From NCBI GenBank assembly GCA_964019425.1, contig OZ025783.1, positions 1,240,001-1,304,000 of the forward strand: a stretch of 64,000 bases of DNA, in the 5' to 3' direction. The position numbers and the translations under genes are program-made. This stretch comes from Flectonema sp. DT1601 (Eukaryota; Euglenozoa; Diplonemea; Diplonemida; Diplonemidae). A model generated the notes under the pieces. That model had not been told where the DNA came from and did not search any database. It saw nothing but the letters and a program-made list of their open reading frames with translations. Shown one piece after another: positions 1 to 64,000 of the stretch; position 1 is the stretch's first letter, and each line of letters begins with the position of its first letter.

Positions 1-3000
1 TTTGCGATCCCGTTGACATGAGTTCAGGTGGGGGAGTCTGGAAAGAGATGGAAGAAATAGAAGAGAATGACAAGGAGAGTCCAGTGAGCTCATCCTCATC
101 TAACAAAACAGAAGGGGCCGGGGAGGAAGAACCATTGGCAATAAGTAGAATAGAAAGAGCCGATGCGTAACAAGTTTGCCAGATAAAACATTTCTCAAGC
201 CACGATCTTTCAATGGTGAGCTTTTCGATCGTTTTCAGTTTTGTTACTTTGTGGATTTTGACTTCTTCCACAGGGAAGATTTCTTTACCATCTTTTATAA
301 AACTTGCAGTGGCAGGTTCTTCTTTAATGCTGCGCATTAGTGGTCTTGAATGCCACGTGGGGAGGTTCCTCGTCTGGAACAGAACATATGAGCACTGTCT
401 GGCGATTCTGGTGCATTCACAAAATAAAGCTTTTGTTGGTGCTAAAGGTGAACCGATGTGACGTGTCCAGATGTTCAGCTGGTCCATGCAGATGTTTCCT
501 CGTACGCCAACTTCAATAGTAAAAATGTTACAGTCGAAGCCATTAGCGATGATCGAGTCTCTTAGCTTTAGGTATTTCTTTTCCTTTAAGACATGAGAGG
601 TTTCGAAACGATCTTCATTTGGACACGTCAGCTCCAGAATCAGTGCTCTTTTCGCAAAAAAAGAATAAATAAAAATGTCTGGTCTTAGAGAGGACGAGAC
701 ATGGCACACTTCAAGAGGAACAATTAGGCGGTTATCACCGACATCGTCGAGGATGACCCAATCATTCGCTAGTGAAAGTTCGCCTGTCTCTTTAGAAATT
801 CTTTCTAGGGGTTTATTTTCCCCTGTTTTTAAAAAAGTTTGAGAGGGAGGCGGGAGGTTTTCTTTTCTTTTGTTGGCTTTTATTATCAACTCTTCCAAGA
901 AGATAACAATGCGTTTTAGAACGCTGTCGTGACGCCACGTGAACCTCCCTTGTGTTAAAGAGACAGGACAGCCTGTTAAGACATGCCTGAGGGTAGGATT
1001 CACTTTGCCACACAAAACACAATTTTGGTCCACATTGGTGATGTTCCACCTCTTTAAATTATCTTGTGAGGGGAGGGTGTTTGTAACCGCTTTCAGTTGA
1101 AATGAGATATAGGCAGGATTTCCCTCCCTAAGTACCTTATTCCAGGTGAAATCGTTTATCATACATTTAGACCACTCCTTCCACTGACCTTGGACTTGTA
1201 ATTTATTCAAAGAGTTCAGTAGTTCATCTGTGGCTTCCACTTCAAAACGCTTAAGGAGATCGGGGCGAGTAGTACGTAGATCGCGCAATCGGTGACCAAG
1301 ACCAGCTGATTGCTTCGCAAGAGAACGGTAAGAAAAAAACTTAATAAGGCGCTCCCACTCAGCAGAAGCTGAAAACTTTTTCGACCAGTTGGACGATTTC
1401 TCCATAATAACATTGTAGACACCGTGCATGTCAGAGTCCTGTGAGGATCTGAGGATGTCTAGTTTAATTGATTGCGCTTGTTTATATAGCGTCTCAACTC
1501 TTTTGTGTCTGAGACCAACAGTGTTCTTTGAACCGGTAAAAAGGATGACTGTGTTCGCAGAGCGGACAAATCCCCACCATTTCTTCAAAAAAGGTTTAAT
1601 AATTTTGTCCATTTTTTTGGCAAAAGGGAGAGATAAGTCATGGATCATTAAACTCCATGTTAACCTTGACAATAACAAGTGTTGGACAGACCAAGCCTTC
1701 TGAGACCCATATAGTGGCATGGCGTCGACTTTTTTTAAAAAATTCCTGGTAAAAGTGGTCAGGCGCTCTCGCAATTTCTGTTCTTTGGCGTTCGGCTCAA
1801 ACCAACGCCCGAGGTATTTGAACTCTCCAGCTTCCTGGAGATTCGTAATCGGAACATTGTTAATCTTCAGGTCCGGGTTAGCTGGTTTCCCTTGTACAAA
1901 GCTGTGGGCAATGCATTTCTGGGGTTTCGCTTTCATACCACGAGACCAGGAAAGAAACTGTTCGAGCGACTTGATTAGCAATTTTGCCCCCGCCTTTGAT
2001 GACGTGGTAAGTTGTAAATCATCAGCAAAAGCTGCAACTAATAGTTGGAGGGATTTATTGTTAAACTCGTAGGCTTCCTGTTGATGAACTGCTAAGGAAA
2101 AGAGCAGTAGTTGGAATACCAAATTAAAAAGGGTTGGGGAGGAAACGCAGCCTTGAAAGACACCAACTTCAAAAGGGATAGTGGGCGTCAGGCCTTCTCC
2201 AACTCTGATTTGGACGCGCATGGAGGAATAATACCTTTTATAGAAACCGATTATTCTTTCGTGAATTCCGAAATATTTTAAAGCAAAGAAAATTAATTGA
2301 TGTTTGACTGAGCCGAAAGCATCTGCCAAATCCACCCAGACAATTGTTAGGTTTTTCCGGAGAGCTTTCACTTCTTTAAAAATCTCTGAGGTGATCGTGG
2401 CATGTTCGATACATCCAGAGACACCTTTCCTAAAGCCTTTTTGAAAATTAAATTTAGAAAGAGTGTGGTTTGCGACGGCTTCCTGAATAACCGTATTAAA
2501 AATTTTCCCGTCGCAGTTGCCCACAGCTATCGGTCTCGTTTTCGAGATGTCTTTCCCATCGGAGTTGGGCTTTGGGAGCATTGTTACAAATGCTAAGCCC
2601 CAACTATCCGGATAGGCCTTGAGTTCGAAAATTCTCTTTAATACCTTGTAAAGTGCTTCCATAAAAGTTGGGACCTTTTTCCATACAACATAAGGTATGC
2701 AATTGGGACCAGGGGCACATTTGTTTTTTTTCTTTGATAAGAGAATACCAAACTGTTCGAAGCTCGGGAACTGGATATCATCCATTGTCTTGTAGTCAGA
2801 CTTAGGTAAAAAAGAGGGATGGGTGAAATCAGTTTTTTTTTTTTCATTGTCACAATAGTTGTTTTTAAAATGTTCAATTATTTTTTCCTCTGGAATATCA
2901 AGGGAGGGGGGTTGAGGATCTTCTTTTTGGAGTTCTTCTTTTATGGCAGTAAACGGATTTTGACGAAATTTATCTTGTAATTTTTTGAATAAATTTTTCT

Positions 3001-3934
3001 TTTCTAAATTCCGATACATTCGGAAAATCCTTTTCATTCTCGTTCTTGCCTCTTTCCATTTGACAGCGTTCTCTATAGAAGGCCCAGATTTGCGGAGCTC
3101 CTGTCTTAGCTGTTTCATTTCCAGACGACATTCAAGTTTTTCTTGGTCGAGGATGACCTCTTCCCTTGATTTCTGTTTGCGGGGTAAATTCCGCTTTGTT
3201 TCTTCAAAGAAACCGCTACATATTTGATAAACCGTTTTGAGTAGTTTATCAAGTTGGTCGGCAGGTTTTGAAGAATTTTCTGTTTCGACGGTGAAAGTTT
3301 GAAGTTTTTCTGCAGCAGAAACGTCGATGTCCTTCCATTCAGTTCCAAAAGATCGGAATTTGAGACGAGACGGGTGTAACGGGGTAAAAGTGGGTGTTGT
3401 AGAGTTATAAGGAACGAAAGCTGTTTGTGAAGTTTTAAAATCTACAGATTCTCCTACAAAGGGAGGTTCCAGGTCTGAATTATTCCCTGTGAGGGGAGAC
3501 AGAGGTGTACCTTTACATGTACCGTTAACACAGTGTTTCGCTCTCGTAGCGATACTTTTGAAAAGCTTACCACATTCTGGACAAGGTAAGTGGTAACAAT
3601 CTTTAACTTGGGAGTGGGTAGATGGGGGAAAACGTGACTTATAGTCCTTAAATTCCTTACTAAACTTACAGTTACGTCTAAAATGCGCAACTGGACCTTT
3701 GAGGTATGTCTCAAAACATAAAGGACATTTGGCTACTAAAGTTTTATCCCCATCCAGAGCCGATCTCGAAATAGCCTCTTGCAAAGCCTCGGGGGCTGGG
3801 TTGGCTGAGAGATGGTTGCCAGTATCTTTATGACACCGCCGGCCCGGTGTTTCTTTTTTTTTTTGTTGTGAAGTAGCAATAATAAAAAAAAAAAAAAATA
3901 GAAAAGAGAATGGCTCAGAAACAATATCGATGAG
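1..3934 (-). mobile_element. Non-LTR retrotransposon with restriction-like endonuclease (R2/CRE-like), 3' part off window
   Basis: One minus-strand frame stays open from about 3934 to the left edge (about 1,310 codons); I translated most of it by hand and met no stop. In order: a C2HC zinc finger (CPLC...H...C, about 3735-3680), a second finger (CPEC...H...C, about 3590-3530), a coiled, charged linker, then reverse transcriptase motifs TRPIAVGN (about 2540), VWVDLADAFGSV (2340), GCVSSPTLFN (2155), AAFADDLQL (catalytic FADD, about 2030) and KYLGRW (1815). A CCHC knuckle, CVLCGKVNPTLRHVLTGC, lies at 1021-967. RPD followed by ELTCP at 685-620 matches the PD...E core of the restriction-like endonuclease. 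This order is known from the R2/NeSL/CRE groups. There is no in-frame ATG before the zinc fingers, so the 5' end is truncated or starts unusually. The lack of breaks suggests a young copy. The clade cannot be fixed by eye. Confidence 0.9.
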
Positions 3935-4223
3935 TTAAGATCTTTTTTTTTAAACTATTCCTTTTTTTTTAATTTCGGGCAGCTAACCCTAGAGTTTTTT
4001 TTGGTAAATACTGTTTAAAGGAAAACGAGCTACGCTCTAAAACAGAAAAATCGGAGTAACTACTTGTTTATAATATATATTTTGATAAATAATGTGGTTG
4101 GCAAATGAATGCCGAAGAGGCAACTTGAGAAAAGCAATTGGATGAGAAGAAACATTGGGTCTTATAAAGCAAAGTAGATAGAGGGGCCTAAAAAGACCGC
4201 AGAGTGGATAGCTCCACAAAAGG
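3935..4223. other. A/T-rich spacer between retrotransposon and foldback palindrome
   Basis: This stretch contains runs of T and A and no convincing reading frame. It separates the 5' side of the retrotransposon from the first foldback terminus at about 4224. I see no target-site duplication that I can assign with confidence. Confidence 0.4.
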
Positions 4224-4621
4224 CTGAATTTCGATAAGTGGGAAGTAACGGACTGGGAGCTTTTGGCTCCTGCCCTATTCCCGACGTAAACTTTCTTTTT
4301 ATTTTTTTTTTTTTTTTAACAGGCCCAAAGGGCGACAATGATGGTTGCTGACCAAGGAATAATATTCAAATGAATTTTCGTTTCAAAGAAACGAACAGAA
4401 TTAAGAGAGAGGTAGAGAAAAAAAAAAAAAAAAAAAAAAAGAAAGAATAGAAAAAAAATATGAAGAGGAAATAATCAAACATGAAAAAAAAAAAAAAAAA
4501 TAAAATATAAATAAAAAACGTTGTATGAAAAAGGAAAAAAAGAAAAAAAAAAGACCAGAAAAGGAAAGAGAAAATGAAAAGGTATAATATTATTGTGGGG
4601 ATATGAGGATAGCAGGGAGAT

Positions 4622-4650
<29 letters not shown>
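4224..4650 (+). repeat. Left terminal cap of the foldback element
   Basis: The cap starts with a short stem-loop region (GGAGC, loop, GCTCC at about 4257-4271), then has a t-rich tract, the segment beginning aacaggcccaaagggcgac, the segment tttcgtttcaaagaaacg (itself an inverted repeat), long A-rich runs, and ends with gatagcagggagatgctc. The same cap occurs inverted at about 9000-9417, 10220-10632 and 12640-13040, and direct at about 12218-12500. Confidence 0.85.
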
Positions 4651-4659
<9 letters not shown>

Positions 4660-4912
4660 TTATTATTTAAAAAAAGGAAACAATCAGTTTAGCGTCTCGA
4701 TCAGGACGGAAAATAGAAATTAATCGACATAGTCGATCGATAGAAAAAAAACAATGATAACATTGTTTATTCCTTTTTTTTTTTTTTTTTTTTATTCTTT
4801 TTATTTATTTTTAAAGAAAAAACAATCAGTTTAGCGTCCTGACCAGGACGGAAAATTGAAAGTGATCCACATAGTCGATCGATAGAAAAAAGACAATGAT
4901 AACATTGTTTAT

Positions 4913-4945
<33 letters not shown>

Positions 4946-5336
4946 CTTTTAATTATTTTAAAGAAAAAACAATCAGTTTAGCGTCTTGACCAGGACGGAA
5001 AATAGAAAGTGATCGACATAGTCGATCGATAAAAAACAATGATAACATTGTTTATTCCTTTTTTTTTTCTTTTTTTTTTATTCTTTTTATTTATTTTTAA
5101 AGAAAAAACAATCAGTTTAGCGTCCTGACCAGGACGGAAAATAGAAAGTAATCGACATAGTCGATCGATAAAAAAAAAACAATGATAACATTGTTTATTC
5201 CTTTTTTTTTTCTTTTTTTTTATTCTTTTTATTTATTTTTAAAGAAAAAACAATCAGTTTAGCGTCCTGACCAGGACGGAAAATTGAAAGTGATCGACAT
5301 AGTCGATCGATAAAAAAACAATGATAACATTGTTTA

Positions 5337-5370
<34 letters not shown>

Positions 5371-6143
5371 CTTTTAATTATTTTTTAAAGAAAAAACAAT
5401 CAGTTTAGCGTCTTGACCAGGACGGAAAATAGAAAGTGATCGACATAGTCGATCGATAAAAAACAATGATAACATTGTTTATTCTTTTTTTTTTTTTTTT
5501 TTTTTTTTAATCCTTTTTATTATTTTAAAGAAAAAACAATCAGTTTAGCGTCTTGACCAGGACGGAAAATAGAAAGTGATCGACATAGTCGATCGATAAA
5601 AAAACAATGATAACATTGTTTATTCTTTTTTTTTTTTTTTTTTTAAATTCTTTTTATTTATTTTTAAAGAAAAAAAACGGAAAATAAAAATTAGTCGACA
5701 AAGTCGAACGATAAAAAAAAACAATGATAACATTGTTTATTCTTTTTTTTTTTGTTTTTTTTTATATTCTTTTTTATTAATTTTGAAAAAAAAACAATCA
5801 GTTTAGCGTCTTGACCAGGACGGAAAATAGAAAGTAATCGACATAGTCGATCGATAAAAAAAACAATGATAACATTGTTTACTCTTTTTTTTTTTTTTTT
5901 TTAAATTCTTTTTATTTTAAAAAGAAAAAAAACGGAAAATAGAAATTAGTCAACAAAGTCGAACGATAAAAAAAAAAACAATGATAACATTGTTTATTCT
6001 TTTTTTTTTATTTTTTTTTTTAAATTCTTTTTTATTAATTTTGAAAAAAAAAACAATCAGTTTAGCGTCTTGACCAGGACGGAAAATAGAAAGTGATCGA
6101 CATAGTCGATCGATAAAAAAAAAACAATGATAACATTGTTTAT

Positions 6144-6180
<37 letters not shown>

Positions 6181-6312
6181 CTTTTTTTTTTTTTAAAGAA
6201 AAAACAATCAGTTTAGCGTCTTGACCAGGACGGAAAATAGAAAGTAATCGACATAGTCGATCGATAAAAAAAACAATGATAACATTGTTTATTCTTTTTT
6301 TTTTTTTTTTTA
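4660..6312 (+). repeat. Left arm: about 12 tandem palindrome-bearing units
   Basis: Each full unit reads: poly(T), then caatcagtttagcgtc, a small palindrome CGTCCTG-AC-CAGGACG (often with one mismatch), gaaaatagaaag, the palindrome ATCGAC-ATA-GTCGAT, an A run, and the palindrome AACAATG-ATAA-CATTGTT. Two shorter units near 5660-5740 and 5925-5990 lack the first palindrome and carry a variant of the second. The outermost unit (about 4680-4775) has its own variant of the first palindrome. Confidence 0.85.
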
Positions 6313-6746
6313 AATAAAAAGAATAAAAAAAAAAAAAAAAGGAATAAACAATGTTATCATTGTTTTTATTTTATCGATCGACTATGTCGATTACTTTCTA
6401 TTTTCCGTCCTGGTCAAGACGCTAAACTGATTGTTTTTTCTTTAAAAAATAAAAAGAAGGATTTAAAAAAAAAAAAAAAAAAAAAAGAATAAACAATGTT
6501 ATCATTGTTTTTTTATCGATCGACTATGTCGATCACTTTCTATTTTTCGTCCTGGTCAAGACGCTAAACTGATTGTTTTTTCTTTAAAAATAATAAAAAG
6601 GATTTAAAAAAAAAAAAAAAAAAAAAAAAAGAATAAACAATGTTATCATTGTTTTATTTTATCGATCGACTATGTCGATCACTTTCTATTTTTCGTCCTG
6701 GTCAAGACGCTAAACTGATTGTTTTTTCTTTAAAAATAATAAAAAG

Positions 6747-6794
<48 letters not shown>

Positions 6795-7163
6795 ATAAAC
6801 AATGTTATCATTGTTTTTTTATCGATCGACTATGTCGATCACTTTCTATTTTCCGTCCTGGTCAAGACGCAAAACTGATTGTTTTTTTTCAAAATTAATA
6901 AAAAAGAATACAAAAAAAAATAAAAAAAAAAGAATAAACAATGTTATCATTGTTTTTTTTTATCGTTCGACGTTGTTGACTAATTTCTAGTTTCCGTTTT
7001 TTTTTTTTCTTTTTAAAAAATAAATAAAAAGATTTAAAAAAAAAAAAAAAGAATAAACAATGTTATCATTGTTTTTTTTATCGATCGACTATGTCGATTA
7101 CTTTCTATTTTCCGTCCTGGTCAAGACGCTAAACTGATTGTTTTTTCTTTAAAAAAAAAAAAG

Positions 7164-7198
<35 letters not shown>

Positions 7199-7968
7199 TA
7201 AACAATGTTATCATTGTTTTTTTTTATCGATCGACTATGTCGATCACTTTCTATTTTCCGTCCTGGTCAAGACGCTAAACTGATTGTTTTTTTTTCAAAA
7301 TTAATAAAAAAGAATATAAAAAAAAAAAATAAAAAAAAAAGAATAAACAATGTTATCATTGTTTTTTTTTTATCGTTCGACTTTGTCGACTAATTTCTAT
7401 TTTCCGTTTTTTTTCTTTTTAAAATAAAAAGAATTTAAAAAAAAAAAAAAAAAAAGAGTAAACAATGTTATCATTGTTTTTTTTTATCGATCGACTATGT
7501 CGATTACTTTCTATTTTCCGTCCTAGTCAAGACGCTAAACTGATTGTTTTTTTTTTCAAAATTAATAAAAAAGAATAAAAAAAAACAAAAAAAAAGAATA
7601 AACAATGTTATCATTGTTTTTTTTTTATCGTTCGACTTTGTCGACTAATTTTTATTTTCCGTTTTTTTTTCTTTAAAAATAAATAAAAAGAATTTAAAAA
7701 AAAAAAAAAAAAAGAATAAACAATGTTATCATTGTTTTTTTATCGATCGACTATGTCGATCACTTTCTATTTTCCGTCCTGGTCAAGACGCTAAACTGAT
7801 TGTTTTTTCTTTAAAATAATAAAAAGGATTAAAAAAAAAAAAAAAAAAAAAAAAGAATAAACAATGTTATCATTGTTTTTTATCGATCGACTATGTCGAT
7901 CACTTTCTATTTTCCGTCCTGGTCAAGACGCTAAACTGATTGTTTTTTCTTTAAAAAATAATTAAAAG

Positions 7969-8005
<37 letters not shown>

Positions 8006-8975
8006 ATAAACAATGTTATCATTGTTTTTTTATCGATCGACTATGTCGATCACTTTCAATTTTCCGTCCTGGTCAGGACGCTAAACTGATTGTTTTTTCT
8101 TTAAAAATAAATAAAAAGAATAAAAAAAAAAAAAAAAAAAAAGGAATAAACAATGTTATCATTGTTTTTTTTTTATCGATCGACTATGTCGATTACTTTC
8201 TATTTTCCGCCCTGGTCAAGACGCTAAACTGATTGTTTTTCTTTAAAATAATTAAAAGGATTTAAAAAAAAAAAAAAAAAAAAAAAAAGAATAAACAATG
8301 TTATCATTGTTTTTTTTCTATCGATCGACTATGTCGATCACTTTCAATTTTCCGTCCTGGTCAGGACGCTAAACTGATTGTTTTTTCTTTAAAAATAAAT
8401 AAAAAGAATAAAAAAAAAAAAAAAAAAAAAAGGAATAAACAATGTTATCATTGTTTTTTTTCTATCGATCGACTATGTCGATCACTTTCAATTTTCCGTC
8501 CTGGTCAGGACGCTAAACTGATTGTTTTTTCTTTAAAAATAAATAAAAAGAATAAAAAAAAAAAAAAAAAAAAAAGGAATAAACAATGTTATCATTGTTT
8601 TTTTTCTATCGATCGACTATGTCGATCACTTTCAATTTTCCGTCCTGGTCAGGACGCTAAACTGATTGTTTTTTCTTTAAAAATAAATAAAAAGAATAAA
8701 AAAAAAAAAAAAAAAAAAAGGAATAAACAATGTTATCATTGTTTTTTTTCTATCGATCGACTATGTCGATCACTTTCAATTTTCCGTCCTGGTCAGGACG
8801 CTAAACTGATTGTTTTTTCTTTAAAAATAAATAAAAAGAATAAAAAAAAAAAAAAAAAAAAAAGGAATAAACAATGTTATCATTGTTTTTTTTCTATCGA
8901 TCGACTATGTCGATTAATTTCTATTTTCCGTCCTGATCGAGACGCTAAACTGATTGTTTCTTTTTTTAAATAATA
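6313..8975 (-). repeat. Right arm: about 19 tandem palindrome-bearing units, inverted
   Basis: These are the same units as in the left arm, in reverse orientation. The order of full and short units (full, full, short, full, short, full, full) mirrors the left arm when read outward from about 7050. Extra units lie near the centre (6340-7015). Near the outer end (about 8290-8870) four almost identical units with a period near 144 bp point to recent local expansion. The outermost unit (8870-8960) carries the same terminal variant as the left outermost one. Confidence 0.85.
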
Positions 8976-8999
8976 AATAAAAAAAAAAAGAAAAAAAAA

Positions 9000-9193
9000 A
9001 AAAAAAAAAGAGCATCTCCCTGCTATCCTCATATCCCCACAATAATATTATACCTTTTCATTTTCTCTTTCCTTTTCTGGTCTTTTTTTTTTCTTTTTTT
9101 CCTTTTTCATACAACGTTTTTTATTTATATTTTATTTTTTTTTTTTTTTTTTCATGTTTGATTATTTCCTCTTCATATTTTTTTTCTATTCTT

Positions 9194-9224
<31 letters not shown>

Positions 9225-9417
9225 CTCTACCTCTCTCTTAATTCTGTTCGTTTCTTTGAAACGAAAATTCATTTGAATATTATTCCTTGGTCAGCAACCA
9301 TCATTGTCGCCCTTTGGGCCTGTTAAAAAAAAAAAAAAAAATAAAAAGAAAGTTTACATCGGGAATAGGGCAGGAGCCAAAAGCTCCCAGTCCGTTACTT
9401 CCCACCTTTTCGAAATT
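9000..9417 (-). repeat. Right terminal cap of the foldback element
   Basis: This is the reverse complement of the cap at 4224-4650, beginning gagcatctccctgctatcc and ending in the terminal sequence cttcccaccttttcgaaatt. It closes the palindrome; the next base run (cagcgtcttgacc) drops straight into the middle of another unit, so a second, truncated element abuts it. Confidence 0.85.
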
Positions 9418-10632
9418 CAGCGTCTTGACCAGGACGGAAAATAGAAAGTGATCGACATAGTCGATCGATAAAAAAACAATGATAACATTGTTTATTCTTT
9501 TTTTTTATTTTAAATTCTTTTTATTTATTTTTTAAAGAAAAAAAAAAAACGGAAAATAGCAACAGATTCATACAGAACGGGGGTTCGGGGGGAAACTTGT
9601 TGACTAAAGTGGGTCATACGGGGACGCGCGGCACGCAAACTCTCGACCTCCTGTTGAGTATAGAAAAGTCTTATTTTACTTTCTCTTTCCTCATTACATT
9701 TGGTCTCCAATTCGTTCGACAGAAGAACAAACCTTTGATGGTAATTAAAGAGCGCCATTTCCGATAGGTCTGCTCTCTGAGTCAGATTTGCGAGCTCACG
9801 TTTCCTGTAATCTTCCACTAAGTCATATTGTCGAACTAGTGCAGAAAGAGAAGTCTTCGATTCATCGCGTTCTGCTGTTAACCGTTGAATTACTCCTTCC
9901 AGAAGTTCATATTCTTTTCTATCTTTTTCAATAATTAAAACAGGGGGCGCAGGAGGAAGTGAGGATGGATCCTGGTTGGTAGCTTTGATCTCAACAGGTA
10001 ATCCATTTAGTAACTGCTTGTCTTTCTCGAGGGAGGCTGACAAATAAAAAGATAAAAAGAAAAAAAAAAAGGAATAAACAATGTTATCATTGTTTTTTTT
10101 CTATCGATCGACTATGTCGATTAATTTCTATTTTCCGTCCTGATCGAGACGCTAAACTGATTGTTTCCTTTTTTTTAAATAATAAATAAAAAAAAAAAAA
10201 AATTAAAAAAAAAAAAAAAAGAGCATCTCCCTGCTATCCCTCATATCCCCACAATAATATTATACCTTTTCATTTTCTCTTTCCTTTTCTGGTCTTTTTT
10301 TTTTTTTTTTTTTTTTTTGTTTCCTTTTCATACAACGTTTTTTTATTTATATATATTTTTTTTTTTTTTTCCATGTTTGATTATTTCCTCTTCATATTTT
10401 TTTTCTTTTTTCTTTTCTTTCTTTTTTTTCTTTTTTTTCTCTGCCTCTCTCTTAATTCTGTTCGTTTCTTTGAAACGAAAATTCATTTGAATATTATTCC
10501 TTGGTCAGCAACCATCATTGTCGCCCTTTGGGCCTGTTAAAAAAAATAAAAAAATAAAAAGAAAGTTTACATCGGGAATAGGGCAGGAGCCAAAAGCTCC
10601 CAGTCCGTTACTTCCCACTTTATCGAAATTCT
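9418..10632. mobile_element. Second foldback-like element carrying a gene fragment
   Basis: The left side is one and a half array units in left-arm orientation (9418-9540), cut off at its outer end. The middle (about 9545-10036) is a coiled-coil coding fragment. The right side is the terminal unit variant in right-arm orientation (10062-10165) followed by a complete right cap (about 10220-10632). The arrangement suggests a foldback element that carries foreign sequence between its arms, as Drosophila FB elements do; a chance nested insertion is the alternative. Confidence 0.65.
9545..10036 (-). pseudogene. Captured coiled-coil gene fragment (copy 1)
   Basis: An open minus-strand frame of about 160 codons begins SLEKDKQLLNGLPVEIKA just after a tttatttgtcag, which looks like a 3' splice site. 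It is rich in Glu, Arg and Leu with heptad spacing (ESKIRLFYTQQEVESLRAA), so a coiled coil is likely. Its first about 85 codons are shared almost unchanged with the + strand sequence at 14767-15019; the two copies separate abruptly after gagctcgc. It is flanked on both sides by foldback array units. I do not recognise the parent protein. It could be part of the retrotransposon's 3' region or a host exon; the window does not decide. Confidence 0.6.
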
Positions 10633-11864
10633 CCCTAGACCCGGCATATCCCTGAGTATCTCTAATTCCAACATGGCCCGCCACCTCTTTGTATACTCCT
10701 GTTCGTGTGCCATTGTCGTGTTCATCCCAGGCCCCCGCGTTGATGCCGTCTCACTCCCTGCCCCTAGTGTGCAGTTTGTCTTCGACTGGCTGTGCCCCCT
10801 CCTCGTGTACGACACCAGCGTGGGTTCTAGGCCCCGTCTCTGCATACCTCCTCGGGGCTGCCCCTTCGCCAAACACGTTGTGTCTACTCCTCGAGTACGG
10901 CACCAACGCGAGTGCTCCAGGCCCAGCCTCCGCACAGCCCACCGGAGCCGCCCCTTCGCCAATCACGTTGTGTCCACTCCCCGAGTACGACACTGTGAGT
11001 GCTCCAGGCCCAGCCTCCACATAGCTCCCCGGAGCTGTCCCTTCGCCAAACACCTCGTGTCCTCTCCCCGAGTACGACACCGTGAATGCTCCGGGCCCAG
11101 CCTCCGCTTCGCCAAACACATTATGTCCACTCCCCGAGTGCGACACCGTGAGTGCTCCAGGCCCAGCCTCCGCATAGCTCCCCGGAGCTGTCCCTTCGCC
11201 AAACACCTCGTGTCCTCTCCCCGAGTACGACACCGTGAATGCTCCGGGCCCAGCCTCCGCGTAGCTCCCCGGAGCTGTCCCTTCGCCAAACACCTTGTGT
11301 CCACTCCCCGAGTACAACACCGCGAATGCTCCAGGCCCAGCCTCCGCACAGCTCCCCGGAGCTGTCCCTTCGCCAAACACCTTGTGTCTACTCCCCGAGT
11401 ACGACACCGTGAATGCTCCAGGCCCAGCCTCCGCATAGCTCCCCGGAGCCGTCCCTTCGCCAAACACATTATGTCCACTCCCCGAGTGCGACACCGTGAA
11501 TGCTCCGGGCCCAGCCTCCGCATAGCTCCCCGGAGCTGTCCCTTCGCCAAACACATTATGTCCACTCCTCGAGTGCGACACAGTGAGTGCTCCAGGCCCA
11601 GCCTCCGCACAGCTCCCCGGAGCTGTCCCTTCGCCAAACACGTTGTGTCCACTCCCCGAGTACGACACCGTGAGTGCTCCAGGCCCAGCCTCCGTCTCTG
11701 CCAGTTGGTCGAGCACGCTGGACCTAGACATCACGAAGCGGCCGTTATTGTCCTACGAGGCGTCGGGAAAACAAGATGACAAGTGGGCCACATCGGATGT
11801 GAGGGGATTTGAGAACACGAGAGGGACGTGCTATGCCGCAGCAACAGTCTGCAGCCTAATATTT
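10633..11864. repeat. GC-rich 87-bp minisatellite block
   Basis: Between a right cap and a set of array units lies a strikingly GC-rich block. The marker cttcgcc recurs at 10864, 10954, 11041, 11107, 11194, 11281, 11368, 11455, 11542 and 11629, so the period is 87 bp with one 90-bp and one shortened 66-bp unit. Because 87 is a multiple of three, long frames are open on both strands (368 codons + and 327 codons -), each a 29-residue repeat. Neither shows a domain or convincing start, so I do not call a gene. Degenerate units extend back to about 10740. Base composition resembles the reverse transcriptase fragment at 13041-14241. Confidence 0.8.
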
Positions 11865-12217
11865 TTATCGATCGACTATGTTGATTACTTTCTATTTTCC
11901 GTCCTGGTCAGGACGCTAAACTGATTGTTTTTTCTTTAAAAATAAATAAAAAGAATAAAAAAAAAAAAAAAAAGGAATAAACAATGTTATCATTGTTTTT
12001 TTTTATCGATCGACTATGTCGATTACTTTCTATTTTCCGTCCTGGTCAGGACGCTAAACTGATTGTTTTTTCTTTAAAAATAAATAAAAAGAATAAAAAA
12101 AAAAAAAAAAAGGAATAAACAATGTTATCATTGTTTTTTTTTATCGATCGACTATGTCGATTACTTTCTATTTTCCGTCCTGGTCAAGACGCTAAACTGA
12201 TTGTTTTTTCTTTAAAT
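11865..12217 (-). repeat. Three foldback array units in right-arm orientation
   Basis: Three units with the palindromes TATCGATCGACTATGTCGAT (first copy mutated to ...ATGTTGAT) and CGTCCTG-GT-CAGGACG follow the minisatellite directly. They are followed not by a right cap but by a left cap (from about 12218), so this is a broken or recombined arm. Confidence 0.75.
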
Positions 12218-12613
12218 TTCGATAAAGTGGGAAGTAACGGACTGGGAGCTTTTGGCTCCTGCCCTATTCCCGATGTAAACTTTCTTTTTATTTTTTATTT
12301 TTTTTAACAGGCCCAAAGGGCGACAATGATGGTTGCTGACCAAGGAATAATATTCAAATGAATTTTCGTTTCAAAGAAACGAACAGAATTAAGAGAGAGG
12401 CAGAGAAAAAAAAGAAAAAAAAGAAAGAAAAGAAAAAAGAAAAAAAAAATATGAAGAGGAAATAATCAAACATGAAAAAAAAAAAAAAAAAAAAAAAAAT
12501 AAACAATGTTATCATTGTTTTTTTTTCTATCGATCGACTATGTCGATTAATTTCTATTTTCCGTCCTGATCGAGACGCTAAACTGATTGTTTCCTTTTTT
12601 TAAATAATAAATG

Positions 12614-12644
<31 letters not shown>

Positions 12645-12813
12645 ATCTTCCTGCTATCCTCATATCCCCACAATAATATTATACCTTTTCATTTTCTCTT
12701 TCCTTTTCTGGTCTTTTTTTTTTCTTTTTTTTCCTTTTTCATACAACGTTTTTTATACATTTTTTTTTTTTTTTTTTTCATGTTTGATTATTTCCTCTTC
12801 ATATTTTTTTTTT

Positions 12814-12846
<33 letters not shown>

Positions 12847-13040
12847 TCTCTGCCTCTCTCTTAATTCTGTTCGTTTCTTTGAAACGAAAATTCATTTGAA
12901 TATTATTCCTTGGTCAGCAACCATCATTGTCGCCCTTTGGGCCTGTTAAAAAAAATAAAAAAATAAAAAGAAAGTTTACATCGGGAATAGGGCAGGAGCC
13001 AAAAGCTCCCAGTCCGTTACTTCCCACTTTATCGAAATTC
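12218..13040. repeat. Short foldback palindrome (about 0.8 kb)
   Basis: The left cap (tttcgataaagtgggaagta at about 12219) and right cap (ending cttcccactttatcgaaatt at about 13038) face each other with only one terminal unit variant (about 12500-12600) between them. It looks like an internally deleted form of the 5.2-kb palindrome. Its right end abuts the reverse transcriptase fragment in mid-motif. Confidence 0.8.
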
Positions 13041-14241
13041 CAATAGCAGTAGGGGAATCACTGCGGAGGTGGGCGTGGAAGATAGTGCTAGCAAAAATAA
13101 GGCCCAAGATACCAAACCTCTTAAAGCCAGGAGGACAGCTGGGGGTGGCGGTACCCAGTGGGGTGGAGGCGGTGTACGCAATAGTACGGGACTACGCGAG
13201 GAGGAACAGGGGGGCCAACAAGGCAATCCTGACCATTGATTTTGAGAACGCTTTTAACTGTGTCTCGAGGGCGGTGTTCCTGCGTGAGCTGGCGTCCACG
13301 CTGCCGGAACTGTTGCCTTTGGCATCGTGGTGTTACGAGAGACCGACGAGCCTCTTTTTTGAGGATACCACGATTCCGTCGAGGGAGGGGGCCCAACAGG
13401 GGGATCCGGCAGGGCCTCTCCTTTTCTCACTCGGGATAAAAAGCCTACTGGAGGGACTCAAGAAGATGGGACTGGATGGAAGCCTCTGGTTCCTAGACGA
13501 TGGAGTGTTGATGGGAGGCGTAGACGAACTAGCGAAGGCGTACGACTACCTGGTTCAAAAGGCATCAAGCCTGGGGCTAAAGGTAAAGGAGGCGAAGTGC
13601 GTATTCGTACCTCTGCGGGTGGGCCTGGAACCGAAGGGGGGCTTGGAGAAGGTGAAACAAGAGTCCGAGGGAAACTTCACCATTCTCAAGCTACCGGTAG
13701 GGAGTGGGAGCTACTGCAAGGAATACCTGCTGCAGTACGTGACGAAGCTGAAGAAAGTAAGCGAGTCACTGACGATGCTACTGGATCGGCACGTAGCGCT
13801 GACCCAGCTACGATACTGCCATTCGTATGGGAAGATGGTATACTTGATGAGGTCAATGTACCTGGAGGACCAGCGATCAGGTCTGGCAGATTTCGACGCG
13901 GTGGTGAGAAGCGTGTTGCGGGGTCTCGTGGGTGGGGATATGGATGAGCGGGCGCACTTACAGGCGGAGCTACCTTTGCGAGAAGGGGGGGTGGGCCTGC
14001 GAAACTGTGGGAGACACGCGGCGGCGGGCAGAGCAGCGTCGGCCACTGCGACGAGGAAACTGTGCGTGGAGCTGGACGCCCAATACCAAGTCGACCCTGA
14101 GGAGTGGAGTGGGGTGTGTAAAGCGCTGACGCTGGAGACCTCGGAGGAGTGCGACCTGGACCTCGATAAGGTAGTGCGACAGAGAGAGCTGTCAATGAAG
14201 ATCGACGCCTTGCTGAAAACGAAGATGGTCAACGACCTTTA
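13041..14241 (+). pseudogene. Truncated reverse transcriptase of a second non-LTR retroelement
   Basis: A + strand frame of about 395 codons starts inside a conserved motif (PIAVGESLRRW, normally preceded by Arg) at the end of the foldback cap. It shows LTIDFENAFNCVSR (catalytic Asp), AQQGDPAGPLLFSLG, and FLDDG in place of the usual xADD box. It ends with a stop at 14240-14242. No endonuclease or zinc-knuckle follows. The Q-Q-G-D-P and LDD-G signatures differ from those of the element at 1-3934, so this is another family. It is GC-rich and codon use differs from the host genes. The N-terminal part is missing and was probably separated by the foldback insertion. Confidence 0.85.
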
Positions 14242-14245
14242 ATCA

Positions 14246-15019
14246 GACCATTAAAGAAGAACCTGCCACTGCAAGTTTTATAAAAGATGGTAAAGAAATC
14301 TTCCCTGTAGAAGAAGTCAAAATCCACAAAGTAACAAAACTGAAAACGATCGAAAAGCTCACCATTGAAAGATCGTGGCTTGAGAAATGTTTTATCTGGC
14401 AAACTTGTTACGCATCGGCTCTTTCTATTCTACTAATTGCCAATGGTTCTTCCTCCCCGGCCCCTTCTTTTTTGTTAGATGAGGATGAGCTCACTGGACT
14501 CTCCTTGTCATTCTCTTCTATTTCTTCCATCTCTTTCCAGACTCCCCCACCTGAACTCACGTCAACGGGATCGCAAACACTCCCTGCTGATTTTGCTATG
14601 GTGTTAAGATGTCAATCTGACATTGGTTCTCAAACCCCCTTGTACAAAGAAAAAAAAGGAAGATTAAGGCTGAAACTTTCCTTGAAATGCCAGATTTTAG
14701 AAAACGAATTAGAACAAATGAAAGAACGAATTTTTTATGTTCTGTTTTTATTTTACTTTAATGCGATGTCGGCCTCCCTCGAGAAAGACAAGCAGTTACT
14801 AAATGGATTACCTGTTGAGATCAAAGCTACCAACCAGGATCCATCCTCACTTCCTCCTGCGCCCCCTGTTTTAATTATTGAAAAAGATAGAAAAGAATAT
14901 GAACTTCTGGAAGGGGTAATTCAACGGTTAACAGTAGAACGCGATGAATCGAGGACTTCTCTTTCTGCACTAGTTCGACAATATGACTTAGTGGAAGATT
15001 ACAGGAAACGTGAGCTCGC
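14246..15019 (+). mobile_element. 5'-truncated retrotransposon 3' fragment joined to coiled-coil fragment (copy 2)
   Basis: From cattaaagaagaacctgcc onward this is the inverted copy of bases about 330 to 1, with a few differences (for example cacgtcaac versus the complement of gttgacatg). It therefore shows what lies beyond the left edge: the frame continues through TPPPELTSTGSQ into a Leu/Lys/Glu-rich coiled coil (CQILENELEQMKERI). After a short U-rich stretch it enters the coiled-coil sequence SLEKDKQLLNGLPVEIKA also present at 9545-10036. The copy stops at gagctcgc (about 15019). A LINE copy truncated at its 5' side is the simplest reading. Confidence 0.75.
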
Positions 15020-15660
15020 GCGTTATTTGACCAAGATGGCAATATCTGCCTCATCCCGGAGCCTACACACCGAGTTCATTGCATTGCCTCCTGGATTGCG
15101 AAGTACTTTGGCCTCAGTGACTTGCTCCGTTCAATAGTAACGCTGTGCTTCTTCATACGTGGGAATCGGTCGTTTGCTTACTGGCTTCGCAAGAAGCACC
15201 GCATCTCTTTTAGGGCGTGCCCATTTAAAGAGAAGGTTACGAATGGGCGCTTCGGAAGCTTAGCATTTGCATGCTATGTGTTATCATGCCCGCTTCGAGG
15301 TATTCCATTCCTCAGGTGGGTTCTCACATTCTTGCAGCGCAACAAGCGCCTCATCAAGTACTCTCATCGTCGCAGGCGGGCATACGCTTACCTGATGTCT
15401 CTCAGTAACAAGGAAATGGGCAACATCATGGAGTTCATGTGTGCACAATATAGTATTGTGAATGGTGTGCTCAGACGTCTCATCTCATTCTCCCGGAGCA
15501 TCGCACTCCGCGACAACTTCTCCAGTTTTGGGCAGAGGTTGCACGTGACATGTCAGAGGCAACCACAATTGACATCTCATATTTGCTGAATGATCATGGT
15601 CAGGTTGTTACAGAACAGAACAGTCTGAACGAGAATGAGCCCCTCAGTGATTAAACCCAC
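15020..15660 (+). pseudogene. Unidentified degraded coding fragment
   Basis: A frame open from about 15009 to 15589 reads DQDGNICLIPEPTHRVH and then a basic, Phe/Arg-rich sequence with no motif I know. A second, shorter frame (about 15465-15654) gives a more protein-like tail, LLQFWAEVARDMSEATTID through NENEPLSD and a stop. The change of frame and the sharp junction with the retrotransposon fragment suggest a decayed transposon or gene remnant. I cannot name the family. Confidence 0.4.
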
Positions 15661-16286
15661 CGCACACGCGATGCGCCGGTCCAAAGTCCGGAACCTCACC
15701 ACAAGCGATGGTCAGGAAGGGTGATGGGTCACAGGGCACAAGCGATGCCCATTTAGTTGTCAAAGAGACATGTATGGCAAACTGAACAGGTTTGACATCG
15801 CACAGCACACCAGCACCAACGGTACCATCTGAATATCACTCACTTTTTTCACTAGAATTCACACATTTTCACACATTTTCACATACATTTTCACACATTT
15901 TCACGGGATTTCACTACCAGAAAGCAGCAAAAAATTAAGTGAAAAATCGTGAAAAATCGTGAACACCTCCACCCTGCCGATCGCCTCAAAGAGCTTTTTG
16001 GCTAAAAAACATTAAATCTATACTTGCAGTACACAAACGGTTCTGTTCTTTGTCATTACATGTTCTTTACCGCCAGCCAGCGGGGCAATGAGCAGAAAAT
16101 GATTCCGGTGAGGAAGTGCATCCTCCTCACTCCTGATATATTGTTTGCCACTGGCTGCACAGATGAGATCTTTCACAACAGAACCATGTGCGTTGTCTGT
16201 GATTCTGGATGCATCCCATTGTGTGAGGGAAGAAGATCGTTTTGAGTCACAACTGTTAGCTCCTGTCAACCTACATTTCTTCCCAC
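15661..16286. other. Non-coding stretch before the gene cluster, with a small tandem repeat
   Basis: At 15850-15905 a short degenerate tandem repeat of cacattttca occurs. The rest shows no supported gene. The region marks the change from the repeat-rich left part to the one-way gene cluster. Confidence 0.5.
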
Positions 16287-16298
16287 AGTCACTATATA

Positions 16299-17300
16299 AT
16301 GTATGATCTTGTGATAGTAGGTGGCGGGTTAAGCTCACTTGTTGTAGCATATGAGTTTCTAGTCCACTCGTTAGGGTCCGTATTGATATTAGAAGCAGCA
16401 AGCAAATTGGGAGGTAGGTTGCAAATGACTGATGAAGGCATTGACATGGGGGCTGCGTGGGTGTGGGAGAATGATAACCCACTTGTCATGCAGTTATTAA
16501 AAACGCTGTCATTAAAAACAATGTTGCAGCCGGGTACCCATCCAGGTATGAAACAAAATCGAGTAGTGGGAGGTGCGGCACTTATGGCACACAGGCTGTC
16601 CGATATTATTAAATCAAAGGATGATGGCAACATCAAAATAGAGTCACAAGTAACAAAAGTTTCCTTGGACGAGAAAACAGGTCACATTGTGACAACTATC
16701 AAAGATGGTACCGAGTACATATCAAAACATGTTGTTATTGGCACACCGCCACGTATTGCAAAAAAAATAAATTTTACACCCGAGTTGTCGGCTGGAAAGC
16801 GGAAGGCAGCAGACAACACACCAGCATGGATGTCAAAAGTTGGGAAAATAGTTTTGAAGTACGATGATAAGTGGTGGGATGATTATGAGGCTTTCGGTTC
16901 TTTACCAGCCGATGGTCCTGGCTTTCAAATGTATGACGCCTCTATGACCTCAGCCAATGCGTTAGTGTTATTTTGTCAGTCGCCCCCTGCAGTAAACGAA
17001 GACGGCCTTAAGAAGCTAATCATTCAGCAGCTTACCAGTTCTTTTGGAAGCAAGGCATCTACCCCTAGTGATATATCTCTGACCATTTGGGCGAGAAATC
17101 CATTTATTAATGAAAACCCAAATGATTTCAAAATGTTTCACCTTCCTCCAAACAAAGATTTATCGACTCCAGAGTGGAACTCGAAGTTGTTGTTTGCTGG
17201 GGCTGAGGCGGCCAGACGTCATCCCGGCTACATTGAGGGTGCTCTTGAATCAGCATATGCTGTTATGAATGATCTTCATTCTCAGTGCAGTGCTAATTAG
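16299..17300 (+). CDS. Flavin-containing amine oxidase-like protein
   Basis: The product (333 aa) belongs to the FAD-dependent amine oxidase family, which oxidises amines or polyamines, or desaturates related substrates. The N-terminus has the dinucleotide-binding fold (DLVIVGGGLSSLVVAYEF), followed by the second ADP-binding strand (LILEAASKLGGRL) and GAAWVW. The C-terminus has the matching FAD motif, LLFAGAEAARRHPGYIEGAL. At 333 aa it is shorter than the usual 450-500 aa, the missing part being in the substrate-binding middle. There is no targeting or membrane segment, so a soluble enzyme is expected. The ATG at 16299 is 10 nt after a strong acceptor (cttcccacag, AG at 16287-16288), taken as the trans-splice site. 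No introns. The substrate cannot be predicted. Confidence 0.85.
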   Translation: MYDLVIVGGGLSSLVVAYEFLVHSLGSVLILEAASKLGGRLQMTDEGIDMGAAWVWENDNPLVMQLLKTLSLKTMLQPGTHPGMKQNRVVGGAALMAHRLSDIIKSKDDGNIKIESQVTKVSLDEKTGHIVTTIKDGTEYISKHVVIGTPPRIAKKINFTPELSAGKRKAADNTPAWMSKVGKIVLKYDDKWWDDYEAFGSLPADGPGFQMYDASMTSANALVLFCQSPPAVNEDGLKKLIIQQLTSSFGSKASTPSDISLTIWARNPFINENPNDFKMFHLPPNKDLSTPEWNSKLLFAGAEAARRHPGYIEGALESAYAVMNDLHSQCSAN

Positions 17301-17870
17301 ATGTGTTGTCGGTTCTTTACAGATAAATCTGAATTTCTCGTGAGTTTTCCTCCATCTGATAACAAGGAGGATTCTTAAATCTCTCTCTCTTTCCCTCTGT
17401 TCGATTTCTTCGGAGTGAGTCTATTCTAATTGAATATCGTGTGATAAAAATGCTAAAAAAAAGGGAAACCCTCTATTTCCAAAGAGTTTACCTAGGTCGC
17501 TGATGGTTAATTGCAAAGTTTCGAAAAACTGCCAAGAAGGCAACAGTTCTATGTGCCCTGCACATTTTAATAAAACTTCTCGAGACTGAAAACACCATCA
17601 GTAACTGAAGTACTACCCAATTTGATCCGTTTTATAAGTGAAACATAACTTGTGTGGAGCTGGCGGTTTTCGAAACTTTGTGTTGAATTTCAGGATTTTG
17701 AACAAACTTTGGGGGTTTTCCAGTGTATTTTCTGTGGGGAGCCTAAAATTCTCCGAAAAAGGAAATTCATCTTTGTGCCATGTATGAATTCTCTAAAAAA
17801 AAAAAAAAACGACAATACATATCAGCTCGTGGTTGTTGAGTTACTGTACTCAGAAACATATTCTCCATAC
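17301..17870. other. Intergenic region
   Basis: A 3' flank and spacer between the amine oxidase and ankyrin genes. It holds short A runs and no supported gene; a 77-codon frame at 17652-17885 has no protein-like features. Confidence 0.4.
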
Positions 17871-17884
17871 AGGTATAGAAAATA

Positions 17885-18583
17885 ATGTCAGTATCAGTCG
17901 ATGGTGGGACAAGTGTTTCTGCTACCCCCCGTCTATTCGAAGAATCAATTCCATTAACTAAACTCGAATTGTTGCAACTGGCAGCAGAAGAAGGAGACTT
18001 TCAAGGATTGGTAAGTCTGTTGAATGATAAAAACGTGAACCACTCAGATCCGGTGGCAGGATTAACTCTCCTCTCCATTGCGTCTAGTCAAGGTCACACG
18101 GATATCGTAAAGTATCTCCTTGAACGTGGAGCTGGTCCCGAGATTTCTGACACCAGCGGTTACACATCTCTTCATAGAGCTGTTTGGAATAATCAATTAG
18201 ATGTAGTAAAGCTTCTTTGTGAATATGGAGCCTCACCTGAGAATCCTGGTAGTAAAAATGCTGGATCGGTAATAGGGTTAGCTTGCGTGAAAGATCACCG
18301 CGAAATAGTAAAGTATTTGTTGTTGTTCCAAAATTCAATTATCAATGTTGTTGATCGCACGGGTCGTTCTCCCCTCAGCTATGCCGCTATGTCAGGAAAT
18401 GTTTCTCTGGTTGAGTTTCTGCTTCAGAATGGCTCAATTCCAACTCAGGGAAATGCAATACCACTTTGCAACGCTAGAGCTCAGAATGCCACCACTCAAT
18501 CGCAACAACAGCTATACAGAACTATGTTAGCCCTCTTTGCTAAATACGCAGATTTTGGAAGCTCACTTGCTGGAATACAATAA
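17885..18583 (+). CDS. Ankyrin-repeat protein
   Basis: A 232-aa protein of about five ankyrin repeats, which are helix-turn-helix modules that bind other proteins. Repeat cores are visible: LLQLAAEEGDFQGLVSLL (residues about 29-46), TLLSIASSQGHTDIVKYLL, TSLHRAVWNNQLDVVKLL, IGLACVKDHREIVKYLL and SPLSYAAMSGNVSLVEFLL. No other domain is seen; the last about 40 residues are polar. The ATG at 17885 lies 12 nt after an acceptor (ctccatacag, AG 17871-17872). No intron. The protein is probably a cytosolic or nuclear scaffold; the partner is unknown. Confidence 0.9.
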   Translation: MSVSVDGGTSVSATPRLFEESIPLTKLELLQLAAEEGDFQGLVSLLNDKNVNHSDPVAGLTLLSIASSQGHTDIVKYLLERGAGPEISDTSGYTSLHRAVWNNQLDVVKLLCEYGASPENPGSKNAGSVIGLACVKDHREIVKYLLLFQNSIINVVDRTGRSPLSYAAMSGNVSLVEFLLQNGSIPTQGNAIPLCNARAQNATTQSQQQLYRTMLALFAKYADFGSSLAGIQ

Positions 18584-19017
18584 ATGTTTAAAACTTACAG
18601 TCTTGTTGTCATCTCCTTCCGGAGATGGCTGTTTACACTTCACTCGCCTCCTCACTTGCTGTTTGGTACATGTTTCGGGGTTTTTGTTGAAGCCAAGAAA
18701 CCTAAGTACTGACACAGAAAACATTATTGCCACAGATACGTGGGATTACTCTCCTTATAGTTTCCGTTTTTTCAGTCGTCAATTACACTATAGGTGAACA
18801 CCTCAATTGTATTTTCCCTCTTATTATCTATCAGTTTTTAGAACCGTGAAAATAGGTTCTTAATATTGATGGTTAGAGAAAATGTATTTTTCTTTCTACA
18901 GGTTAACACTCGTATGTATTGGTTTGTTACATAAACTGTTTTGTATTACTGTAAAAAGGGTACATGAAAACGTCTCATTCATATTTAGATCTTAGCGACG
19001 TCAGTTTATTTTCGCAG
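18584..19017. other. Intergenic region
   Basis: This stretch ends in the probable trans-splice acceptor for the transporter gene (tttattttcgcag, AG 19016-19017). I see no gene or repeat in it. Confidence 0.4.
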
Positions 19018-19084
19018 TATCCACAGGCATTGAAGCCATTGTGTCTCCAACGACAAAACAATTCTTCGAAACGATAGTTTGAAA

Positions 19085-20359
19085 ATGAAGCGGCCGGAAT
19101 GTAATTCCGAAGCTGCTCCCGTTCGGTACGCACCCGACGACAAGTGTGAGCAAAAAACTCAACGAGGATGGAAACAGATGCTGGGATTTTGCTTTTTAGC
19201 GAGTGTGATTTGCTACGTAGACAGAACTAATATGAGTGTCGCAATGGTACCTGTATCAAAACAATACAATTGGGACAAGAGTACTCAAGGATGGATATTC
19301 GCAGGATTTTTTATTGGATACGCTTTAACTCAAATACCTGGTGGCATTCTAAGTGGTAGGTTGGGAGGTCCTCAGGTAGTTCTCGCAGCAGTTGGGTTAT
19401 GGTCCTTGTTCACACTGATAACTCCATTTTGCGCTCACGATTTAACACTTGTCATGATTGCTAGAATAGGGCTTGGGATGGGTGAAGGAGCAGCCATGCC
19501 TGCATTTCACAACATCGCCAGTAATTGGTATCCAAAAGAAAATCGAGCACTATGCGTATCCATAGTTGCTGCTGCAATGCAGATTGGTGTAGTCGTGTCT
19601 TTGTTACTATCTCCTGTTGTTGCAGTAAGTTGGGAGCTTGTATTCATTGGCTGTGGTATTGCTGGTTTTATTTGGTGCTTTGCCTTCCGCATGTTCCCAC
19701 CTGAGAATGCCTTTACTCCTCCTCCACAACTTCAAGGACACTCCGTTCCTTGGAGGTTGTTGTTGTCAAAGAAGGCTTTTTGGGCGATTTATATTTCTCA
19801 TTTTGGTGGTAATTTCGGATTCTATATTCTGATTTCATGGTTACCTGAGTACTTTATCTTTTTAGGAGTTCCTTTGGATCAAGTTGGTAAATTCGCTGTA
19901 CCAGCGTACCTCAGTGCAGCATGTTCAGCCTATGCAGCGGGGTGGTTAAGCGACCGATTGATATCTAAAGGTTGGGAAGTTTTGACCGTCAGGCGATCAA
20001 TCTTAGCATTTGCTTTGGGTGGTGCTGCTACATCTCTGTTTGCAGCAACGCTACTAAGCGCGGATCAAGTCACTCCCTTCAGGATGACTGTTTTATTCTG
20101 TTTTGCTCTAACTTGCCATGGTTGCCACAGTGCAGGTAATATGGTGAATATCCTCGATGTTGCTCCTCGATATGCAGGTGAAACTCACGGGATTTCAAAC
20201 ACTTTCGCTACCCTAGCTGGAGTTATTGGAAATGTTTATGTTGGATACATACTGCCGACATTTGGATGGTCAACAGTTTTCTTATCTGCTGTTGTTGTTT
20301 ATGTTATTTCTTTAATGTTCTTTCTTTGTTGGTCAAAAGCAGTTGACCTTACCGAATGA
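19085..20359 (+). CDS. Major facilitator transporter, SLC17/PHT4-like anion transporter
   Basis: A 424-aa protein with 12 predicted membrane segments. Family marks are FCFLASVICYVDRTNMSVAM in helix 1, GWIFAGFFIGYALTQIPGG (helix 2), the GGRLGGP-like loop (SGRLGGPQV), RIGLGMGEGAAMPAFHN (helix 4), and LDVAPRYAGETHGISNTFATLAG near helix 11. These are typical of the SLC17 (sialin, vesicular glutamate) and plant PHT4 anion/phosphate transporters. The cargo is most likely phosphate or an organic anion, and the location an endomembrane or the cell surface. The ATG at 19085 is preferred over an upstream TTG; the nearest AGs are at 19016-19017 and 19025-19026. No intron. Confidence 0.92.
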   Translation: MKRPECNSEAAPVRYAPDDKCEQKTQRGWKQMLGFCFLASVICYVDRTNMSVAMVPVSKQYNWDKSTQGWIFAGFFIGYALTQIPGGILSGRLGGPQVVLAAVGLWSLFTLITPFCAHDLTLVMIARIGLGMGEGAAMPAFHNIASNWYPKENRALCVSIVAAAMQIGVVVSLLLSPVVAVSWELVFIGCGIAGFIWCFAFRMFPPENAFTPPPQLQGHSVPWRLLLSKKAFWAIYISHFGGNFGFYILISWLPEYFIFLGVPLDQVGKFAVPAYLSAACSAYAAGWLSDRLISKGWEVLTVRRSILAFALGGAATSLFAATLLSADQVTPFRMTVLFCFALTCHGCHSAGNMVNILDVAPRYAGETHGISNTFATLAGVIGNVYVGYILPTFGWSTVFLSAVVVYVISLMFFLCWSKAVDLTE

Positions 20360-20852
20360 GAGCATCGGAAAAGGTTGCGGAAATACACTTTTCGGGATGT
20401 ATTTAAATTCGTCTTTACGAGGTTTTGAGTTACCGTACGTGAAAGGATTAAAAAAATATTGGATTGGTAGGCGCTGTTCTACTTTACAGTCCGTCGTTTT
20501 TGCGTATGCATATTATGTGTTTGCAGCAGAGGTTGGATTGATGTAAAAGAAAAAAAAAGGAACTTGCTTTTTTAAATGACCATATTCAACCAATGTACCC
20601 ACTACAACTATGTTCTGAGTGAGTCGTAATGAAAAGTAGTCCTTTCGCTTCTTTATGTCAGTCTGAGATATGCTCAAAACAAAGTTTCATTTCATGATAT
20701 AAGATTGTTTTCATTGTGTAGTTCTTTTCATCATCCAGTGTGCTGCAGCCAATAGACATGAAGTAGTAAAGAAGGTTAAACAGTTATAAAGTAACCCCCC
20801 ACACACAAGAATAGAATGTTTTACTTTGGGTGAAGCCATTAGTTTTCTGCAT
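20360..20852. other. Intergenic region
   Basis: The 3' flank of the transporter gene and the 5' flank of the F-box gene. No gene or clear repeat is seen. Confidence 0.4.
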
Positions 20853-20864
20853 AGCTCTATTAAC

Positions 20865-21639
20865 ATGTCATCGATCTCATGCAATCGAAGTTGCTACGGG
20901 TCACTCCCGACAGAGATGGTCGGAGAGGTATTAGGATGGCTTCCAGAGTTTGGTACCACAGATAAAGCATTGTCGGTATGCAAGAAATGGAATACCATAT
21001 TAAGAAATAATCTACTAAAAGAAATCATGGAACAAGCTGATGAGATTGATTGTTGTGACTTAAAACCATTTTTTCACTGCTCTCCGGCCCTGAGAAGAGG
21101 TATGAGTGCACAACTATTGGACCTCGTCCTTTGTGATATGAGCAAATGGAAAGCTGGGGACTCAAAGTGTCGAGATCTTACGAACTGTATTTATAATAGT
21201 AATATTTTACTAGCCCTCGAATGGTTGTCGTATTTGATCGCTTTTAATACCATCGCAACGGAAAAACAACAATTTCAGGTTGGTGATGTTGTGAAGCATC
21301 TGCTTTTCAGAGAGGCAGGCATGGTGGTCCGCGTCCACGATCAGTATGTTTCTTTTTTAAATTTTTTTTTTAAAAATTATTTTTTTTTAAAAACACTGAA
21401 ACACCTACAGCTGTAAAATGCCTCCCCAATGGATAGCTGCAAATGTCGGTGACATTAATCACCCATTTATTAGAGAACGTTGGTATGATATTCTACTTGA
21501 TGAGAGGTGTGGGGGCTTCATCCGTCATGGAGCTCACCGTTATCACGTAGCCGTAAATCAGGATATAATGATAGACCAGCCTAACTTCCCATTCACTTTT
21601 AACAAAGATAGCGGTAGGTATGAATTAGTAGAAGAATAG
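20865..21639 (+). CDS. F-box protein with YccV/HspQ-like domain (FBXO21-like)
   Basis: Exons 20865-21343 and 21411-21639, intron GTATGT...CAG of 67 bp. The joined product is 235 aa. An F-box (LPTEMVGEVLGWLPEFGTTD, then ALSVCKKWNTIL) at residues about 13-48 should bind Skp1 in an SCF ubiquitin ligase. The second half, starting FQVGDVVKHLLFREAGMVV and continuing across the splice through HDHCKMPPQW, WYDILLD and YHVAVNQDI, matches the YccV/HspQ-like (hemimethylated-DNA-binding) domain. This pairing is known from FBXO21, which also has a SirB1-like middle that is missing here. The intron sits inside the YccV domain, and only the spliced product restores it. The ATG is 10 nt after an acceptor (ttctgcatag, AG 20853-20854). 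Confidence 0.85.
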
Positions 21640-21961
21640 AGATACTTGTGGTTAGTTGAGGGGTTAACGCATTTAAGGGGTTCTCAGGGGAATTTAATAA
21701 AAAAATATTAAAGTCTCGCATGTTTTGCGATTTCCTATAATAACATCTTTTCTCCTGAGCAGAAAGATTCTGACAAATTTTAAGTATTGAAAACCGTCTT
21801 TAGTTATTAAGTCCACATGTAGAACTGGTGGTAACATCGTTATTTTCTTTTTTTGTTTTCCCCTCATACAAACAACAACACAAATCCAAGTCTTACTGAA
21901 ACTAATTCATAAATAATTGTGTATAAACATATTTATCGATTGTCAATATTATTTCTTTCAG
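21640..21961. other. Intergenic region
   Basis: A short spacer with a T-rich part at 21840-21860 that ends in the acceptor tatttctttcag (AG 21960-21961). No gene. Confidence 0.4.
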
Positions 21962-21970
21962 GATACCAAA

Positions 21971-23560
21971 ATGTCAGGAGGTGTACCCTCATGGGGTATG
22001 CGCCCCATACCAACTCCGAATATGGAAACGTTAAGTGGAAGGACAACACCAAATGATTTTAACAGAGAGCGGGACCGATTGACTCCCAGAGCCGGTAGTG
22101 CCAGTGGAAGAACATTCTCATCTGAAACCAGAAGTATGAACCCGACTTGTCCAGCGATATTTATACCTGGCACGACTATGACAAAGGAAGATGTCGATCT
22201 GCTGGAGACGAGATATGAAAGTCAATTAGCTGACTCAAGAGCTCACATAATCGAACTTGATGAACAGGTCCACGAACAGGGTCAACTTATCAGAGATTTA
22301 ACTCACGAATTGGAGCGCTTTCGAGGTCGTGAAGAAACATCAATTCACGAACAGAGAGGAATGTCAGCTCAGAGAATGGAGTTGGCGTCTCAGAATGAGA
22401 GTTTACAAACCCTGTTGGATTCTTGTGAGAAGGAATTGATTGAAAAAGAAAAATCTGTTGATAAATTAAAATTACAAAACAGAGAATTAGCAGACTTACT
22501 TGAACAGACACGCGGTAATCTCGAGGCTGAAACGAGTGAAGCCAACCTCCTCCGAACTGAAGTACAACGGCTTGATTTTGAAATTTCAGAATCGAAATTA
22601 CAACTTGATCACGCAGCAGGTGTTCAACGAAGCCACGATTTATACAAAGCAACTCACGACAAGTTTACTAAGGAAGGTTCATTGTCTTCACAATTAGCTT
22701 CTTCTGTTGATTTATTGAAAACTGAATTACAAGATGCTGAACAAAGAATAATTGACATTGAGAAAACAAGAATTAGAGAGATCCAATCGATCCACAAAAG
22801 TCAAGTATCTCTAATTGACACGATATCTGAAATAATGAGAAGTGTTAGAGAACTGTCCTCAAACGCTGTAGACACACCAACCGAAAGGGTAACTGGTGAT
22901 GAAGAATGGTTAAAAAACGTTCAATCCATGAGAGAAGCCCTCCAATTTATAGACGTAGCCGCCCCTACTCCTTACTTAAAAAAAATTGCCAGCCTAACAG
23001 CACATGGTAATCTCTCAGGTGTTGATTTAGTGACATTAAAAGAAGAAATTGAAGCTATTCAGAGATCACAACAAACTGGCGCACCGCCACCTGAATTCTT
23101 AAATTCTGCGAATAACGGAATTCGACAGGTTTTGTCTGCTGCTAGAGACTCACTGCTGCTGTGTAAGAGGGAGCTACAGCATACTGCTTCACAGCAAGTT
23201 GTGAATAATAAAAAAGTTATGGAACTTGATGATGAGATAAGACGGGTTAAATCAAAGCATGCACCCCTTCTAAACCAACTTCACCGACTTGGTGATCAAC
23301 TCAACAAACATCAGCAAGAGGCGGGTGCGAAAAGTGTTTTGTTGGAGCGGGAGAAACAATACACTCGAGAGTTGCAAGATGCGACCGATGCTTTTGGAAA
23401 GGAGGAAGCAGAACTTCAACAAAAGCTATCTGACGCACATCAAGAAAATAAAAAAATGAAAAGTTTTATGGCTAAACTACAAATTGCTGATGTTCCTCAA
23501 TTGCATACCTTGCTGGCGACTGCTGCCAGTTCAACTCAACCAACCCCTGCCTCAAATTAA
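21971..23560 (+). CDS. Long coiled-coil protein
   Basis: A 529-aa protein. The first about 70 residues are rich in Gly, Pro, Ser, Thr and Arg (disordered head, e.g. GMRPIPTPNMETLSGRTTP). From about residue 75 to 300 and again about 370-510 the sequence is a near-continuous coiled coil, e.g. ELIEKEKSVDKLKLQNRELA. The tail (STQPTPASN) is polar. I do not recognise the family; the layout resembles ciliary or centriolar coiled-coil proteins, and the next gene is the ciliary CFAP410, but this is only context. The start at 21971 lies 9 nt after a strong acceptor; the frame extends further upstream but only through the putative acceptor. No intron. Confidence 0.8.
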   Translation: MSGGVPSWGMRPIPTPNMETLSGRTTPNDFNRERDRLTPRAGSASGRTFSSETRSMNPTCPAIFIPGTTMTKEDVDLLETRYESQLADSRAHIIELDEQVHEQGQLIRDLTHELERFRGREETSIHEQRGMSAQRMELASQNESLQTLLDSCEKELIEKEKSVDKLKLQNRELADLLEQTRGNLEAETSEANLLRTEVQRLDFEISESKLQLDHAAGVQRSHDLYKATHDKFTKEGSLSSQLASSVDLLKTELQDAEQRIIDIEKTRIREIQSIHKSQVSLIDTISEIMRSVRELSSNAVDTPTERVTGDEEWLKNVQSMREALQFIDVAAPTPYLKKIASLTAHGNLSGVDLVTLKEEIEAIQRSQQTGAPPPEFLNSANNGIRQVLSAARDSLLLCKRELQHTASQQVVNNKKVMELDDEIRRVKSKHAPLLNQLHRLGDQLNKHQQEAGAKSVLLEREKQYTRELQDATDAFGKEEAELQQKLSDAHQENKKMKSFMAKLQIADVPQLHTLLATAASSTQPTPASN

Positions 23561-23766
23561 TCTCACTAATAGATAGCCACTTTTATACTTTAGTTTTGTT
23601 ATACAAATTTATAGATTTCACATAGACTACCCAGTATTTTTAATGTAGTAATCCAACGTTTTGTTTAATTATCATTTTTTTTTGTTTTTTCCCTTCTCAG
23701 ATACACAACAAAATTAGACGTGGTAATATATAACAGGTGAATAAATAAGATTTTTTATTTAATAAG

Positions 23767-24466
23767 ATGAATGCAAGTATTTTGACTGAGAGAACAGTTT
23801 TGATGAAGACGAAGTTAGAAAATCTTGATCAAGTTAAAAATTTAAACCTCTGGGGAAATGGAATATCAGACGTTGGGATCATTCGAAAGGTATTATTTTG
23901 TATTCATATAAAAATAATGTTTGAAATTAACAAAAAATAAAATAAAACAGATGACAAACGTCCAAGTCTTATCTCTGTCAGTAAATAAAATTACATCGCT
24001 AGCTGATTTTGCGTATTGTAAACAGTTAGTTGAGTTGTATATTAGAAAGAATGAAGTTAGCGTCCTAGCTGAGGTGAAACACTTGAGAGAGTTATCTAAA
24101 TTACGAATCTTATGGCTATGCGATAATCCGTGTGCTTCACAAAGTAAGTACAGAGCTTATGTTTTAAGAATACTTCCTGGGCTTGAGAAATTAGACAACA
24201 TTGACGTAACGTCTCAAGAACGTCAAGAAGCGGCGAAGATGGCGCAATCAGAGTTCGATCAAATAGAGAGAAGTGTTAGTCCAAAACCATCAGGTGATCG
24301 CTCTTCTCCAACACCACAGGGTGGTCGAACACCTCCTCGACGAGGTGAATCTCTTGATAAGTTGCAAAGAAACTTAGTAACTGCCGTTCTCGCATTAGCC
24401 GATGAGCTCAGCCCCACAGCATTAGAAGTGGTCTATCAAGACATAGCCTCTCGGATAAGGAAATAA
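23767..24466 (+). CDS. CFAP410: Cilia- and flagella-associated protein 410 (C21orf2) homologue
   Basis: Exons 23767-23889 and 23951-24466, joined at a 61-bp GTATTA...CAG intron in phase 0; the product is 212 aa. The N-terminal half is a short leucine-rich repeat array: NLNLWGNGISDVGIIRK, MTNVQVLSLSVNKITSL, LVELYIRKNEV, LRILWLCDNPC and an LRRcap-like YRAYVLRILPGLEKLDN. These match CFAP410/C21orf2 block by block (LSVN, LYxRxN, LWLxxNPC, VLRxLPxLxKLDN). A Ser/Pro-rich linker and a C-terminal helix (ALALADELSPTALEVVYQDI) follow, as in the tetramerising helix of trypanosome CFAP410. The protein acts at the basal body and in cilium formation with NEK1-type kinases. A strong acceptor (cccttctcag) ends at 23700. 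Confidence 0.9.
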
Positions 24467-25045
24467 TCTTTCAAATAACCCCATAGTCTAAGGGTGATCG
24501 ATCTTTTTGTTTCCTTTCCTTATCTAATTATGATATTCTCGTGAGTTTTTTTTTTTTTTTTTTCCTCACAAGAATAATTTTTCTGTTTATGGTTAACTGA
24601 GTATTTAAAAAAAAAAAAAAAAAATTACACGAAAAATTATTATTCGTGTTTCTTAACAATATTATTTTTTTTGCAACAGTAGGTAATTGGGATTTAACCC
24701 TATTTTTTTTTTTTTTTGCATTTAACAAGTATTGTAAGAACGAAAAAAGAATGTTGGACAGCACACGTAAACCTCCTTTAGCCTTATCAGTTTAAGTCGG
24801 TTCACGGTTTCGTGCACAAACCAAAAATACCTTTCTTTACTATCGTGTCAAAGTTCTTTTTGAAAAAAAATGGTTCGCTGAAAAAAAAAAAAAAAAAAAA
24901 ATCATTATAATTATAGTTTACCTTCATTACACTTCATATTTTGTTTTTCGTATCAGGATATATCTGAGTAGCCATAAACCGTCCAACAATATTATGGTAG
25001 TTTTATATAATATAAATAGTCTTTTTAAGTTATTCAGATTCATAG
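24467..25045. other. Intergenic region with poly(A)/poly(T) runs
   Basis: Contains long A and T runs (24547-24563, 24605-24623, 24701-24718, 24881-24900) and one copy of dispersed repeat family 1 (24718-24826). No supported gene apart from the next small frame. Confidence 0.5.
24718..24826 (+). repeat. Dispersed repeat family 1, copy a
   Basis: This roughly 105-bp module starts ttaacaagtattgtaagaac, includes gaatgttggacagc and ends near cggttcacggtttcgtgcac. Nearly identical copies lie at 28471-28575 and 63031-63136, in the same orientation, and a diverged piece at about 60685-60728. There is no coding potential. Confidence 0.8.
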
Positions 25046-25056
25046 CATAACGTATA

Positions 25057-25293
25057 ATGGTTGGTGCGTTGGGTTGCAATCCACCACCTGGATCGAAAGT
25101 GTTGGACGATAAGACCATCATACCCGGGCATCAAGAGTACAGTAATCCGGAATCAGTTGTGGAAGGTAGTCAGTTTCCAGATATACAGCAATGTGTGAAT
25201 GATGTTCCAAAAAATTTCGAAGCAGAGTTTCGATGGGAATATGCAAAGGGAATTGCGGAGGGTATTGCAATGAACCCTGAAAGGACAATATAA
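25057..25293 (+). CDS. Small hypothetical protein (78 aa)
   Basis: A 78-residue frame begins MVGALGCNPPPGSKVLDDKT and ends FEAEFRWEYAKGIAEGIAMN plus five residues. It has balanced amino-acid composition and no low complexity, unlike spurious frames nearby. The ATG is 11 nt after a catag and 19 nt after ttattcag, the same layout as the neighbouring genes, and the strand agrees with them. The pattern is soluble, with no membrane segment. I do not recognise a family. Confidence 0.55.
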   Translation: MVGALGCNPPPGSKVLDDKTIIPGHQEYSNPESVVEGSQFPDIQQCVNDVPKNFEAEFRWEYAKGIAEGIAMNPERTI

Positions 25294-25496
25294 TAACATT
25301 TTTTTTTTTACTGTGGAAATAAAAATTACTTTCCTCGTTTTTTTTTTCCCCTTCAACTAAGTTGGTTAACTGTGATAATAATATTGAAAAAAAAAAAAAA
25401 ACCAAATTCGGGTTTGGATGATCGACGCGACTACGAAGTCGTTCTTATTAGCATCAACCCCAAGAGAGGAATACACAACTTATTGATAACTAATAA

Positions 25497-25620
25497 CTTA
25501 CTGATGAAGGCCTAAAAAGGGACAAGTAGTATAAGATTAAGACCTGAAACTACATATTCTATTACCCTTTGATGTTAGGAAACTGCAGAAATGAATACTT
25601 TTCTTTTATTGATCTCTACT
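25497..25620 (+). repeat. Dispersed repeat family 2, copy a
   Basis: This module starts acttactgatgaaggcc, includes gggacaagtagtataagatt and gaaactacatattctattac, and ends near gcagaaatgaatac. Close copies lie at 56850-56990 and 62390-62500, with a fragment at about 51628-51655. Confidence 0.75.
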
Positions 25621-25675
25621 TTTCTTATTCTCACTTTTCTGTTCTAAAATTAATGATACTAACTTATTCATCCTC

Positions 25676-25840
25676 GCCTGACACCGAAGTGTCCCCCTTG
25701 CTTTCTTCGCTGGGTAAGGGGAATGGTCCGAAGAAAGATTATTTTTAATCTTAGCCCGAAGCCAACTTGTTAGTTGTCCTACGAAATTTTGCTTTTTTTT
25801 GATTGACTGATAATTATTATTACTAACTTATTCATTCTCA
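25676..25840 (+). repeat. Dispersed repeat family 3, copy a
   Basis: This module includes gcctgacaccgaagtgtccc, ggtaaggggaatggtccgaa, agcccgaagccaac and ttgattgactgataattatt. Related copies occur at 48281-48455, 61575-61690 (3' half) and 63755-63895. Confidence 0.75.
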
Positions 25841-25859
25841 TTTAAGGACTTTCCATAAA

Positions 25860-26428
25860 ATGGCCGGGATTAAATTAAAAGATGGAGAAGCGAGACTGAT
25901 TGGAATCATCGGAGACGACGATACGGTCACTGGAATGCTCCTCGCAGGTGTTGGGTGTGTTATTTTTTTTTTTAGATTTATTTTTAGTGAATTTTTTTTT
26001 TTTTTTTTTTTGAATTTCATAACACTGAACTCTCAAACAGCGATACCAGAAAGGCTGCTGAATATGGTCCTAACTACAAGGTAGTAACTAGAGATGGACT
26101 GAGCTTGGATGAGCTTGAGAAGACGTTCCTTGACGTATGTACTCAAATACTTTATTGAAAAAAGCAAAAAAAAACAAAAAAAAAAAAAACAAATTCAACC
26201 CAATCAATTCCACAGATGACTAACCGCCCAGACATTATTGTTGTGTTAATCACTCAATCAGTAGCTAATGAGGTGAGACATTTAATAGTCAATCATACGA
26301 ACACGAAAACTATTCCTGCGGTGTTGGAAATTCCTAGCAAAGATGTTCCTTACGATGCCAACGACGATACTATTCTTCGAAAGGTAAACATAGCCTTGGG
26401 ATCTGGAGATTTAATTAAAAAGAAATAG
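25860..26428 (+). CDS. VMA7: V-type proton ATPase subunit F
   Basis: Exons 25860-25954, 26041-26134 and 26216-26428, with introns of 86 and 81 bp (GTGTGT...CAG and GTATGT...CAG). The product is 133 aa, close to the usual about 120-130. Family marks are RLIGIIGDDDTVTGMLLAGV, then GDTRKAAEYGPNYKVV across the first splice, and DIIVVLITQSVANEVRHLI, IPAVLEIPSKDVPYD and DTILRKVNIAL. Subunit F is part of the central stalk of the V1 sector and couples ATP hydrolysis to rotation in the vacuolar/endomembrane proton pump. The ATG lies 13 nt after an acceptor (ctcatttaag, AG 25845-25846). Confidence 0.95.
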
Positions 26429-26520
26429 TGATTTCACGCACCCCGTTCAAAAAAAAAAAAAAAAAAAAGGAAAAATTCTCAAGTGTTGGCATACTTGTTA
26501 ATATGTTTTTGAACGCAGCA

Positions 26521-26562
<42 letters not shown>

Positions 26563-27107
26563 AGCAACATCTACTTTTTGATGGAAGGGTGTCATTAAAG
26601 CTAACATTTCAGCATTCAGCACTTTTTTATCCGAAAAACTTACGCAAAAAAAAAAAACAAAATGGGGAGAGAAAAAAAAAAAAATAAACGCTCGTGGGTA
26701 GTATCCTCTTCAATAGTAATTGTAACCTCCTCGTGTGCATGTACCAACAGAAAGAATTACTTTAAAAAAAGGAAATGAGGAATATCGTAAACAGGCATCG
26801 AAAAATTCGCTCAATGAGAGAAGATGATTTTTTTTTTTTTTTTTTTAAAAAATTAAAGAAACAATGAAAGGAAAAAAAAAAAAAAAAAAAAAACCTCGCA
26901 ATACGGTATTCATACTTATTTATGTCTCACGTACAGTGTTTTTCTTATTTACTTCCTCTTCTTGTTTGAGACGTCAATACAATATAAATACATGAAGCAT
27001 GAATACCCGTAGTAGCCTTTGAGATGCCTTCATTTCGTAATACCTGAAGTTGGTGTAACTGATAATTTTTCCCCCTCTATCAATTAATTATCAAATTACC
27101 CCTCCAG
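26429..27107. other. Intergenic region, homopolymer-rich
   Basis: Dominated by A and T runs, including about 37 T at 26525-26561 and A runs near 26450, 26640, 26677 and 26873. It ends in the acceptor ttacccctccag (AG 27106-27107). No gene is seen. Confidence 0.5.
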
Positions 27108-27129
27108 AAAAAAAAAAAATAAATAAAAA

Positions 27130-28311
27130 ATGACTTCTCAAGGGAAGCGTAACAAAGTGTCAGTTGCCTACCTGGACTACAACGCCACGTCTTATGTTTG
27201 TACAGATGCGAAGAATGCCATGATTAATGCAATGGAATGCTGGGGAAATCCTTCTTCAGGTCATTGGTGTGGTAACAAGGCTAAAGATGTAATTCAGAAA
27301 TCAAGAATAGAAATAGCGAAATGTTTAGGGATCAAGACCGAAGAAGTTGTATTCACTTCGGGAGGCACCGAAGGCAACAATTATGCGATTCGAGGAACAG
27401 TTGACGCAGTTTTGAAAGAAGGAAAACAGGCTCATATCATTACTTCTAATATAGAACACCCGTCTGTTGAAAAAGTCGTTTCTTACTTGGAAACTAATCC
27501 CAACGTTTCAGTTACTCGCATCAAGTGCAATTCGTCTGGCTTTGTCTCAGCATCTGATGTCGAACAAGCCATCACTAAGGACACGGTTTTAATTACTGTA
27601 ATGCACGTAAACAATGAAGTTGGTAGCATTCAACCAATTAAAGAAATCGCACAAATTGCTAAAAAACACAACATAGTAATGCATACAGATGCATCGCAAT
27701 CGGTTGGGAAGATACCTGTGAACTGTGAAGAGTTGGAAGTTGATTTATTGACGATATGTAGTCACAAATTCTACGGACCCAAGGGTGTTGGTGCTCTTTT
27801 TGTAAGAAATGGAAAGACTCCAAACAGTTTTATGTTAGGAGCTGGCCATGAGAATTCAAGACGTGCTGGAACAGAAAATACGATTTTGGTCTCCGGAATG
27901 GCTGCTGCTCTAGCTTACTCGACGTCCAACATTACTAAAATACTAGCTCACACCAGGGCTATGAGAGACGTACTCATTACTGACTTAAAAGAAAAATTCA
28001 CAATAGAAATAAACAATACGTTGGACTCAACGAGTCTAAGCAACACTTTAAATGTTGCCATAAAGAGAAAAGATACGAACCGTTATATTCAAAGTTCTCA
28101 TTTATTTGCGAAAATAAGTGATAAGGTTGCAATCAGTACGGGTAGTGCATGTCACGCTGGTAGAACAATGGTGTCACCTGTTCACAAAGCAATGGGAATT
28201 ACTGCAGATCGATCGATGTCATCATGTAGAATAACAACTGGCTTAACAACAACAGTCGAAGAGATCCACTTCGCTGTAGAAGAAATGTCAAAAGCCGTTT
28301 ATGAACAGTAA
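27130..28311 (+). CDS. Cysteine desulfurase / selenocysteine lyase-like enzyme (NifS family)
   Basis: A 393-residue PLP enzyme of the class V aminotransferase fold that removes sulfur from cysteine (or selenium from selenocysteine). Motifs: YLDYNATS, WGNPSSGHW, VVFTSGGTEGNNYAI, EHPSVEKV, VNNEVGSIQPI, HTDASQSVGK, CSHKFYGPKGVGALFVR (the Lys binds PLP) and the catalytic loop STGSACHAGRTMVSP with its Cys. The C-terminal SSCRITTGLTTTVEEI is also typical. Length is as in bacterial NifS and animal selenocysteine lyase. No mitochondrial presequence is obvious and the C-terminal IscU-binding tail of IscS/Nfs1 is absent, so a cytosolic SCLY/NifS-type role is more likely than mitochondrial Nfs1. The acceptor ends at 27107; the 22-nt leader is A-rich. 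Confidence 0.92.
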   Translation: MTSQGKRNKVSVAYLDYNATSYVCTDAKNAMINAMECWGNPSSGHWCGNKAKDVIQKSRIEIAKCLGIKTEEVVFTSGGTEGNNYAIRGTVDAVLKEGKQAHIITSNIEHPSVEKVVSYLETNPNVSVTRIKCNSSGFVSASDVEQAITKDTVLITVMHVNNEVGSIQPIKEIAQIAKKHNIVMHTDASQSVGKIPVNCEELEVDLLTICSHKFYGPKGVGALFVRNGKTPNSFMLGAGHENSRRAGTENTILVSGMAAALAYSTSNITKILAHTRAMRDVLITDLKEKFTIEINNTLDSTSLSNTLNVAIKRKDTNRYIQSSHLFAKISDKVAISTGSACHAGRTMVSPVHKAMGITADRSMSSCRITTGLTTTVEEIHFAVEEMSKAVYEQ

Positions 28312-29560
28312 CCTTTTCATTATAAGAACCCGCATTGTATCAAAGATAAAAAAAAAAAAAAAAAGACCCTAACAGAGAGATAATTACAACAAAAAAAAGG
28401 GGATTACTTTGTCGATATATTAAGACTGTTCTTCATTGCTGTACTTCGTTGAGGGGGGGGTTTTTTTTTTGAATTTAACAAGTATTGTAAGAACGAAAAA
28501 GAATGTTGGACAGCGCACGTAAACCTTCTTTAGCTTTATCAGTTTAAGTCGGTTCACGGTTTCGTACACAAACAAAATATATTTTTTTCAATACTAAAGA
28601 ACATGAATAAAGGAAGCTTCTGACTACGCTGGTTGACGAACTCAGCCTGTACAGAAATACGTATTAAGCCTTACACCACACCGTAAGAATCTATAAGATT
28701 ATTCCCTTCCTATATATTTGAAAGGGATGATGTTTGGAATGTATTAAACAAATAAAACGTTTTATTGGATTTAGTTCCTTCAGTTTCCTCTCTCTCTCTC
28801 TCTCTCTCTGTTGAGAGTTACTAAAAAATTGTGTTCCTCTGAGTCCATCTGTACTTCTACCTTTGCTCTTTACTGGCTTCCTGCGAGCCGGCGAAAAGCG
28901 AAAGTAAGGAACACTCGTATTTCCCCTTCTTTTGTTAGTACGTGGTTTCCAAAATTACTAATCTGTTTGTCACTGAGACAGAATATATATTTCCATTCTT
29001 TAAAACTCACCTTATCTTTGATTAACAACTACAAATATTTCTTTTCAGCCGAGTACTTGATATTAATTGGATTTTTCTTCTTCTTCTTCTTCTTTTTTTT
29101 TTTTGCCCCACTCACGGATTTAAAAAAAAAAAAAAAAAAAGCAACAACAAAAAAAGTCTAGCCATTATCATTCACAAAAACATAATTTTACTTTTTTGTT
29201 GTTGGGGATTGACTAAAAATTCTCCCTACAGGAACAGGAAGACGGGTTTTTTCTTCATGTGAGACTTCTCTTCTTGTTATTAGATTTGTTTTTTATTTTT
29301 ATTATATTTTCATTATTTATTGTTATTCAGAATTAATCAAATCACTACAATCAAATATGGATCACCCAATCAGCTTCTTGTCTTTAATGTTCTTTAATTA
29401 TTTTATAACAGAACACTATTGAAAATTTTTGTTTATATCTCTTCATCAGTAAGAACAATTGTATCTCAGAGAACTCTTTACGTTATCTTTTATATTTCTT
29501 ATTAATCTTACATCTGTTAAGTTGATTATTTTTGTTGTTGTAGACGTCGACAAACATCTC
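28312..29560. other. Intergenic region with dispersed repeats
   Basis: Contains a copy of repeat family 1 (28471-28575), a TC microsatellite (about 28788-28808), a short module shared with 61317-61365 (ttgattaacaactacaaata at about 29020) and a TTC run at 29075-29098. No supported gene. Confidence 0.5.
28471..28575 (+). repeat. Dispersed repeat family 1, copy b
   Basis: Matches the copy at 24718-24826 over its whole length with only a few changes (for example gcgcacg for gcacacg, gtacaca for gtgcaca). Confidence 0.8.
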
Positions 29561-29569
29561 AGTGAGAAG

Positions 29570-31070
29570 TAACCGTTTAAATGATGAAATCATATTGTGG
29601 ACTTTATTGACTCCTCCTGGGGATTGAAATCTCAAACAATAAGAGACAGCATCGGCTGACTGCCTTCTGTGTATTGTATCCTTTAATCGTCGTCTCGTTA
29701 TTCTTCTTTTGTTGGTTGTGATGAGCATGTTGAACATCAGCAGTGACACCTCAACAGTGACACCTCAACAGTGACACCTCAACAGTGACACCTCAACAGT
29801 GACACCTCAACAGTGACACCTCAACAGTGACACCTCAACAGTAGCACCCGTCTTCCTACCTCGGCGGCAGCACGCATCACAAAAGCTGTTGGTTATTTTG
29901 TTTACTCCTTTCCTTGAATGATGAAATCATATTGTGGACTTTATTGACTCCTCCTGGGGATTGAAATCTCAAACAATAAGAGACAGCATCGGCTGACTGC
30001 CTTCTGTGTATTGTATCCTTTAATCGTCGTCTCGTTATTCTTCTTTTGTTGGTTGTGATGAGCATGTTGATCATCAGCAGTGACACCTCAACAGTGACAC
30101 CTCAACAGTGACACCTCAACAGTGACACCTCAACAGTGACACCTCAACAGTGACACCTCAACAGTGACACCTCAACAGTGACACCTCAACAGTAGCACCC
30201 GTCTTCCTACCTCGGCGGCAGCACGCATCACAAAAGCTGTTGGTTATTTTGTTTACTCCTTTCCTTGAATGATGAAATCATATTGTGGACTTTATTGACT
30301 CCTCCTGGGGATTGAAATCTCAAACAATAAGAGACAGCATCGGCTGACTGCCTTCTGTGTATTGTATCCTTTAATCGTCGTCTCGTTATTCTTCTTTTAT
30401 TGGTTGTGATGAGCATGTTGAACATCAGCAGTGACACCTCAACAGTGACACCTCAACAGTGACACCTCAGCAGTGACACCTCAACAGTGACACCTCAACA
30501 GTGACACCTCAACAGTGACACCTCAACAGTGACACCTCAACAGTGACACCTCAACAGTGACACCTCAACAGTGACACCTCAACAGTGACACCTCAACAGT
30601 GACACCTCAACAGTGACACCTCAACAGTGACACCTCAACAGTGACACCTCAACAGTGACACCTCAACAGTGACACCTCAACAGTGACACCTCAACAGTGA
30701 CACCTCAACAGTGACACCTCAACAGTGACACCTCAACAGTGACACCTCAACAGTGACACCTCAACAGTGACACCTCAACAGTGACACCTCAACAGTGACA
30801 CCTCAACAGTGACACCTCAACAGTGACACCTCAACAGTAGCACCCGTCTTCCTACCTCGGAGGCAGCACGCATCACAAAAGCTGTTGGTTATTTTGTTTA
30901 CTCCTTTCCTTGAATGATGAAATCATATTGTGGACTTTATTGACTCCTCCTGGGGATTGAAATCTCAAACAATAAGAGACAGCATCGGCTGACTGCCTTC
31001 TGTGTATTGTATCCTTTAATCGTCGTCTCGTTATTCTTCTTTTATTGGTTGTGATGAGAATACAGTCAAA
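29570..31070. repeat. Compound higher-order minisatellite
   Basis: A conserved block of about 165 bp (from aatgatgaaatcatattgtg to ggttgtgatgagcatgttga) occurs four times, starting near 29580, 29917, 30268 and 30913. Between the blocks are tandem arrays of the 14-mer cagtgacacctcaa: 7 copies (29741-29838), 8 copies (30078-30189) and 29 copies (30429-30834). Each array is followed by a conserved about 75-bp spacer beginning cagtagcacccgtcttcc. The last block ends without an array (breaks off near 31060). Minus-strand frames of 69-88 codons inside the blocks repeat with the DNA and look incidental. Confidence 0.95.
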
Positions 31071-31335
31071 TGATTTCGTAGGTGTTTCTATCACAATATA
31101 AACAAGCAGGTTATTTATGTTACGAAATCACGTGTGCTGGTTGTCCAGTGTGGAAGACATATCCGTGGTGGGAGTCGTAATTACAAAATATGACCACATC
31201 AGTAACGTGTTGCTAATGATTTGATTACTAAAAATTAGTTGAATTTTTGGACTTCAACGCATTCCAATAAATAAATAATTTTTAAAAAAAAAAAAAACTA
31301 TTTTTTTTTATATAGAACTATTCACTTAGCTAGAA

Positions 31336-32752
31336 ATGTCCCATTTCAACTATCAGGAAGCTGAAGAGAAAGTTATTCCGATCACAGCCTTAACGAATTT
31401 GCACGGACAAGATTGGTTTATTAAGGCTCGTGTCACTGATAAGAGTGATGTCAGGAAATGGAACAATCCAAAAAGTCAAGGTATCCTTGGATCTGTTACG
31501 CTAGTTGATGAACAACAAGGTGCTATAAGAGCTACGTTCTTTAAAGAAGGTGTGACAAGATACTTCGAAGACTTACAAAAAGGTGAAGTTTACTACTTCG
31601 GACACGGAAGAGTTAAGATTGCTCAAAAGAGATGGTCTTCACTTCCTCATGATTACGAAATCAGTTTTGACGAGTCAGCAAGTGTTAACCCAGTTCCTTA
31701 TAATGATGCGAGGTCAGCAGCTATTCCGACTGCTGCAGCATCAAACTTTACAGTTCTTAAGGACATAGCTGACCGTGAAACTGGTTCAGTAATCGACCTT
31801 GTTGCTGTTGTTAGAGACTGCGGAACTAATCAAACAATGCAAAGAAAAGCGGGAGGATCAATTCAAAAGCGTACCATTCAGATTTGTGACAACACTACTG
31901 ATCAGTCATTTGATCTTACTCTTTGGGATTCCCAAGCAGAGATTTTTAATGCAGAAGTAGGAGCAAGTATCGTCACGAAGAACGCTCGGGTTGGACGCTT
32001 TCAAGGAACTATTCAACTCACATCTGGAAACACGATTGAAATAAATGCCCCTTCTGGAACACAGCTAAAGGGATGGTGGGACTTTCAAGGTGGTAAGGAA
32101 ATGGCTTTCCAACATCAGAGTTCTGGAGGTGTTCCACGTAAGGTAACCAGATCAGCATTGGAAGAGGTCGACACTCGTAATCTTGGAAGGGGAGCCCAAG
32201 CTGATTGGATTGACGTCAGATGCACAGTTTGCGCAGTCAGCGATAGAAACCCAACCTACACTGCTTGTAGTCATATTAAGGAAGATGGTAAACCTTGTCA
32301 TAAAAAGATAAGTGCAGACGGAGATCAGGGATCGACAGCTCGTTGTCCAACTCACAGCAACGTCGTACCTGTTGAGAGATACATCACATCAATGAAAGTT
32401 GGGGACCATACGTCTCATGTTTTTGCAACTACTTTTGACAAAGAAGCTATGGAAATGTTTGGAATGCCGGCGTCACAACTGGCGGCTAACCCAGCGGCCA
32501 TGACAACTATTAAGGACCGTGTTGAATGGAAGCCTTGTTTAATGGGACTTCGTGTACGTGAAGAAGCCCACGAAGGACAACTTCGCATGAAATACATCGT
32601 CAGCAGGGCAAAGGTTCTCGAAACCGCAACAGAACTCAAGCAGGACTGTTTTAGTATGCTCCTAGACATTGAAAGGTTTGTATTCTTTATAACACTTTCA
32701 TATTTTATCTATCTTATTGTTCTTTTACAGGTACTGTACAGAATCACAATAA
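31336..32752 (+). CDS. RPA1: Replication protein A large subunit (RPA70/RPA1), short form
   Basis: Exons 31336-32675 and 32731-32752, intron GTTTGT...CAG of 55 bp; the last exon adds only YCTESQ and the stop. The product is about 453 aa. The order is DBD-A (ITALTNLHGQDWFIKARVTD, FFKEGVTRYFEDL), DBD-B (IDLVAVVRDCG, FDLTLWDSQAEIF) and DBD-C with its zinc ribbon (CTVC, then C..., HKK, CPTH at about residues 298-341) and the C-terminal ATTFDKEAMEMFGM. This subunit binds single-stranded DNA in replication and repair as part of a heterotrimer. The N-terminal protein-interaction domain (DBD-F) is absent, as known for trypanosomatid RPA-1. Possible acceptors end at 31315 and 31329. Confidence 0.93.
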
Positions 32753-33289
32753 ACAAAACAGCTACCACACTGGGAAGCGTGCTGTTCGCTAGAAGTATCG
32801 ACATTCCTTCGTCACTGCGGTCTGTCACTGCAGTGTCGTGTTTAGTTATTTAGTCTTATCTGAAGCGCAAGTTCGGTTCGTTAATTTGTTAACAAGCGAT
32901 TTATCCAAATTGCACACTTTGGTCTGTGGTGAACAGGAAGGATATCCTGTTGTCAGCGCTTGTCAGTGCTGACGACAAACGACGAAACAATACTTGTACT
33001 CTAATGCTGTCAAAATGAATAGATGGCTGAGCTTCCTCTCACATGTTTAGATGCCTTACTGGTTTGCAGCATGGGAAAAAAAAAAAAAAAAAAAAAGAAG
33101 AAAAAGAAAATAGAACGAAACACTCGGTTTTCTTTACCGTTTCAAGACAACCCATCGCAATAAGCTATGCTGCAGTCTTAATTGGAAACGAAGTTGGATT
33201 CCGCCCGAAGCAGATGAGAAAGGGGAAAAAAAAAAAACTAAAAAAAAAAACCTCCTCCCTGTTTTCTTTGCAGTATGAAAAAAAATTGG

Positions 33290-33320
<31 letters not shown>

Positions 33321-33468
33321 CCTAGTTACGTCTCGACACGCTTCTATTTGTCAATTATAAATCAGTTCGGTCACCTAATTCTTTTAGCAGAGTTGTTTTG
33401 TGTAATTGATGTCGATCACACACTTAACTAATGCTATCATCCAATGCCTAACTCTTTCTTTTCTAAAG
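32753..33468. other. Intergenic region
   Basis: Contains A-rich runs (33076-33096, 33228-33250, 33290-33314) and no supported gene. It ends in the acceptor ttcttttctaaag (AG 33467-33468). Confidence 0.4.
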
Positions 33469-33480
33469 TACATCGACAAC

Positions 33481-34719
33481 ATGAGTTGTGATGAGCAACG
33501 GGATTTACGTTTTAACGAAGTCGTCGTATTGAAAGAAAGAAATCCAACTTTGGGAAGTGAATTTGATTTAGAAATTCCTGTCGATCGATTTGAGGATGCG
33601 ATGACAGCAGAAGAAGAACGGACAAGAGAACAACGTGTCCAACAAGAGTCTGATAGAGAACAACGGATTGGACAAAACGAATGCTATTTCGATCTTGAAG
33701 CCGCGATCCTCCAAATGGAAAAGACCGCTACAAGTAAAGACGAGTGCGATGAACTACCTGAAGCATATCACTATTTGGTTAATAACCACTTTGATGTTGA
33801 AATTTTACCAGACTTTTCAACGGACGTCATTGCAACTCCGACTGACGATACCGGACCTGAATGGAACTGTTCGATATTTTTACTTGATCACAAAACAGTT
33901 CCTTGTTGTACTGGCAAACGTCATCCTGTAATCAAGAAATACATACCAGCAGTAACAATTGCTGAAACACCACTTCCTGATGAAATGCCAATGATGTTTG
34001 TACCAAAATCATTAACCATTAACATGAATAATATTATGAACTCTGGTTGTGAACATGATGAAGAGATTGAAGCTGATTTTATCTCAGCAGATGAAGTGAT
34101 TAAGACTCCTGAATCGTATTGTTTAAGTCTTGATCAACAAGTTAACACGTCAACAGAATGGCCGTTAAACTTTTCTGGGAATCCAACAAGAAAAGATCCG
34201 TCGAGCTTAGATAATAATATTAAAGAAGTTGATGATAAATTGAGTCAACTGACACCTCCAATCTGTATAAATTATATTATAAACACCAATTATGAACATG
34301 ATGAAGAAATAGCAGCTGATTCTGTCTCAGCAGATGAAGTGATTGTGACTCCTGAGGAATGGCAGTTGAATCCAATTAAGGATTTTGAAATGAATTCTTT
34401 GATAGAAACTTCTCTCTTTTACGATCAACGTTATTGTGTTTCTCAAACTGAACTACCTTCTGACTTACGAATTGGATCAAAAATCACTGCTCGTGAATCT
34501 CCCAATAGTAGTTGGAAAACTCAAGCAGTCGAAACTATCATCATAAACACACAAAGTATTATAATTAACGGACTACTTTGGTTTGAAGTCATCTTGTTGA
34601 GACCAGAGAAAGATACAATTTTTCGAAAACCAGTTTCGGTATCCAACTCTCACATAAATCTTAGTGATGCTTTTGATTTAGAAATACCTGCTGACAGGTT
34701 TGAAGAAATAATGAACTGA
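33481..34719 (+). CDS. Acidic protein of unknown function with internal repeats
   Basis: A 412-aa, acidic, polar protein I cannot assign. The motif FDLEIPVDRFEDAM near the N-terminus (residues about 23-36) returns at the very C-terminus as FDLEIPADRFEEIMN. A second pair, EHDEEIEADFISADEVIKTP and EHDEEIAADSVSADEVIVTP, sits in the middle (about 194-215 and 277-298). Near the C-terminus a stretch (RIGSKITARES through GLLWFEVILLRP) has beta-rich, SH3-like character. A helical Glu/Arg segment (TAEEERTREQRVQQESDREQ) follows the first motif. There is no membrane segment. The ATG at 33481 is 12 nt after an acceptor. No intron is evident. Confidence 0.75.
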   Translation: MSCDEQRDLRFNEVVVLKERNPTLGSEFDLEIPVDRFEDAMTAEEERTREQRVQQESDREQRIGQNECYFDLEAAILQMEKTATSKDECDELPEAYHYLVNNHFDVEILPDFSTDVIATPTDDTGPEWNCSIFLLDHKTVPCCTGKRHPVIKKYIPAVTIAETPLPDEMPMMFVPKSLTINMNNIMNSGCEHDEEIEADFISADEVIKTPESYCLSLDQQVNTSTEWPLNFSGNPTRKDPSSLDNNIKEVDDKLSQLTPPICINYIINTNYEHDEEIAADSVSADEVIVTPEEWQLNPIKDFEMNSLIETSLFYDQRYCVSQTELPSDLRIGSKITARESPNSSWKTQAVETIIINTQSIIINGLLWFEVILLRPEKDTIFRKPVSVSNSHINLSDAFDLEIPADRFEEIMN

Positions 34720-35988
34720 AGGGTGGCTGCCTAGTTGCCCTTTTTTTAACTGAATAAACATGCTTTCAGTTTGCTTAACTATTGTGAAATAAGAGAGATC
34801 CATATCGGGCACAGGTAGGGGATGTCGGTATCGATTCAGTTTTTTTTTTTTTTTTTTCCCTTTCAAATCGCCTGATTCGTAAGATAAATATAAAGACGGG
34901 GGTAGTGGTGTAGGGATTGACCATAATATTAGTATTGCTAGCCATTTCTCGAGGATGCTTTAAGTCGTTTTTGTGCTTATGCAAATTTACTCATTTTCCA
35001 CTTGCCTTTTTTTTTGCAAACGAACGTTTCATTCCTACCTCAAGAAAGTATCAAATGTACCCCTTCTTAATATTATCTTGTGTTGAATTTGTGAAGCTTC
35101 GCTGTCTGCTGCTTTTTTTCTTTTACCAGCCTGTTTTTAGTTCTTTTTGGTTTGTTTTACCTGAAAAAAAAATTCCCCTGCTCTTTTTTTTTTTTTTTGC
35201 ACCGACGAAGTAGGAGACTATTCAGATTAAGAGCCGTTTATTTATTATTGTCAAATATTATCTATTTCACCGTGCGCCCCAGTAATGCTGTCTGCGATCA
35301 ACAAAACATAAATGGTAGATTTTGCTTCCTCTGAATAGGTTTTTTTTTCTCTTTTTTTTTCTGGGAAGGAAATACGCCTCCAGTCTCACTGTCTTTATTG
35401 CAACTATGGAAACGAAGAACTCACTCCATGAAATACCTTAGTGAGGTTCGCTCATATAGGATTTATAATAATGGACTCAGAGAAGAAACTATTCAGATTG
35501 AAAGCCGTTATTTCTTATAGTTGTCCGCGACAGGATTCTGTTTGTGCTTTCAGCGAAATATAAATGGTAGATTTTTGTATTCTGATGATCGTCGTATTTT
35601 GTATTGAGTGGCTCGCCATCTCGTTTATTAAACATTGCACCTTGTGGTTTGTGTTTGCTTTTTTTTTCTTTTTCTTATTTTTTATGAAAACAATTTAGCA
35701 ACCTTTGTTGCTAGGAGTGTGGTTGTTACCTTTACACGTATGTCTTTATTTATAGCCATATCCGTAACTTTCGGGAAAAAGGATTGGCTCTAAGGACACA
35801 TGCCGGTCTGCGAAGGGTCTCAGCACATCCATCACTGCATTCTTTATGTATTTCCTCGTATAACCCATTTCTGGTCTGTTTGGTAAACGGGATTTATCAC
35901 ATACCTGTTCTATAAAATTATTAGTTTTTTTTTTTCCTTTTTCTTTCTTCCTTCGATTCCAGTTGGTTTCCTTGTTGTCGCGAAAATT

Positions 35989-36029
<41 letters not shown>

Positions 36030-36166
36030 ACCATTTTTTTCCCGTCTTGCGACTCTGGGCAAGTTCTTAGAAATATTTGCGTCATCGATGAGGTGGTTAA
36101 AAATAACTGCTTCAGAATGATATTGGGTAAATTTCTTATTTTTTTAAAAAAAAATATTTATTTTAG
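34720..36166. other. Intergenic region with dispersed repeat family 5
   Basis: Two related modules lie here: about 35200-35335 (gcaccgacgaagtagg, attaagagccgtttattta, gcgatcaacaaaacataaat) and about 35470-35580. Long T runs occur at 35990-36027. No gene is supported. The region ends in the acceptor atttattttag (AG 36165-36166). Confidence 0.5.
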
Positions 36167-36180
36167 GAATCAACTTCAAT

Positions 36181-39100
36181 ATGACACACCTTCCTATTCC
36201 TGGGATGTCGGTGAAAGGTACCGTGAAGTTAGACTTTTTACCGAGAGCAAGAGAATTTGGAGCTGTACATTTCACAGGCGAAGACGTAGCTGCAGTTGAA
36301 AAAGCAGCAGTAGATTTAACCAGAATGAGAGATGATCTGCTTAGTACACAACAAGACAAGGTTGAGAAAAGCGAAGCTTTAGCTTACTATGGTCATGCAC
36401 TTAATTATTTTAAACATATGCCTGGTGGAGTAGGTCTTCCTGTGTTTCAATGGGCTGATGTAACCGGACTGCATCCTGCTACGGGTTCTGTCGCATCACC
36501 AGTACTGGAATTGGCATCAATTTTATTTAACATTGCTGTACGTAATATCCAGAAATGTGGTTTACTACTGGCATCTGATCCCAAACAGTGTACACAACTT
36601 CTTCGTGAGGCGTCTGCTGTTTTTTCACTTATTAAAGAACGTCATACTCTGGAGGGTTCAATTGATCTGAGATCAGATGTGTTGCATTGCCTCTCCGATT
36701 ATTACATGGCTTTTTTGTATCTCGCGGCATATAAACAAATGGACCCATCAAATTTAAAGAACAGACAGAAATTCGCAGGAGAACTCTCCAGTCAATTAAG
36801 ATCAGTTTTAAATAATCACAACATTGCATTAAATAATATGAATCAAAGATTTAGAGAAGCAGCTGTGTTTTATGAAGGATTGTTCGCAGCACAACACTGG
36901 CTACACGTTGCAGAACTTCTCGATGCTGATACCAACGACAGTATGGCGTCTGGTGAAGTTATCGATAGAATCAAACACAACATAGGTCCGATTGTTATAA
37001 AACTCGAAGATATTGATAAAGAACTACGTACCCTTCCTATTCCTCAGGAACAGAAAGAAACCTATCAGCTTATTTTAAATGAATTACTGTCTAAGGTTGG
37101 TGTGACTCATACAAGCTTAAGTGGCCAAATCAGAATTTTTGATGGTCGGAGAAAACCAGCAGAAAATTGGGTAATGACAACACTCGCAGCAAAAGTAAGC
37201 AAATCAACATTTGTGATTGAAGAACAAGCGGATGCTTTAACATCACTCCCACCAGCAGCAGCAGGTATTGAACTAAAGCGTTATGAAGCTGGGGTAGCTG
37301 CTTTCTTATCAACAGCTAAAGCAAATGGAGCAGCAGCCTGTGCCGACATATCGAACAAGTTTGCTCACCTCCCAGTCACTGGTATCCTTTCAAGACAACA
37401 TAGCGAAGGTGAATCTCTCCTCCCAAAGACACTTGCCGATAAGATTACTGCACTACACCTTGAATTAGAGTCTCCATCAGTATCCGTCAACACCTCTCTT
37501 GAGGCTGTAAAAAGTCTGGCTATGACTTGTCGAAATCAAATTAATGAATCTGAAGAAGCTGTATGAAATTATTTTTATTTTGTCAATTTTTTTTTTATAG
37601 TTTGTCAACCATACTTGTACCCCTTTAAAGGGGGCAAAATAAAGGGTAAAAGGTGCCTAAGTGCACACGAACGACCAGTGGAATGGCCAATCATAAAAGG
37701 TAACAGGAGAGGAATAAAAAGACGATGACATCACTCGGTGTCTGAATCATCACAGTCAGCTTCCCCGTCTGAAGCCCAGTCGAGCTCGTCAACATCGTCA
37801 GACCCAACAACGTTGGTGATGTCTTTGTTGATGAAAAGCTGAGTTCTCATCCCCAAAGACTGGGTCGTCAGGCGTTTCCGGCGCTTGTTTGACAGAATTA
37901 GTTCCATATTACTGAAACCACTGTCTACCCCGGTCACAATCGGTGTGATGCTCGTGATTGTGAGCGCGCTCTTTTTCAGAGCGGGGTACGTCTCCGAGTT
38001 CTTCCAGAACGAGAAACAGGAACCGCTGACTGCCGTACTCACGTGCGTGTCAGTAACCCAGGTACGGTACTCGGTAGCGGATGCTTCATCGAAAATAGTT
38101 GGAAATGTTGAGAGCAGCATTTCAACCGAGGAGTCAACGATTCCCTTCTTGAGCCTCGCAACTGCTGGGTGCAGGAGTCTCGCAGCAGTGTATATTGCTG
38201 CGTGGTCAGCCTCGTATGCCTGCTGCAGGGAACTGGCCAACTCAGGGCACTTCTTCCTGAGATCTGCCACTTCATCGATGAAGTGTGCGATGGGCTCCAG
38301 GATTTCCTTTGCCTGTGCTGCTTCGTTCCACACCGCATCCCGTCTGTCGTTCGCAGCCTTCCTTGCTTCCACCGTGGCATCGACTCCTGGCGAGAATATC
38401 CGCAAGAGTCCCTTCACGCTCTCGCAGGTGGTGCTCCCGAATCGTTCAGATTCTTGCTGGACGAATCCAACAATGCTGTGTCTCTTGAGGCAGAGATGGC
38501 TGAGTATCCTGAACTGGCTCGTCCACCTTGTCCCGCCTGACGACACCATTGCAGCTGGTGGTTCAGGTTTTCCTGCACTCTCTTGCCCAGCAAGCCGCAG
38601 TTCTCCGATGACGGACCCGATGTGGCTCTGGGTTGGTCCCGGCTTGTCGACTCCCCTCAGGACATCTACGTACCGTGTCCAGACGTCAGCCAGACCATCT
38701 TCCACTTCAGCCTGCGAGAAAAGGTCGAAGCTTTCCCGCAGGGCAAGCAGAGCTTCGATGACATCGCTGTCATGCCCAACCTGCTCCTTCTCCGCTGTCT
38801 TCTTTTGGAATGCAAGATACCTTCGTTCTCGTGTCGGGGCGTTGAACATCATGTTCTGCCACGTGCAACTTCGGAAAAGTGCCTTTGATAAAGGTTTTCA
38901 CAACAGTGTCCCAGACAGAACACAACAAGAACTGGAAGTCTGGAAACTCCCTTCACGTTGTACGTGGCCTTGTCCATCACCATGAACCGAAGGTTGGGGT
39001 ACTTTACGAGTACCTTCTTAACAAACTTTGAGAAAAGAAAAAAAAACAATAGCAAAAAAAAAATCATAAAAACAGTACCAAGCAGCGGTGAGGGAAGATG

Positions 39101-40255
39101 CTAGCGGTTTTGAGAAATTTGGAGCTCGTTGGAAGGCAAACAGGGAAGACTTTGCTTTACAACAAGGATCTAAAAACTTTGTATCGGTATGCTTTAATCA
39201 ATTTATTTTGTTAAAATAAAATACTTCGATCCGATAATATAATAACACAACAGGCTGCTGCTGACTACAGAAGACGTTTAGATGATGCGGCAAAGGTAGA
39301 CGCTGGATTCGAACAGCAAATAAAAGAACTCAACATGGAACTTATCGATAGAATACCCACAACACACGAGGAACATCTGAAATGTACGCAAACAAACAAC
39401 AGCATACCAAAGGAAGAAGTAACTGCAATGCTTGAAGAACTAAAAACTCATTCTCTCACAATCGAGACGGGGATTGAACAGATGAATGGAAAACTGTTTG
39501 AGTTAGAACAGAAGATTAACTCTGAGGCTGAAGGGATAATGACCGAGCTTCTCGCAACGAAGGGAGGCGAACCAGCCTACCAGAAACTCTTGTCATCAAA
39601 GATGGAAGAACACAAACAATGTGAAACACAAATAGAAGCTATTAAATTATCCCTAGAAGATGAACTAGCAGTTGTTGAACAGATCTGTGGTAATATTAAA
39701 AACAACGATCCTACCTACGATGAGGATATGAAAGTAGACTACATCAGAAGTGTTGATGAAGCAATCTCTGGTTATTACAGCATTAGAGCAAACCTTGAAA
39801 AAACAACTGCATTCTATCCACAGATGTCTGAGTCGTGTGCTAACATGCAGACATGGGTCCGTGATCACGTACTCTCTCAGTGTTTTGATGAGAGGAAGAG
39901 TCTACTTGGGTTAGAGAACACGAGATCAGTTCAGGAAAAAACCGATTTCGAGTTTGCGACTAATCTCAACGATGGATTAAACACCGCTCAAAGTGCACCA
40001 ACGTATGTGATGGCACCAACAGCTAATCCATATTTTCAAGCAACTGCGCCACCTGCTTGTGCTCCACCTACTCTATCTGGATCGAGGTACCAACCTGGTG
40101 CTGCAGTGTGTACGACTTTAACATTCGGTGGTCAATCTCAGAGTGCAACTGTTGTTAGTGGGACTCATGCAGTCTACGCATTGCGTCTCAGTAATGGTGA
40201 AGTTGTGACTGACGTACCTGCAGCTTGTGTGTACCCAGCCGCGATGTCTATGTAA
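36181..40255 (+). CDS. ALIX/BRO1-domain ESCRT accessory protein
   Basis: Exons 36181-37560, 39076-39186 and 39254-40255, all phase 0; the product is 830 aa (human ALIX 868). Residues about 3-350 form the BRO1 domain (LDFLPRAREFGAVHFTGED, YYGHALNYF, LASILFNIAVRNIQKCG, DLRSDVLHCLSDYYMAFLYL). The coiled V domain follows; the splice joins it as SEEA|YQAAVREDASGFEKFG. BRO1 domains bind ESCRT-III (CHMP4/Snf7) and the V domain binds cargo or adaptors, in multivesicular-body sorting and abscission. The usual Pro-rich tail is reduced and the C-terminus ends in a compact module (GAAVCTTLTFGGQSQ through YALRLSNGEVVTDVPAACVYP). The first intron (1,515 bp) holds a hAT-like transposon. The ATG lies 14 nt after an acceptor. 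Confidence 0.9.
37640..39060 (-). mobile_element. hAT-like DNA transposon remnant inside the first ALIX intron
   Basis: A minus-strand frame (38852-37731, 373 codons) is GC-rich, unlike its host gene. It contains GGTRWTSQFRILSHLCLKRH, whose TRW resembles the RNase-H-like core of hAT transposases, and ends with FWKNSETYPALKKSALTI followed by GVDSGFSNMELILSNKRRKR, which resembles the hAT C-terminal dimerisation region. A further piece in another frame lies upstream (about 39040-38850, KYPNLRFMVMDKATYNVKGV). The N-terminal part (BED finger) is missing, so it is a 5'-truncated or decayed copy. I could not find clear terminal inverted repeats or an 8-bp duplication by eye. Confidence 0.7.
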
Positions 40256-40790
40256 TGGACTCGTGTTCCCTCTCTCTTTTTTATTTTTTGTTTTCTGATT
40301 CTTCTCAACGAGGTCTACCAACCTCCCGTTTCTCAGTTACGTTACCACAAAAGACAAGTGTTCTTTGACACGTTTTTTCTTCGTTTTTTTTTTCTTCTTC
40401 TTTCCACACAAAGTGTATTCGGTATTTGCACTCGTGGAATACCCTTTTCAGTTGTCGATTTTAAAACTGTAAAACAACACCTCTTTCTGCTTGAGAGGAG
40501 AAGGGACAGAGTACCGATACCTTGGATCCAAACAAGCGTGAATTAAATACAGTCTTCCTGTGAAGAGTGTGGTAAAGGAAACCAAGAACAAAGAGAAAAA
40601 AAAAAATTCGAACGGAAAAAAAAAAAAAAAAAAAAAAAAAGAAGTTTGCTTCGCTCTCCAAAATGCTGCTAACCTTTCTCGTTAAATTGGTGGCAAAGTT
40701 TTTTTTTTTTTTTTTTTTAAAATTATTTTTTGTTTCATTTGTGAGTCTTGACAGTGTAATCCTTTTTTGTTTAAATACTTCGTTTCCCAG
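40256..40790. other. Intergenic region, homopolymer-rich
   Basis: Contains A and T runs (40600-40640, 40699-40720) and ends in a strong acceptor cttcgtttcccag (AG 40789-40790). No gene. Confidence 0.4.
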
Positions 40791-40803
40791 ATCGTAAAAA
40801 AAG

Positions 40804-42429
40804 ATGCTATCGACCCCTATTACACTGTGTCTTGACAGGTGGTCGTGGGGTCCTCACCAGGGTACTTGTCTTCCTCAGAAAGATGTTCAATATCGATCTA
40901 GGATCAAAGAAATTGAAAATAATAAAAAAACAACAATCGGAGTGATAAAAAAAATATTAGCAACCGCTGGAGGTGGAAAAGGACCAAAAATTATTATAAA
41001 AATTGGAAATGACGAGGCTAAATGGGAATCAATTATAGAAATTTGCAATAAATTTAATACTTGGGGAGTACCCCTACCCATAGTAACGCAATCATGGTAC
41101 ATTGATAAGGAGTTTGGCATGGATGCAGTGTCTGGGTTTTGTCCGAAATTACTTACAGTAGTCCGGAATGAAACTGATATTCCACGGTGTCTTACTTCAC
41201 AGATCGTAGTTGATGACTATATAGGTCTCGTAGAGGATGATTCATTGTTTGAAATGATTTCAAATAAAAGATTGTACATGATTGACTTATCATTTCTATC
41301 TGTAATTAAATCAATCTCTTCACCAGTTTGTTTGTTCTATCAAACCTCAGATGATCAACTGCTACCAATCGTTTTACAGTTATCACCCTACGGAACTGTT
41401 TTCACTCCTAATGACAACTCATACGCCTGGATCATGGCTAAGTTATTGTACAAACAAGCAGCTCTTTATTGGAAAATTTTCGGTCTTAGAAGGTATTCAT
41501 TGCATTCAGTAGCTGATGTAGCAGCGCAATGCACCACCAGGAACCTATCAATCAAACATCCAATACGACAGTTATTAGAACCGTATTTAAAAGGTGCTGA
41601 TCAGATTAAGATTGAGTATAGAAAAATGCTATCTCCAGGAGGGGCTTTGTATCATCTTTGTGGAGGACATCTCTCGAAGAGGTGTGATGATATAACGCAT
41701 CTCGCAAAGAGGAGATACCATTTTATTAATGATTCTGTGAAGATTGATTTGGAAAGAAGAGGTTTTGATGGTGAAAATCCCCAACTAAGTTACCCATATG
41801 CGGAATCAGCCATTCCTTTGTGGAATTGTATTGAAGACTACTGCTCGTCAATCATTGGACGCTACTACATGGAACCAAGAGACATCACATCAGATCCGGA
41901 ATTAAACTGCTGGATTACGGAGTTGAGAGAAGAAATTACAACTGTTCCTTACCTCAGAGATTATTCAAAAGATCCTCTTGTCTTTATTTGTTCTAGTTTG
42001 GTGTGGTTGTGTACTGGAGGGGCATCAGCTTGGAGAGGAGATCATTTTGATAATAATTCATTTTGTCTTGAAGGTCCATTTATGTTAAATTGTGAATCGT
42101 ATCAGTTGTTACCAAAAAGTGATGTCGATTTGAAATTTGTGTTGTCGGCTTTGCCTTCGATCGGTTTTTGTGAAACTCAAATGAACTTTATCGAAGCTTC
42201 CAACGCTGCTTATCATTCGGTCCCTCGTCTGCTGTCACAGGAATCCCAGAGATTAAAAGTGTTTCCTGATCAACAAGCTCAGAGTTGTTACCTTCGATTT
42301 ATTGATAGTCTTGCCCACTTCGATGATCAACTGAGTCTGAGAAATCAAAAAAACAAACAAAACACCTTTACTGGTCAAAGTTACAAAGCTTTATTGCCGT
42401 CACAGGTTGCTATGAGTCTAACCATTTAG
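40804..42429 (+). CDS. Lipoxygenase-like protein lacking the histidine iron ligands
   Basis: A 541-aa protein that follows the lipoxygenase catalytic domain: LLPIVLQLSP and FTPNDNSYAWIMAKLLYKQA, then TTRNLSIKHPIRQLLEPYL, then DLERRGFDG, YPYAESAIPLWNCIEDYCS, YY...D (RYYMEPRDITSDPELNCW), and a C-terminus SYKALLPSQVAMSLTI that mimics the family's ending in Ile. In an ungapped reading against soybean LOX-1, the two helix-9 histidines correspond to Lys224 and Arg229. The third His and the Asn correspond to Ala407 and Arg411. Only the C-terminal Ile ligand remains. The PLAT domain is also absent. It is therefore probably a non-catalytic relative, or binds its cofactor differently. The ATG is 13 nt after an acceptor. 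No intron. Confidence 0.8.
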   Translation: MLSTPITLCLDRWSWGPHQGTCLPQKDVQYRSRIKEIENNKKTTIGVIKKILATAGGGKGPKIIIKIGNDEAKWESIIEICNKFNTWGVPLPIVTQSWYIDKEFGMDAVSGFCPKLLTVVRNETDIPRCLTSQIVVDDYIGLVEDDSLFEMISNKRLYMIDLSFLSVIKSISSPVCLFYQTSDDQLLPIVLQLSPYGTVFTPNDNSYAWIMAKLLYKQAALYWKIFGLRRYSLHSVADVAAQCTTRNLSIKHPIRQLLEPYLKGADQIKIEYRKMLSPGGALYHLCGGHLSKRCDDITHLAKRRYHFINDSVKIDLERRGFDGENPQLSYPYAESAIPLWNCIEDYCSSIIGRYYMEPRDITSDPELNCWITELREEITTVPYLRDYSKDPLVFICSSLVWLCTGGASAWRGDHFDNNSFCLEGPFMLNCESYQLLPKSDVDLKFVLSALPSIGFCETQMNFIEASNAAYHSVPRLLSQESQRLKVFPDQQAQSCYLRFIDSLAHFDDQLSLRNQKNKQNTFTGQSYKALLPSQVAMSLTI

Positions 42430-42584
42430 TTTGAGGTGAATACACGTCTGATTTTACACTTTTTTTTATTCGTTACCGTTTATACGTTCGATTTCGTGTT
42501 TTGAAGATTGTTTTTTTAGTCTTAACTGTTGATGTCTCTAATCTCATCTCAAATAAACAGTACCTTCCCCACCCATTATAAATA

Positions 42585-44495
42585 ATGAATCGGTATATCA
42601 CTTTGTTGATATTTTTGATTAATCTTCAAAGTGGACTTTGTCAACAAGAGGCTGGATTCTTTTGGAATCCCAACGGAGATGGAGGAATGACTGCTGAAGA
42701 CCTGCTTTGCGCAGACCCGCAAGATCCATCTAAAGTATTAGTAGCTACAGGAAAGCTTTGTGATGTACCATTGACGACTAAAACAGATTGTAACAATAAA
42801 GCAATTCAGATGGCGAGGTTCTTTTCTCAAGCCATTTACAAACTTTCGGAAGGTCCTGTTGAGATTCCTTCAAACGTTTCTATAAATTATCCAAAGGGAT
42901 GTTGGATTCGCCTTGCAGGACCTAACCTTGATCTGAATCAAACAAGAGTAACAGTCACTACGTCTATTGAAATTCCAGAGGTCGAAGACGAGAAAGCGAT
43001 TGATGCAATAACTACAGCAACTGGTGCGACAGCAGCCCTGGCATCAATTGCGAGTGGATCACTGCTGAGTGGAGGTCAAGGAGCTAAATTAAAAAATTTC
43101 ATAAAACTGACGAGTTGTCCTCCAGACACCGACTCTCAAGATATGGACTTTTTAGATTCACCGACTGGCCTTGGAAGAAGAACCAAAGGAAGTCTGGCAA
43201 ATCACAACGTCATGGAGAGACGTCGACAAATGATGTTGGGGAACATAGCTACGGTTAGTGGGATCCTACTGTGTCATATTTTATTAGTCTGCGTCTGTTA
43301 TGCTTATAAAAGAATTCTTTCAAAACCTGCGACTTTCGAGAAGTGTCTTGCGATTGTCAGGTTTCCGTCTTTTTCAATTTTCCCTTTTTTGATATTATTT
43401 CAACCGATCACGACTCCAGCATTCACTCTCCTATACCACGAACACACATTGTTGGATGTTGTCATTTGCACATTTGCATTTGTTTTTGTCGGATTCATTA
43501 CCTATTTGATGCTAAGATCTACCAGAGACGATGTCTTTCCTTGTGATCTGGAGCAAGATTTAACTAGTAGACCCTGGAGATTGTGGTTCTTTGGAGAGTT
43601 CAGTTGGAATTCCAAAGACGTCGATTCCGACAGATACGAAAGGAGGTTTTCATTAATATTCAAAGATTTCACTGCGACATATAAAAATTTCATAGTGATT
43701 GACATCGTGGTGTTGTTTGTAATTAGTATGGTCTCCGGTTTAATTCCGACGACGAAATTACAATGTGCCGGTCAGGCAATCGTAATGACCTTATCTGAAA
43801 TCGTTTTTTTAGCAATTATATGGAAAATCCAACCGTTTTTAGCTCCGTTTAATCACTATCACTTAGTTGCAGTCACTGTTCTTCAGGTTCTTGGACTGCT
43901 ATGCGCGCTTGGTGCTATTTTGGAACTCCATAAACAGTTTGCTGCTGCCAGCCGAGTACTGTTATTGGCTAGCACTGCTTTTATAACACTTAAATGTTTG
44001 TTTGATATTTTAGTGTGGTTGTACAATAGATTCACAGCATGGAGGGGGAGAAGACGTGCAAAGAAATCTGCACAAAACATGTCCATAAGTGAACCAACCA
44101 GCATCACTACTCCACTAGGAGATGATAGAAAAGTGTGTGAGTCGACCTACTCAAATGATGATAGTCCTGTTGGTGACTTTTCAGGGATTTTGAGTCCGAA
44201 GAACAATCCTTTTAACGCCCAGTTCTCTGATGATGGTGGCGCTACCCCTCTCGTACATGTAATGACACCACCAGCTGTTTCACCAAGGGTGTCTGTTAAC
44301 TATAACAGGAGCTTTGGTCTTCCCACAGCTATAAATTCCCGTCGGGATACTCCAAAACGTCCTCCATCGGGATTTCGAGCTGAACGACCTCGCAGAGAAT
44401 CTCTTGCTTCAGTTCGGGTTGATCGTCCTCGTCGAGAGTCGACAGCGAGAATCGATCTTGACGTTCAATTGCTTCTTCAATCAGCAAATGTTTAA
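42585..44495 (+). CDS. Polytopic membrane protein with signal peptide
   Basis: A 636-aa protein. Residues 1-19 are a likely signal peptide (RYITLLIFLINLQSGLC). A Cys-containing lumenal/extracellular part follows to about residue 215, with candidate N-glycosylation sites (NVS, NQT). Six or seven hydrophobic helices are visible between about 219 and 485: IATVSGILLCHILLVCVCYA, FSIFPFLILF, LLDVVICTFAFVFVGFITYL, FIVIDIVVLFVISMVSGLI, IVMTLSEIVFLAIIW, LVAVTVLQVLGLLCALGAIL and VLLLASTAFITLKCLFDIL. The tail (about 150 aa) is basic and Ser/Pro-rich with the repeat RPRRES. The layout resembles TRP-like or receptor-type seven-helix proteins, but I cannot assign it. The acceptor ends at 42560, 24 nt before the ATG. 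Confidence 0.8.
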   Translation: MNRYITLLIFLINLQSGLCQQEAGFFWNPNGDGGMTAEDLLCADPQDPSKVLVATGKLCDVPLTTKTDCNNKAIQMARFFSQAIYKLSEGPVEIPSNVSINYPKGCWIRLAGPNLDLNQTRVTVTTSIEIPEVEDEKAIDAITTATGATAALASIASGSLLSGGQGAKLKNFIKLTSCPPDTDSQDMDFLDSPTGLGRRTKGSLANHNVMERRRQMMLGNIATVSGILLCHILLVCVCYAYKRILSKPATFEKCLAIVRFPSFSIFPFLILFQPITTPAFTLLYHEHTLLDVVICTFAFVFVGFITYLMLRSTRDDVFPCDLEQDLTSRPWRLWFFGEFSWNSKDVDSDRYERRFSLIFKDFTATYKNFIVIDIVVLFVISMVSGLIPTTKLQCAGQAIVMTLSEIVFLAIIWKIQPFLAPFNHYHLVAVTVLQVLGLLCALGAILELHKQFAAASRVLLLASTAFITLKCLFDILVWLYNRFTAWRGRRRAKKSAQNMSISEPTSITTPLGDDRKVCESTYSNDDSPVGDFSGILSPKNNPFNAQFSDDGGATPLVHVMTPPAVSPRVSVNYNRSFGLPTAINSRRDTPKRPPSGFRAERPRRESLASVRVDRPRRESTARIDLDVQLLLQSANV

Positions 44496-45459
44496 GTGCT
44501 GTCTCATAAATAATGCTTTAATAAGGTATCGATGTATGTAACTAATAATCACTCGAGGTCATGATAAATTGATCACAGTGATGAGTTCTTGTTGTGTTCT
44601 TTTTCGAATCGAGCTCAAAGACTTAATCTCTTTGCCTGCTCCTCCTGAAAACCCTTTTTTTTTTAAAATTTTTTTCTTTTTTATATATTGAACGTCCCCA
44701 CCTTCTGATCTTTGCCACAGGATCGAGTATGTTTTAGGAGTTTGGTTAGTTATTTCTGTTTTAGAAAAAAAAAAAATAATAATTAAAAAATAATAATAAA
44801 ATTATCTTATCGGCGACATCGCTTTCTGAATCTCTTAACAGTAGTCAGCCACGGTGATAAAATTTAATTGCTCCTTTTATTCATTGCATTTTTTTCCTCT
44901 TTGTTAACTCAAAGTGGTAGCAAGCCAATGGAGCAGTGCATGTATGAGTATCATTGTTCTGCTGTTCGTTAAGGGAAGGAAGAAAAAAAATATATTTCTG
45001 CGAATCTTTTTTTTTTTTTTTTCCACCTTCCCTTCCGGTTTATTATTGTGATGGTTGACTGATCAACTTACATCAAATTTTTTTTTTAAAAATTTTCTTG
45101 CCTTTAAACAACACACAGATATCGTTAAGAGCTAACAAACTAAATCTAACGATGTCGTTCAGATGAACAACCTCTATGATGGCTTCTCTTTGAACAACTA
45201 TTAAGAAGGCCACCATGAGAGAGATTCTCCAGACTTTAGAAATACGTCAGTGAGATTAAGATCTCACTGACATGAGACGCAGCAAAATATTTTCCAACTA
45301 CAAATGGTGTTCTAAGGGTTTTTTACATGCCTGGGAAATACTTATCCAAGCAAATCAGGGCCACCATTAGCCTCTATAAAAAAAAAAAGAAAAGGAAAAA
45401 AAGAAAAAAAAAAAGAAATGTGTCCAATTGAACCATTTGTCGTTGTCAATTTGGATATT

Positions 45460-45495
<36 letters not shown>

Positions 45496-45868
45496 ATAAA
45501 GTCCACTTCACGTGTTGTAGGATGTTTTTTTTTTTTCCTCTCTCTCTTCCCTCTTTTTTTCATATTTTTAAATGTTCGGCTTATTCGAATCGTTCTATTT
45601 TTTTCTTTTTCTAAACGTAACTTGGCATATTAAAAAAATAAAAAAAATAAAAAAAACCGTTCTCCTTTTACACCTAATCTGCGAATACATTTAAGTATAA
45701 ATTTTTTGGTTATCGGCGGTACCTGGTACGCTTCACACCTCTTTTCTTTCCCTTTCTTACATCGTTTGACAACAATGTCGTCTCCCGTATTTGCGATTTT
45801 ATTTTTCTGTATAATGCTGCGTCCGTCGGAAGCGGCTGTGGAAAACGTCTTACTTATTGAAAAGACTT

Positions 45869-45899
<31 letters not shown>

Positions 45900-48280
45900 T
45901 CCTTTTTATAATTTATTATTAGCTAAAAAATACTAAAAAACGAAAAAAAAAACATTATCGTAAGAAAGCATATTTTTTTTTTTTTTTTTTTTTTTTGTAG
46001 TATTCGATATCATTTATAATTTTTATTTTTAATTTTATTATTATATCGGACCAATTCGTCCTTCGATCAGCCGTCGGAAATTGGTAACGTCTGACAGTAG
46101 GGAGGTAATTAGTATTTAATAGACCTGATGATGAAAAAAAAAAAAAAAAAAAAAAAAAAACAACCTAACAAACGTTAAGATTGGAAATAAATGAAAAAAA
46201 AACATCACCTGCGATTTACCCATTCCACTATAATCCTTTATTTTATATTATTAACAACCCTGTCGGGAGTGGTATCTGTCAGAAAAAAAAAAAAAAAAAA
46301 AAAACAGAAATGATAATTTGGTTAGACTGCATACGTGTCTACCTTTCTATTCGAAATTAGGTTCAATTCACTACCGAAGGTTTACTTTAAATGGGGGACT
46401 CGTTTTAACTTTTTTTTGCGACTTCGTGAACGTATCGTGTCAACAAGAAAAGCATGCGAATTGTTTATTAGATGTTATAGTGTTTTCGGATTTTACTCGA
46501 AAACCAGGTTCATATTTCATTCTGTAAACATATTGTGACACAAAGAGGTATAAAGTTCATTTCAGTATTTCGCAATGCTACTTGTTGCTGATTACACTGA
46601 TCTTTTTATATATATTTTTCTTTTCCGTCTCCCGTTGGGTTCTTCCATTTCCGTTTCCCCTCTTGCATTCGTTGTGAACATATTATCAAGTTGGCTACCT
46701 GACTACGGCTTGCAACCATCTATGAATTGTGATCTGGTCAACACGTCAGAAGTGGTTCTGTTTCAGCTAACACTACTGTGTTAGTTAGTTATATAGTTTT
46801 CTTCCCGAGGGAAGTACAGCATAGGTAAATACCCCCCGTGTAGTATGACACGATAGCCGTATTGGCATCCCGTACCTGTTAATTCAGAAGGCGGCTCACC
46901 GCTGTAATCATGTTTTATTTCATTTATTTTGCGATAACAGAAACAAAAAAAAAAAAAAAAAAAAAAGGATTCCTTGCGTTGCGATGACACTATTTGTCAC
47001 GCTTAATAATGTGAAATGAAAAAAAAAAATCAGGTTGACACCTAATTCTGTATAGAGATCAAAGAAACCCCTATTTCTTAGATTTGTTGTGTTTTTGTTG
47101 TATAAAACAAGTCAGAAAAAAAAAAAAAGGAAAACAAAAAATTCTTTTTGAAATTCGTTTCTATAAGCCATTCGTCCCCTCCCCTTACCTCAAAAAAAAA
47201 AGAAAAAAAGAAAAAAAAAAAAAAACAATTTGCCCTTTCTTAAAGATTAAATTACTACCACATTGCGAATAACTTCCATTTGATTCATCGTTTACAATTG
47301 ACATATTTCTATATATTTTGTGATGAGGAATATAGATTTATGCATTATACTATAAGGCTACAGTTAAGCATGTTTGTGTTGTATTTTTTCAAATAAAAAA
47401 CCCATCTCTCCCTTCATACTCTGCGAATTATGGTAACTTGATTTGTGAGCGGGCGGCATTCCTGTCATTTTTTTCCCCCTTTTTCCCCTTTCCCTTTCCC
47501 TTTCCCTTTTTTTTTTTTTTTATTCCCTCATTTCTAAAACACCAAATAAAATAATAAATTTGGACTCGGATTTTGTTCTTTTTTTGCATTCGAAAATGTA
47601 CTTAATCCCTCCTTATATCATTTCATCGCATTATCGTTGATGATAATGTTTATTTCTTAATACCTGTCCCTGGTTACACTTAGACCGCCGCCTGTCTCGT
47701 TATAAACGTTGCAGCGGGTGAACAAAAAATTCTCCGATAGCTTTATGTTTTTTGACGCGTTTGTCATTCTCTTATTGTTATTTTTAAAGTACTGATCCTG
47801 TGGCTTCCCACCCCATTCTAATCCTCACCTCTCTTCAACCTTATCCTTATGGATTATTTTTATTTATTTAATCATATTTTTTTAAGGTTTAGTTTTTTTC
47901 TTTTTTTTTTTCCCTAGTGATCCGGACAAGGTGGAAGCATATTGGTAGTAGATCTCTTGATCTAATATGCCCTGTGTCGAAACTAATAAAATAATCCTTC
48001 AGTTATCGGTTCAATCTAACTACTGCTAGTATTGGACATGACATTGAAGAGCTATCTAGTTCTCTTTCTGTTTCTCGTTGCATTCTCATCTTCTTAGCTA
48101 AGACGATACTTTCTTCACTGAAGAGGGTTTGGTGAGGGATGTGTAGTTCAAAAGAAAGATTTTTTTTTTAATTTCTTTTGACCCAAAACTATTGTGTCTT
48201 ACGATTATTAATGAATTATTTGCTGACTAACTTTTTTTATCGGTCCCTTTGCTGAGAAGGGCAAACGCGATGAGTAGGAC

Positions 48281-48455
48281 AGGCCTGACACCGCAGTGTC
48301 CCCCTTACTTCTCTGAAGAGGGCTGGGTAAGGGGCATGGTCCGAAGACAGATTTTTTAATTTTAGCCCGAAACCAACTATTATTTGTTTGTTGTCCTACG
48401 ACTTTTTTGCATTTGATTTCTTTGATTGACTGATAATTATTAATACTAACTATTT
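48281..48455 (+). repeat. Dispersed repeat family 3, copy b
   Basis: Shares cctgacaccgcagtgtcccc, gggtaaggggcatggtccga, tagcccgaaaccaac, tgttgtcctacga and ttgattgactgataattatt with 25676-25840 in the same order. A more diverged copy may precede it at 48090-48235. Confidence 0.75.
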
Positions 48456-48499
48456 TATCTAATAAACACTAACCTACCCGTCTCATCTGAGCATCCGTT

Positions 48500-48680
48500 T
48501 GATTATTTCTTACGGACTGGCGGGATTATCGTGTTGCCCAGTTTTTGTGCTTCTTTTTTAAAGATTTCGGTGAGCCCCTTGTGATATTAATGCTTGAGAC
48601 TAGAATGGCCGGTCTGTTCGGTCGGGTTTTTCCTTAATTTTTTTTTTTCTTTTTTTTCTTGTGATATGGCGGGATTTTTT
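48500..48680 (+). repeat. Dispersed repeat family 9, copy a
   Basis: Contains gtgttgcccagtttttgtgc, aaagatttcggtgagcccc, aatgcttgagactag and later cttgtgatatggcggg. The same series, diverged (gtgctgcccaattttt, aaagcttttcggtaaaccca, aatgctttggacaac), occurs at about 60960-61050. Confidence 0.5.
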
Positions 48681-48994
48681 TGACACTTGTGATTATTTCA
48701 TTAAAAAAATTGTATTTATTTTGTTCCAAAATCCCGTCTTCATTTTTTTTTTTTTTAAAAAAACTCGTTAATTCGAATCTCTGGGCAAGGCGATCAGCTG
48801 GGAGTCATCATTCGTAGAAACTACAAAAAAACAAAATCCCCCTCGCAGCCATCAGTTCTGAACTTTGTTAGCAATCTAACTAATCAATTAACCCTCAACC
48901 TTATTACTAACAATCATATTACAATGCACAAAGCATAATCAGCTTTCATATTCTTGATGAGAAAATGTTGTTGCTTATATTGTTTTTTTTTTTT

Positions 48995-49215
48995 TGTACC
49001 GACGTGATCGGCGAGGAAACTATTCAGAGATTCAGATGGAAAGCCTATATTTCTTCTGGTCATGATTTATTTCCCCAGTGCGACGGGATTCTCTCTGCGT
49101 TCAACGCAAAATACTACGCCAGACATGATCCCAACGCCGTACTCCACCTGTCGGCCGGAGCAGACGTGGTCAACCACGAGCAGTCCCGAATAGCATTGTA
49201 TTCGTGACTCAGGCC
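48995..49215 (+). repeat. Dispersed repeat family 5 copy with a GC-rich insert
   Basis: Starts with the family 5 signature (gtaccgacgtgatcgg, gaggaaactattcagag). It then passes into a GC-rich stretch at about 49064-49205 that has an open frame (QCDGILSAFNAKYYARHD, VLHLSAGADVVNHEQSRIAL) unlike the surrounding A/T-rich DNA. This may be a fragment of a coding transposon. No family is recognised. Confidence 0.45.
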
Positions 49216-51418
49216 GCGATAGCTGTAAGGATAATCTGAATGGATTTCTTTTTATATATTTCTCTCTCTTGGGTTTACACAGTCTTCCCAATTCGCTGTA
49301 GATTTATTATCGATTTCTTTTTTTTTTTTTTTTTTTGAGATCAATTCACCGTTTATGCAAAATTCAAAGTTTTTTTTAAAGAAAAAAACAAACAAACAAA
49401 CAGACAAACAAAAAAAAAAAAAACACAACCAATTAAAAAAAAATTTCACTTTTTTGTTATGTTCTTTTGGTACGGCAACAACAACTACAACAACAACGAA
49501 AAAAACAACCTCTCTTTACAAAGTCAGGAGATGAACACTAATTCAGATTAAGAGCCGTTTATTTATTTATGTTTAAATGTTATCTACTTCCCCTGTTCAG
49601 TGTTATTGTCCGCGATCAACATAATATAAATTGGCCTTTTCTATATTGTTTGATCGGAAGAAGTTAATCATCCTACTTAGTAAGTATAGATAAGATAAAT
49701 GTTATTTTTTTTTGTTATTTATTATTTTGCTTTGATTTGTTTTGTTTGAGGTTTTTGTCTGAAGCTTTTCTTGGGAGTTGAGCGAAAATTGTATGTCATT
49801 GCGTTCAAGATTAAGATGTGTTTGATACTTTTGTCAAAGCTCGACAGTCTTTCGCACTTAGAGTGAAATGAAGTTGAGTTTTTTGTCTGACTGTCGTTTC
49901 CCTCACACCCCTCGCCCTTAAGAATATCTCGATTCTGACAACACGGAAAAAGAGATGTGTATGCAGCTAAGTTAGAAACATTTATTATAATGTAAAGTCT
50001 CTCTACGTCAGACGCAGAGTGTTTACCTTTTCTAACATTACCTTTACTAACGTTTATTTTTAGTTAAGTCTGGTACAATACAGATATTTATTTCTTCATA
50101 AATAAATTTCAATTCCCCTTACCCTCAGTTTTCAAGCTGTAACGACCTGCAGGATGGGATGCTCAACCTGCAGTGCGTAAACAGCATTTCTTTCTCTGGT
50201 AGTTTATTTGAAGTATGCGATTTTGTGGACAGAATCCAGTTATGATGATTCATGTCTAATTTGTTGCTTGTTAACCCCCCTTGATTTATTTATCCAAGTC
50301 CCCTCTCCCTCAAATTACCCCCCTTGTGAAGTAATATTATTGCTCTAGGCTTATTGAACTAGCCTGGATGACATACTTAGTTGCTTTTTATGGATTTCTT
50401 TTTTTTTCCATGAAAAGTGAACGATTGCTACCTACGTGATACAATCCTCTCATTGAGTATGGCAACGAGCCTCATTGTAGGAGAAATTCATTAGACACAT
50501 CTGATTCACGTGTCCACAACTTTAGGTTGGGGCAGTTTTTGTTGTTGAATTCTGTGATGTGCTTTTTTGACATATAGTTTTCTCTCTCTCATGTGTTTTC
50601 GTTGGGATAATGTTTTGAATTCGAAAAAAAAAAAAAAATAAATAAAAAGACCGAAAACCCTGTTTATCCTCTTTGCTTCTTTCTCTTAAAAATGTGTAGG
50701 GAAAATTTTTTTTTTGATAGGAGAGTTTTTTTTCTGCGTTTCTCGCTGTGCTTCCCTTTTAATTATTGCTGTTGCGCTTTGGTGTCTAAATCGGCTAGGG
50801 GTATCATTTTAGCTTACTCCCAAAGCTTGCGCATTTTTTTTTTTTTTTTTTTTTTTGTAGTTAGTTCGCACCAGTCGGCAGTAATTTAAAAGCACGCAAT
50901 AAATTTTTTTTTAATTACTGAAAGTATTGCTGGAAGTTTCTTCTCTGAATCGCCACTTAGAACGCGATTTTTTTTTTTTTTTTTTTTTGCTTCTCTTATA
51001 CGCGACTACAGGCAGTTGGCTTTTTTCACGCCGACTCGGCTAGCAGTGTGCACAGTCAGTGGACATTTTTGATACTTTTGAACGCATGTTGGTTACCTTT
51101 TTGGTGTCTTCTCAATCAAGACAATTACAACACATGTTTGTACGACGTAGTTCAGTTGTTGGTCCTCCACTGTATTGTGATTATCATTTATTTTATACAT
51201 AATTTTTTTTTATGACCAGACATTTGTATATGTGTATTTTTTTTTTTTTTTTTTTTTTTTCCCTGTATCCGTGTTTGGAAGTTGAATCCGAACTGTATTG
51301 GACGTCTTTTTATCAGACAAAAAAAAAAAAAAAAAAAAAAGAAACAGAAAAAACTTGTACTGGTTGTACACACTTAACGAGCACATGATAGGTGTTTTTT
51401 TCCCCTCCGGTGATCGTT

Positions 51419-51535
51419 TTTATCGATACCAATTGTTGATTTCTTATATTGCAACCAGGTTTGGCCGAACCTTATTCTCGTTTTAGCCGGTTTCAAGTTG
51501 CTTTCCATTTAATATTAGTATCAAATTACCCTCTT
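51419..51535 (+). repeat. Dispersed repeat family 6, copy a
   Basis: About 115 bp (tttatcgataccaattgttg, ttatattgcaaccaggtttg, gttgctttccatttaatatt) is nearly identical to 63386-63500. Confidence 0.85.
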
Positions 51536-52176
51536 ATATTTTAATTTAGATCTAATCATTCGCTAGATCGGTTTTGTTTTTCTTCAAAAATTCAGACAAC
51601 CATGTCCATCACACTACTGAAATGGAGTCCTTGGAACTTACCGATGAAGGCCTTAGTTTTTTTTTTTTTATAAAATTATATAGGGCTCCATCTTATATAT
51701 AACAAAACCTTTGTATTCTACCACTTGCGCAATTTCTCACCGATTCGGTTCTGTGTTTTTATTTAATGATAATAGACAGTACGTTTTAAAAAAAAAATTA
51801 AAAAAATAATAATCCTGTGCTCATAATCGATGGGTTGATTTTTTTCCCCCCCTTTCTTTCTAACAAATTGCTTTAAAAAAAAAAAAAAAAACAAAAACAT
51901 ATTTTGTGGTTACTTCCTTGACAGATAGAGAATAGTCTGGTCAGTCTTGGTCAAGAGAAATCCTCCGAGAAAAAAAAGCTTATGTACTTCTTTTTTTTTT
52001 CTCGTGTGATCCCACACGTAATTATTATTGTTATTATTTTTTGTTGATTTTTTCCCCCCCCATAATTATACATAACATTACATCCAGGAAGAAATGATAA
52101 TCAGCACTATTTCTTTCGATTCCGCATATTCTTTTTTTTTTTTCCCTTTCAATTCTGAGTATCACCGATGACTGTT

Positions 52177-52250
52177 AGCCTCTGGGCAAGGTGGGAGCTG
52201 AAATTTGATTACTTCCAGTCGAAGCTATAAAACTACAATCTTCGCGATTG
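52177..52250 (+). repeat. Dispersed repeat family 4, copy b
   Basis: Contains gttagcctctgggcaaggtg and ggagctgaaatttg, then ttccagtcgaagct. Copies lie at about 48779-48850 and 61465-61530. Confidence 0.7.
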
Positions 52251-52336
52251 GGTACTTACTGATGCGGGCTATCCAGACCCCTCGTAGTCATCAGTTCTGT
52301 ATTTTGCTAACTGACTAACCAATGATCCGGAACAAG

Positions 52337-52372
<36 letters not shown>

Positions 52373-54118
52373 TGGGAAACTAAAAAAGATTAAAAATAAG
52401 TATAAAATAAATATTCACATTTATCTGTTCTGATGGCACGTTTTCTTTTAATATTTACGGTGCGTGCTTTTCAATTATTATTTTTTTTTTTTATTGGTAT
52501 GGTAAGGAAAAAAAAAAAAAAAAAATGATTAATTCAGATTATATCCATACAGTCATATGAATAATTAAATACTTTAAAAAAAAAAAAAAAAAAACGATAC
52601 GACTGTTAGGAGGTTGCAGAATCACTGTGAGCAGTTCTTTCCTTTTTCCTTTTTTTTTTTTCCCCTTTTCTTGTGATTGAGTCATAATCATCGATTCGAT
52701 CTTGATATATCAAAACATACGTTGTTACTTTATGTTTAATTATTATTATTATTATTTCACTCCTGTGCGTGATTACACAATTGAGATTTTTCTTTTTTTG
52801 GTACAGTTTTTTTTCCGTCACATCACTCTGGTCTTATTTGTATAGCTAATTTCTTCTTCTATCAAGGGTATTTTTTCCACACACGATACAACGAATATCG
52901 GGTGGAAAAAAAAAAAAAAAAAAAAAAATTAGTTCCTCAGAATGTGAGTGCGTTGAGACCAATCTTTCTCGTTGTGAATAATCACCCAAGTGAGTTGTCT
53001 TTTTTTTACAAGTAAATCTTTTTTTCTAATAATACAACATAACAGTCAGACATAGCCTTTGCCTTGTTATTGTTTTTTTTAAATCTTTTTATTTCATTAT
53101 TTTTATTGTTCTTTCTCGTCGCATCATCTTCTGCCCTGCTTTTTTTCTTTTTTTTTTCTTTCTCTTTTTGCACCGACAAAATGGGAGAAGAAACTATTCA
53201 GATTAAGAGCCGTTTATTTATTATGATCAAAAAAAAAAAAATGTTATCTATATTACGTCTGCGATCAACAAACTATAAAGGCTTATCTGAGCGGTTTTTT
53301 TTTTCACCCCCATTTATACTAATGATAAAAGATTGCATGGGAACTTATCGTGGCCATGACTGCGTGCAAAAAGGGATGAGTGTGACTCAGAAGTGTTCTT
53401 TCCTTCTTATTATTTTATTTTATTTTATTTTATTTTCATTCATAATTACATTATCGTTTGCGTCTTTTTCTTGAAGGCGATTTATTAACCTTCAAAACTA
53501 TTTAAGAGGAAAAAAAGAAAAAAAAAAAAAAAAAGAAGCATAGCTGAAATTAATCCAAGTAGGTCTTTATAAATATAATCAAACATTTCATCTCCCTTTG
53601 ACAATTAAGTAGCACTGTCGTCGTGTTGTTATTGTAATGTACGGAAGACGTCCTTGCATATCATTCCTGTATTTTTGATAAGCTGCAGCCCTCGCCCCTC
53701 CTTGTAGCGCTGGAAGGCCAGTGGTGGCTGCTGTCTGATTCTGATTCCCTTTTAGCTTATTACTCGGAAAAACAGAACAAAACAAAACCCATAGTTTGAT
53801 CACCGTACTCATGCGGATAAAATCGACTATTATTTTTATTTTATTTTTATTGTTTTTCTAATATGTGCAGGTGCTCGTTTGAAATTTATGCGCATTCTGG
53901 CAATGGGATGTTGTTGTGTTAGTGCTTTCGATTTTTTTTAAATAATTTTTTCACATTCTTTTTGGCAAAACGTCTCAATGATGTTGCTGTTTTTATTTTA
54001 TAACTTCTTTTCATCCATCGCAGGAGTCTCACAGTGAGCTCGGTACCTAAGGATACCTACCTGTGAGCTCGGCTTCATGTTTGGATGAAAAATATCACCC
54101 CCTTCTTTTATGTTCCTT

Positions 54119-54119
54119 T

Positions 54120-54150
<31 letters not shown>

Positions 54151-54153
54151 TTT
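54119..54153. repeat. TTTA microsatellite
   Basis: About eight to nine tandem copies of a tttat-type tetranucleotide, some 140 bp upstream of the next gene. Confidence 0.9.
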
Positions 54154-54291
54154 GTGTTTTCCTTCAAGCAAAAGGCTTCCTTTTTACTTCATCTGAATTA
54201 TACTTCAGGTTACTACGGTAATTCGTATAAGCAGTGTTTAGCGACCGTGATTTATTGTTACTATCTTTATTAAACAGATACTTCACAACAA

Positions 54292-56833
54292 ATGTCTCTC
54301 TCCGCAGTTATCGGAGAATTTAGCGACAAATTGTTTAGAGGGGGGGAATTGAACTTGGCATCGACAGCTCAATTAATATCTTCTATGAAGACACCTGAAG
54401 GGTGTGGTGACCTTCTTCATAGTCAGCAGTTAATTCAGCAATACCTGTATAATAATATTTCTACTGCTTACAGTGAATGGTTGCAACCATTAGACGGGTG
54501 GAGTTCAGATAGTGAAGTCCCACCTCTACTTGACTCGAGTAGTAGTACAGTCAATCTTATTGACGGAACTGGTACAGATATTTATGAAAATTTTAAGTTA
54601 AAAGAGATTGACCACCCTCAGTACAACGGCAGTGAAAGCGATCTCTCTGAGTCTCGTTGCAATGAAATAAAAAACTTGCTGAGCGAAGTCGATGAAATGG
54701 AAGACACCAACTCTCAAGAAGCAGAGATCTGTACTGCGACTCCAACTGATGAAGACGACTCTGATAGTTGTGATGAGATTCTTCAACAGTCAACTATTGA
54801 CTACTTGGATACTACTTTCCCAAATAGACGCATCGAACTATTTCCTGAAATGCGATTGAAGGAAGCTACTGAATCCTCAGGACAGTCCACATCACTTGTT
54901 GGAGGTGATGATTCACAACATCAATACATCGACAGCCACACTTCAACTCCAACTGGTGAAGACAGCACTTCCGATAGCTGTGATGAGATCCTTCGAAATT
55001 CAACTATTGACTTCAAGTTGGGGACAACATTTCCAAGCAGATGCTTCGATGCCCAATCTGTGGTACAAACTTCGCCCACAACTGAAAGTAACAAAAGTCA
55101 ACACGACTCTGAGGGACTACCGGACTTGAACACTTGCACCCTAACGCTAACTGGTGAAGACAGCACTTCCGATAGCTGTGATGAAATCCTTCGAAATGCA
55201 GCAATTGACGTAGAGTTGGGTGTCATATTCTCAAACAGCTGTATTGAAACCACAGCCAGTGGTGAGTCAGAGTTGAAGATATGCACCCTGACACCAACTT
55301 GTGATGACAGCGCTTCCGATAGCTGTGATGAAATCCTTCGAAATTCAACTATTGACTTCAAGTTGGGGACAGCATTTCCAAGCAGATATTTCGACACCCA
55401 ATCTGTGGTACAAACTTCGACCATAACTGAAAGTAACAAAAGTCAACACGATGATCCCGTCTCTGAAGGACTACCGGACTTGAACACTTGCACCCTAACG
55501 CCAACTGGTGAAGACAGCACTTCCGATAGCTGTGATGAGATCCTTCGAAATTCAACTATTGACTTCAAGTTGGAGACAGCATTTCCAAGCAGATGCTTCG
55601 ACGCCCAGCCTGTGGTACAAACTTCGCCCACAACTGAAAGTAACAAGAGTCAACACGACTCTGAGGGACTACCGGACTTGAACACTTGCACCCTAACGCC
55701 AACTGGTGAAGACAGCACTTCCGATAGCTGTGATGAAATCCTTCGAAATGCAGCAATTGACGTAGAGTTGGGTGTCATATTCTCAAACAGCTGTATTGAA
55801 ACCACAGCCAGTGGTGAGTCAGAGTTGAAGATATGCACCCTGACACCAACTTGTGATGACAGCGCTTCCGATAGCTGTGATGAAATCCTTCGAAATTCAA
55901 CTATTGACTTCAAGTTGGGGACGATATTTCCAAGCAGATGCTTCGATGCCCAATCTGTGGTACAAACTTCGCCCACCACTGAAAGTAACAAAAGCCAACA
56001 CGACTCTGAAGGACTACCGGACTTGAACACTTGCACCCTAACGCCAACTGGTGAAGACAGCACTTCCGATAGCTGTGATGAAATCCTTCGAAATTCAACT
56101 ATTGACTTCAAGTCAGGAGCGGCGTCGCTGAATTCCGTTGAAGTCACAAGAGGAAGGGATGACTACAGACAGTCTCTGGAATTAATGTCGAGTACAACTG
56201 TAAGAAGTGAGCCAAGTAATGTGACAAAAGTGATTCAACCATTAGATACTTTTGATAACACTTTACAATATAATCCAATACCAGATACGACTCGTATTAA
56301 TCAAACTGATGAAGACAGTACTTCAGATAGTTGTGAAGAAGTTCTACGAAACATTGAACTTGTAGTACAGCATTCAGAACCACCAGAAGTAAACATCATC
56401 CCTCTGAATGAGTCGACTGAATCATCCTATCTCACTCGACTGCAAAGTGAGAGTAAAGTCAGGCTATTAAAACAGAGAATTCATGGTATGCTTTTATAAC
56501 AATATAACAACAAATCATCAACTTTTCACAACAGGACTTCTGATGAGACAAAACGAATGGATGCGCACTCAACGAGACTTAGACATTGCTCAGAAAGACT
56601 TGTCAAGGATGAGGTTAGCTTCTGAAAACAATCAAATGTTAAGGGAACACCGTGATTTATATCTCGCAGAAAGAAATCTTTTCAAACAGAGAATGGATTC
56701 TGCAGAGCGTTCTCTGTTAGAAGAACAAGCGAAGACTGTGAAATTGAATGCGGTGGTAGAAACACTACTTCAGGAATTCGATAAACTAAAACAAAACAAT
56801 CGGGAAACTCAAACAACTATAAGACGAATGTGA
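54292..56833 (+). CDS. Acidic Ser/Asp repeat protein with C-terminal coiled coil
   Basis: Exons 54292-56485 and 56535-56833, intron GTATGC...CAG of 49 bp; the product is about 830 aa. The first about 110 residues are non-repetitive. Nine copies of an acidic motif (EDSTSDSCDEILRNSTIDF and variants) follow, separated by TFPSRCFDAQSVVQTSPTTE-like linkers. Units alternate in a higher-order pattern (STIDF, AAIDV, ASDSC...STIDF), with a DNA period of about 545-552 bp (markers at 54961, 55513 and 56056). The motif suits casein kinase 2 phosphorylation. The second exon encodes a charged coiled coil (LLMRQNEWMRTQRDLDIAQK to the end). Family and function are unknown. The ATG is 14 nt after an acceptor (attaaacag, AG 54276-54277). 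Confidence 0.85.
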
Positions 56834-56849
56834 GCAACGATAATATAGA

Positions 56850-56990
56850 ATGAAGTCCCTTAGAACTTACTGATGAAAGCCTAAAAAGGGACGAGTAGTA
56901 TAAGATTAAGACCTGAAACTACATATTCTATTACCCTAGATTAGGAACTGCAGAAATGAATACCTTTCTTTTGCTTATCTCTATTATTTA
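56850..56990 (+). repeat. Dispersed repeat family 2, copy b
   Basis: Begins gaatgaagtcccttagaact just after the stop of the previous gene and follows the copy at 25497-25620 closely (tagtataagattaagacctg, gaaactacatattctattac, ctgcagaaatgaatac). Confidence 0.8.
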
Positions 56991-57265
56991 TTCACACTAT
57001 TCTATACTAATAATTAATGATACTAACTTTCTTTATATTCTAATCCGACTCTTGGTAATCACAAGAGTTAACCTTCAGCTACCATCTCCTCCCTCTCTTT
57101 TGCCTTCTTCACGAAATTTGTTGCTGGTTGTTGTTGTTTTGATTATAATCTTATGTACTTTAGTCAGGTAATTGAATTGTATTATTGTTGTAGTTGTTAG
57201 TCATAAGGATGTATGAGTAGAGGTTTGTTTAGTATTTACTTCCTCCTGCAGCTATTCTTAATTAA

Positions 57266-58731
<1,466 letters not shown>

Positions 58732-59156
58732 ACTCCCGATCACAATAAAGAAAAAAAAAAAAGAAAAAATACGTAGAAAATAAAACATTGTACCCATCTT
58801 CCCAAGTCTTGAAACTGTCTAAACGACTATATCATGATACAGCCCCTTTCAGTGCGAGAATTATAGGTGTTGGTCTTCTTCACCCACTCTCTGTTTTTCT
58901 TTTTGTTTTTTCAAATTTTATTTTTTAATTCTATTTGCTGAACGCGGAAAGCTATAGATGTACAGCGGGAAAGAAAAAAAAAAAAAAAAAAGTTATCAAC
59001 TCGCCATGTTATTAGTATTCTTCATTTACAAGTGAAATCCACAAAAAACATAATATGACGAACTAGCAAGCAGTCAATTTTTTTAGGATTCCACTTTAAG
59101 GATTACAGTACCGTGGGCTATGTTGTATTTACGTTGTAGCTTTTTATTCTTATTAG
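58732..59156. other. Intergenic region
   Basis: The 3' flank of the tubulin gene, with A runs near 58750 and 58975 and the acceptor ttattcttattag ending at 59156. No gene. Confidence 0.4.
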
Positions 59157-59184
59157 AAATTTAAAAAAAAAAAAAAACACTCAA

Positions 59185-60162
59185 ATGGTGAGTCTATTAC
59201 CTTTAGTATGTGTGGTAGCAACTCAATCAGCATGTGATAAATTTAATACTGACGGTTGGGAAATGGTTCGTCACATAGCTGAGAATGATAGTTCATTCTT
59301 CTCTATGAGTGATAATGCAACAGGGGTCGCTTCATCATTTGGAAACGCAACAGATGACAGTCGTAGTTGGAATGTTATGTTTGCTCATCGTGATTTCAAC
59401 GAGTATCTATTCTCAACTGGTGATTGTGAGAAATATCTCATAGTCGATCGAAAAGAACTATCCGCCAGCACATTTAGAAAAGAGATTCGAGTTAAAAGCA
59501 CATCTATTCACTCACCACCACACGTTCTTACAAAGACGTCATCTTTGATTAGACTTGAAGAACCAATGGGTACTAAGAGGGCAGGTATATATCCACAGGG
59601 TGGTGTTTTATATGCGGAAAAGATCTCAACAGATGGTGGAGATGGTGAGCTATTACGATCGAATGGAGGATTGAGTATCCGAATTCGAAAATCAAACCAC
59701 TGTAAGAAATTCATATCAAACAGATGGAAGATTGTTCGACATCTAAATCCGAGTGATGATACTTTTTATGATGTTGATGATAAGGCTGTTGGTACTGCTG
59801 CGGCTTTCGGATCTCCATCCAGTCCTCCTCAGCTTTATGATCTGTCTTGGGGTATTCCCTTTGCTCATGCATCGTTTACTGAATATATGTTTTCAACTGG
59901 TGATTGTCAACATTATCTCATTGTTGGAAAAGAATCAATTTGGTCAAATGATGAAATATCAATCAAATCAAGCAGCGTGTCGTCTCATCCGTACACCATC
60001 TCCCGTCTTGGTAGCTATCCATTATCACTTAAGGAGTATTGGCCGACTGCTCCTCAACATAGTGGAGTGATGTACGCGGATTCTGGTTTAGTTGCGACTC
60101 AAGGAAATTCAAATTATCTTCGTTCTCATAATGGACTCAGCGTTTGGATACGTGGAAAGTGA
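59185..60162 (+). CDS. Secreted protein with two copies of an unknown domain
   Basis: A 325-aa protein with a probable signal peptide (MVSLLPLVCVVATQSAC). The mature part is a tandem duplication: residues about 17-168 and about 173-325. Matching blocks are CDKFNTDGWEMVRHIAENDS / CKKFISNRWKIVRHLNPSDD, MFAHRDFNEYLFSTGDCEKY / PFAHASFTEYMFSTGDCQHY, GGVLYAEKIS / SGVMYADSGL and LLRSNGGLSIRIR / YLRSHNGLSVWIR. Conserved Cys residues flank the domains, so disulfides are likely. The fold resembles a lectin or fibrinogen-like extracellular module only in general character; I cannot name it. The acceptor ends at 59156, 28 nt before the ATG. No intron. Confidence 0.8.
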   Translation: MVSLLPLVCVVATQSACDKFNTDGWEMVRHIAENDSSFFSMSDNATGVASSFGNATDDSRSWNVMFAHRDFNEYLFSTGDCEKYLIVDRKELSASTFRKEIRVKSTSIHSPPHVLTKTSSLIRLEEPMGTKRAGIYPQGGVLYAEKISTDGGDGELLRSNGGLSIRIRKSNHCKKFISNRWKIVRHLNPSDDTFYDVDDKAVGTAAAFGSPSSPPQLYDLSWGIPFAHASFTEYMFSTGDCQHYLIVGKESIWSNDEISIKSSSVSSHPYTISRLGSYPLSLKEYWPTAPQHSGVMYADSGLVATQGNSNYLRSHNGLSVWIRGK

Positions 60163-61736
60163 TTCTGGACATCTCATGAAATAAATTGATTACCGTTATT
60201 GTATCTCTTGTATGTGTATCATGCCTCTTGTGTACCAGTTTAAAAAAAAAAAAAAGAAAAACGAGATTTTCCCCCCTCTTATTTCGTGATTATCTTTTTT
60301 TTTCGTTCTTGTTGCGAAGTGGACGGCTTTGTTAATTTTGGTACTCTCTAAAGCTATCCGACGTGACGGGTATTCCTAACAGGAAAGCTTATAGGACAAC
60401 ATTTATTTAAGAGTTTTTTTTTTTTTTTTTTCCCGTTTCCTTTCCTTATTGAGCTGTTGTGGAAATATTCACTACTTCCATAAGAGAGTCTATCTTTAAT
60501 TTCGATTTCGTCTTTTTTTTTCTAACAACTATTGTAGGAAACACTTTTCTCAACACCAATACAATATCGGGTGGTCTACTTACATTGTCGTTGGAGTTAA
60601 CCCGATGCTCTTTAGTTTGCTGTAACAGTGATGGACAATATCACTGCAATGTAACAGACGTCCCTATTTATCAATATCTCACACATAAACCTTCTTTAGC
60701 TTTCTCAGTTCAAGTTTGTTCACTGTTTTTGTTCTATTATAACTTTCTGTATAGTTTAGCTTAAAGTCAATTTTTTTATTTTTTTTTTTTATTTTGTGTT
60801 TTCATATTTAAAACCATCACTCTCACATTTGCGGGTTGACTCTGTTTTTTCGTAGTTAACGGACGTTGCAATAGAATTAAGTTGGTCCGACGCAGTTATG
60901 ACCTTAAACTGACTGTCATCTTACCTGATCCTTTTGGTTTTCATTTCTTGCTGAGTGATATGGCTATGTGCTGCCCAATTTTTTTGTGGTACTTTTCTAA
61001 AGCTTTTCGGTAAACCCACATTACAATTATAATGCTTTGGACAACTGGGGTGAACGATCCTCGGTACTGTTCCGGGGTTTTCTATTTTCTTTCGTGGAGT
61101 GTGGGCATATGGCACATGTGGTCGTATTATAAAGAAAGATGTATATGAAAGAAAGAAGATTTTTTTTTTTTTTTCACCTTCCCCCCCACTCCCAGCATGG
61201 GACGCTCAACCTGATAGTACCAGATTCGACAACGTTTTCTGGTCAATAAGACAAAATTATAGTTATCTCTTTATATTTTTTCTTTTTATTTTCTCTTTTT
61301 TCTAAAGGTAATTTTCTTTGATTAACAACTACAAATATTTTTCAGTCAAGTACTTGATATTAATTTTGTTTTTCTTTAATATCTAAAGTTGTTACTGTTT
61401 TTACATTGTCAAAGTTTCACCCCCCACTCCCAGATCATTTCTCTTTTATTTTCTTTAGTTGTTTACAACCTGTTAGCCTCTGGGCAAGGTGGGAGCTGGA
61501 AGTCGATCACTTCCAGCCAAAGCTTAACATTAATGATACTGACTAACTAAGTTTTTATTTTGTTTTATTTTAATTTTAGCCCCGAAACCAACCATTATTT
61601 GTTTGTTGTCCTACGAACTTTTGCATTCGATTGAATTTTCCCCTCTCCCCTTCTTTTGACTGATAACATTAATACTAACTAAGTTGTAGCTGAATTTTGT
61701 TGCAGACTATCTTTATCTTGACCGAATAAATTTCAG
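60163..61736. other. Intergenic region built of dispersed repeat modules
   Basis: In order: family 8 at about 60555-60660 (atcgggtggtctacttacat, gtgatggacaatat), a diverged family 1 piece (60685-60728), family 9 (about 60960-61050), a short module shared with 50150 (gggacgctcaacctg, 61199-61213), the module shared with 29014-29070 (61317-61365), family 4 (61465-61530) and the 3' half of family 3 (61575-61690). No gene. Confidence 0.55.
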
Positions 61737-61740
61737 CTAT

Positions 61741-62280
61741 TTGCAAGAACTACAACAAACATTCTACGAAGAACATCAAAAAGTAGAACCTGGCAGCAAC
61801 GAGCAAAAACCATCCCCGGATGGTTGGTTCTCTTTAACCGTGCTGGGGGTAGCAAGTAAACAAAAACTCAACAGGGAAATCCACCAATATGTAGATCCCA
61901 GTGCTATGGACTACCCAACAATAGCCGCCGCATTCATTTTAAACAAAGCTGGTGCTAGAATGTCACACTACATAGTGGCCCTTGTCTCCTTTGATTCCAT
62001 TATTGTTGGAGACATTCTCAAAGGAGCAACAGACAGACGATTATCATTCGACCATTTTGACAGACATTTTAAACGCCCGGAATATTGTTTTCACATGATT
62101 TTAAGAAAAACTCTGCAGGATAATAATAATGATAACGACTGTACCATGGCACCCTCGAATGAAGGAATTCTACTCCTCACCAACACTAAGGAAAAGCGCA
62201 AGAAAGACGACTACAGCTCCGATGAAGGAGAACTCGCACTCGTAATAAAACGAACAGATGTAGAAGAGATAGAACGCTGA
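61741..62280 (+). CDS. Unassigned reading frame after an acceptor, no ATG start
   Basis: An open frame of 179 codons begins a few bases after a 3' splice-like site (aataaatttcag, AG 61735-61736), but its first in-frame ATG is at about 61906. It reads DGWFSLTVLGVASKQKLNRE, MDYPTIAAAFILNKAGARMS, HYIVALVSFDSIIVGDIL and a polar, acidic C-terminus. Composition is protein-like and less A/T-rich than the flanks. It may be the last exon of a gene whose upstream exon I cannot find among the repeats, or a domesticated or broken transposon piece. No family is recognised. Confidence 0.5.
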   Translation: MQELQQTFYEEHQKVEPGSNEQKPSPDGWFSLTVLGVASKQKLNREIHQYVDPSAMDYPTIAAAFILNKAGARMSHYIVALVSFDSIIVGDILKGATDRRLSFDHFDRHFKRPEYCFHMILRKTLQDNNNDNDCTMAPSNEGILLLTNTKEKRKKDDYSSDEGELALVIKRTDVEEIER

Positions 62281-63030
62281 TCAAAAGCAAACGTATATGC
62301 TAGGCCGTCCTGGCGAGCTCCGATGGACATTAAGAAATCAGTTCTTTTTGAAATAGACCAATTGATGGATCCGATTTATTAATTAACTGGAATGAAATCC
62401 CCAGAACTTACTGATGAAGGCGTAAGAGGGACAAGTAGTATAAGATTAAGGCTCCTGAAACTACGTGTTCCACGGTGTATTATAGAACAGCAGAACAATG
62501 TGTTTTTATAATTTTTTCTTTTTTATATTTTATTTTAGTTATTCTGTTCATGCTTTGACTCTGTCTCTTTCCCTTCTCCATTTTGTTTATGTTGTCAACG
62601 AATTTTTTTTTTTTGTTTTTTCATTTTATTTTTTAAGTTGCTATTTCAATGATTCTGCAACGTCAAATGATTCAATCATCGTCATCATTATTATTATTAT
62701 TATTTTTTTTTTGTTGTTGTTGTTGTTGTACCGACATAGTCGGAGAAGAATATGCTCAACGATTTATAAGGCTAATCTGAATAGTTTTTTGTGTCTTGTA
62801 TGATAAAGCAATGGAATAACAAGGGATCGATTCTCTCAGTTATTTTTGTTGGTTCTTATTCAACTTTCCTTGACTTGTCTTTCTCCTGGTCTATTAATGA
62901 AATATTGTTCTGTTTCTTATTCGGAGCCTCCGAGAAAGAAAAAAAATCTTTAAAAAAAATAAAAAGAGCAGGTTCCATATTTATTGTGGGAGCGTTCCCT
63001 CCTGGAGTTTCATCAACGTGTTCATTATTT

Positions 63031-63136
63031 TTTGCATTTAACAAGTATTGTAAGAACGAAAAAGAATGTTGGCAGCACACGTAAACCTCCTTTAGCTTTA
63101 TCAGTTTAAGTCGGTTCACGGTTTCGTGCACAAACA
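63031..63136 (+). repeat. Dispersed repeat family 1, copy c
   Basis: Matches 24718-24826 with a 2-base gap at ggcagcac versus ggacagcac and otherwise almost no change. Confidence 0.8.
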
Positions 63137-63385
63137 AAATATTTTGTACTGTTTCGGTAGTTTAATTACTTTCCCAATTAGAGGAGCATTCTTGTGTTGT
63201 ACAACAACAACAGCATATGTTTTTTATTATTCTTATTTACAATTTATAATTGTGCCTTTTTTCTGATTTTATATCTACGATTTTTTATACGAATGTATTA
63301 ATTTCGAAACCAAAAGGATCACATATTTTTAGTTATAAGACAAGTTTTTCTGAATTCAACCCCCCAGACAACACAAATGGGATTT

Positions 63386-63500
63386 TTTATCGATACCAAT
63401 TGTTGATTTCTTATATTGCAACCAGGTTTGGCCGAACCTTATTCTCGTTTTAGCCAGTTTCAAGTTGCTTTCCATTTAATATTAGTATCAAGTTACCCCC
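63386..63500 (+). repeat. Dispersed repeat family 6, copy b
   Basis: Nearly identical to 51419-51535 (one visible change in ttagccagtttc versus ttagccggtttc over most of its length). Confidence 0.85.
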
Positions 63501-63945
63501 AACTCAAACCTCCTTATTTTGTTTTGTTTTATTCGTATTCGTCCTCTTTTTATCTGTCAGAGGAGTGCCTTTACTGTCCCAGTCTTAACAAGATCGGGTG
63601 GTCTACTTACATTGCTGTTGGAGTTGCTGTATCAGTGATGGACAATATGTAGTGTAATAGACTTCTTTTATTTATCCATCTATCTTTCTTTGGATCATGT
63701 CTTTATTTGAATGGTCTGATTTCACTACTCATATTGATGAGTAGAACAGACTTGTGTCTTCCTTGCTATCTTCGCTGAAGAAGCGCTGAGTAAGGGAATG
63801 GTCCGAAGAAAAGATTTTTTTCGAAACAAAAACCATTATTTGTTTGTTGTTCCTGTGATTCATTTTTTTTTTTTTTTTTTTTGATTGATTAATAATAATA
63901 CGATGCATCGTTCTGAATCTATTTTTTCAAAGATTTAAAAAAAAT

Positions 63946-64000
63946 AAGGACAATGTGAATCCAGTACCAACACCGGCACCAACACCAGCACCGACTCCGG
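63946..64000 (+). other. Start of a Pro/Thr/Ala repeat sequence at the right edge
   Basis: After an A-rich tract ending aaaataag, the frame reads DNVNPVPTPAPTPAPTP up to the edge. This could be the N-terminal part of a Pro/Thr-rich secreted or surface protein, or simply a 12-bp minisatellite (ccagcaccgact-like). The window ends too soon to tell. Confidence 0.35.

Follow-up and report, generated by a model that had tools for sequence, protein, structure and literature searches.

Introduction

Spliced-leader (SL) trans-splicing is textbook knowledge for the Euglenozoa, and kinetoplastids share with Flectonema sp. DT1601 the unidirectional gene clusters and a nearly identical 3′ end of the leader.

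In Diplonema (Paradiplonema) papillatum, SL genes are described in tandem with 5S rRNA genes, with a leader of 39 bp that essentially every mRNA bears; genes lie in unidirectional clusters, and most introns are GT-AG (PMC10161547). The three-gene unit of this species, which includes U2 as well, is seemingly missing from other diplonemids (PMC10161547), for which a U2-type spliceosome and a majority of introns with GT-AG boundaries are described (PMC12621601). Kinetoplastids carry a 39-nt leader on all mRNAs and have tandem SL genes (PMC1888695). In dinoflagellates, SL-tagged retrogenes have been described as the "recycling" of processed cDNAs (PMC6050394; Slamovits and Keeling 2008 as cited there). 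The LINEs of trypanosomatids have a Pr77 promoter at their start and unspliced transcripts (PMC8190864, PMC4748587).

Flectonema sp. DT1601 resembled D. papillatum, as described in PMC10161547, in the SL–5S tandem, the leader of about 39 nt, the unidirectional cluster and the GT-AG introns. The few introns looked at were GT-AG, whereas those of two hemistasiids are reported to be mostly noncanonical (PMC12621601), and cis introns occurred in the analysed DNA, whereas kinetoplastids are described as extremely intron-poor (PMC12621601).

Gene cluster and acceptor sites

The window, a 64,000-nt stretch of contig OZ025783.1, contained 17 host genes, taken from the open reading frame list with the start codons checked. 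They lay on the + strand only and formed a unidirectional cluster (16299–60162). The original prediction placed an AG upstream of every start codon, with two choices in one gene, and all of these AG ends were verified (18 of 18 coordinates). The first ATG 3′ of each AG was the named start codon. The AG-to-ATG distance was 6–28 nt except in two genes, those for which longer leaders had been predicted, an MFS transporter gene (67 nt) and a gene originally named CFAP410 (66 nt).

All acceptors were on the + strand, and their scores are those of the matrix described below. The CFAP410 acceptor (23679–23700; ATG 23767) had the top score of all, 16.7. The acceptors of the beta-tubulin gene (57230–57251; ATG 57269) and the amine oxidase gene (16267–16288; ATG 16299; Pfam Amino_oxidase) scored 11.6 and 11.0, respectively. 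The RPA1-like gene (ATG 31336; Pfam Rep_fac-A_C) had two alternative acceptors within 31294–31329, with the AGs at 31315 and 31329 scoring 8.7 and 3.7. Scores of 8.0, 7.9, 7.4, and 7.2 were obtained for a 529-aa gene lacking a Pfam match (21940–21961; ATG 21971), a repeat-rich gene (54256–54277; ATG 54292), a class-V aminotransferase gene (27086–27107; ATG 27130; Pfam Aminotran_5), and a lipoxygenase-like gene (40769–40790; ATG 40804; Pfam Lipoxygenase). A small gene which we take to resemble V-ATPase subunit F (25825–25846; ATG 25860), a 636-aa gene lacking a Pfam match (42539–42560; ATG 42585), and an ankyrin-repeat gene (17851–17872; ATG 17885; Pfam Ank) scored 6.9, 6.6, and 6.4; in the last, a further AG was present 6 nt downstream of the acceptor. 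Lower scores were found for a gene of unknown function (33447–33468; ATG 33481; 4.7), the MFS transporter gene (18996–19017; ATG 19085; Pfam MFS_1; 4.0), and another small gene (25024–25045; ATG 25057; 3.7). The acceptors of a BRO1-domain gene (36145–36166; ATG 36181; Pfam BRO1; 2.7) and two further genes of unknown function (59135–59156; ATG 59185; 2.8, and 20833–20854; ATG 20865; 1.3) were weak.

An Rfam search of the window at gathering scores gave no matches, and the window held no tRNAs and no leader relics. One dispersed motif in the window was ribozyme-like in look; the only Rfam match at one copy was to a snoRNA and fell below threshold.

Acceptors compared with chance

The AGs were real and as a set exceeded chance expectation, although three were individually unremarkable. 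The by-eye claim of an acceptor at 17 of 17 genes overstated the signal, because a loose rule (any YAG within 30 nt), which 14 of the 17 genes passed, also admitted 54% of the 169 control ATGs taken from the window. Among the 86 same-strand controls, 57% passed. The loose test was dropped as too weak to mean anything. A strict rule, defined in advance of the count, required a YAG with 12 or more pyrimidines among 18 and no AG at −15 to −3. Within 30 nt, 8 of the 17 genes passed it, compared with 6.5% of the 169 controls (binomial P = 5e-6). Over 200 kb elsewhere, 28% of 43 random ORFs with a length of 250 aa or more passed the rule within 30 nt, compared with 10% among 660 control ATGs and 7.6% among 158 ATGs lying within these ORFs; mobile-element ORFs and misplaced starts are suspected behind the low 28%.

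The acceptor matrix was trained on 19 acceptors, all outside the window, hand-picked as a plausible AG before each ATG or as the AG at a known junction. The 16 non-tubulin genes were separated from 829 control ATGs with an AUC of 0.91 (P = 6e-9) when 40 nt were searched, and of 0.89 when the search was widened to 80 nt. A score of at least 5 bits was reached by 11 of the 16 genes versus 9.5% of the controls. The acceptors at ATG 20865, 36181, and 59185 were equalled by 26%, 20%, and 19% of the controls over 40 nt and by 35%, 27%, and 26% over 80 nt, respectively. In two genes, the predicted AG was not the top-scoring one: a different AG within 80 nt scored 6.5 versus 4.0 at ATG 19085, and a neighbouring AG scored 5.4 versus 3.7 at ATG 25057.

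Beta-tubulin paralogs and cis introns

The beta-tubulin gene matched 21 other places in the genome, 16 of which were read. Their upstream DNA was unalike, and all 16 paralogs retained an AG 12–25 nt before the ATG, which was a YAG in 15. The beta-tubulin gene of the window also contained an ordinary GT...AG cis intron (58473–58594, + strand), read from the sequence, whose excision keeps the tubulin frame (...WYTGEGMDEMEF...), showing that cis- and trans-splicing coexist.

SL RNA genes and affinity of the organism

The first SL search used a presumed leader sequence as the query. The tandem SL RNA genes that the original prediction had proposed searching for were present: the SL exon end together with its donor, the core of the SL RNA gene, occurred 621 times as an exact match in the genome of 89.5 Mb, and wherever units were read the genes sat in 5S-linked tandem arrays. 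By comparison, 110 SL copies in an assembly of about 280 Mb are given for D. papillatum (PMC10161547). With at most two mismatches, the SL 3′ end plus donor occurred at 801 places versus one for the reversed pattern. On contig C16, the 5S rRNA and SL RNA genes shared one 623-bp unit, and inserts on contig C20 lengthened some SL units to 1,695 bp. The units read contained 5S and SL only, with U2 elsewhere, whereas the unit described for D. papillatum includes U2 (PMC10161547). U2, U5, and U6 snRNA genes were all found in the genome.

The leader, ACCAACG...TTTATTG, was 38 nt long as judged by the ends of retrocopies, and 39 nt with the preceding A of the SL gene. A 110-nt SL stretch, with its 3′ end chosen by us, was predicted to fold with a z of −3.85 and with the donor within a stem-loop. 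In the predicted fold, an unpaired stretch preceded the 3′ stem; its sequence, AUUUAGCCAA, is not a clear Sm-binding consensus.

The RPA1-like protein gave eight database matches, led by the protein of the window itself. The next were two unnamed eukaryotic transcriptome proteins (71% and 42%), and the only named ones were three Trypanosoma matches at 32–33%; two further unnamed matches were weak. This pattern points to a euglenozoan affinity. Beta-tubulin was uninformative for taxonomy, with plants, algae, animals, and Leishmania mixed at similar identity among the 120 matches listed. Both the leader of about 39 nt and the SL–5S linkage fit a diplonemid, judged by the values given for D. papillatum (PMC10161547). 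The 38-nt leader looks diplonemid, and we infer the diplonemid label.

Leader-tagged genomic copies

Two scans, whose patterns excluded the GT donor, gave 92 exact copies (79 + 13) of the 3′ 26 nt of the leader with no GT following. Among the 21 copies read, 18 had 35 nt or more of the leader, fused to other sequence. Stretches of 501 bases were read at 19 leader-tagged places. In 12 of them, an ATG followed within 81 nt and began a frame that stayed open as far as the sequence was read; in the other seven, the first ATG did not open a long frame.

In one case, an intronless, leader-first copy had its parent elsewhere. The leader of this kinase copy on contig C17 was joined to CCCCTCC..., and the 100% identical parent on contig C18 read TTCCAG/CCCCTCC... 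at this point (the slash marks the leader junction). The parent held a 72-nt GT-AG cis intron which the copy lacked. The parents of a multicopy family read TTAG/CAAATT (4 of 4 read), and those of another read TGCAG/TTATTT and AAAAG/TAAAAG (4 of 4 read), in each case exactly at the leader junction. Thus, all four leader junctions for which a parent was available, from three gene families, followed a parental AG; they were seen in genomic copies and not in RNA. The leader-tagged copies with parents are retrocopies of trans-spliced mRNAs, because their junctions follow parental AGs and one copy is without the parental intron.

When 90-nt pieces of the 17 window genes were searched against the genome, no leader-tagged copy was found at the 92 leader places; the 39 matches comprised the 17 window places, the 21 beta-tubulin places, and an A-rich match of 38 nt on contig C20. 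The expectation of a shared leader joined exactly at the AGs was borne out by genomic retrocopies (4 of 4 junctions) and not by copies of the window genes themselves.

Probable SL-tagged retroposition of a LINE-like family

In a LINE-like family, a leader relic was present in five of six copies that reached the junction. The relics were 16, 16, 16, 22, and 10 nt long, and the two AGs of the leader predict 16 and 22. We consider it fairly probable that mRNAs are retroposed with their leader, and that the LINE-like elements take their 5′ end from the host leader, gaining a new leader in each round, often at an AG inside the old relic. Such an element could do without its own promoter or 5′ end because the transcript of each round receives a new leader, and this would add an independent second case of SL "recycling" to the one known in dinoflagellates. 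Dinoflagellates, an unrelated lineage with an unrelated leader, are also described as having copies of SL-bearing mRNAs in the genome and tandem leader relics (PMC6050394); here, a LINE-like family bears the leader as well. Trypanosomatid LINEs are likewise non-LTR retrotransposons in a euglenozoan genome, but they are described as beginning with Pr77, whereas the present family begins with the host leader (PMC8190864, PMC4748587). No report of SL-tagged retroposition in Euglenozoa was found in listings of the open-access literature, and such retroposition is less expected in a euglenozoan genome than SL trans-splicing.

Alternative explanations

Composition noise in T-rich intergenic DNA, together with selective reading, could place AGs before ATGs; 54% of the controls satisfied the loose YAG criterion, and three of the 16 genes did no better than one control in four to five. 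The strict rule (P = 5e-6), the outside-trained matrix (AUC 0.91, P = 6e-9), and the AG kept at 12–25 nt across 16 unalike tubulin upstream regions all stand against this reading, which we regard as vanishingly improbable. If instead each gene were driven by a separate promoter and had a 5′ UTR intron, spliced in cis and ending at the AG before the ATG, the same acceptors would be expected, since the acceptor signal by itself cannot separate cis from trans, and GT-AG cis introns do occur in the tubulin gene of the window and in the kinase parent. This arrangement is very improbable: each gene would have to possess an unseen 5′ intron, separate arrays encode the leader, and the retrocopies with a parent have the common leader in place of local exons at the AGs.

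The 92 leader copies lacking GT might be decayed SL RNA genes and not mRNA retrocopies. Three of the 21 read (L065, L095, and L096) kept only about 26 nt of leader, and decayed genes with a mutated donor may occur among the 71 unread copies. However, the 18 others read showed an almost complete leader whose two borders were abrupt, and in the copies with a known parent the downstream sequence was that of the parent gene from the AG onward, once intron-free, so that decay is a highly improbable origin. Trans-splicing of a common leader, proposed originally to explain the AGs, is supported by the SL arrays, the better-than-chance acceptors, and the retrocopy junctions.

Proposed mechanism and implications

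The window is almost certainly a unidirectional cluster of a diplonemid-like euglenozoan, whose mRNAs are matured by SL trans-splicing of a leader from 5S-linked SL arrays. In the proposed mechanism, the pre-mRNAs, probably polycistronic, would be cut to single mRNAs by this reaction. A separate SL RNA of roughly 110 nt, from tandem genes alternating with 5S rRNA genes, would donate the 38- or 39-nt leader, and the spliceosome would join it at the pyrimidine-rich AG just 5′ of each start codon. Because the window genes had no leader-tagged copy, we infer the SL processing of the 17 mRNAs from their own acceptors and from genome-wide findings; the polycistronic transcript and the 3′ end of the SL RNA are likewise putative.

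The genes in the window most likely obtain their 5′ ends by trans-splicing, and gene models here should therefore start at the AG, not at a promoter. The SL mechanism is already established for the group, and the retrocopies are a useful addition. As DNA records of trans-spliced mRNAs, the leader-tagged copies mark acceptors, the 5′ end of the leader, and intron removal without RNA data, and they allow SL-tagged retroposition to be compared across two unrelated lineages.

Acceptor sites upstream of the start codons

The window corresponded to positions 1240001–1304000 of contig C4 of the genome (G000; 89.5 Mb, 92 contigs). The original prediction placed a pyrimidine-rich AG before all 17 start codons. 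Every listed AG was real and the next ATG was the named start, but this by-eye criterion was easily satisfied. The AG-to-ATG distance was 6–28 nt, with two exceptions of 67 and 66 nt. A loose rule (any YAG within 30 nt) was satisfied by 14 of the 17 genes and by 54% of 169 control ATGs, whereas a strict rule set before counting (YAG, at least 12 pyrimidines in 18 positions, no AG at −15 to −3) was satisfied by 8 of 17 genes and 6.5% of controls (P = 5e-6).

Twenty-one further beta-tubulin places were found in the genome. All 16 paralogs read had an AG 12–25 nt upstream of the ATG (three distances are approximate, as the stretch read ends before the ATG), which was YAG in 15, and a nearer AG was additionally present in five. 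Their 5′ flanks, judged by eye, differed from each other. An acceptor matrix was trained on 19 sites outside the window, namely these 16 paralogs, whose AGs were picked by position before the ATG and are independent of the genes tested, and three retrocopy parents. The strict rule was satisfied by 13 of the 19 training sites, compared with 6.5–10% of control ATGs within 30 nt. The matrix separated the 16 non-tubulin window genes from 829 control ATGs with an AUC of 0.91 (P = 6e-9). Three of these genes individually scored no better than about one control in 4–5, and for two window genes the listed AG was not the top-scoring one.

Spliced leader RNA genes

Tandem spliced leader (SL) RNA genes, expected from the original prediction, were present. 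The 3′ end of the kinetoplastid/diplonemid leader followed by the donor (up to 2 mismatches) was found at 318 + 483 genome places, and the reversed pattern at 0 + 1. A 34-mer spanning the exon end and donor had 239 + 382 = 621 exact copies, and the 100 core matches listed lay on contigs C16, C20 and, for the last match, C22. In the 623-bp unit on C16, a 5S rRNA gene identified by Rfam was accompanied by an SL gene, which read ACCAACGATTCTAAAGCTACAGTTTCTGTACTTTATTG on the leader side and GTACAGTC from the donor onwards. A 110-nt SL RNA was predicted to hold the donor within a stem-loop, with a separate 3′ stem (z −3.85). On C20 (1257199–1289579), some SL units were spaced at 1,695 bp instead of 610, as if several carried the same insert of ~1,085 bp by their coordinates; this could be an SL-array-specific element.

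The U2, U5 and U6 genes were also found. Six U2 genes lay on one strand of C11 (1325324–1477946), ~2–77 kb apart. According to PMC10161547, Diplonema papillatum has a 39-bp leader on essentially all mRNAs, unidirectional gene clusters, and tandem units in which the SL gene is combined with 5S and U2. The present genome agrees with this description, except that the SL units read were without U2; the arrangement of the U2 genes on C11 likewise differs from that three-gene unit.

Leader-tagged retrocopies

Exact matches to the leader's 3′-terminal 26 nt continued with a base other than G at 79 genome places, and with G plus a base other than T at 13 more, giving 92 leader ends without the GT donor. 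Of these, 21 were read, 19 at ~500 bases and two (L095 and L096) at 66. The leader portion was 35 nt or longer in 18 of the 21, and ~26 nt in L065, L095 and L096. In 12 of the 19 longer stretches, an ATG lay within 81 nt of the leader and its frame was open through the 98–117 codons read; the other seven had no such ATG and open frame.

At C17:649284 the leader was fused to a protein-kinase gene (Pkinase). The parent on C18 was 100% identical across the 334 nt compared, read ATTCCAG/CCCCTCC at the junction (slash), and contained a 72-nt GT-AG intron that was absent from the C17 copy. In two multicopy families, the leader junctions of tagged copies coincided with TTAG/CAAATT in the parental copies of the first, and with TGCAG/TTATTT and AAAAG/TAAAAG in those of the second (4/4 read in each). 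On the basis of the kinase parent and the parents of these two families, the junction followed a parental AG in 4/4 cases with a known parent. The predicted joining of a shared leader exactly at AGs was therefore borne out in genomic DNA, but for no window gene was a tagged copy found. At the search sensitivity used, the window genes had no second genome place except those of tubulin (21) and one 38-nt A-rich match, and none of their 39 genome matches coincided with a leader place.

LINE-like elements and leader relics

A same-strand reverse-transcriptase domain lay within 8 kb downstream of 10 of the 79 leader places, against a mean of 0.9 and a maximum of 4 in 500 random placements, which used approximated contig sizes, with 150 of 759 reverse-transcriptase candidates scored. 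Of the 12 matches to one LINE-like family, six extended to the leader junction. One carried a single leader directly abutting ATTTAC; the other five carried a whole or 5′-cut leader and then a shorter second piece of 16, 16, 16, 22 or 10 nt. Re-splicing at either of the leader's two AGs, which end at positions 16 and 22, would leave relics of 22 and 16 nt, respectively. Four of the five relics fit these lengths, as if tagged copies had been transcribed anew and re-spliced inside the old leader. Three copies shared a TGTGTG insert and had relics of 16, 16 and 22 nt, so not all derive from one inherited event. The 10-nt relic TACTTTATTG followed the leader in two different families (places L052 and L097); it does not start after any AG of the leader, falls outside the re-splicing prediction, and may reflect slippage during reverse transcription.

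Leader relics in tandem, present here in the LINE-like family, are a known dinoflagellate feature (PMC6050394). No euglenozoan report of SL-tagged retroposition appeared among the titles and abstract openings listed for open-access papers. In the main text of PMC10161547, the word 'pseudogene' was absent and 'retrotransposon' occurred 3 times.

Other features of the window

Of the eight database matches of the RPA1-like protein, one was the protein itself, three came from Trypanosoma (32–33%) and four were unnamed, namely two eukaryotic transcriptome proteins (71% and 42%) and two weak matches; on this basis it is taken as euglenozoan. A BRO1/ALIX-like gene (36181–40252) was apparently split into a BRO1 part (36181–37563; Pfam BRO1) and an ALIX domain part (39335–40252; sub-threshold match). 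A minus-strand ORF without a Pfam match (37734–38852) lay between them, as if an element were inserted in an intron. Three dispersed intergenic copies of a conserved motif (25490–25568, 56859–56937 and about 62400–62480) contained CTGATGA and, ~40 nt further, CTGA, resembling a C/D snoRNA; at the one copy searched, Rfam gave no more than a sub-threshold snoRNA match. A 91-nt intergenic element also had three dispersed copies (24744–24834, 28496–28586 and 63058–63148), with 82–91% identity to the first. A long intergenic array of the 14-nt unit GTGACACCTCAACA (29577–31181) was nested in a larger repeat with a spacing of 337–645 bp.

Implications

SL trans-splicing of the window genes, as originally predicted, is supported by the acceptors, SL arrays and genomic retrocopies, and the window mRNAs would, judged from genomic DNA, carry the leader. 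The mechanism is already established for the group, and the part worth following is the leader-tagged retrocopies.
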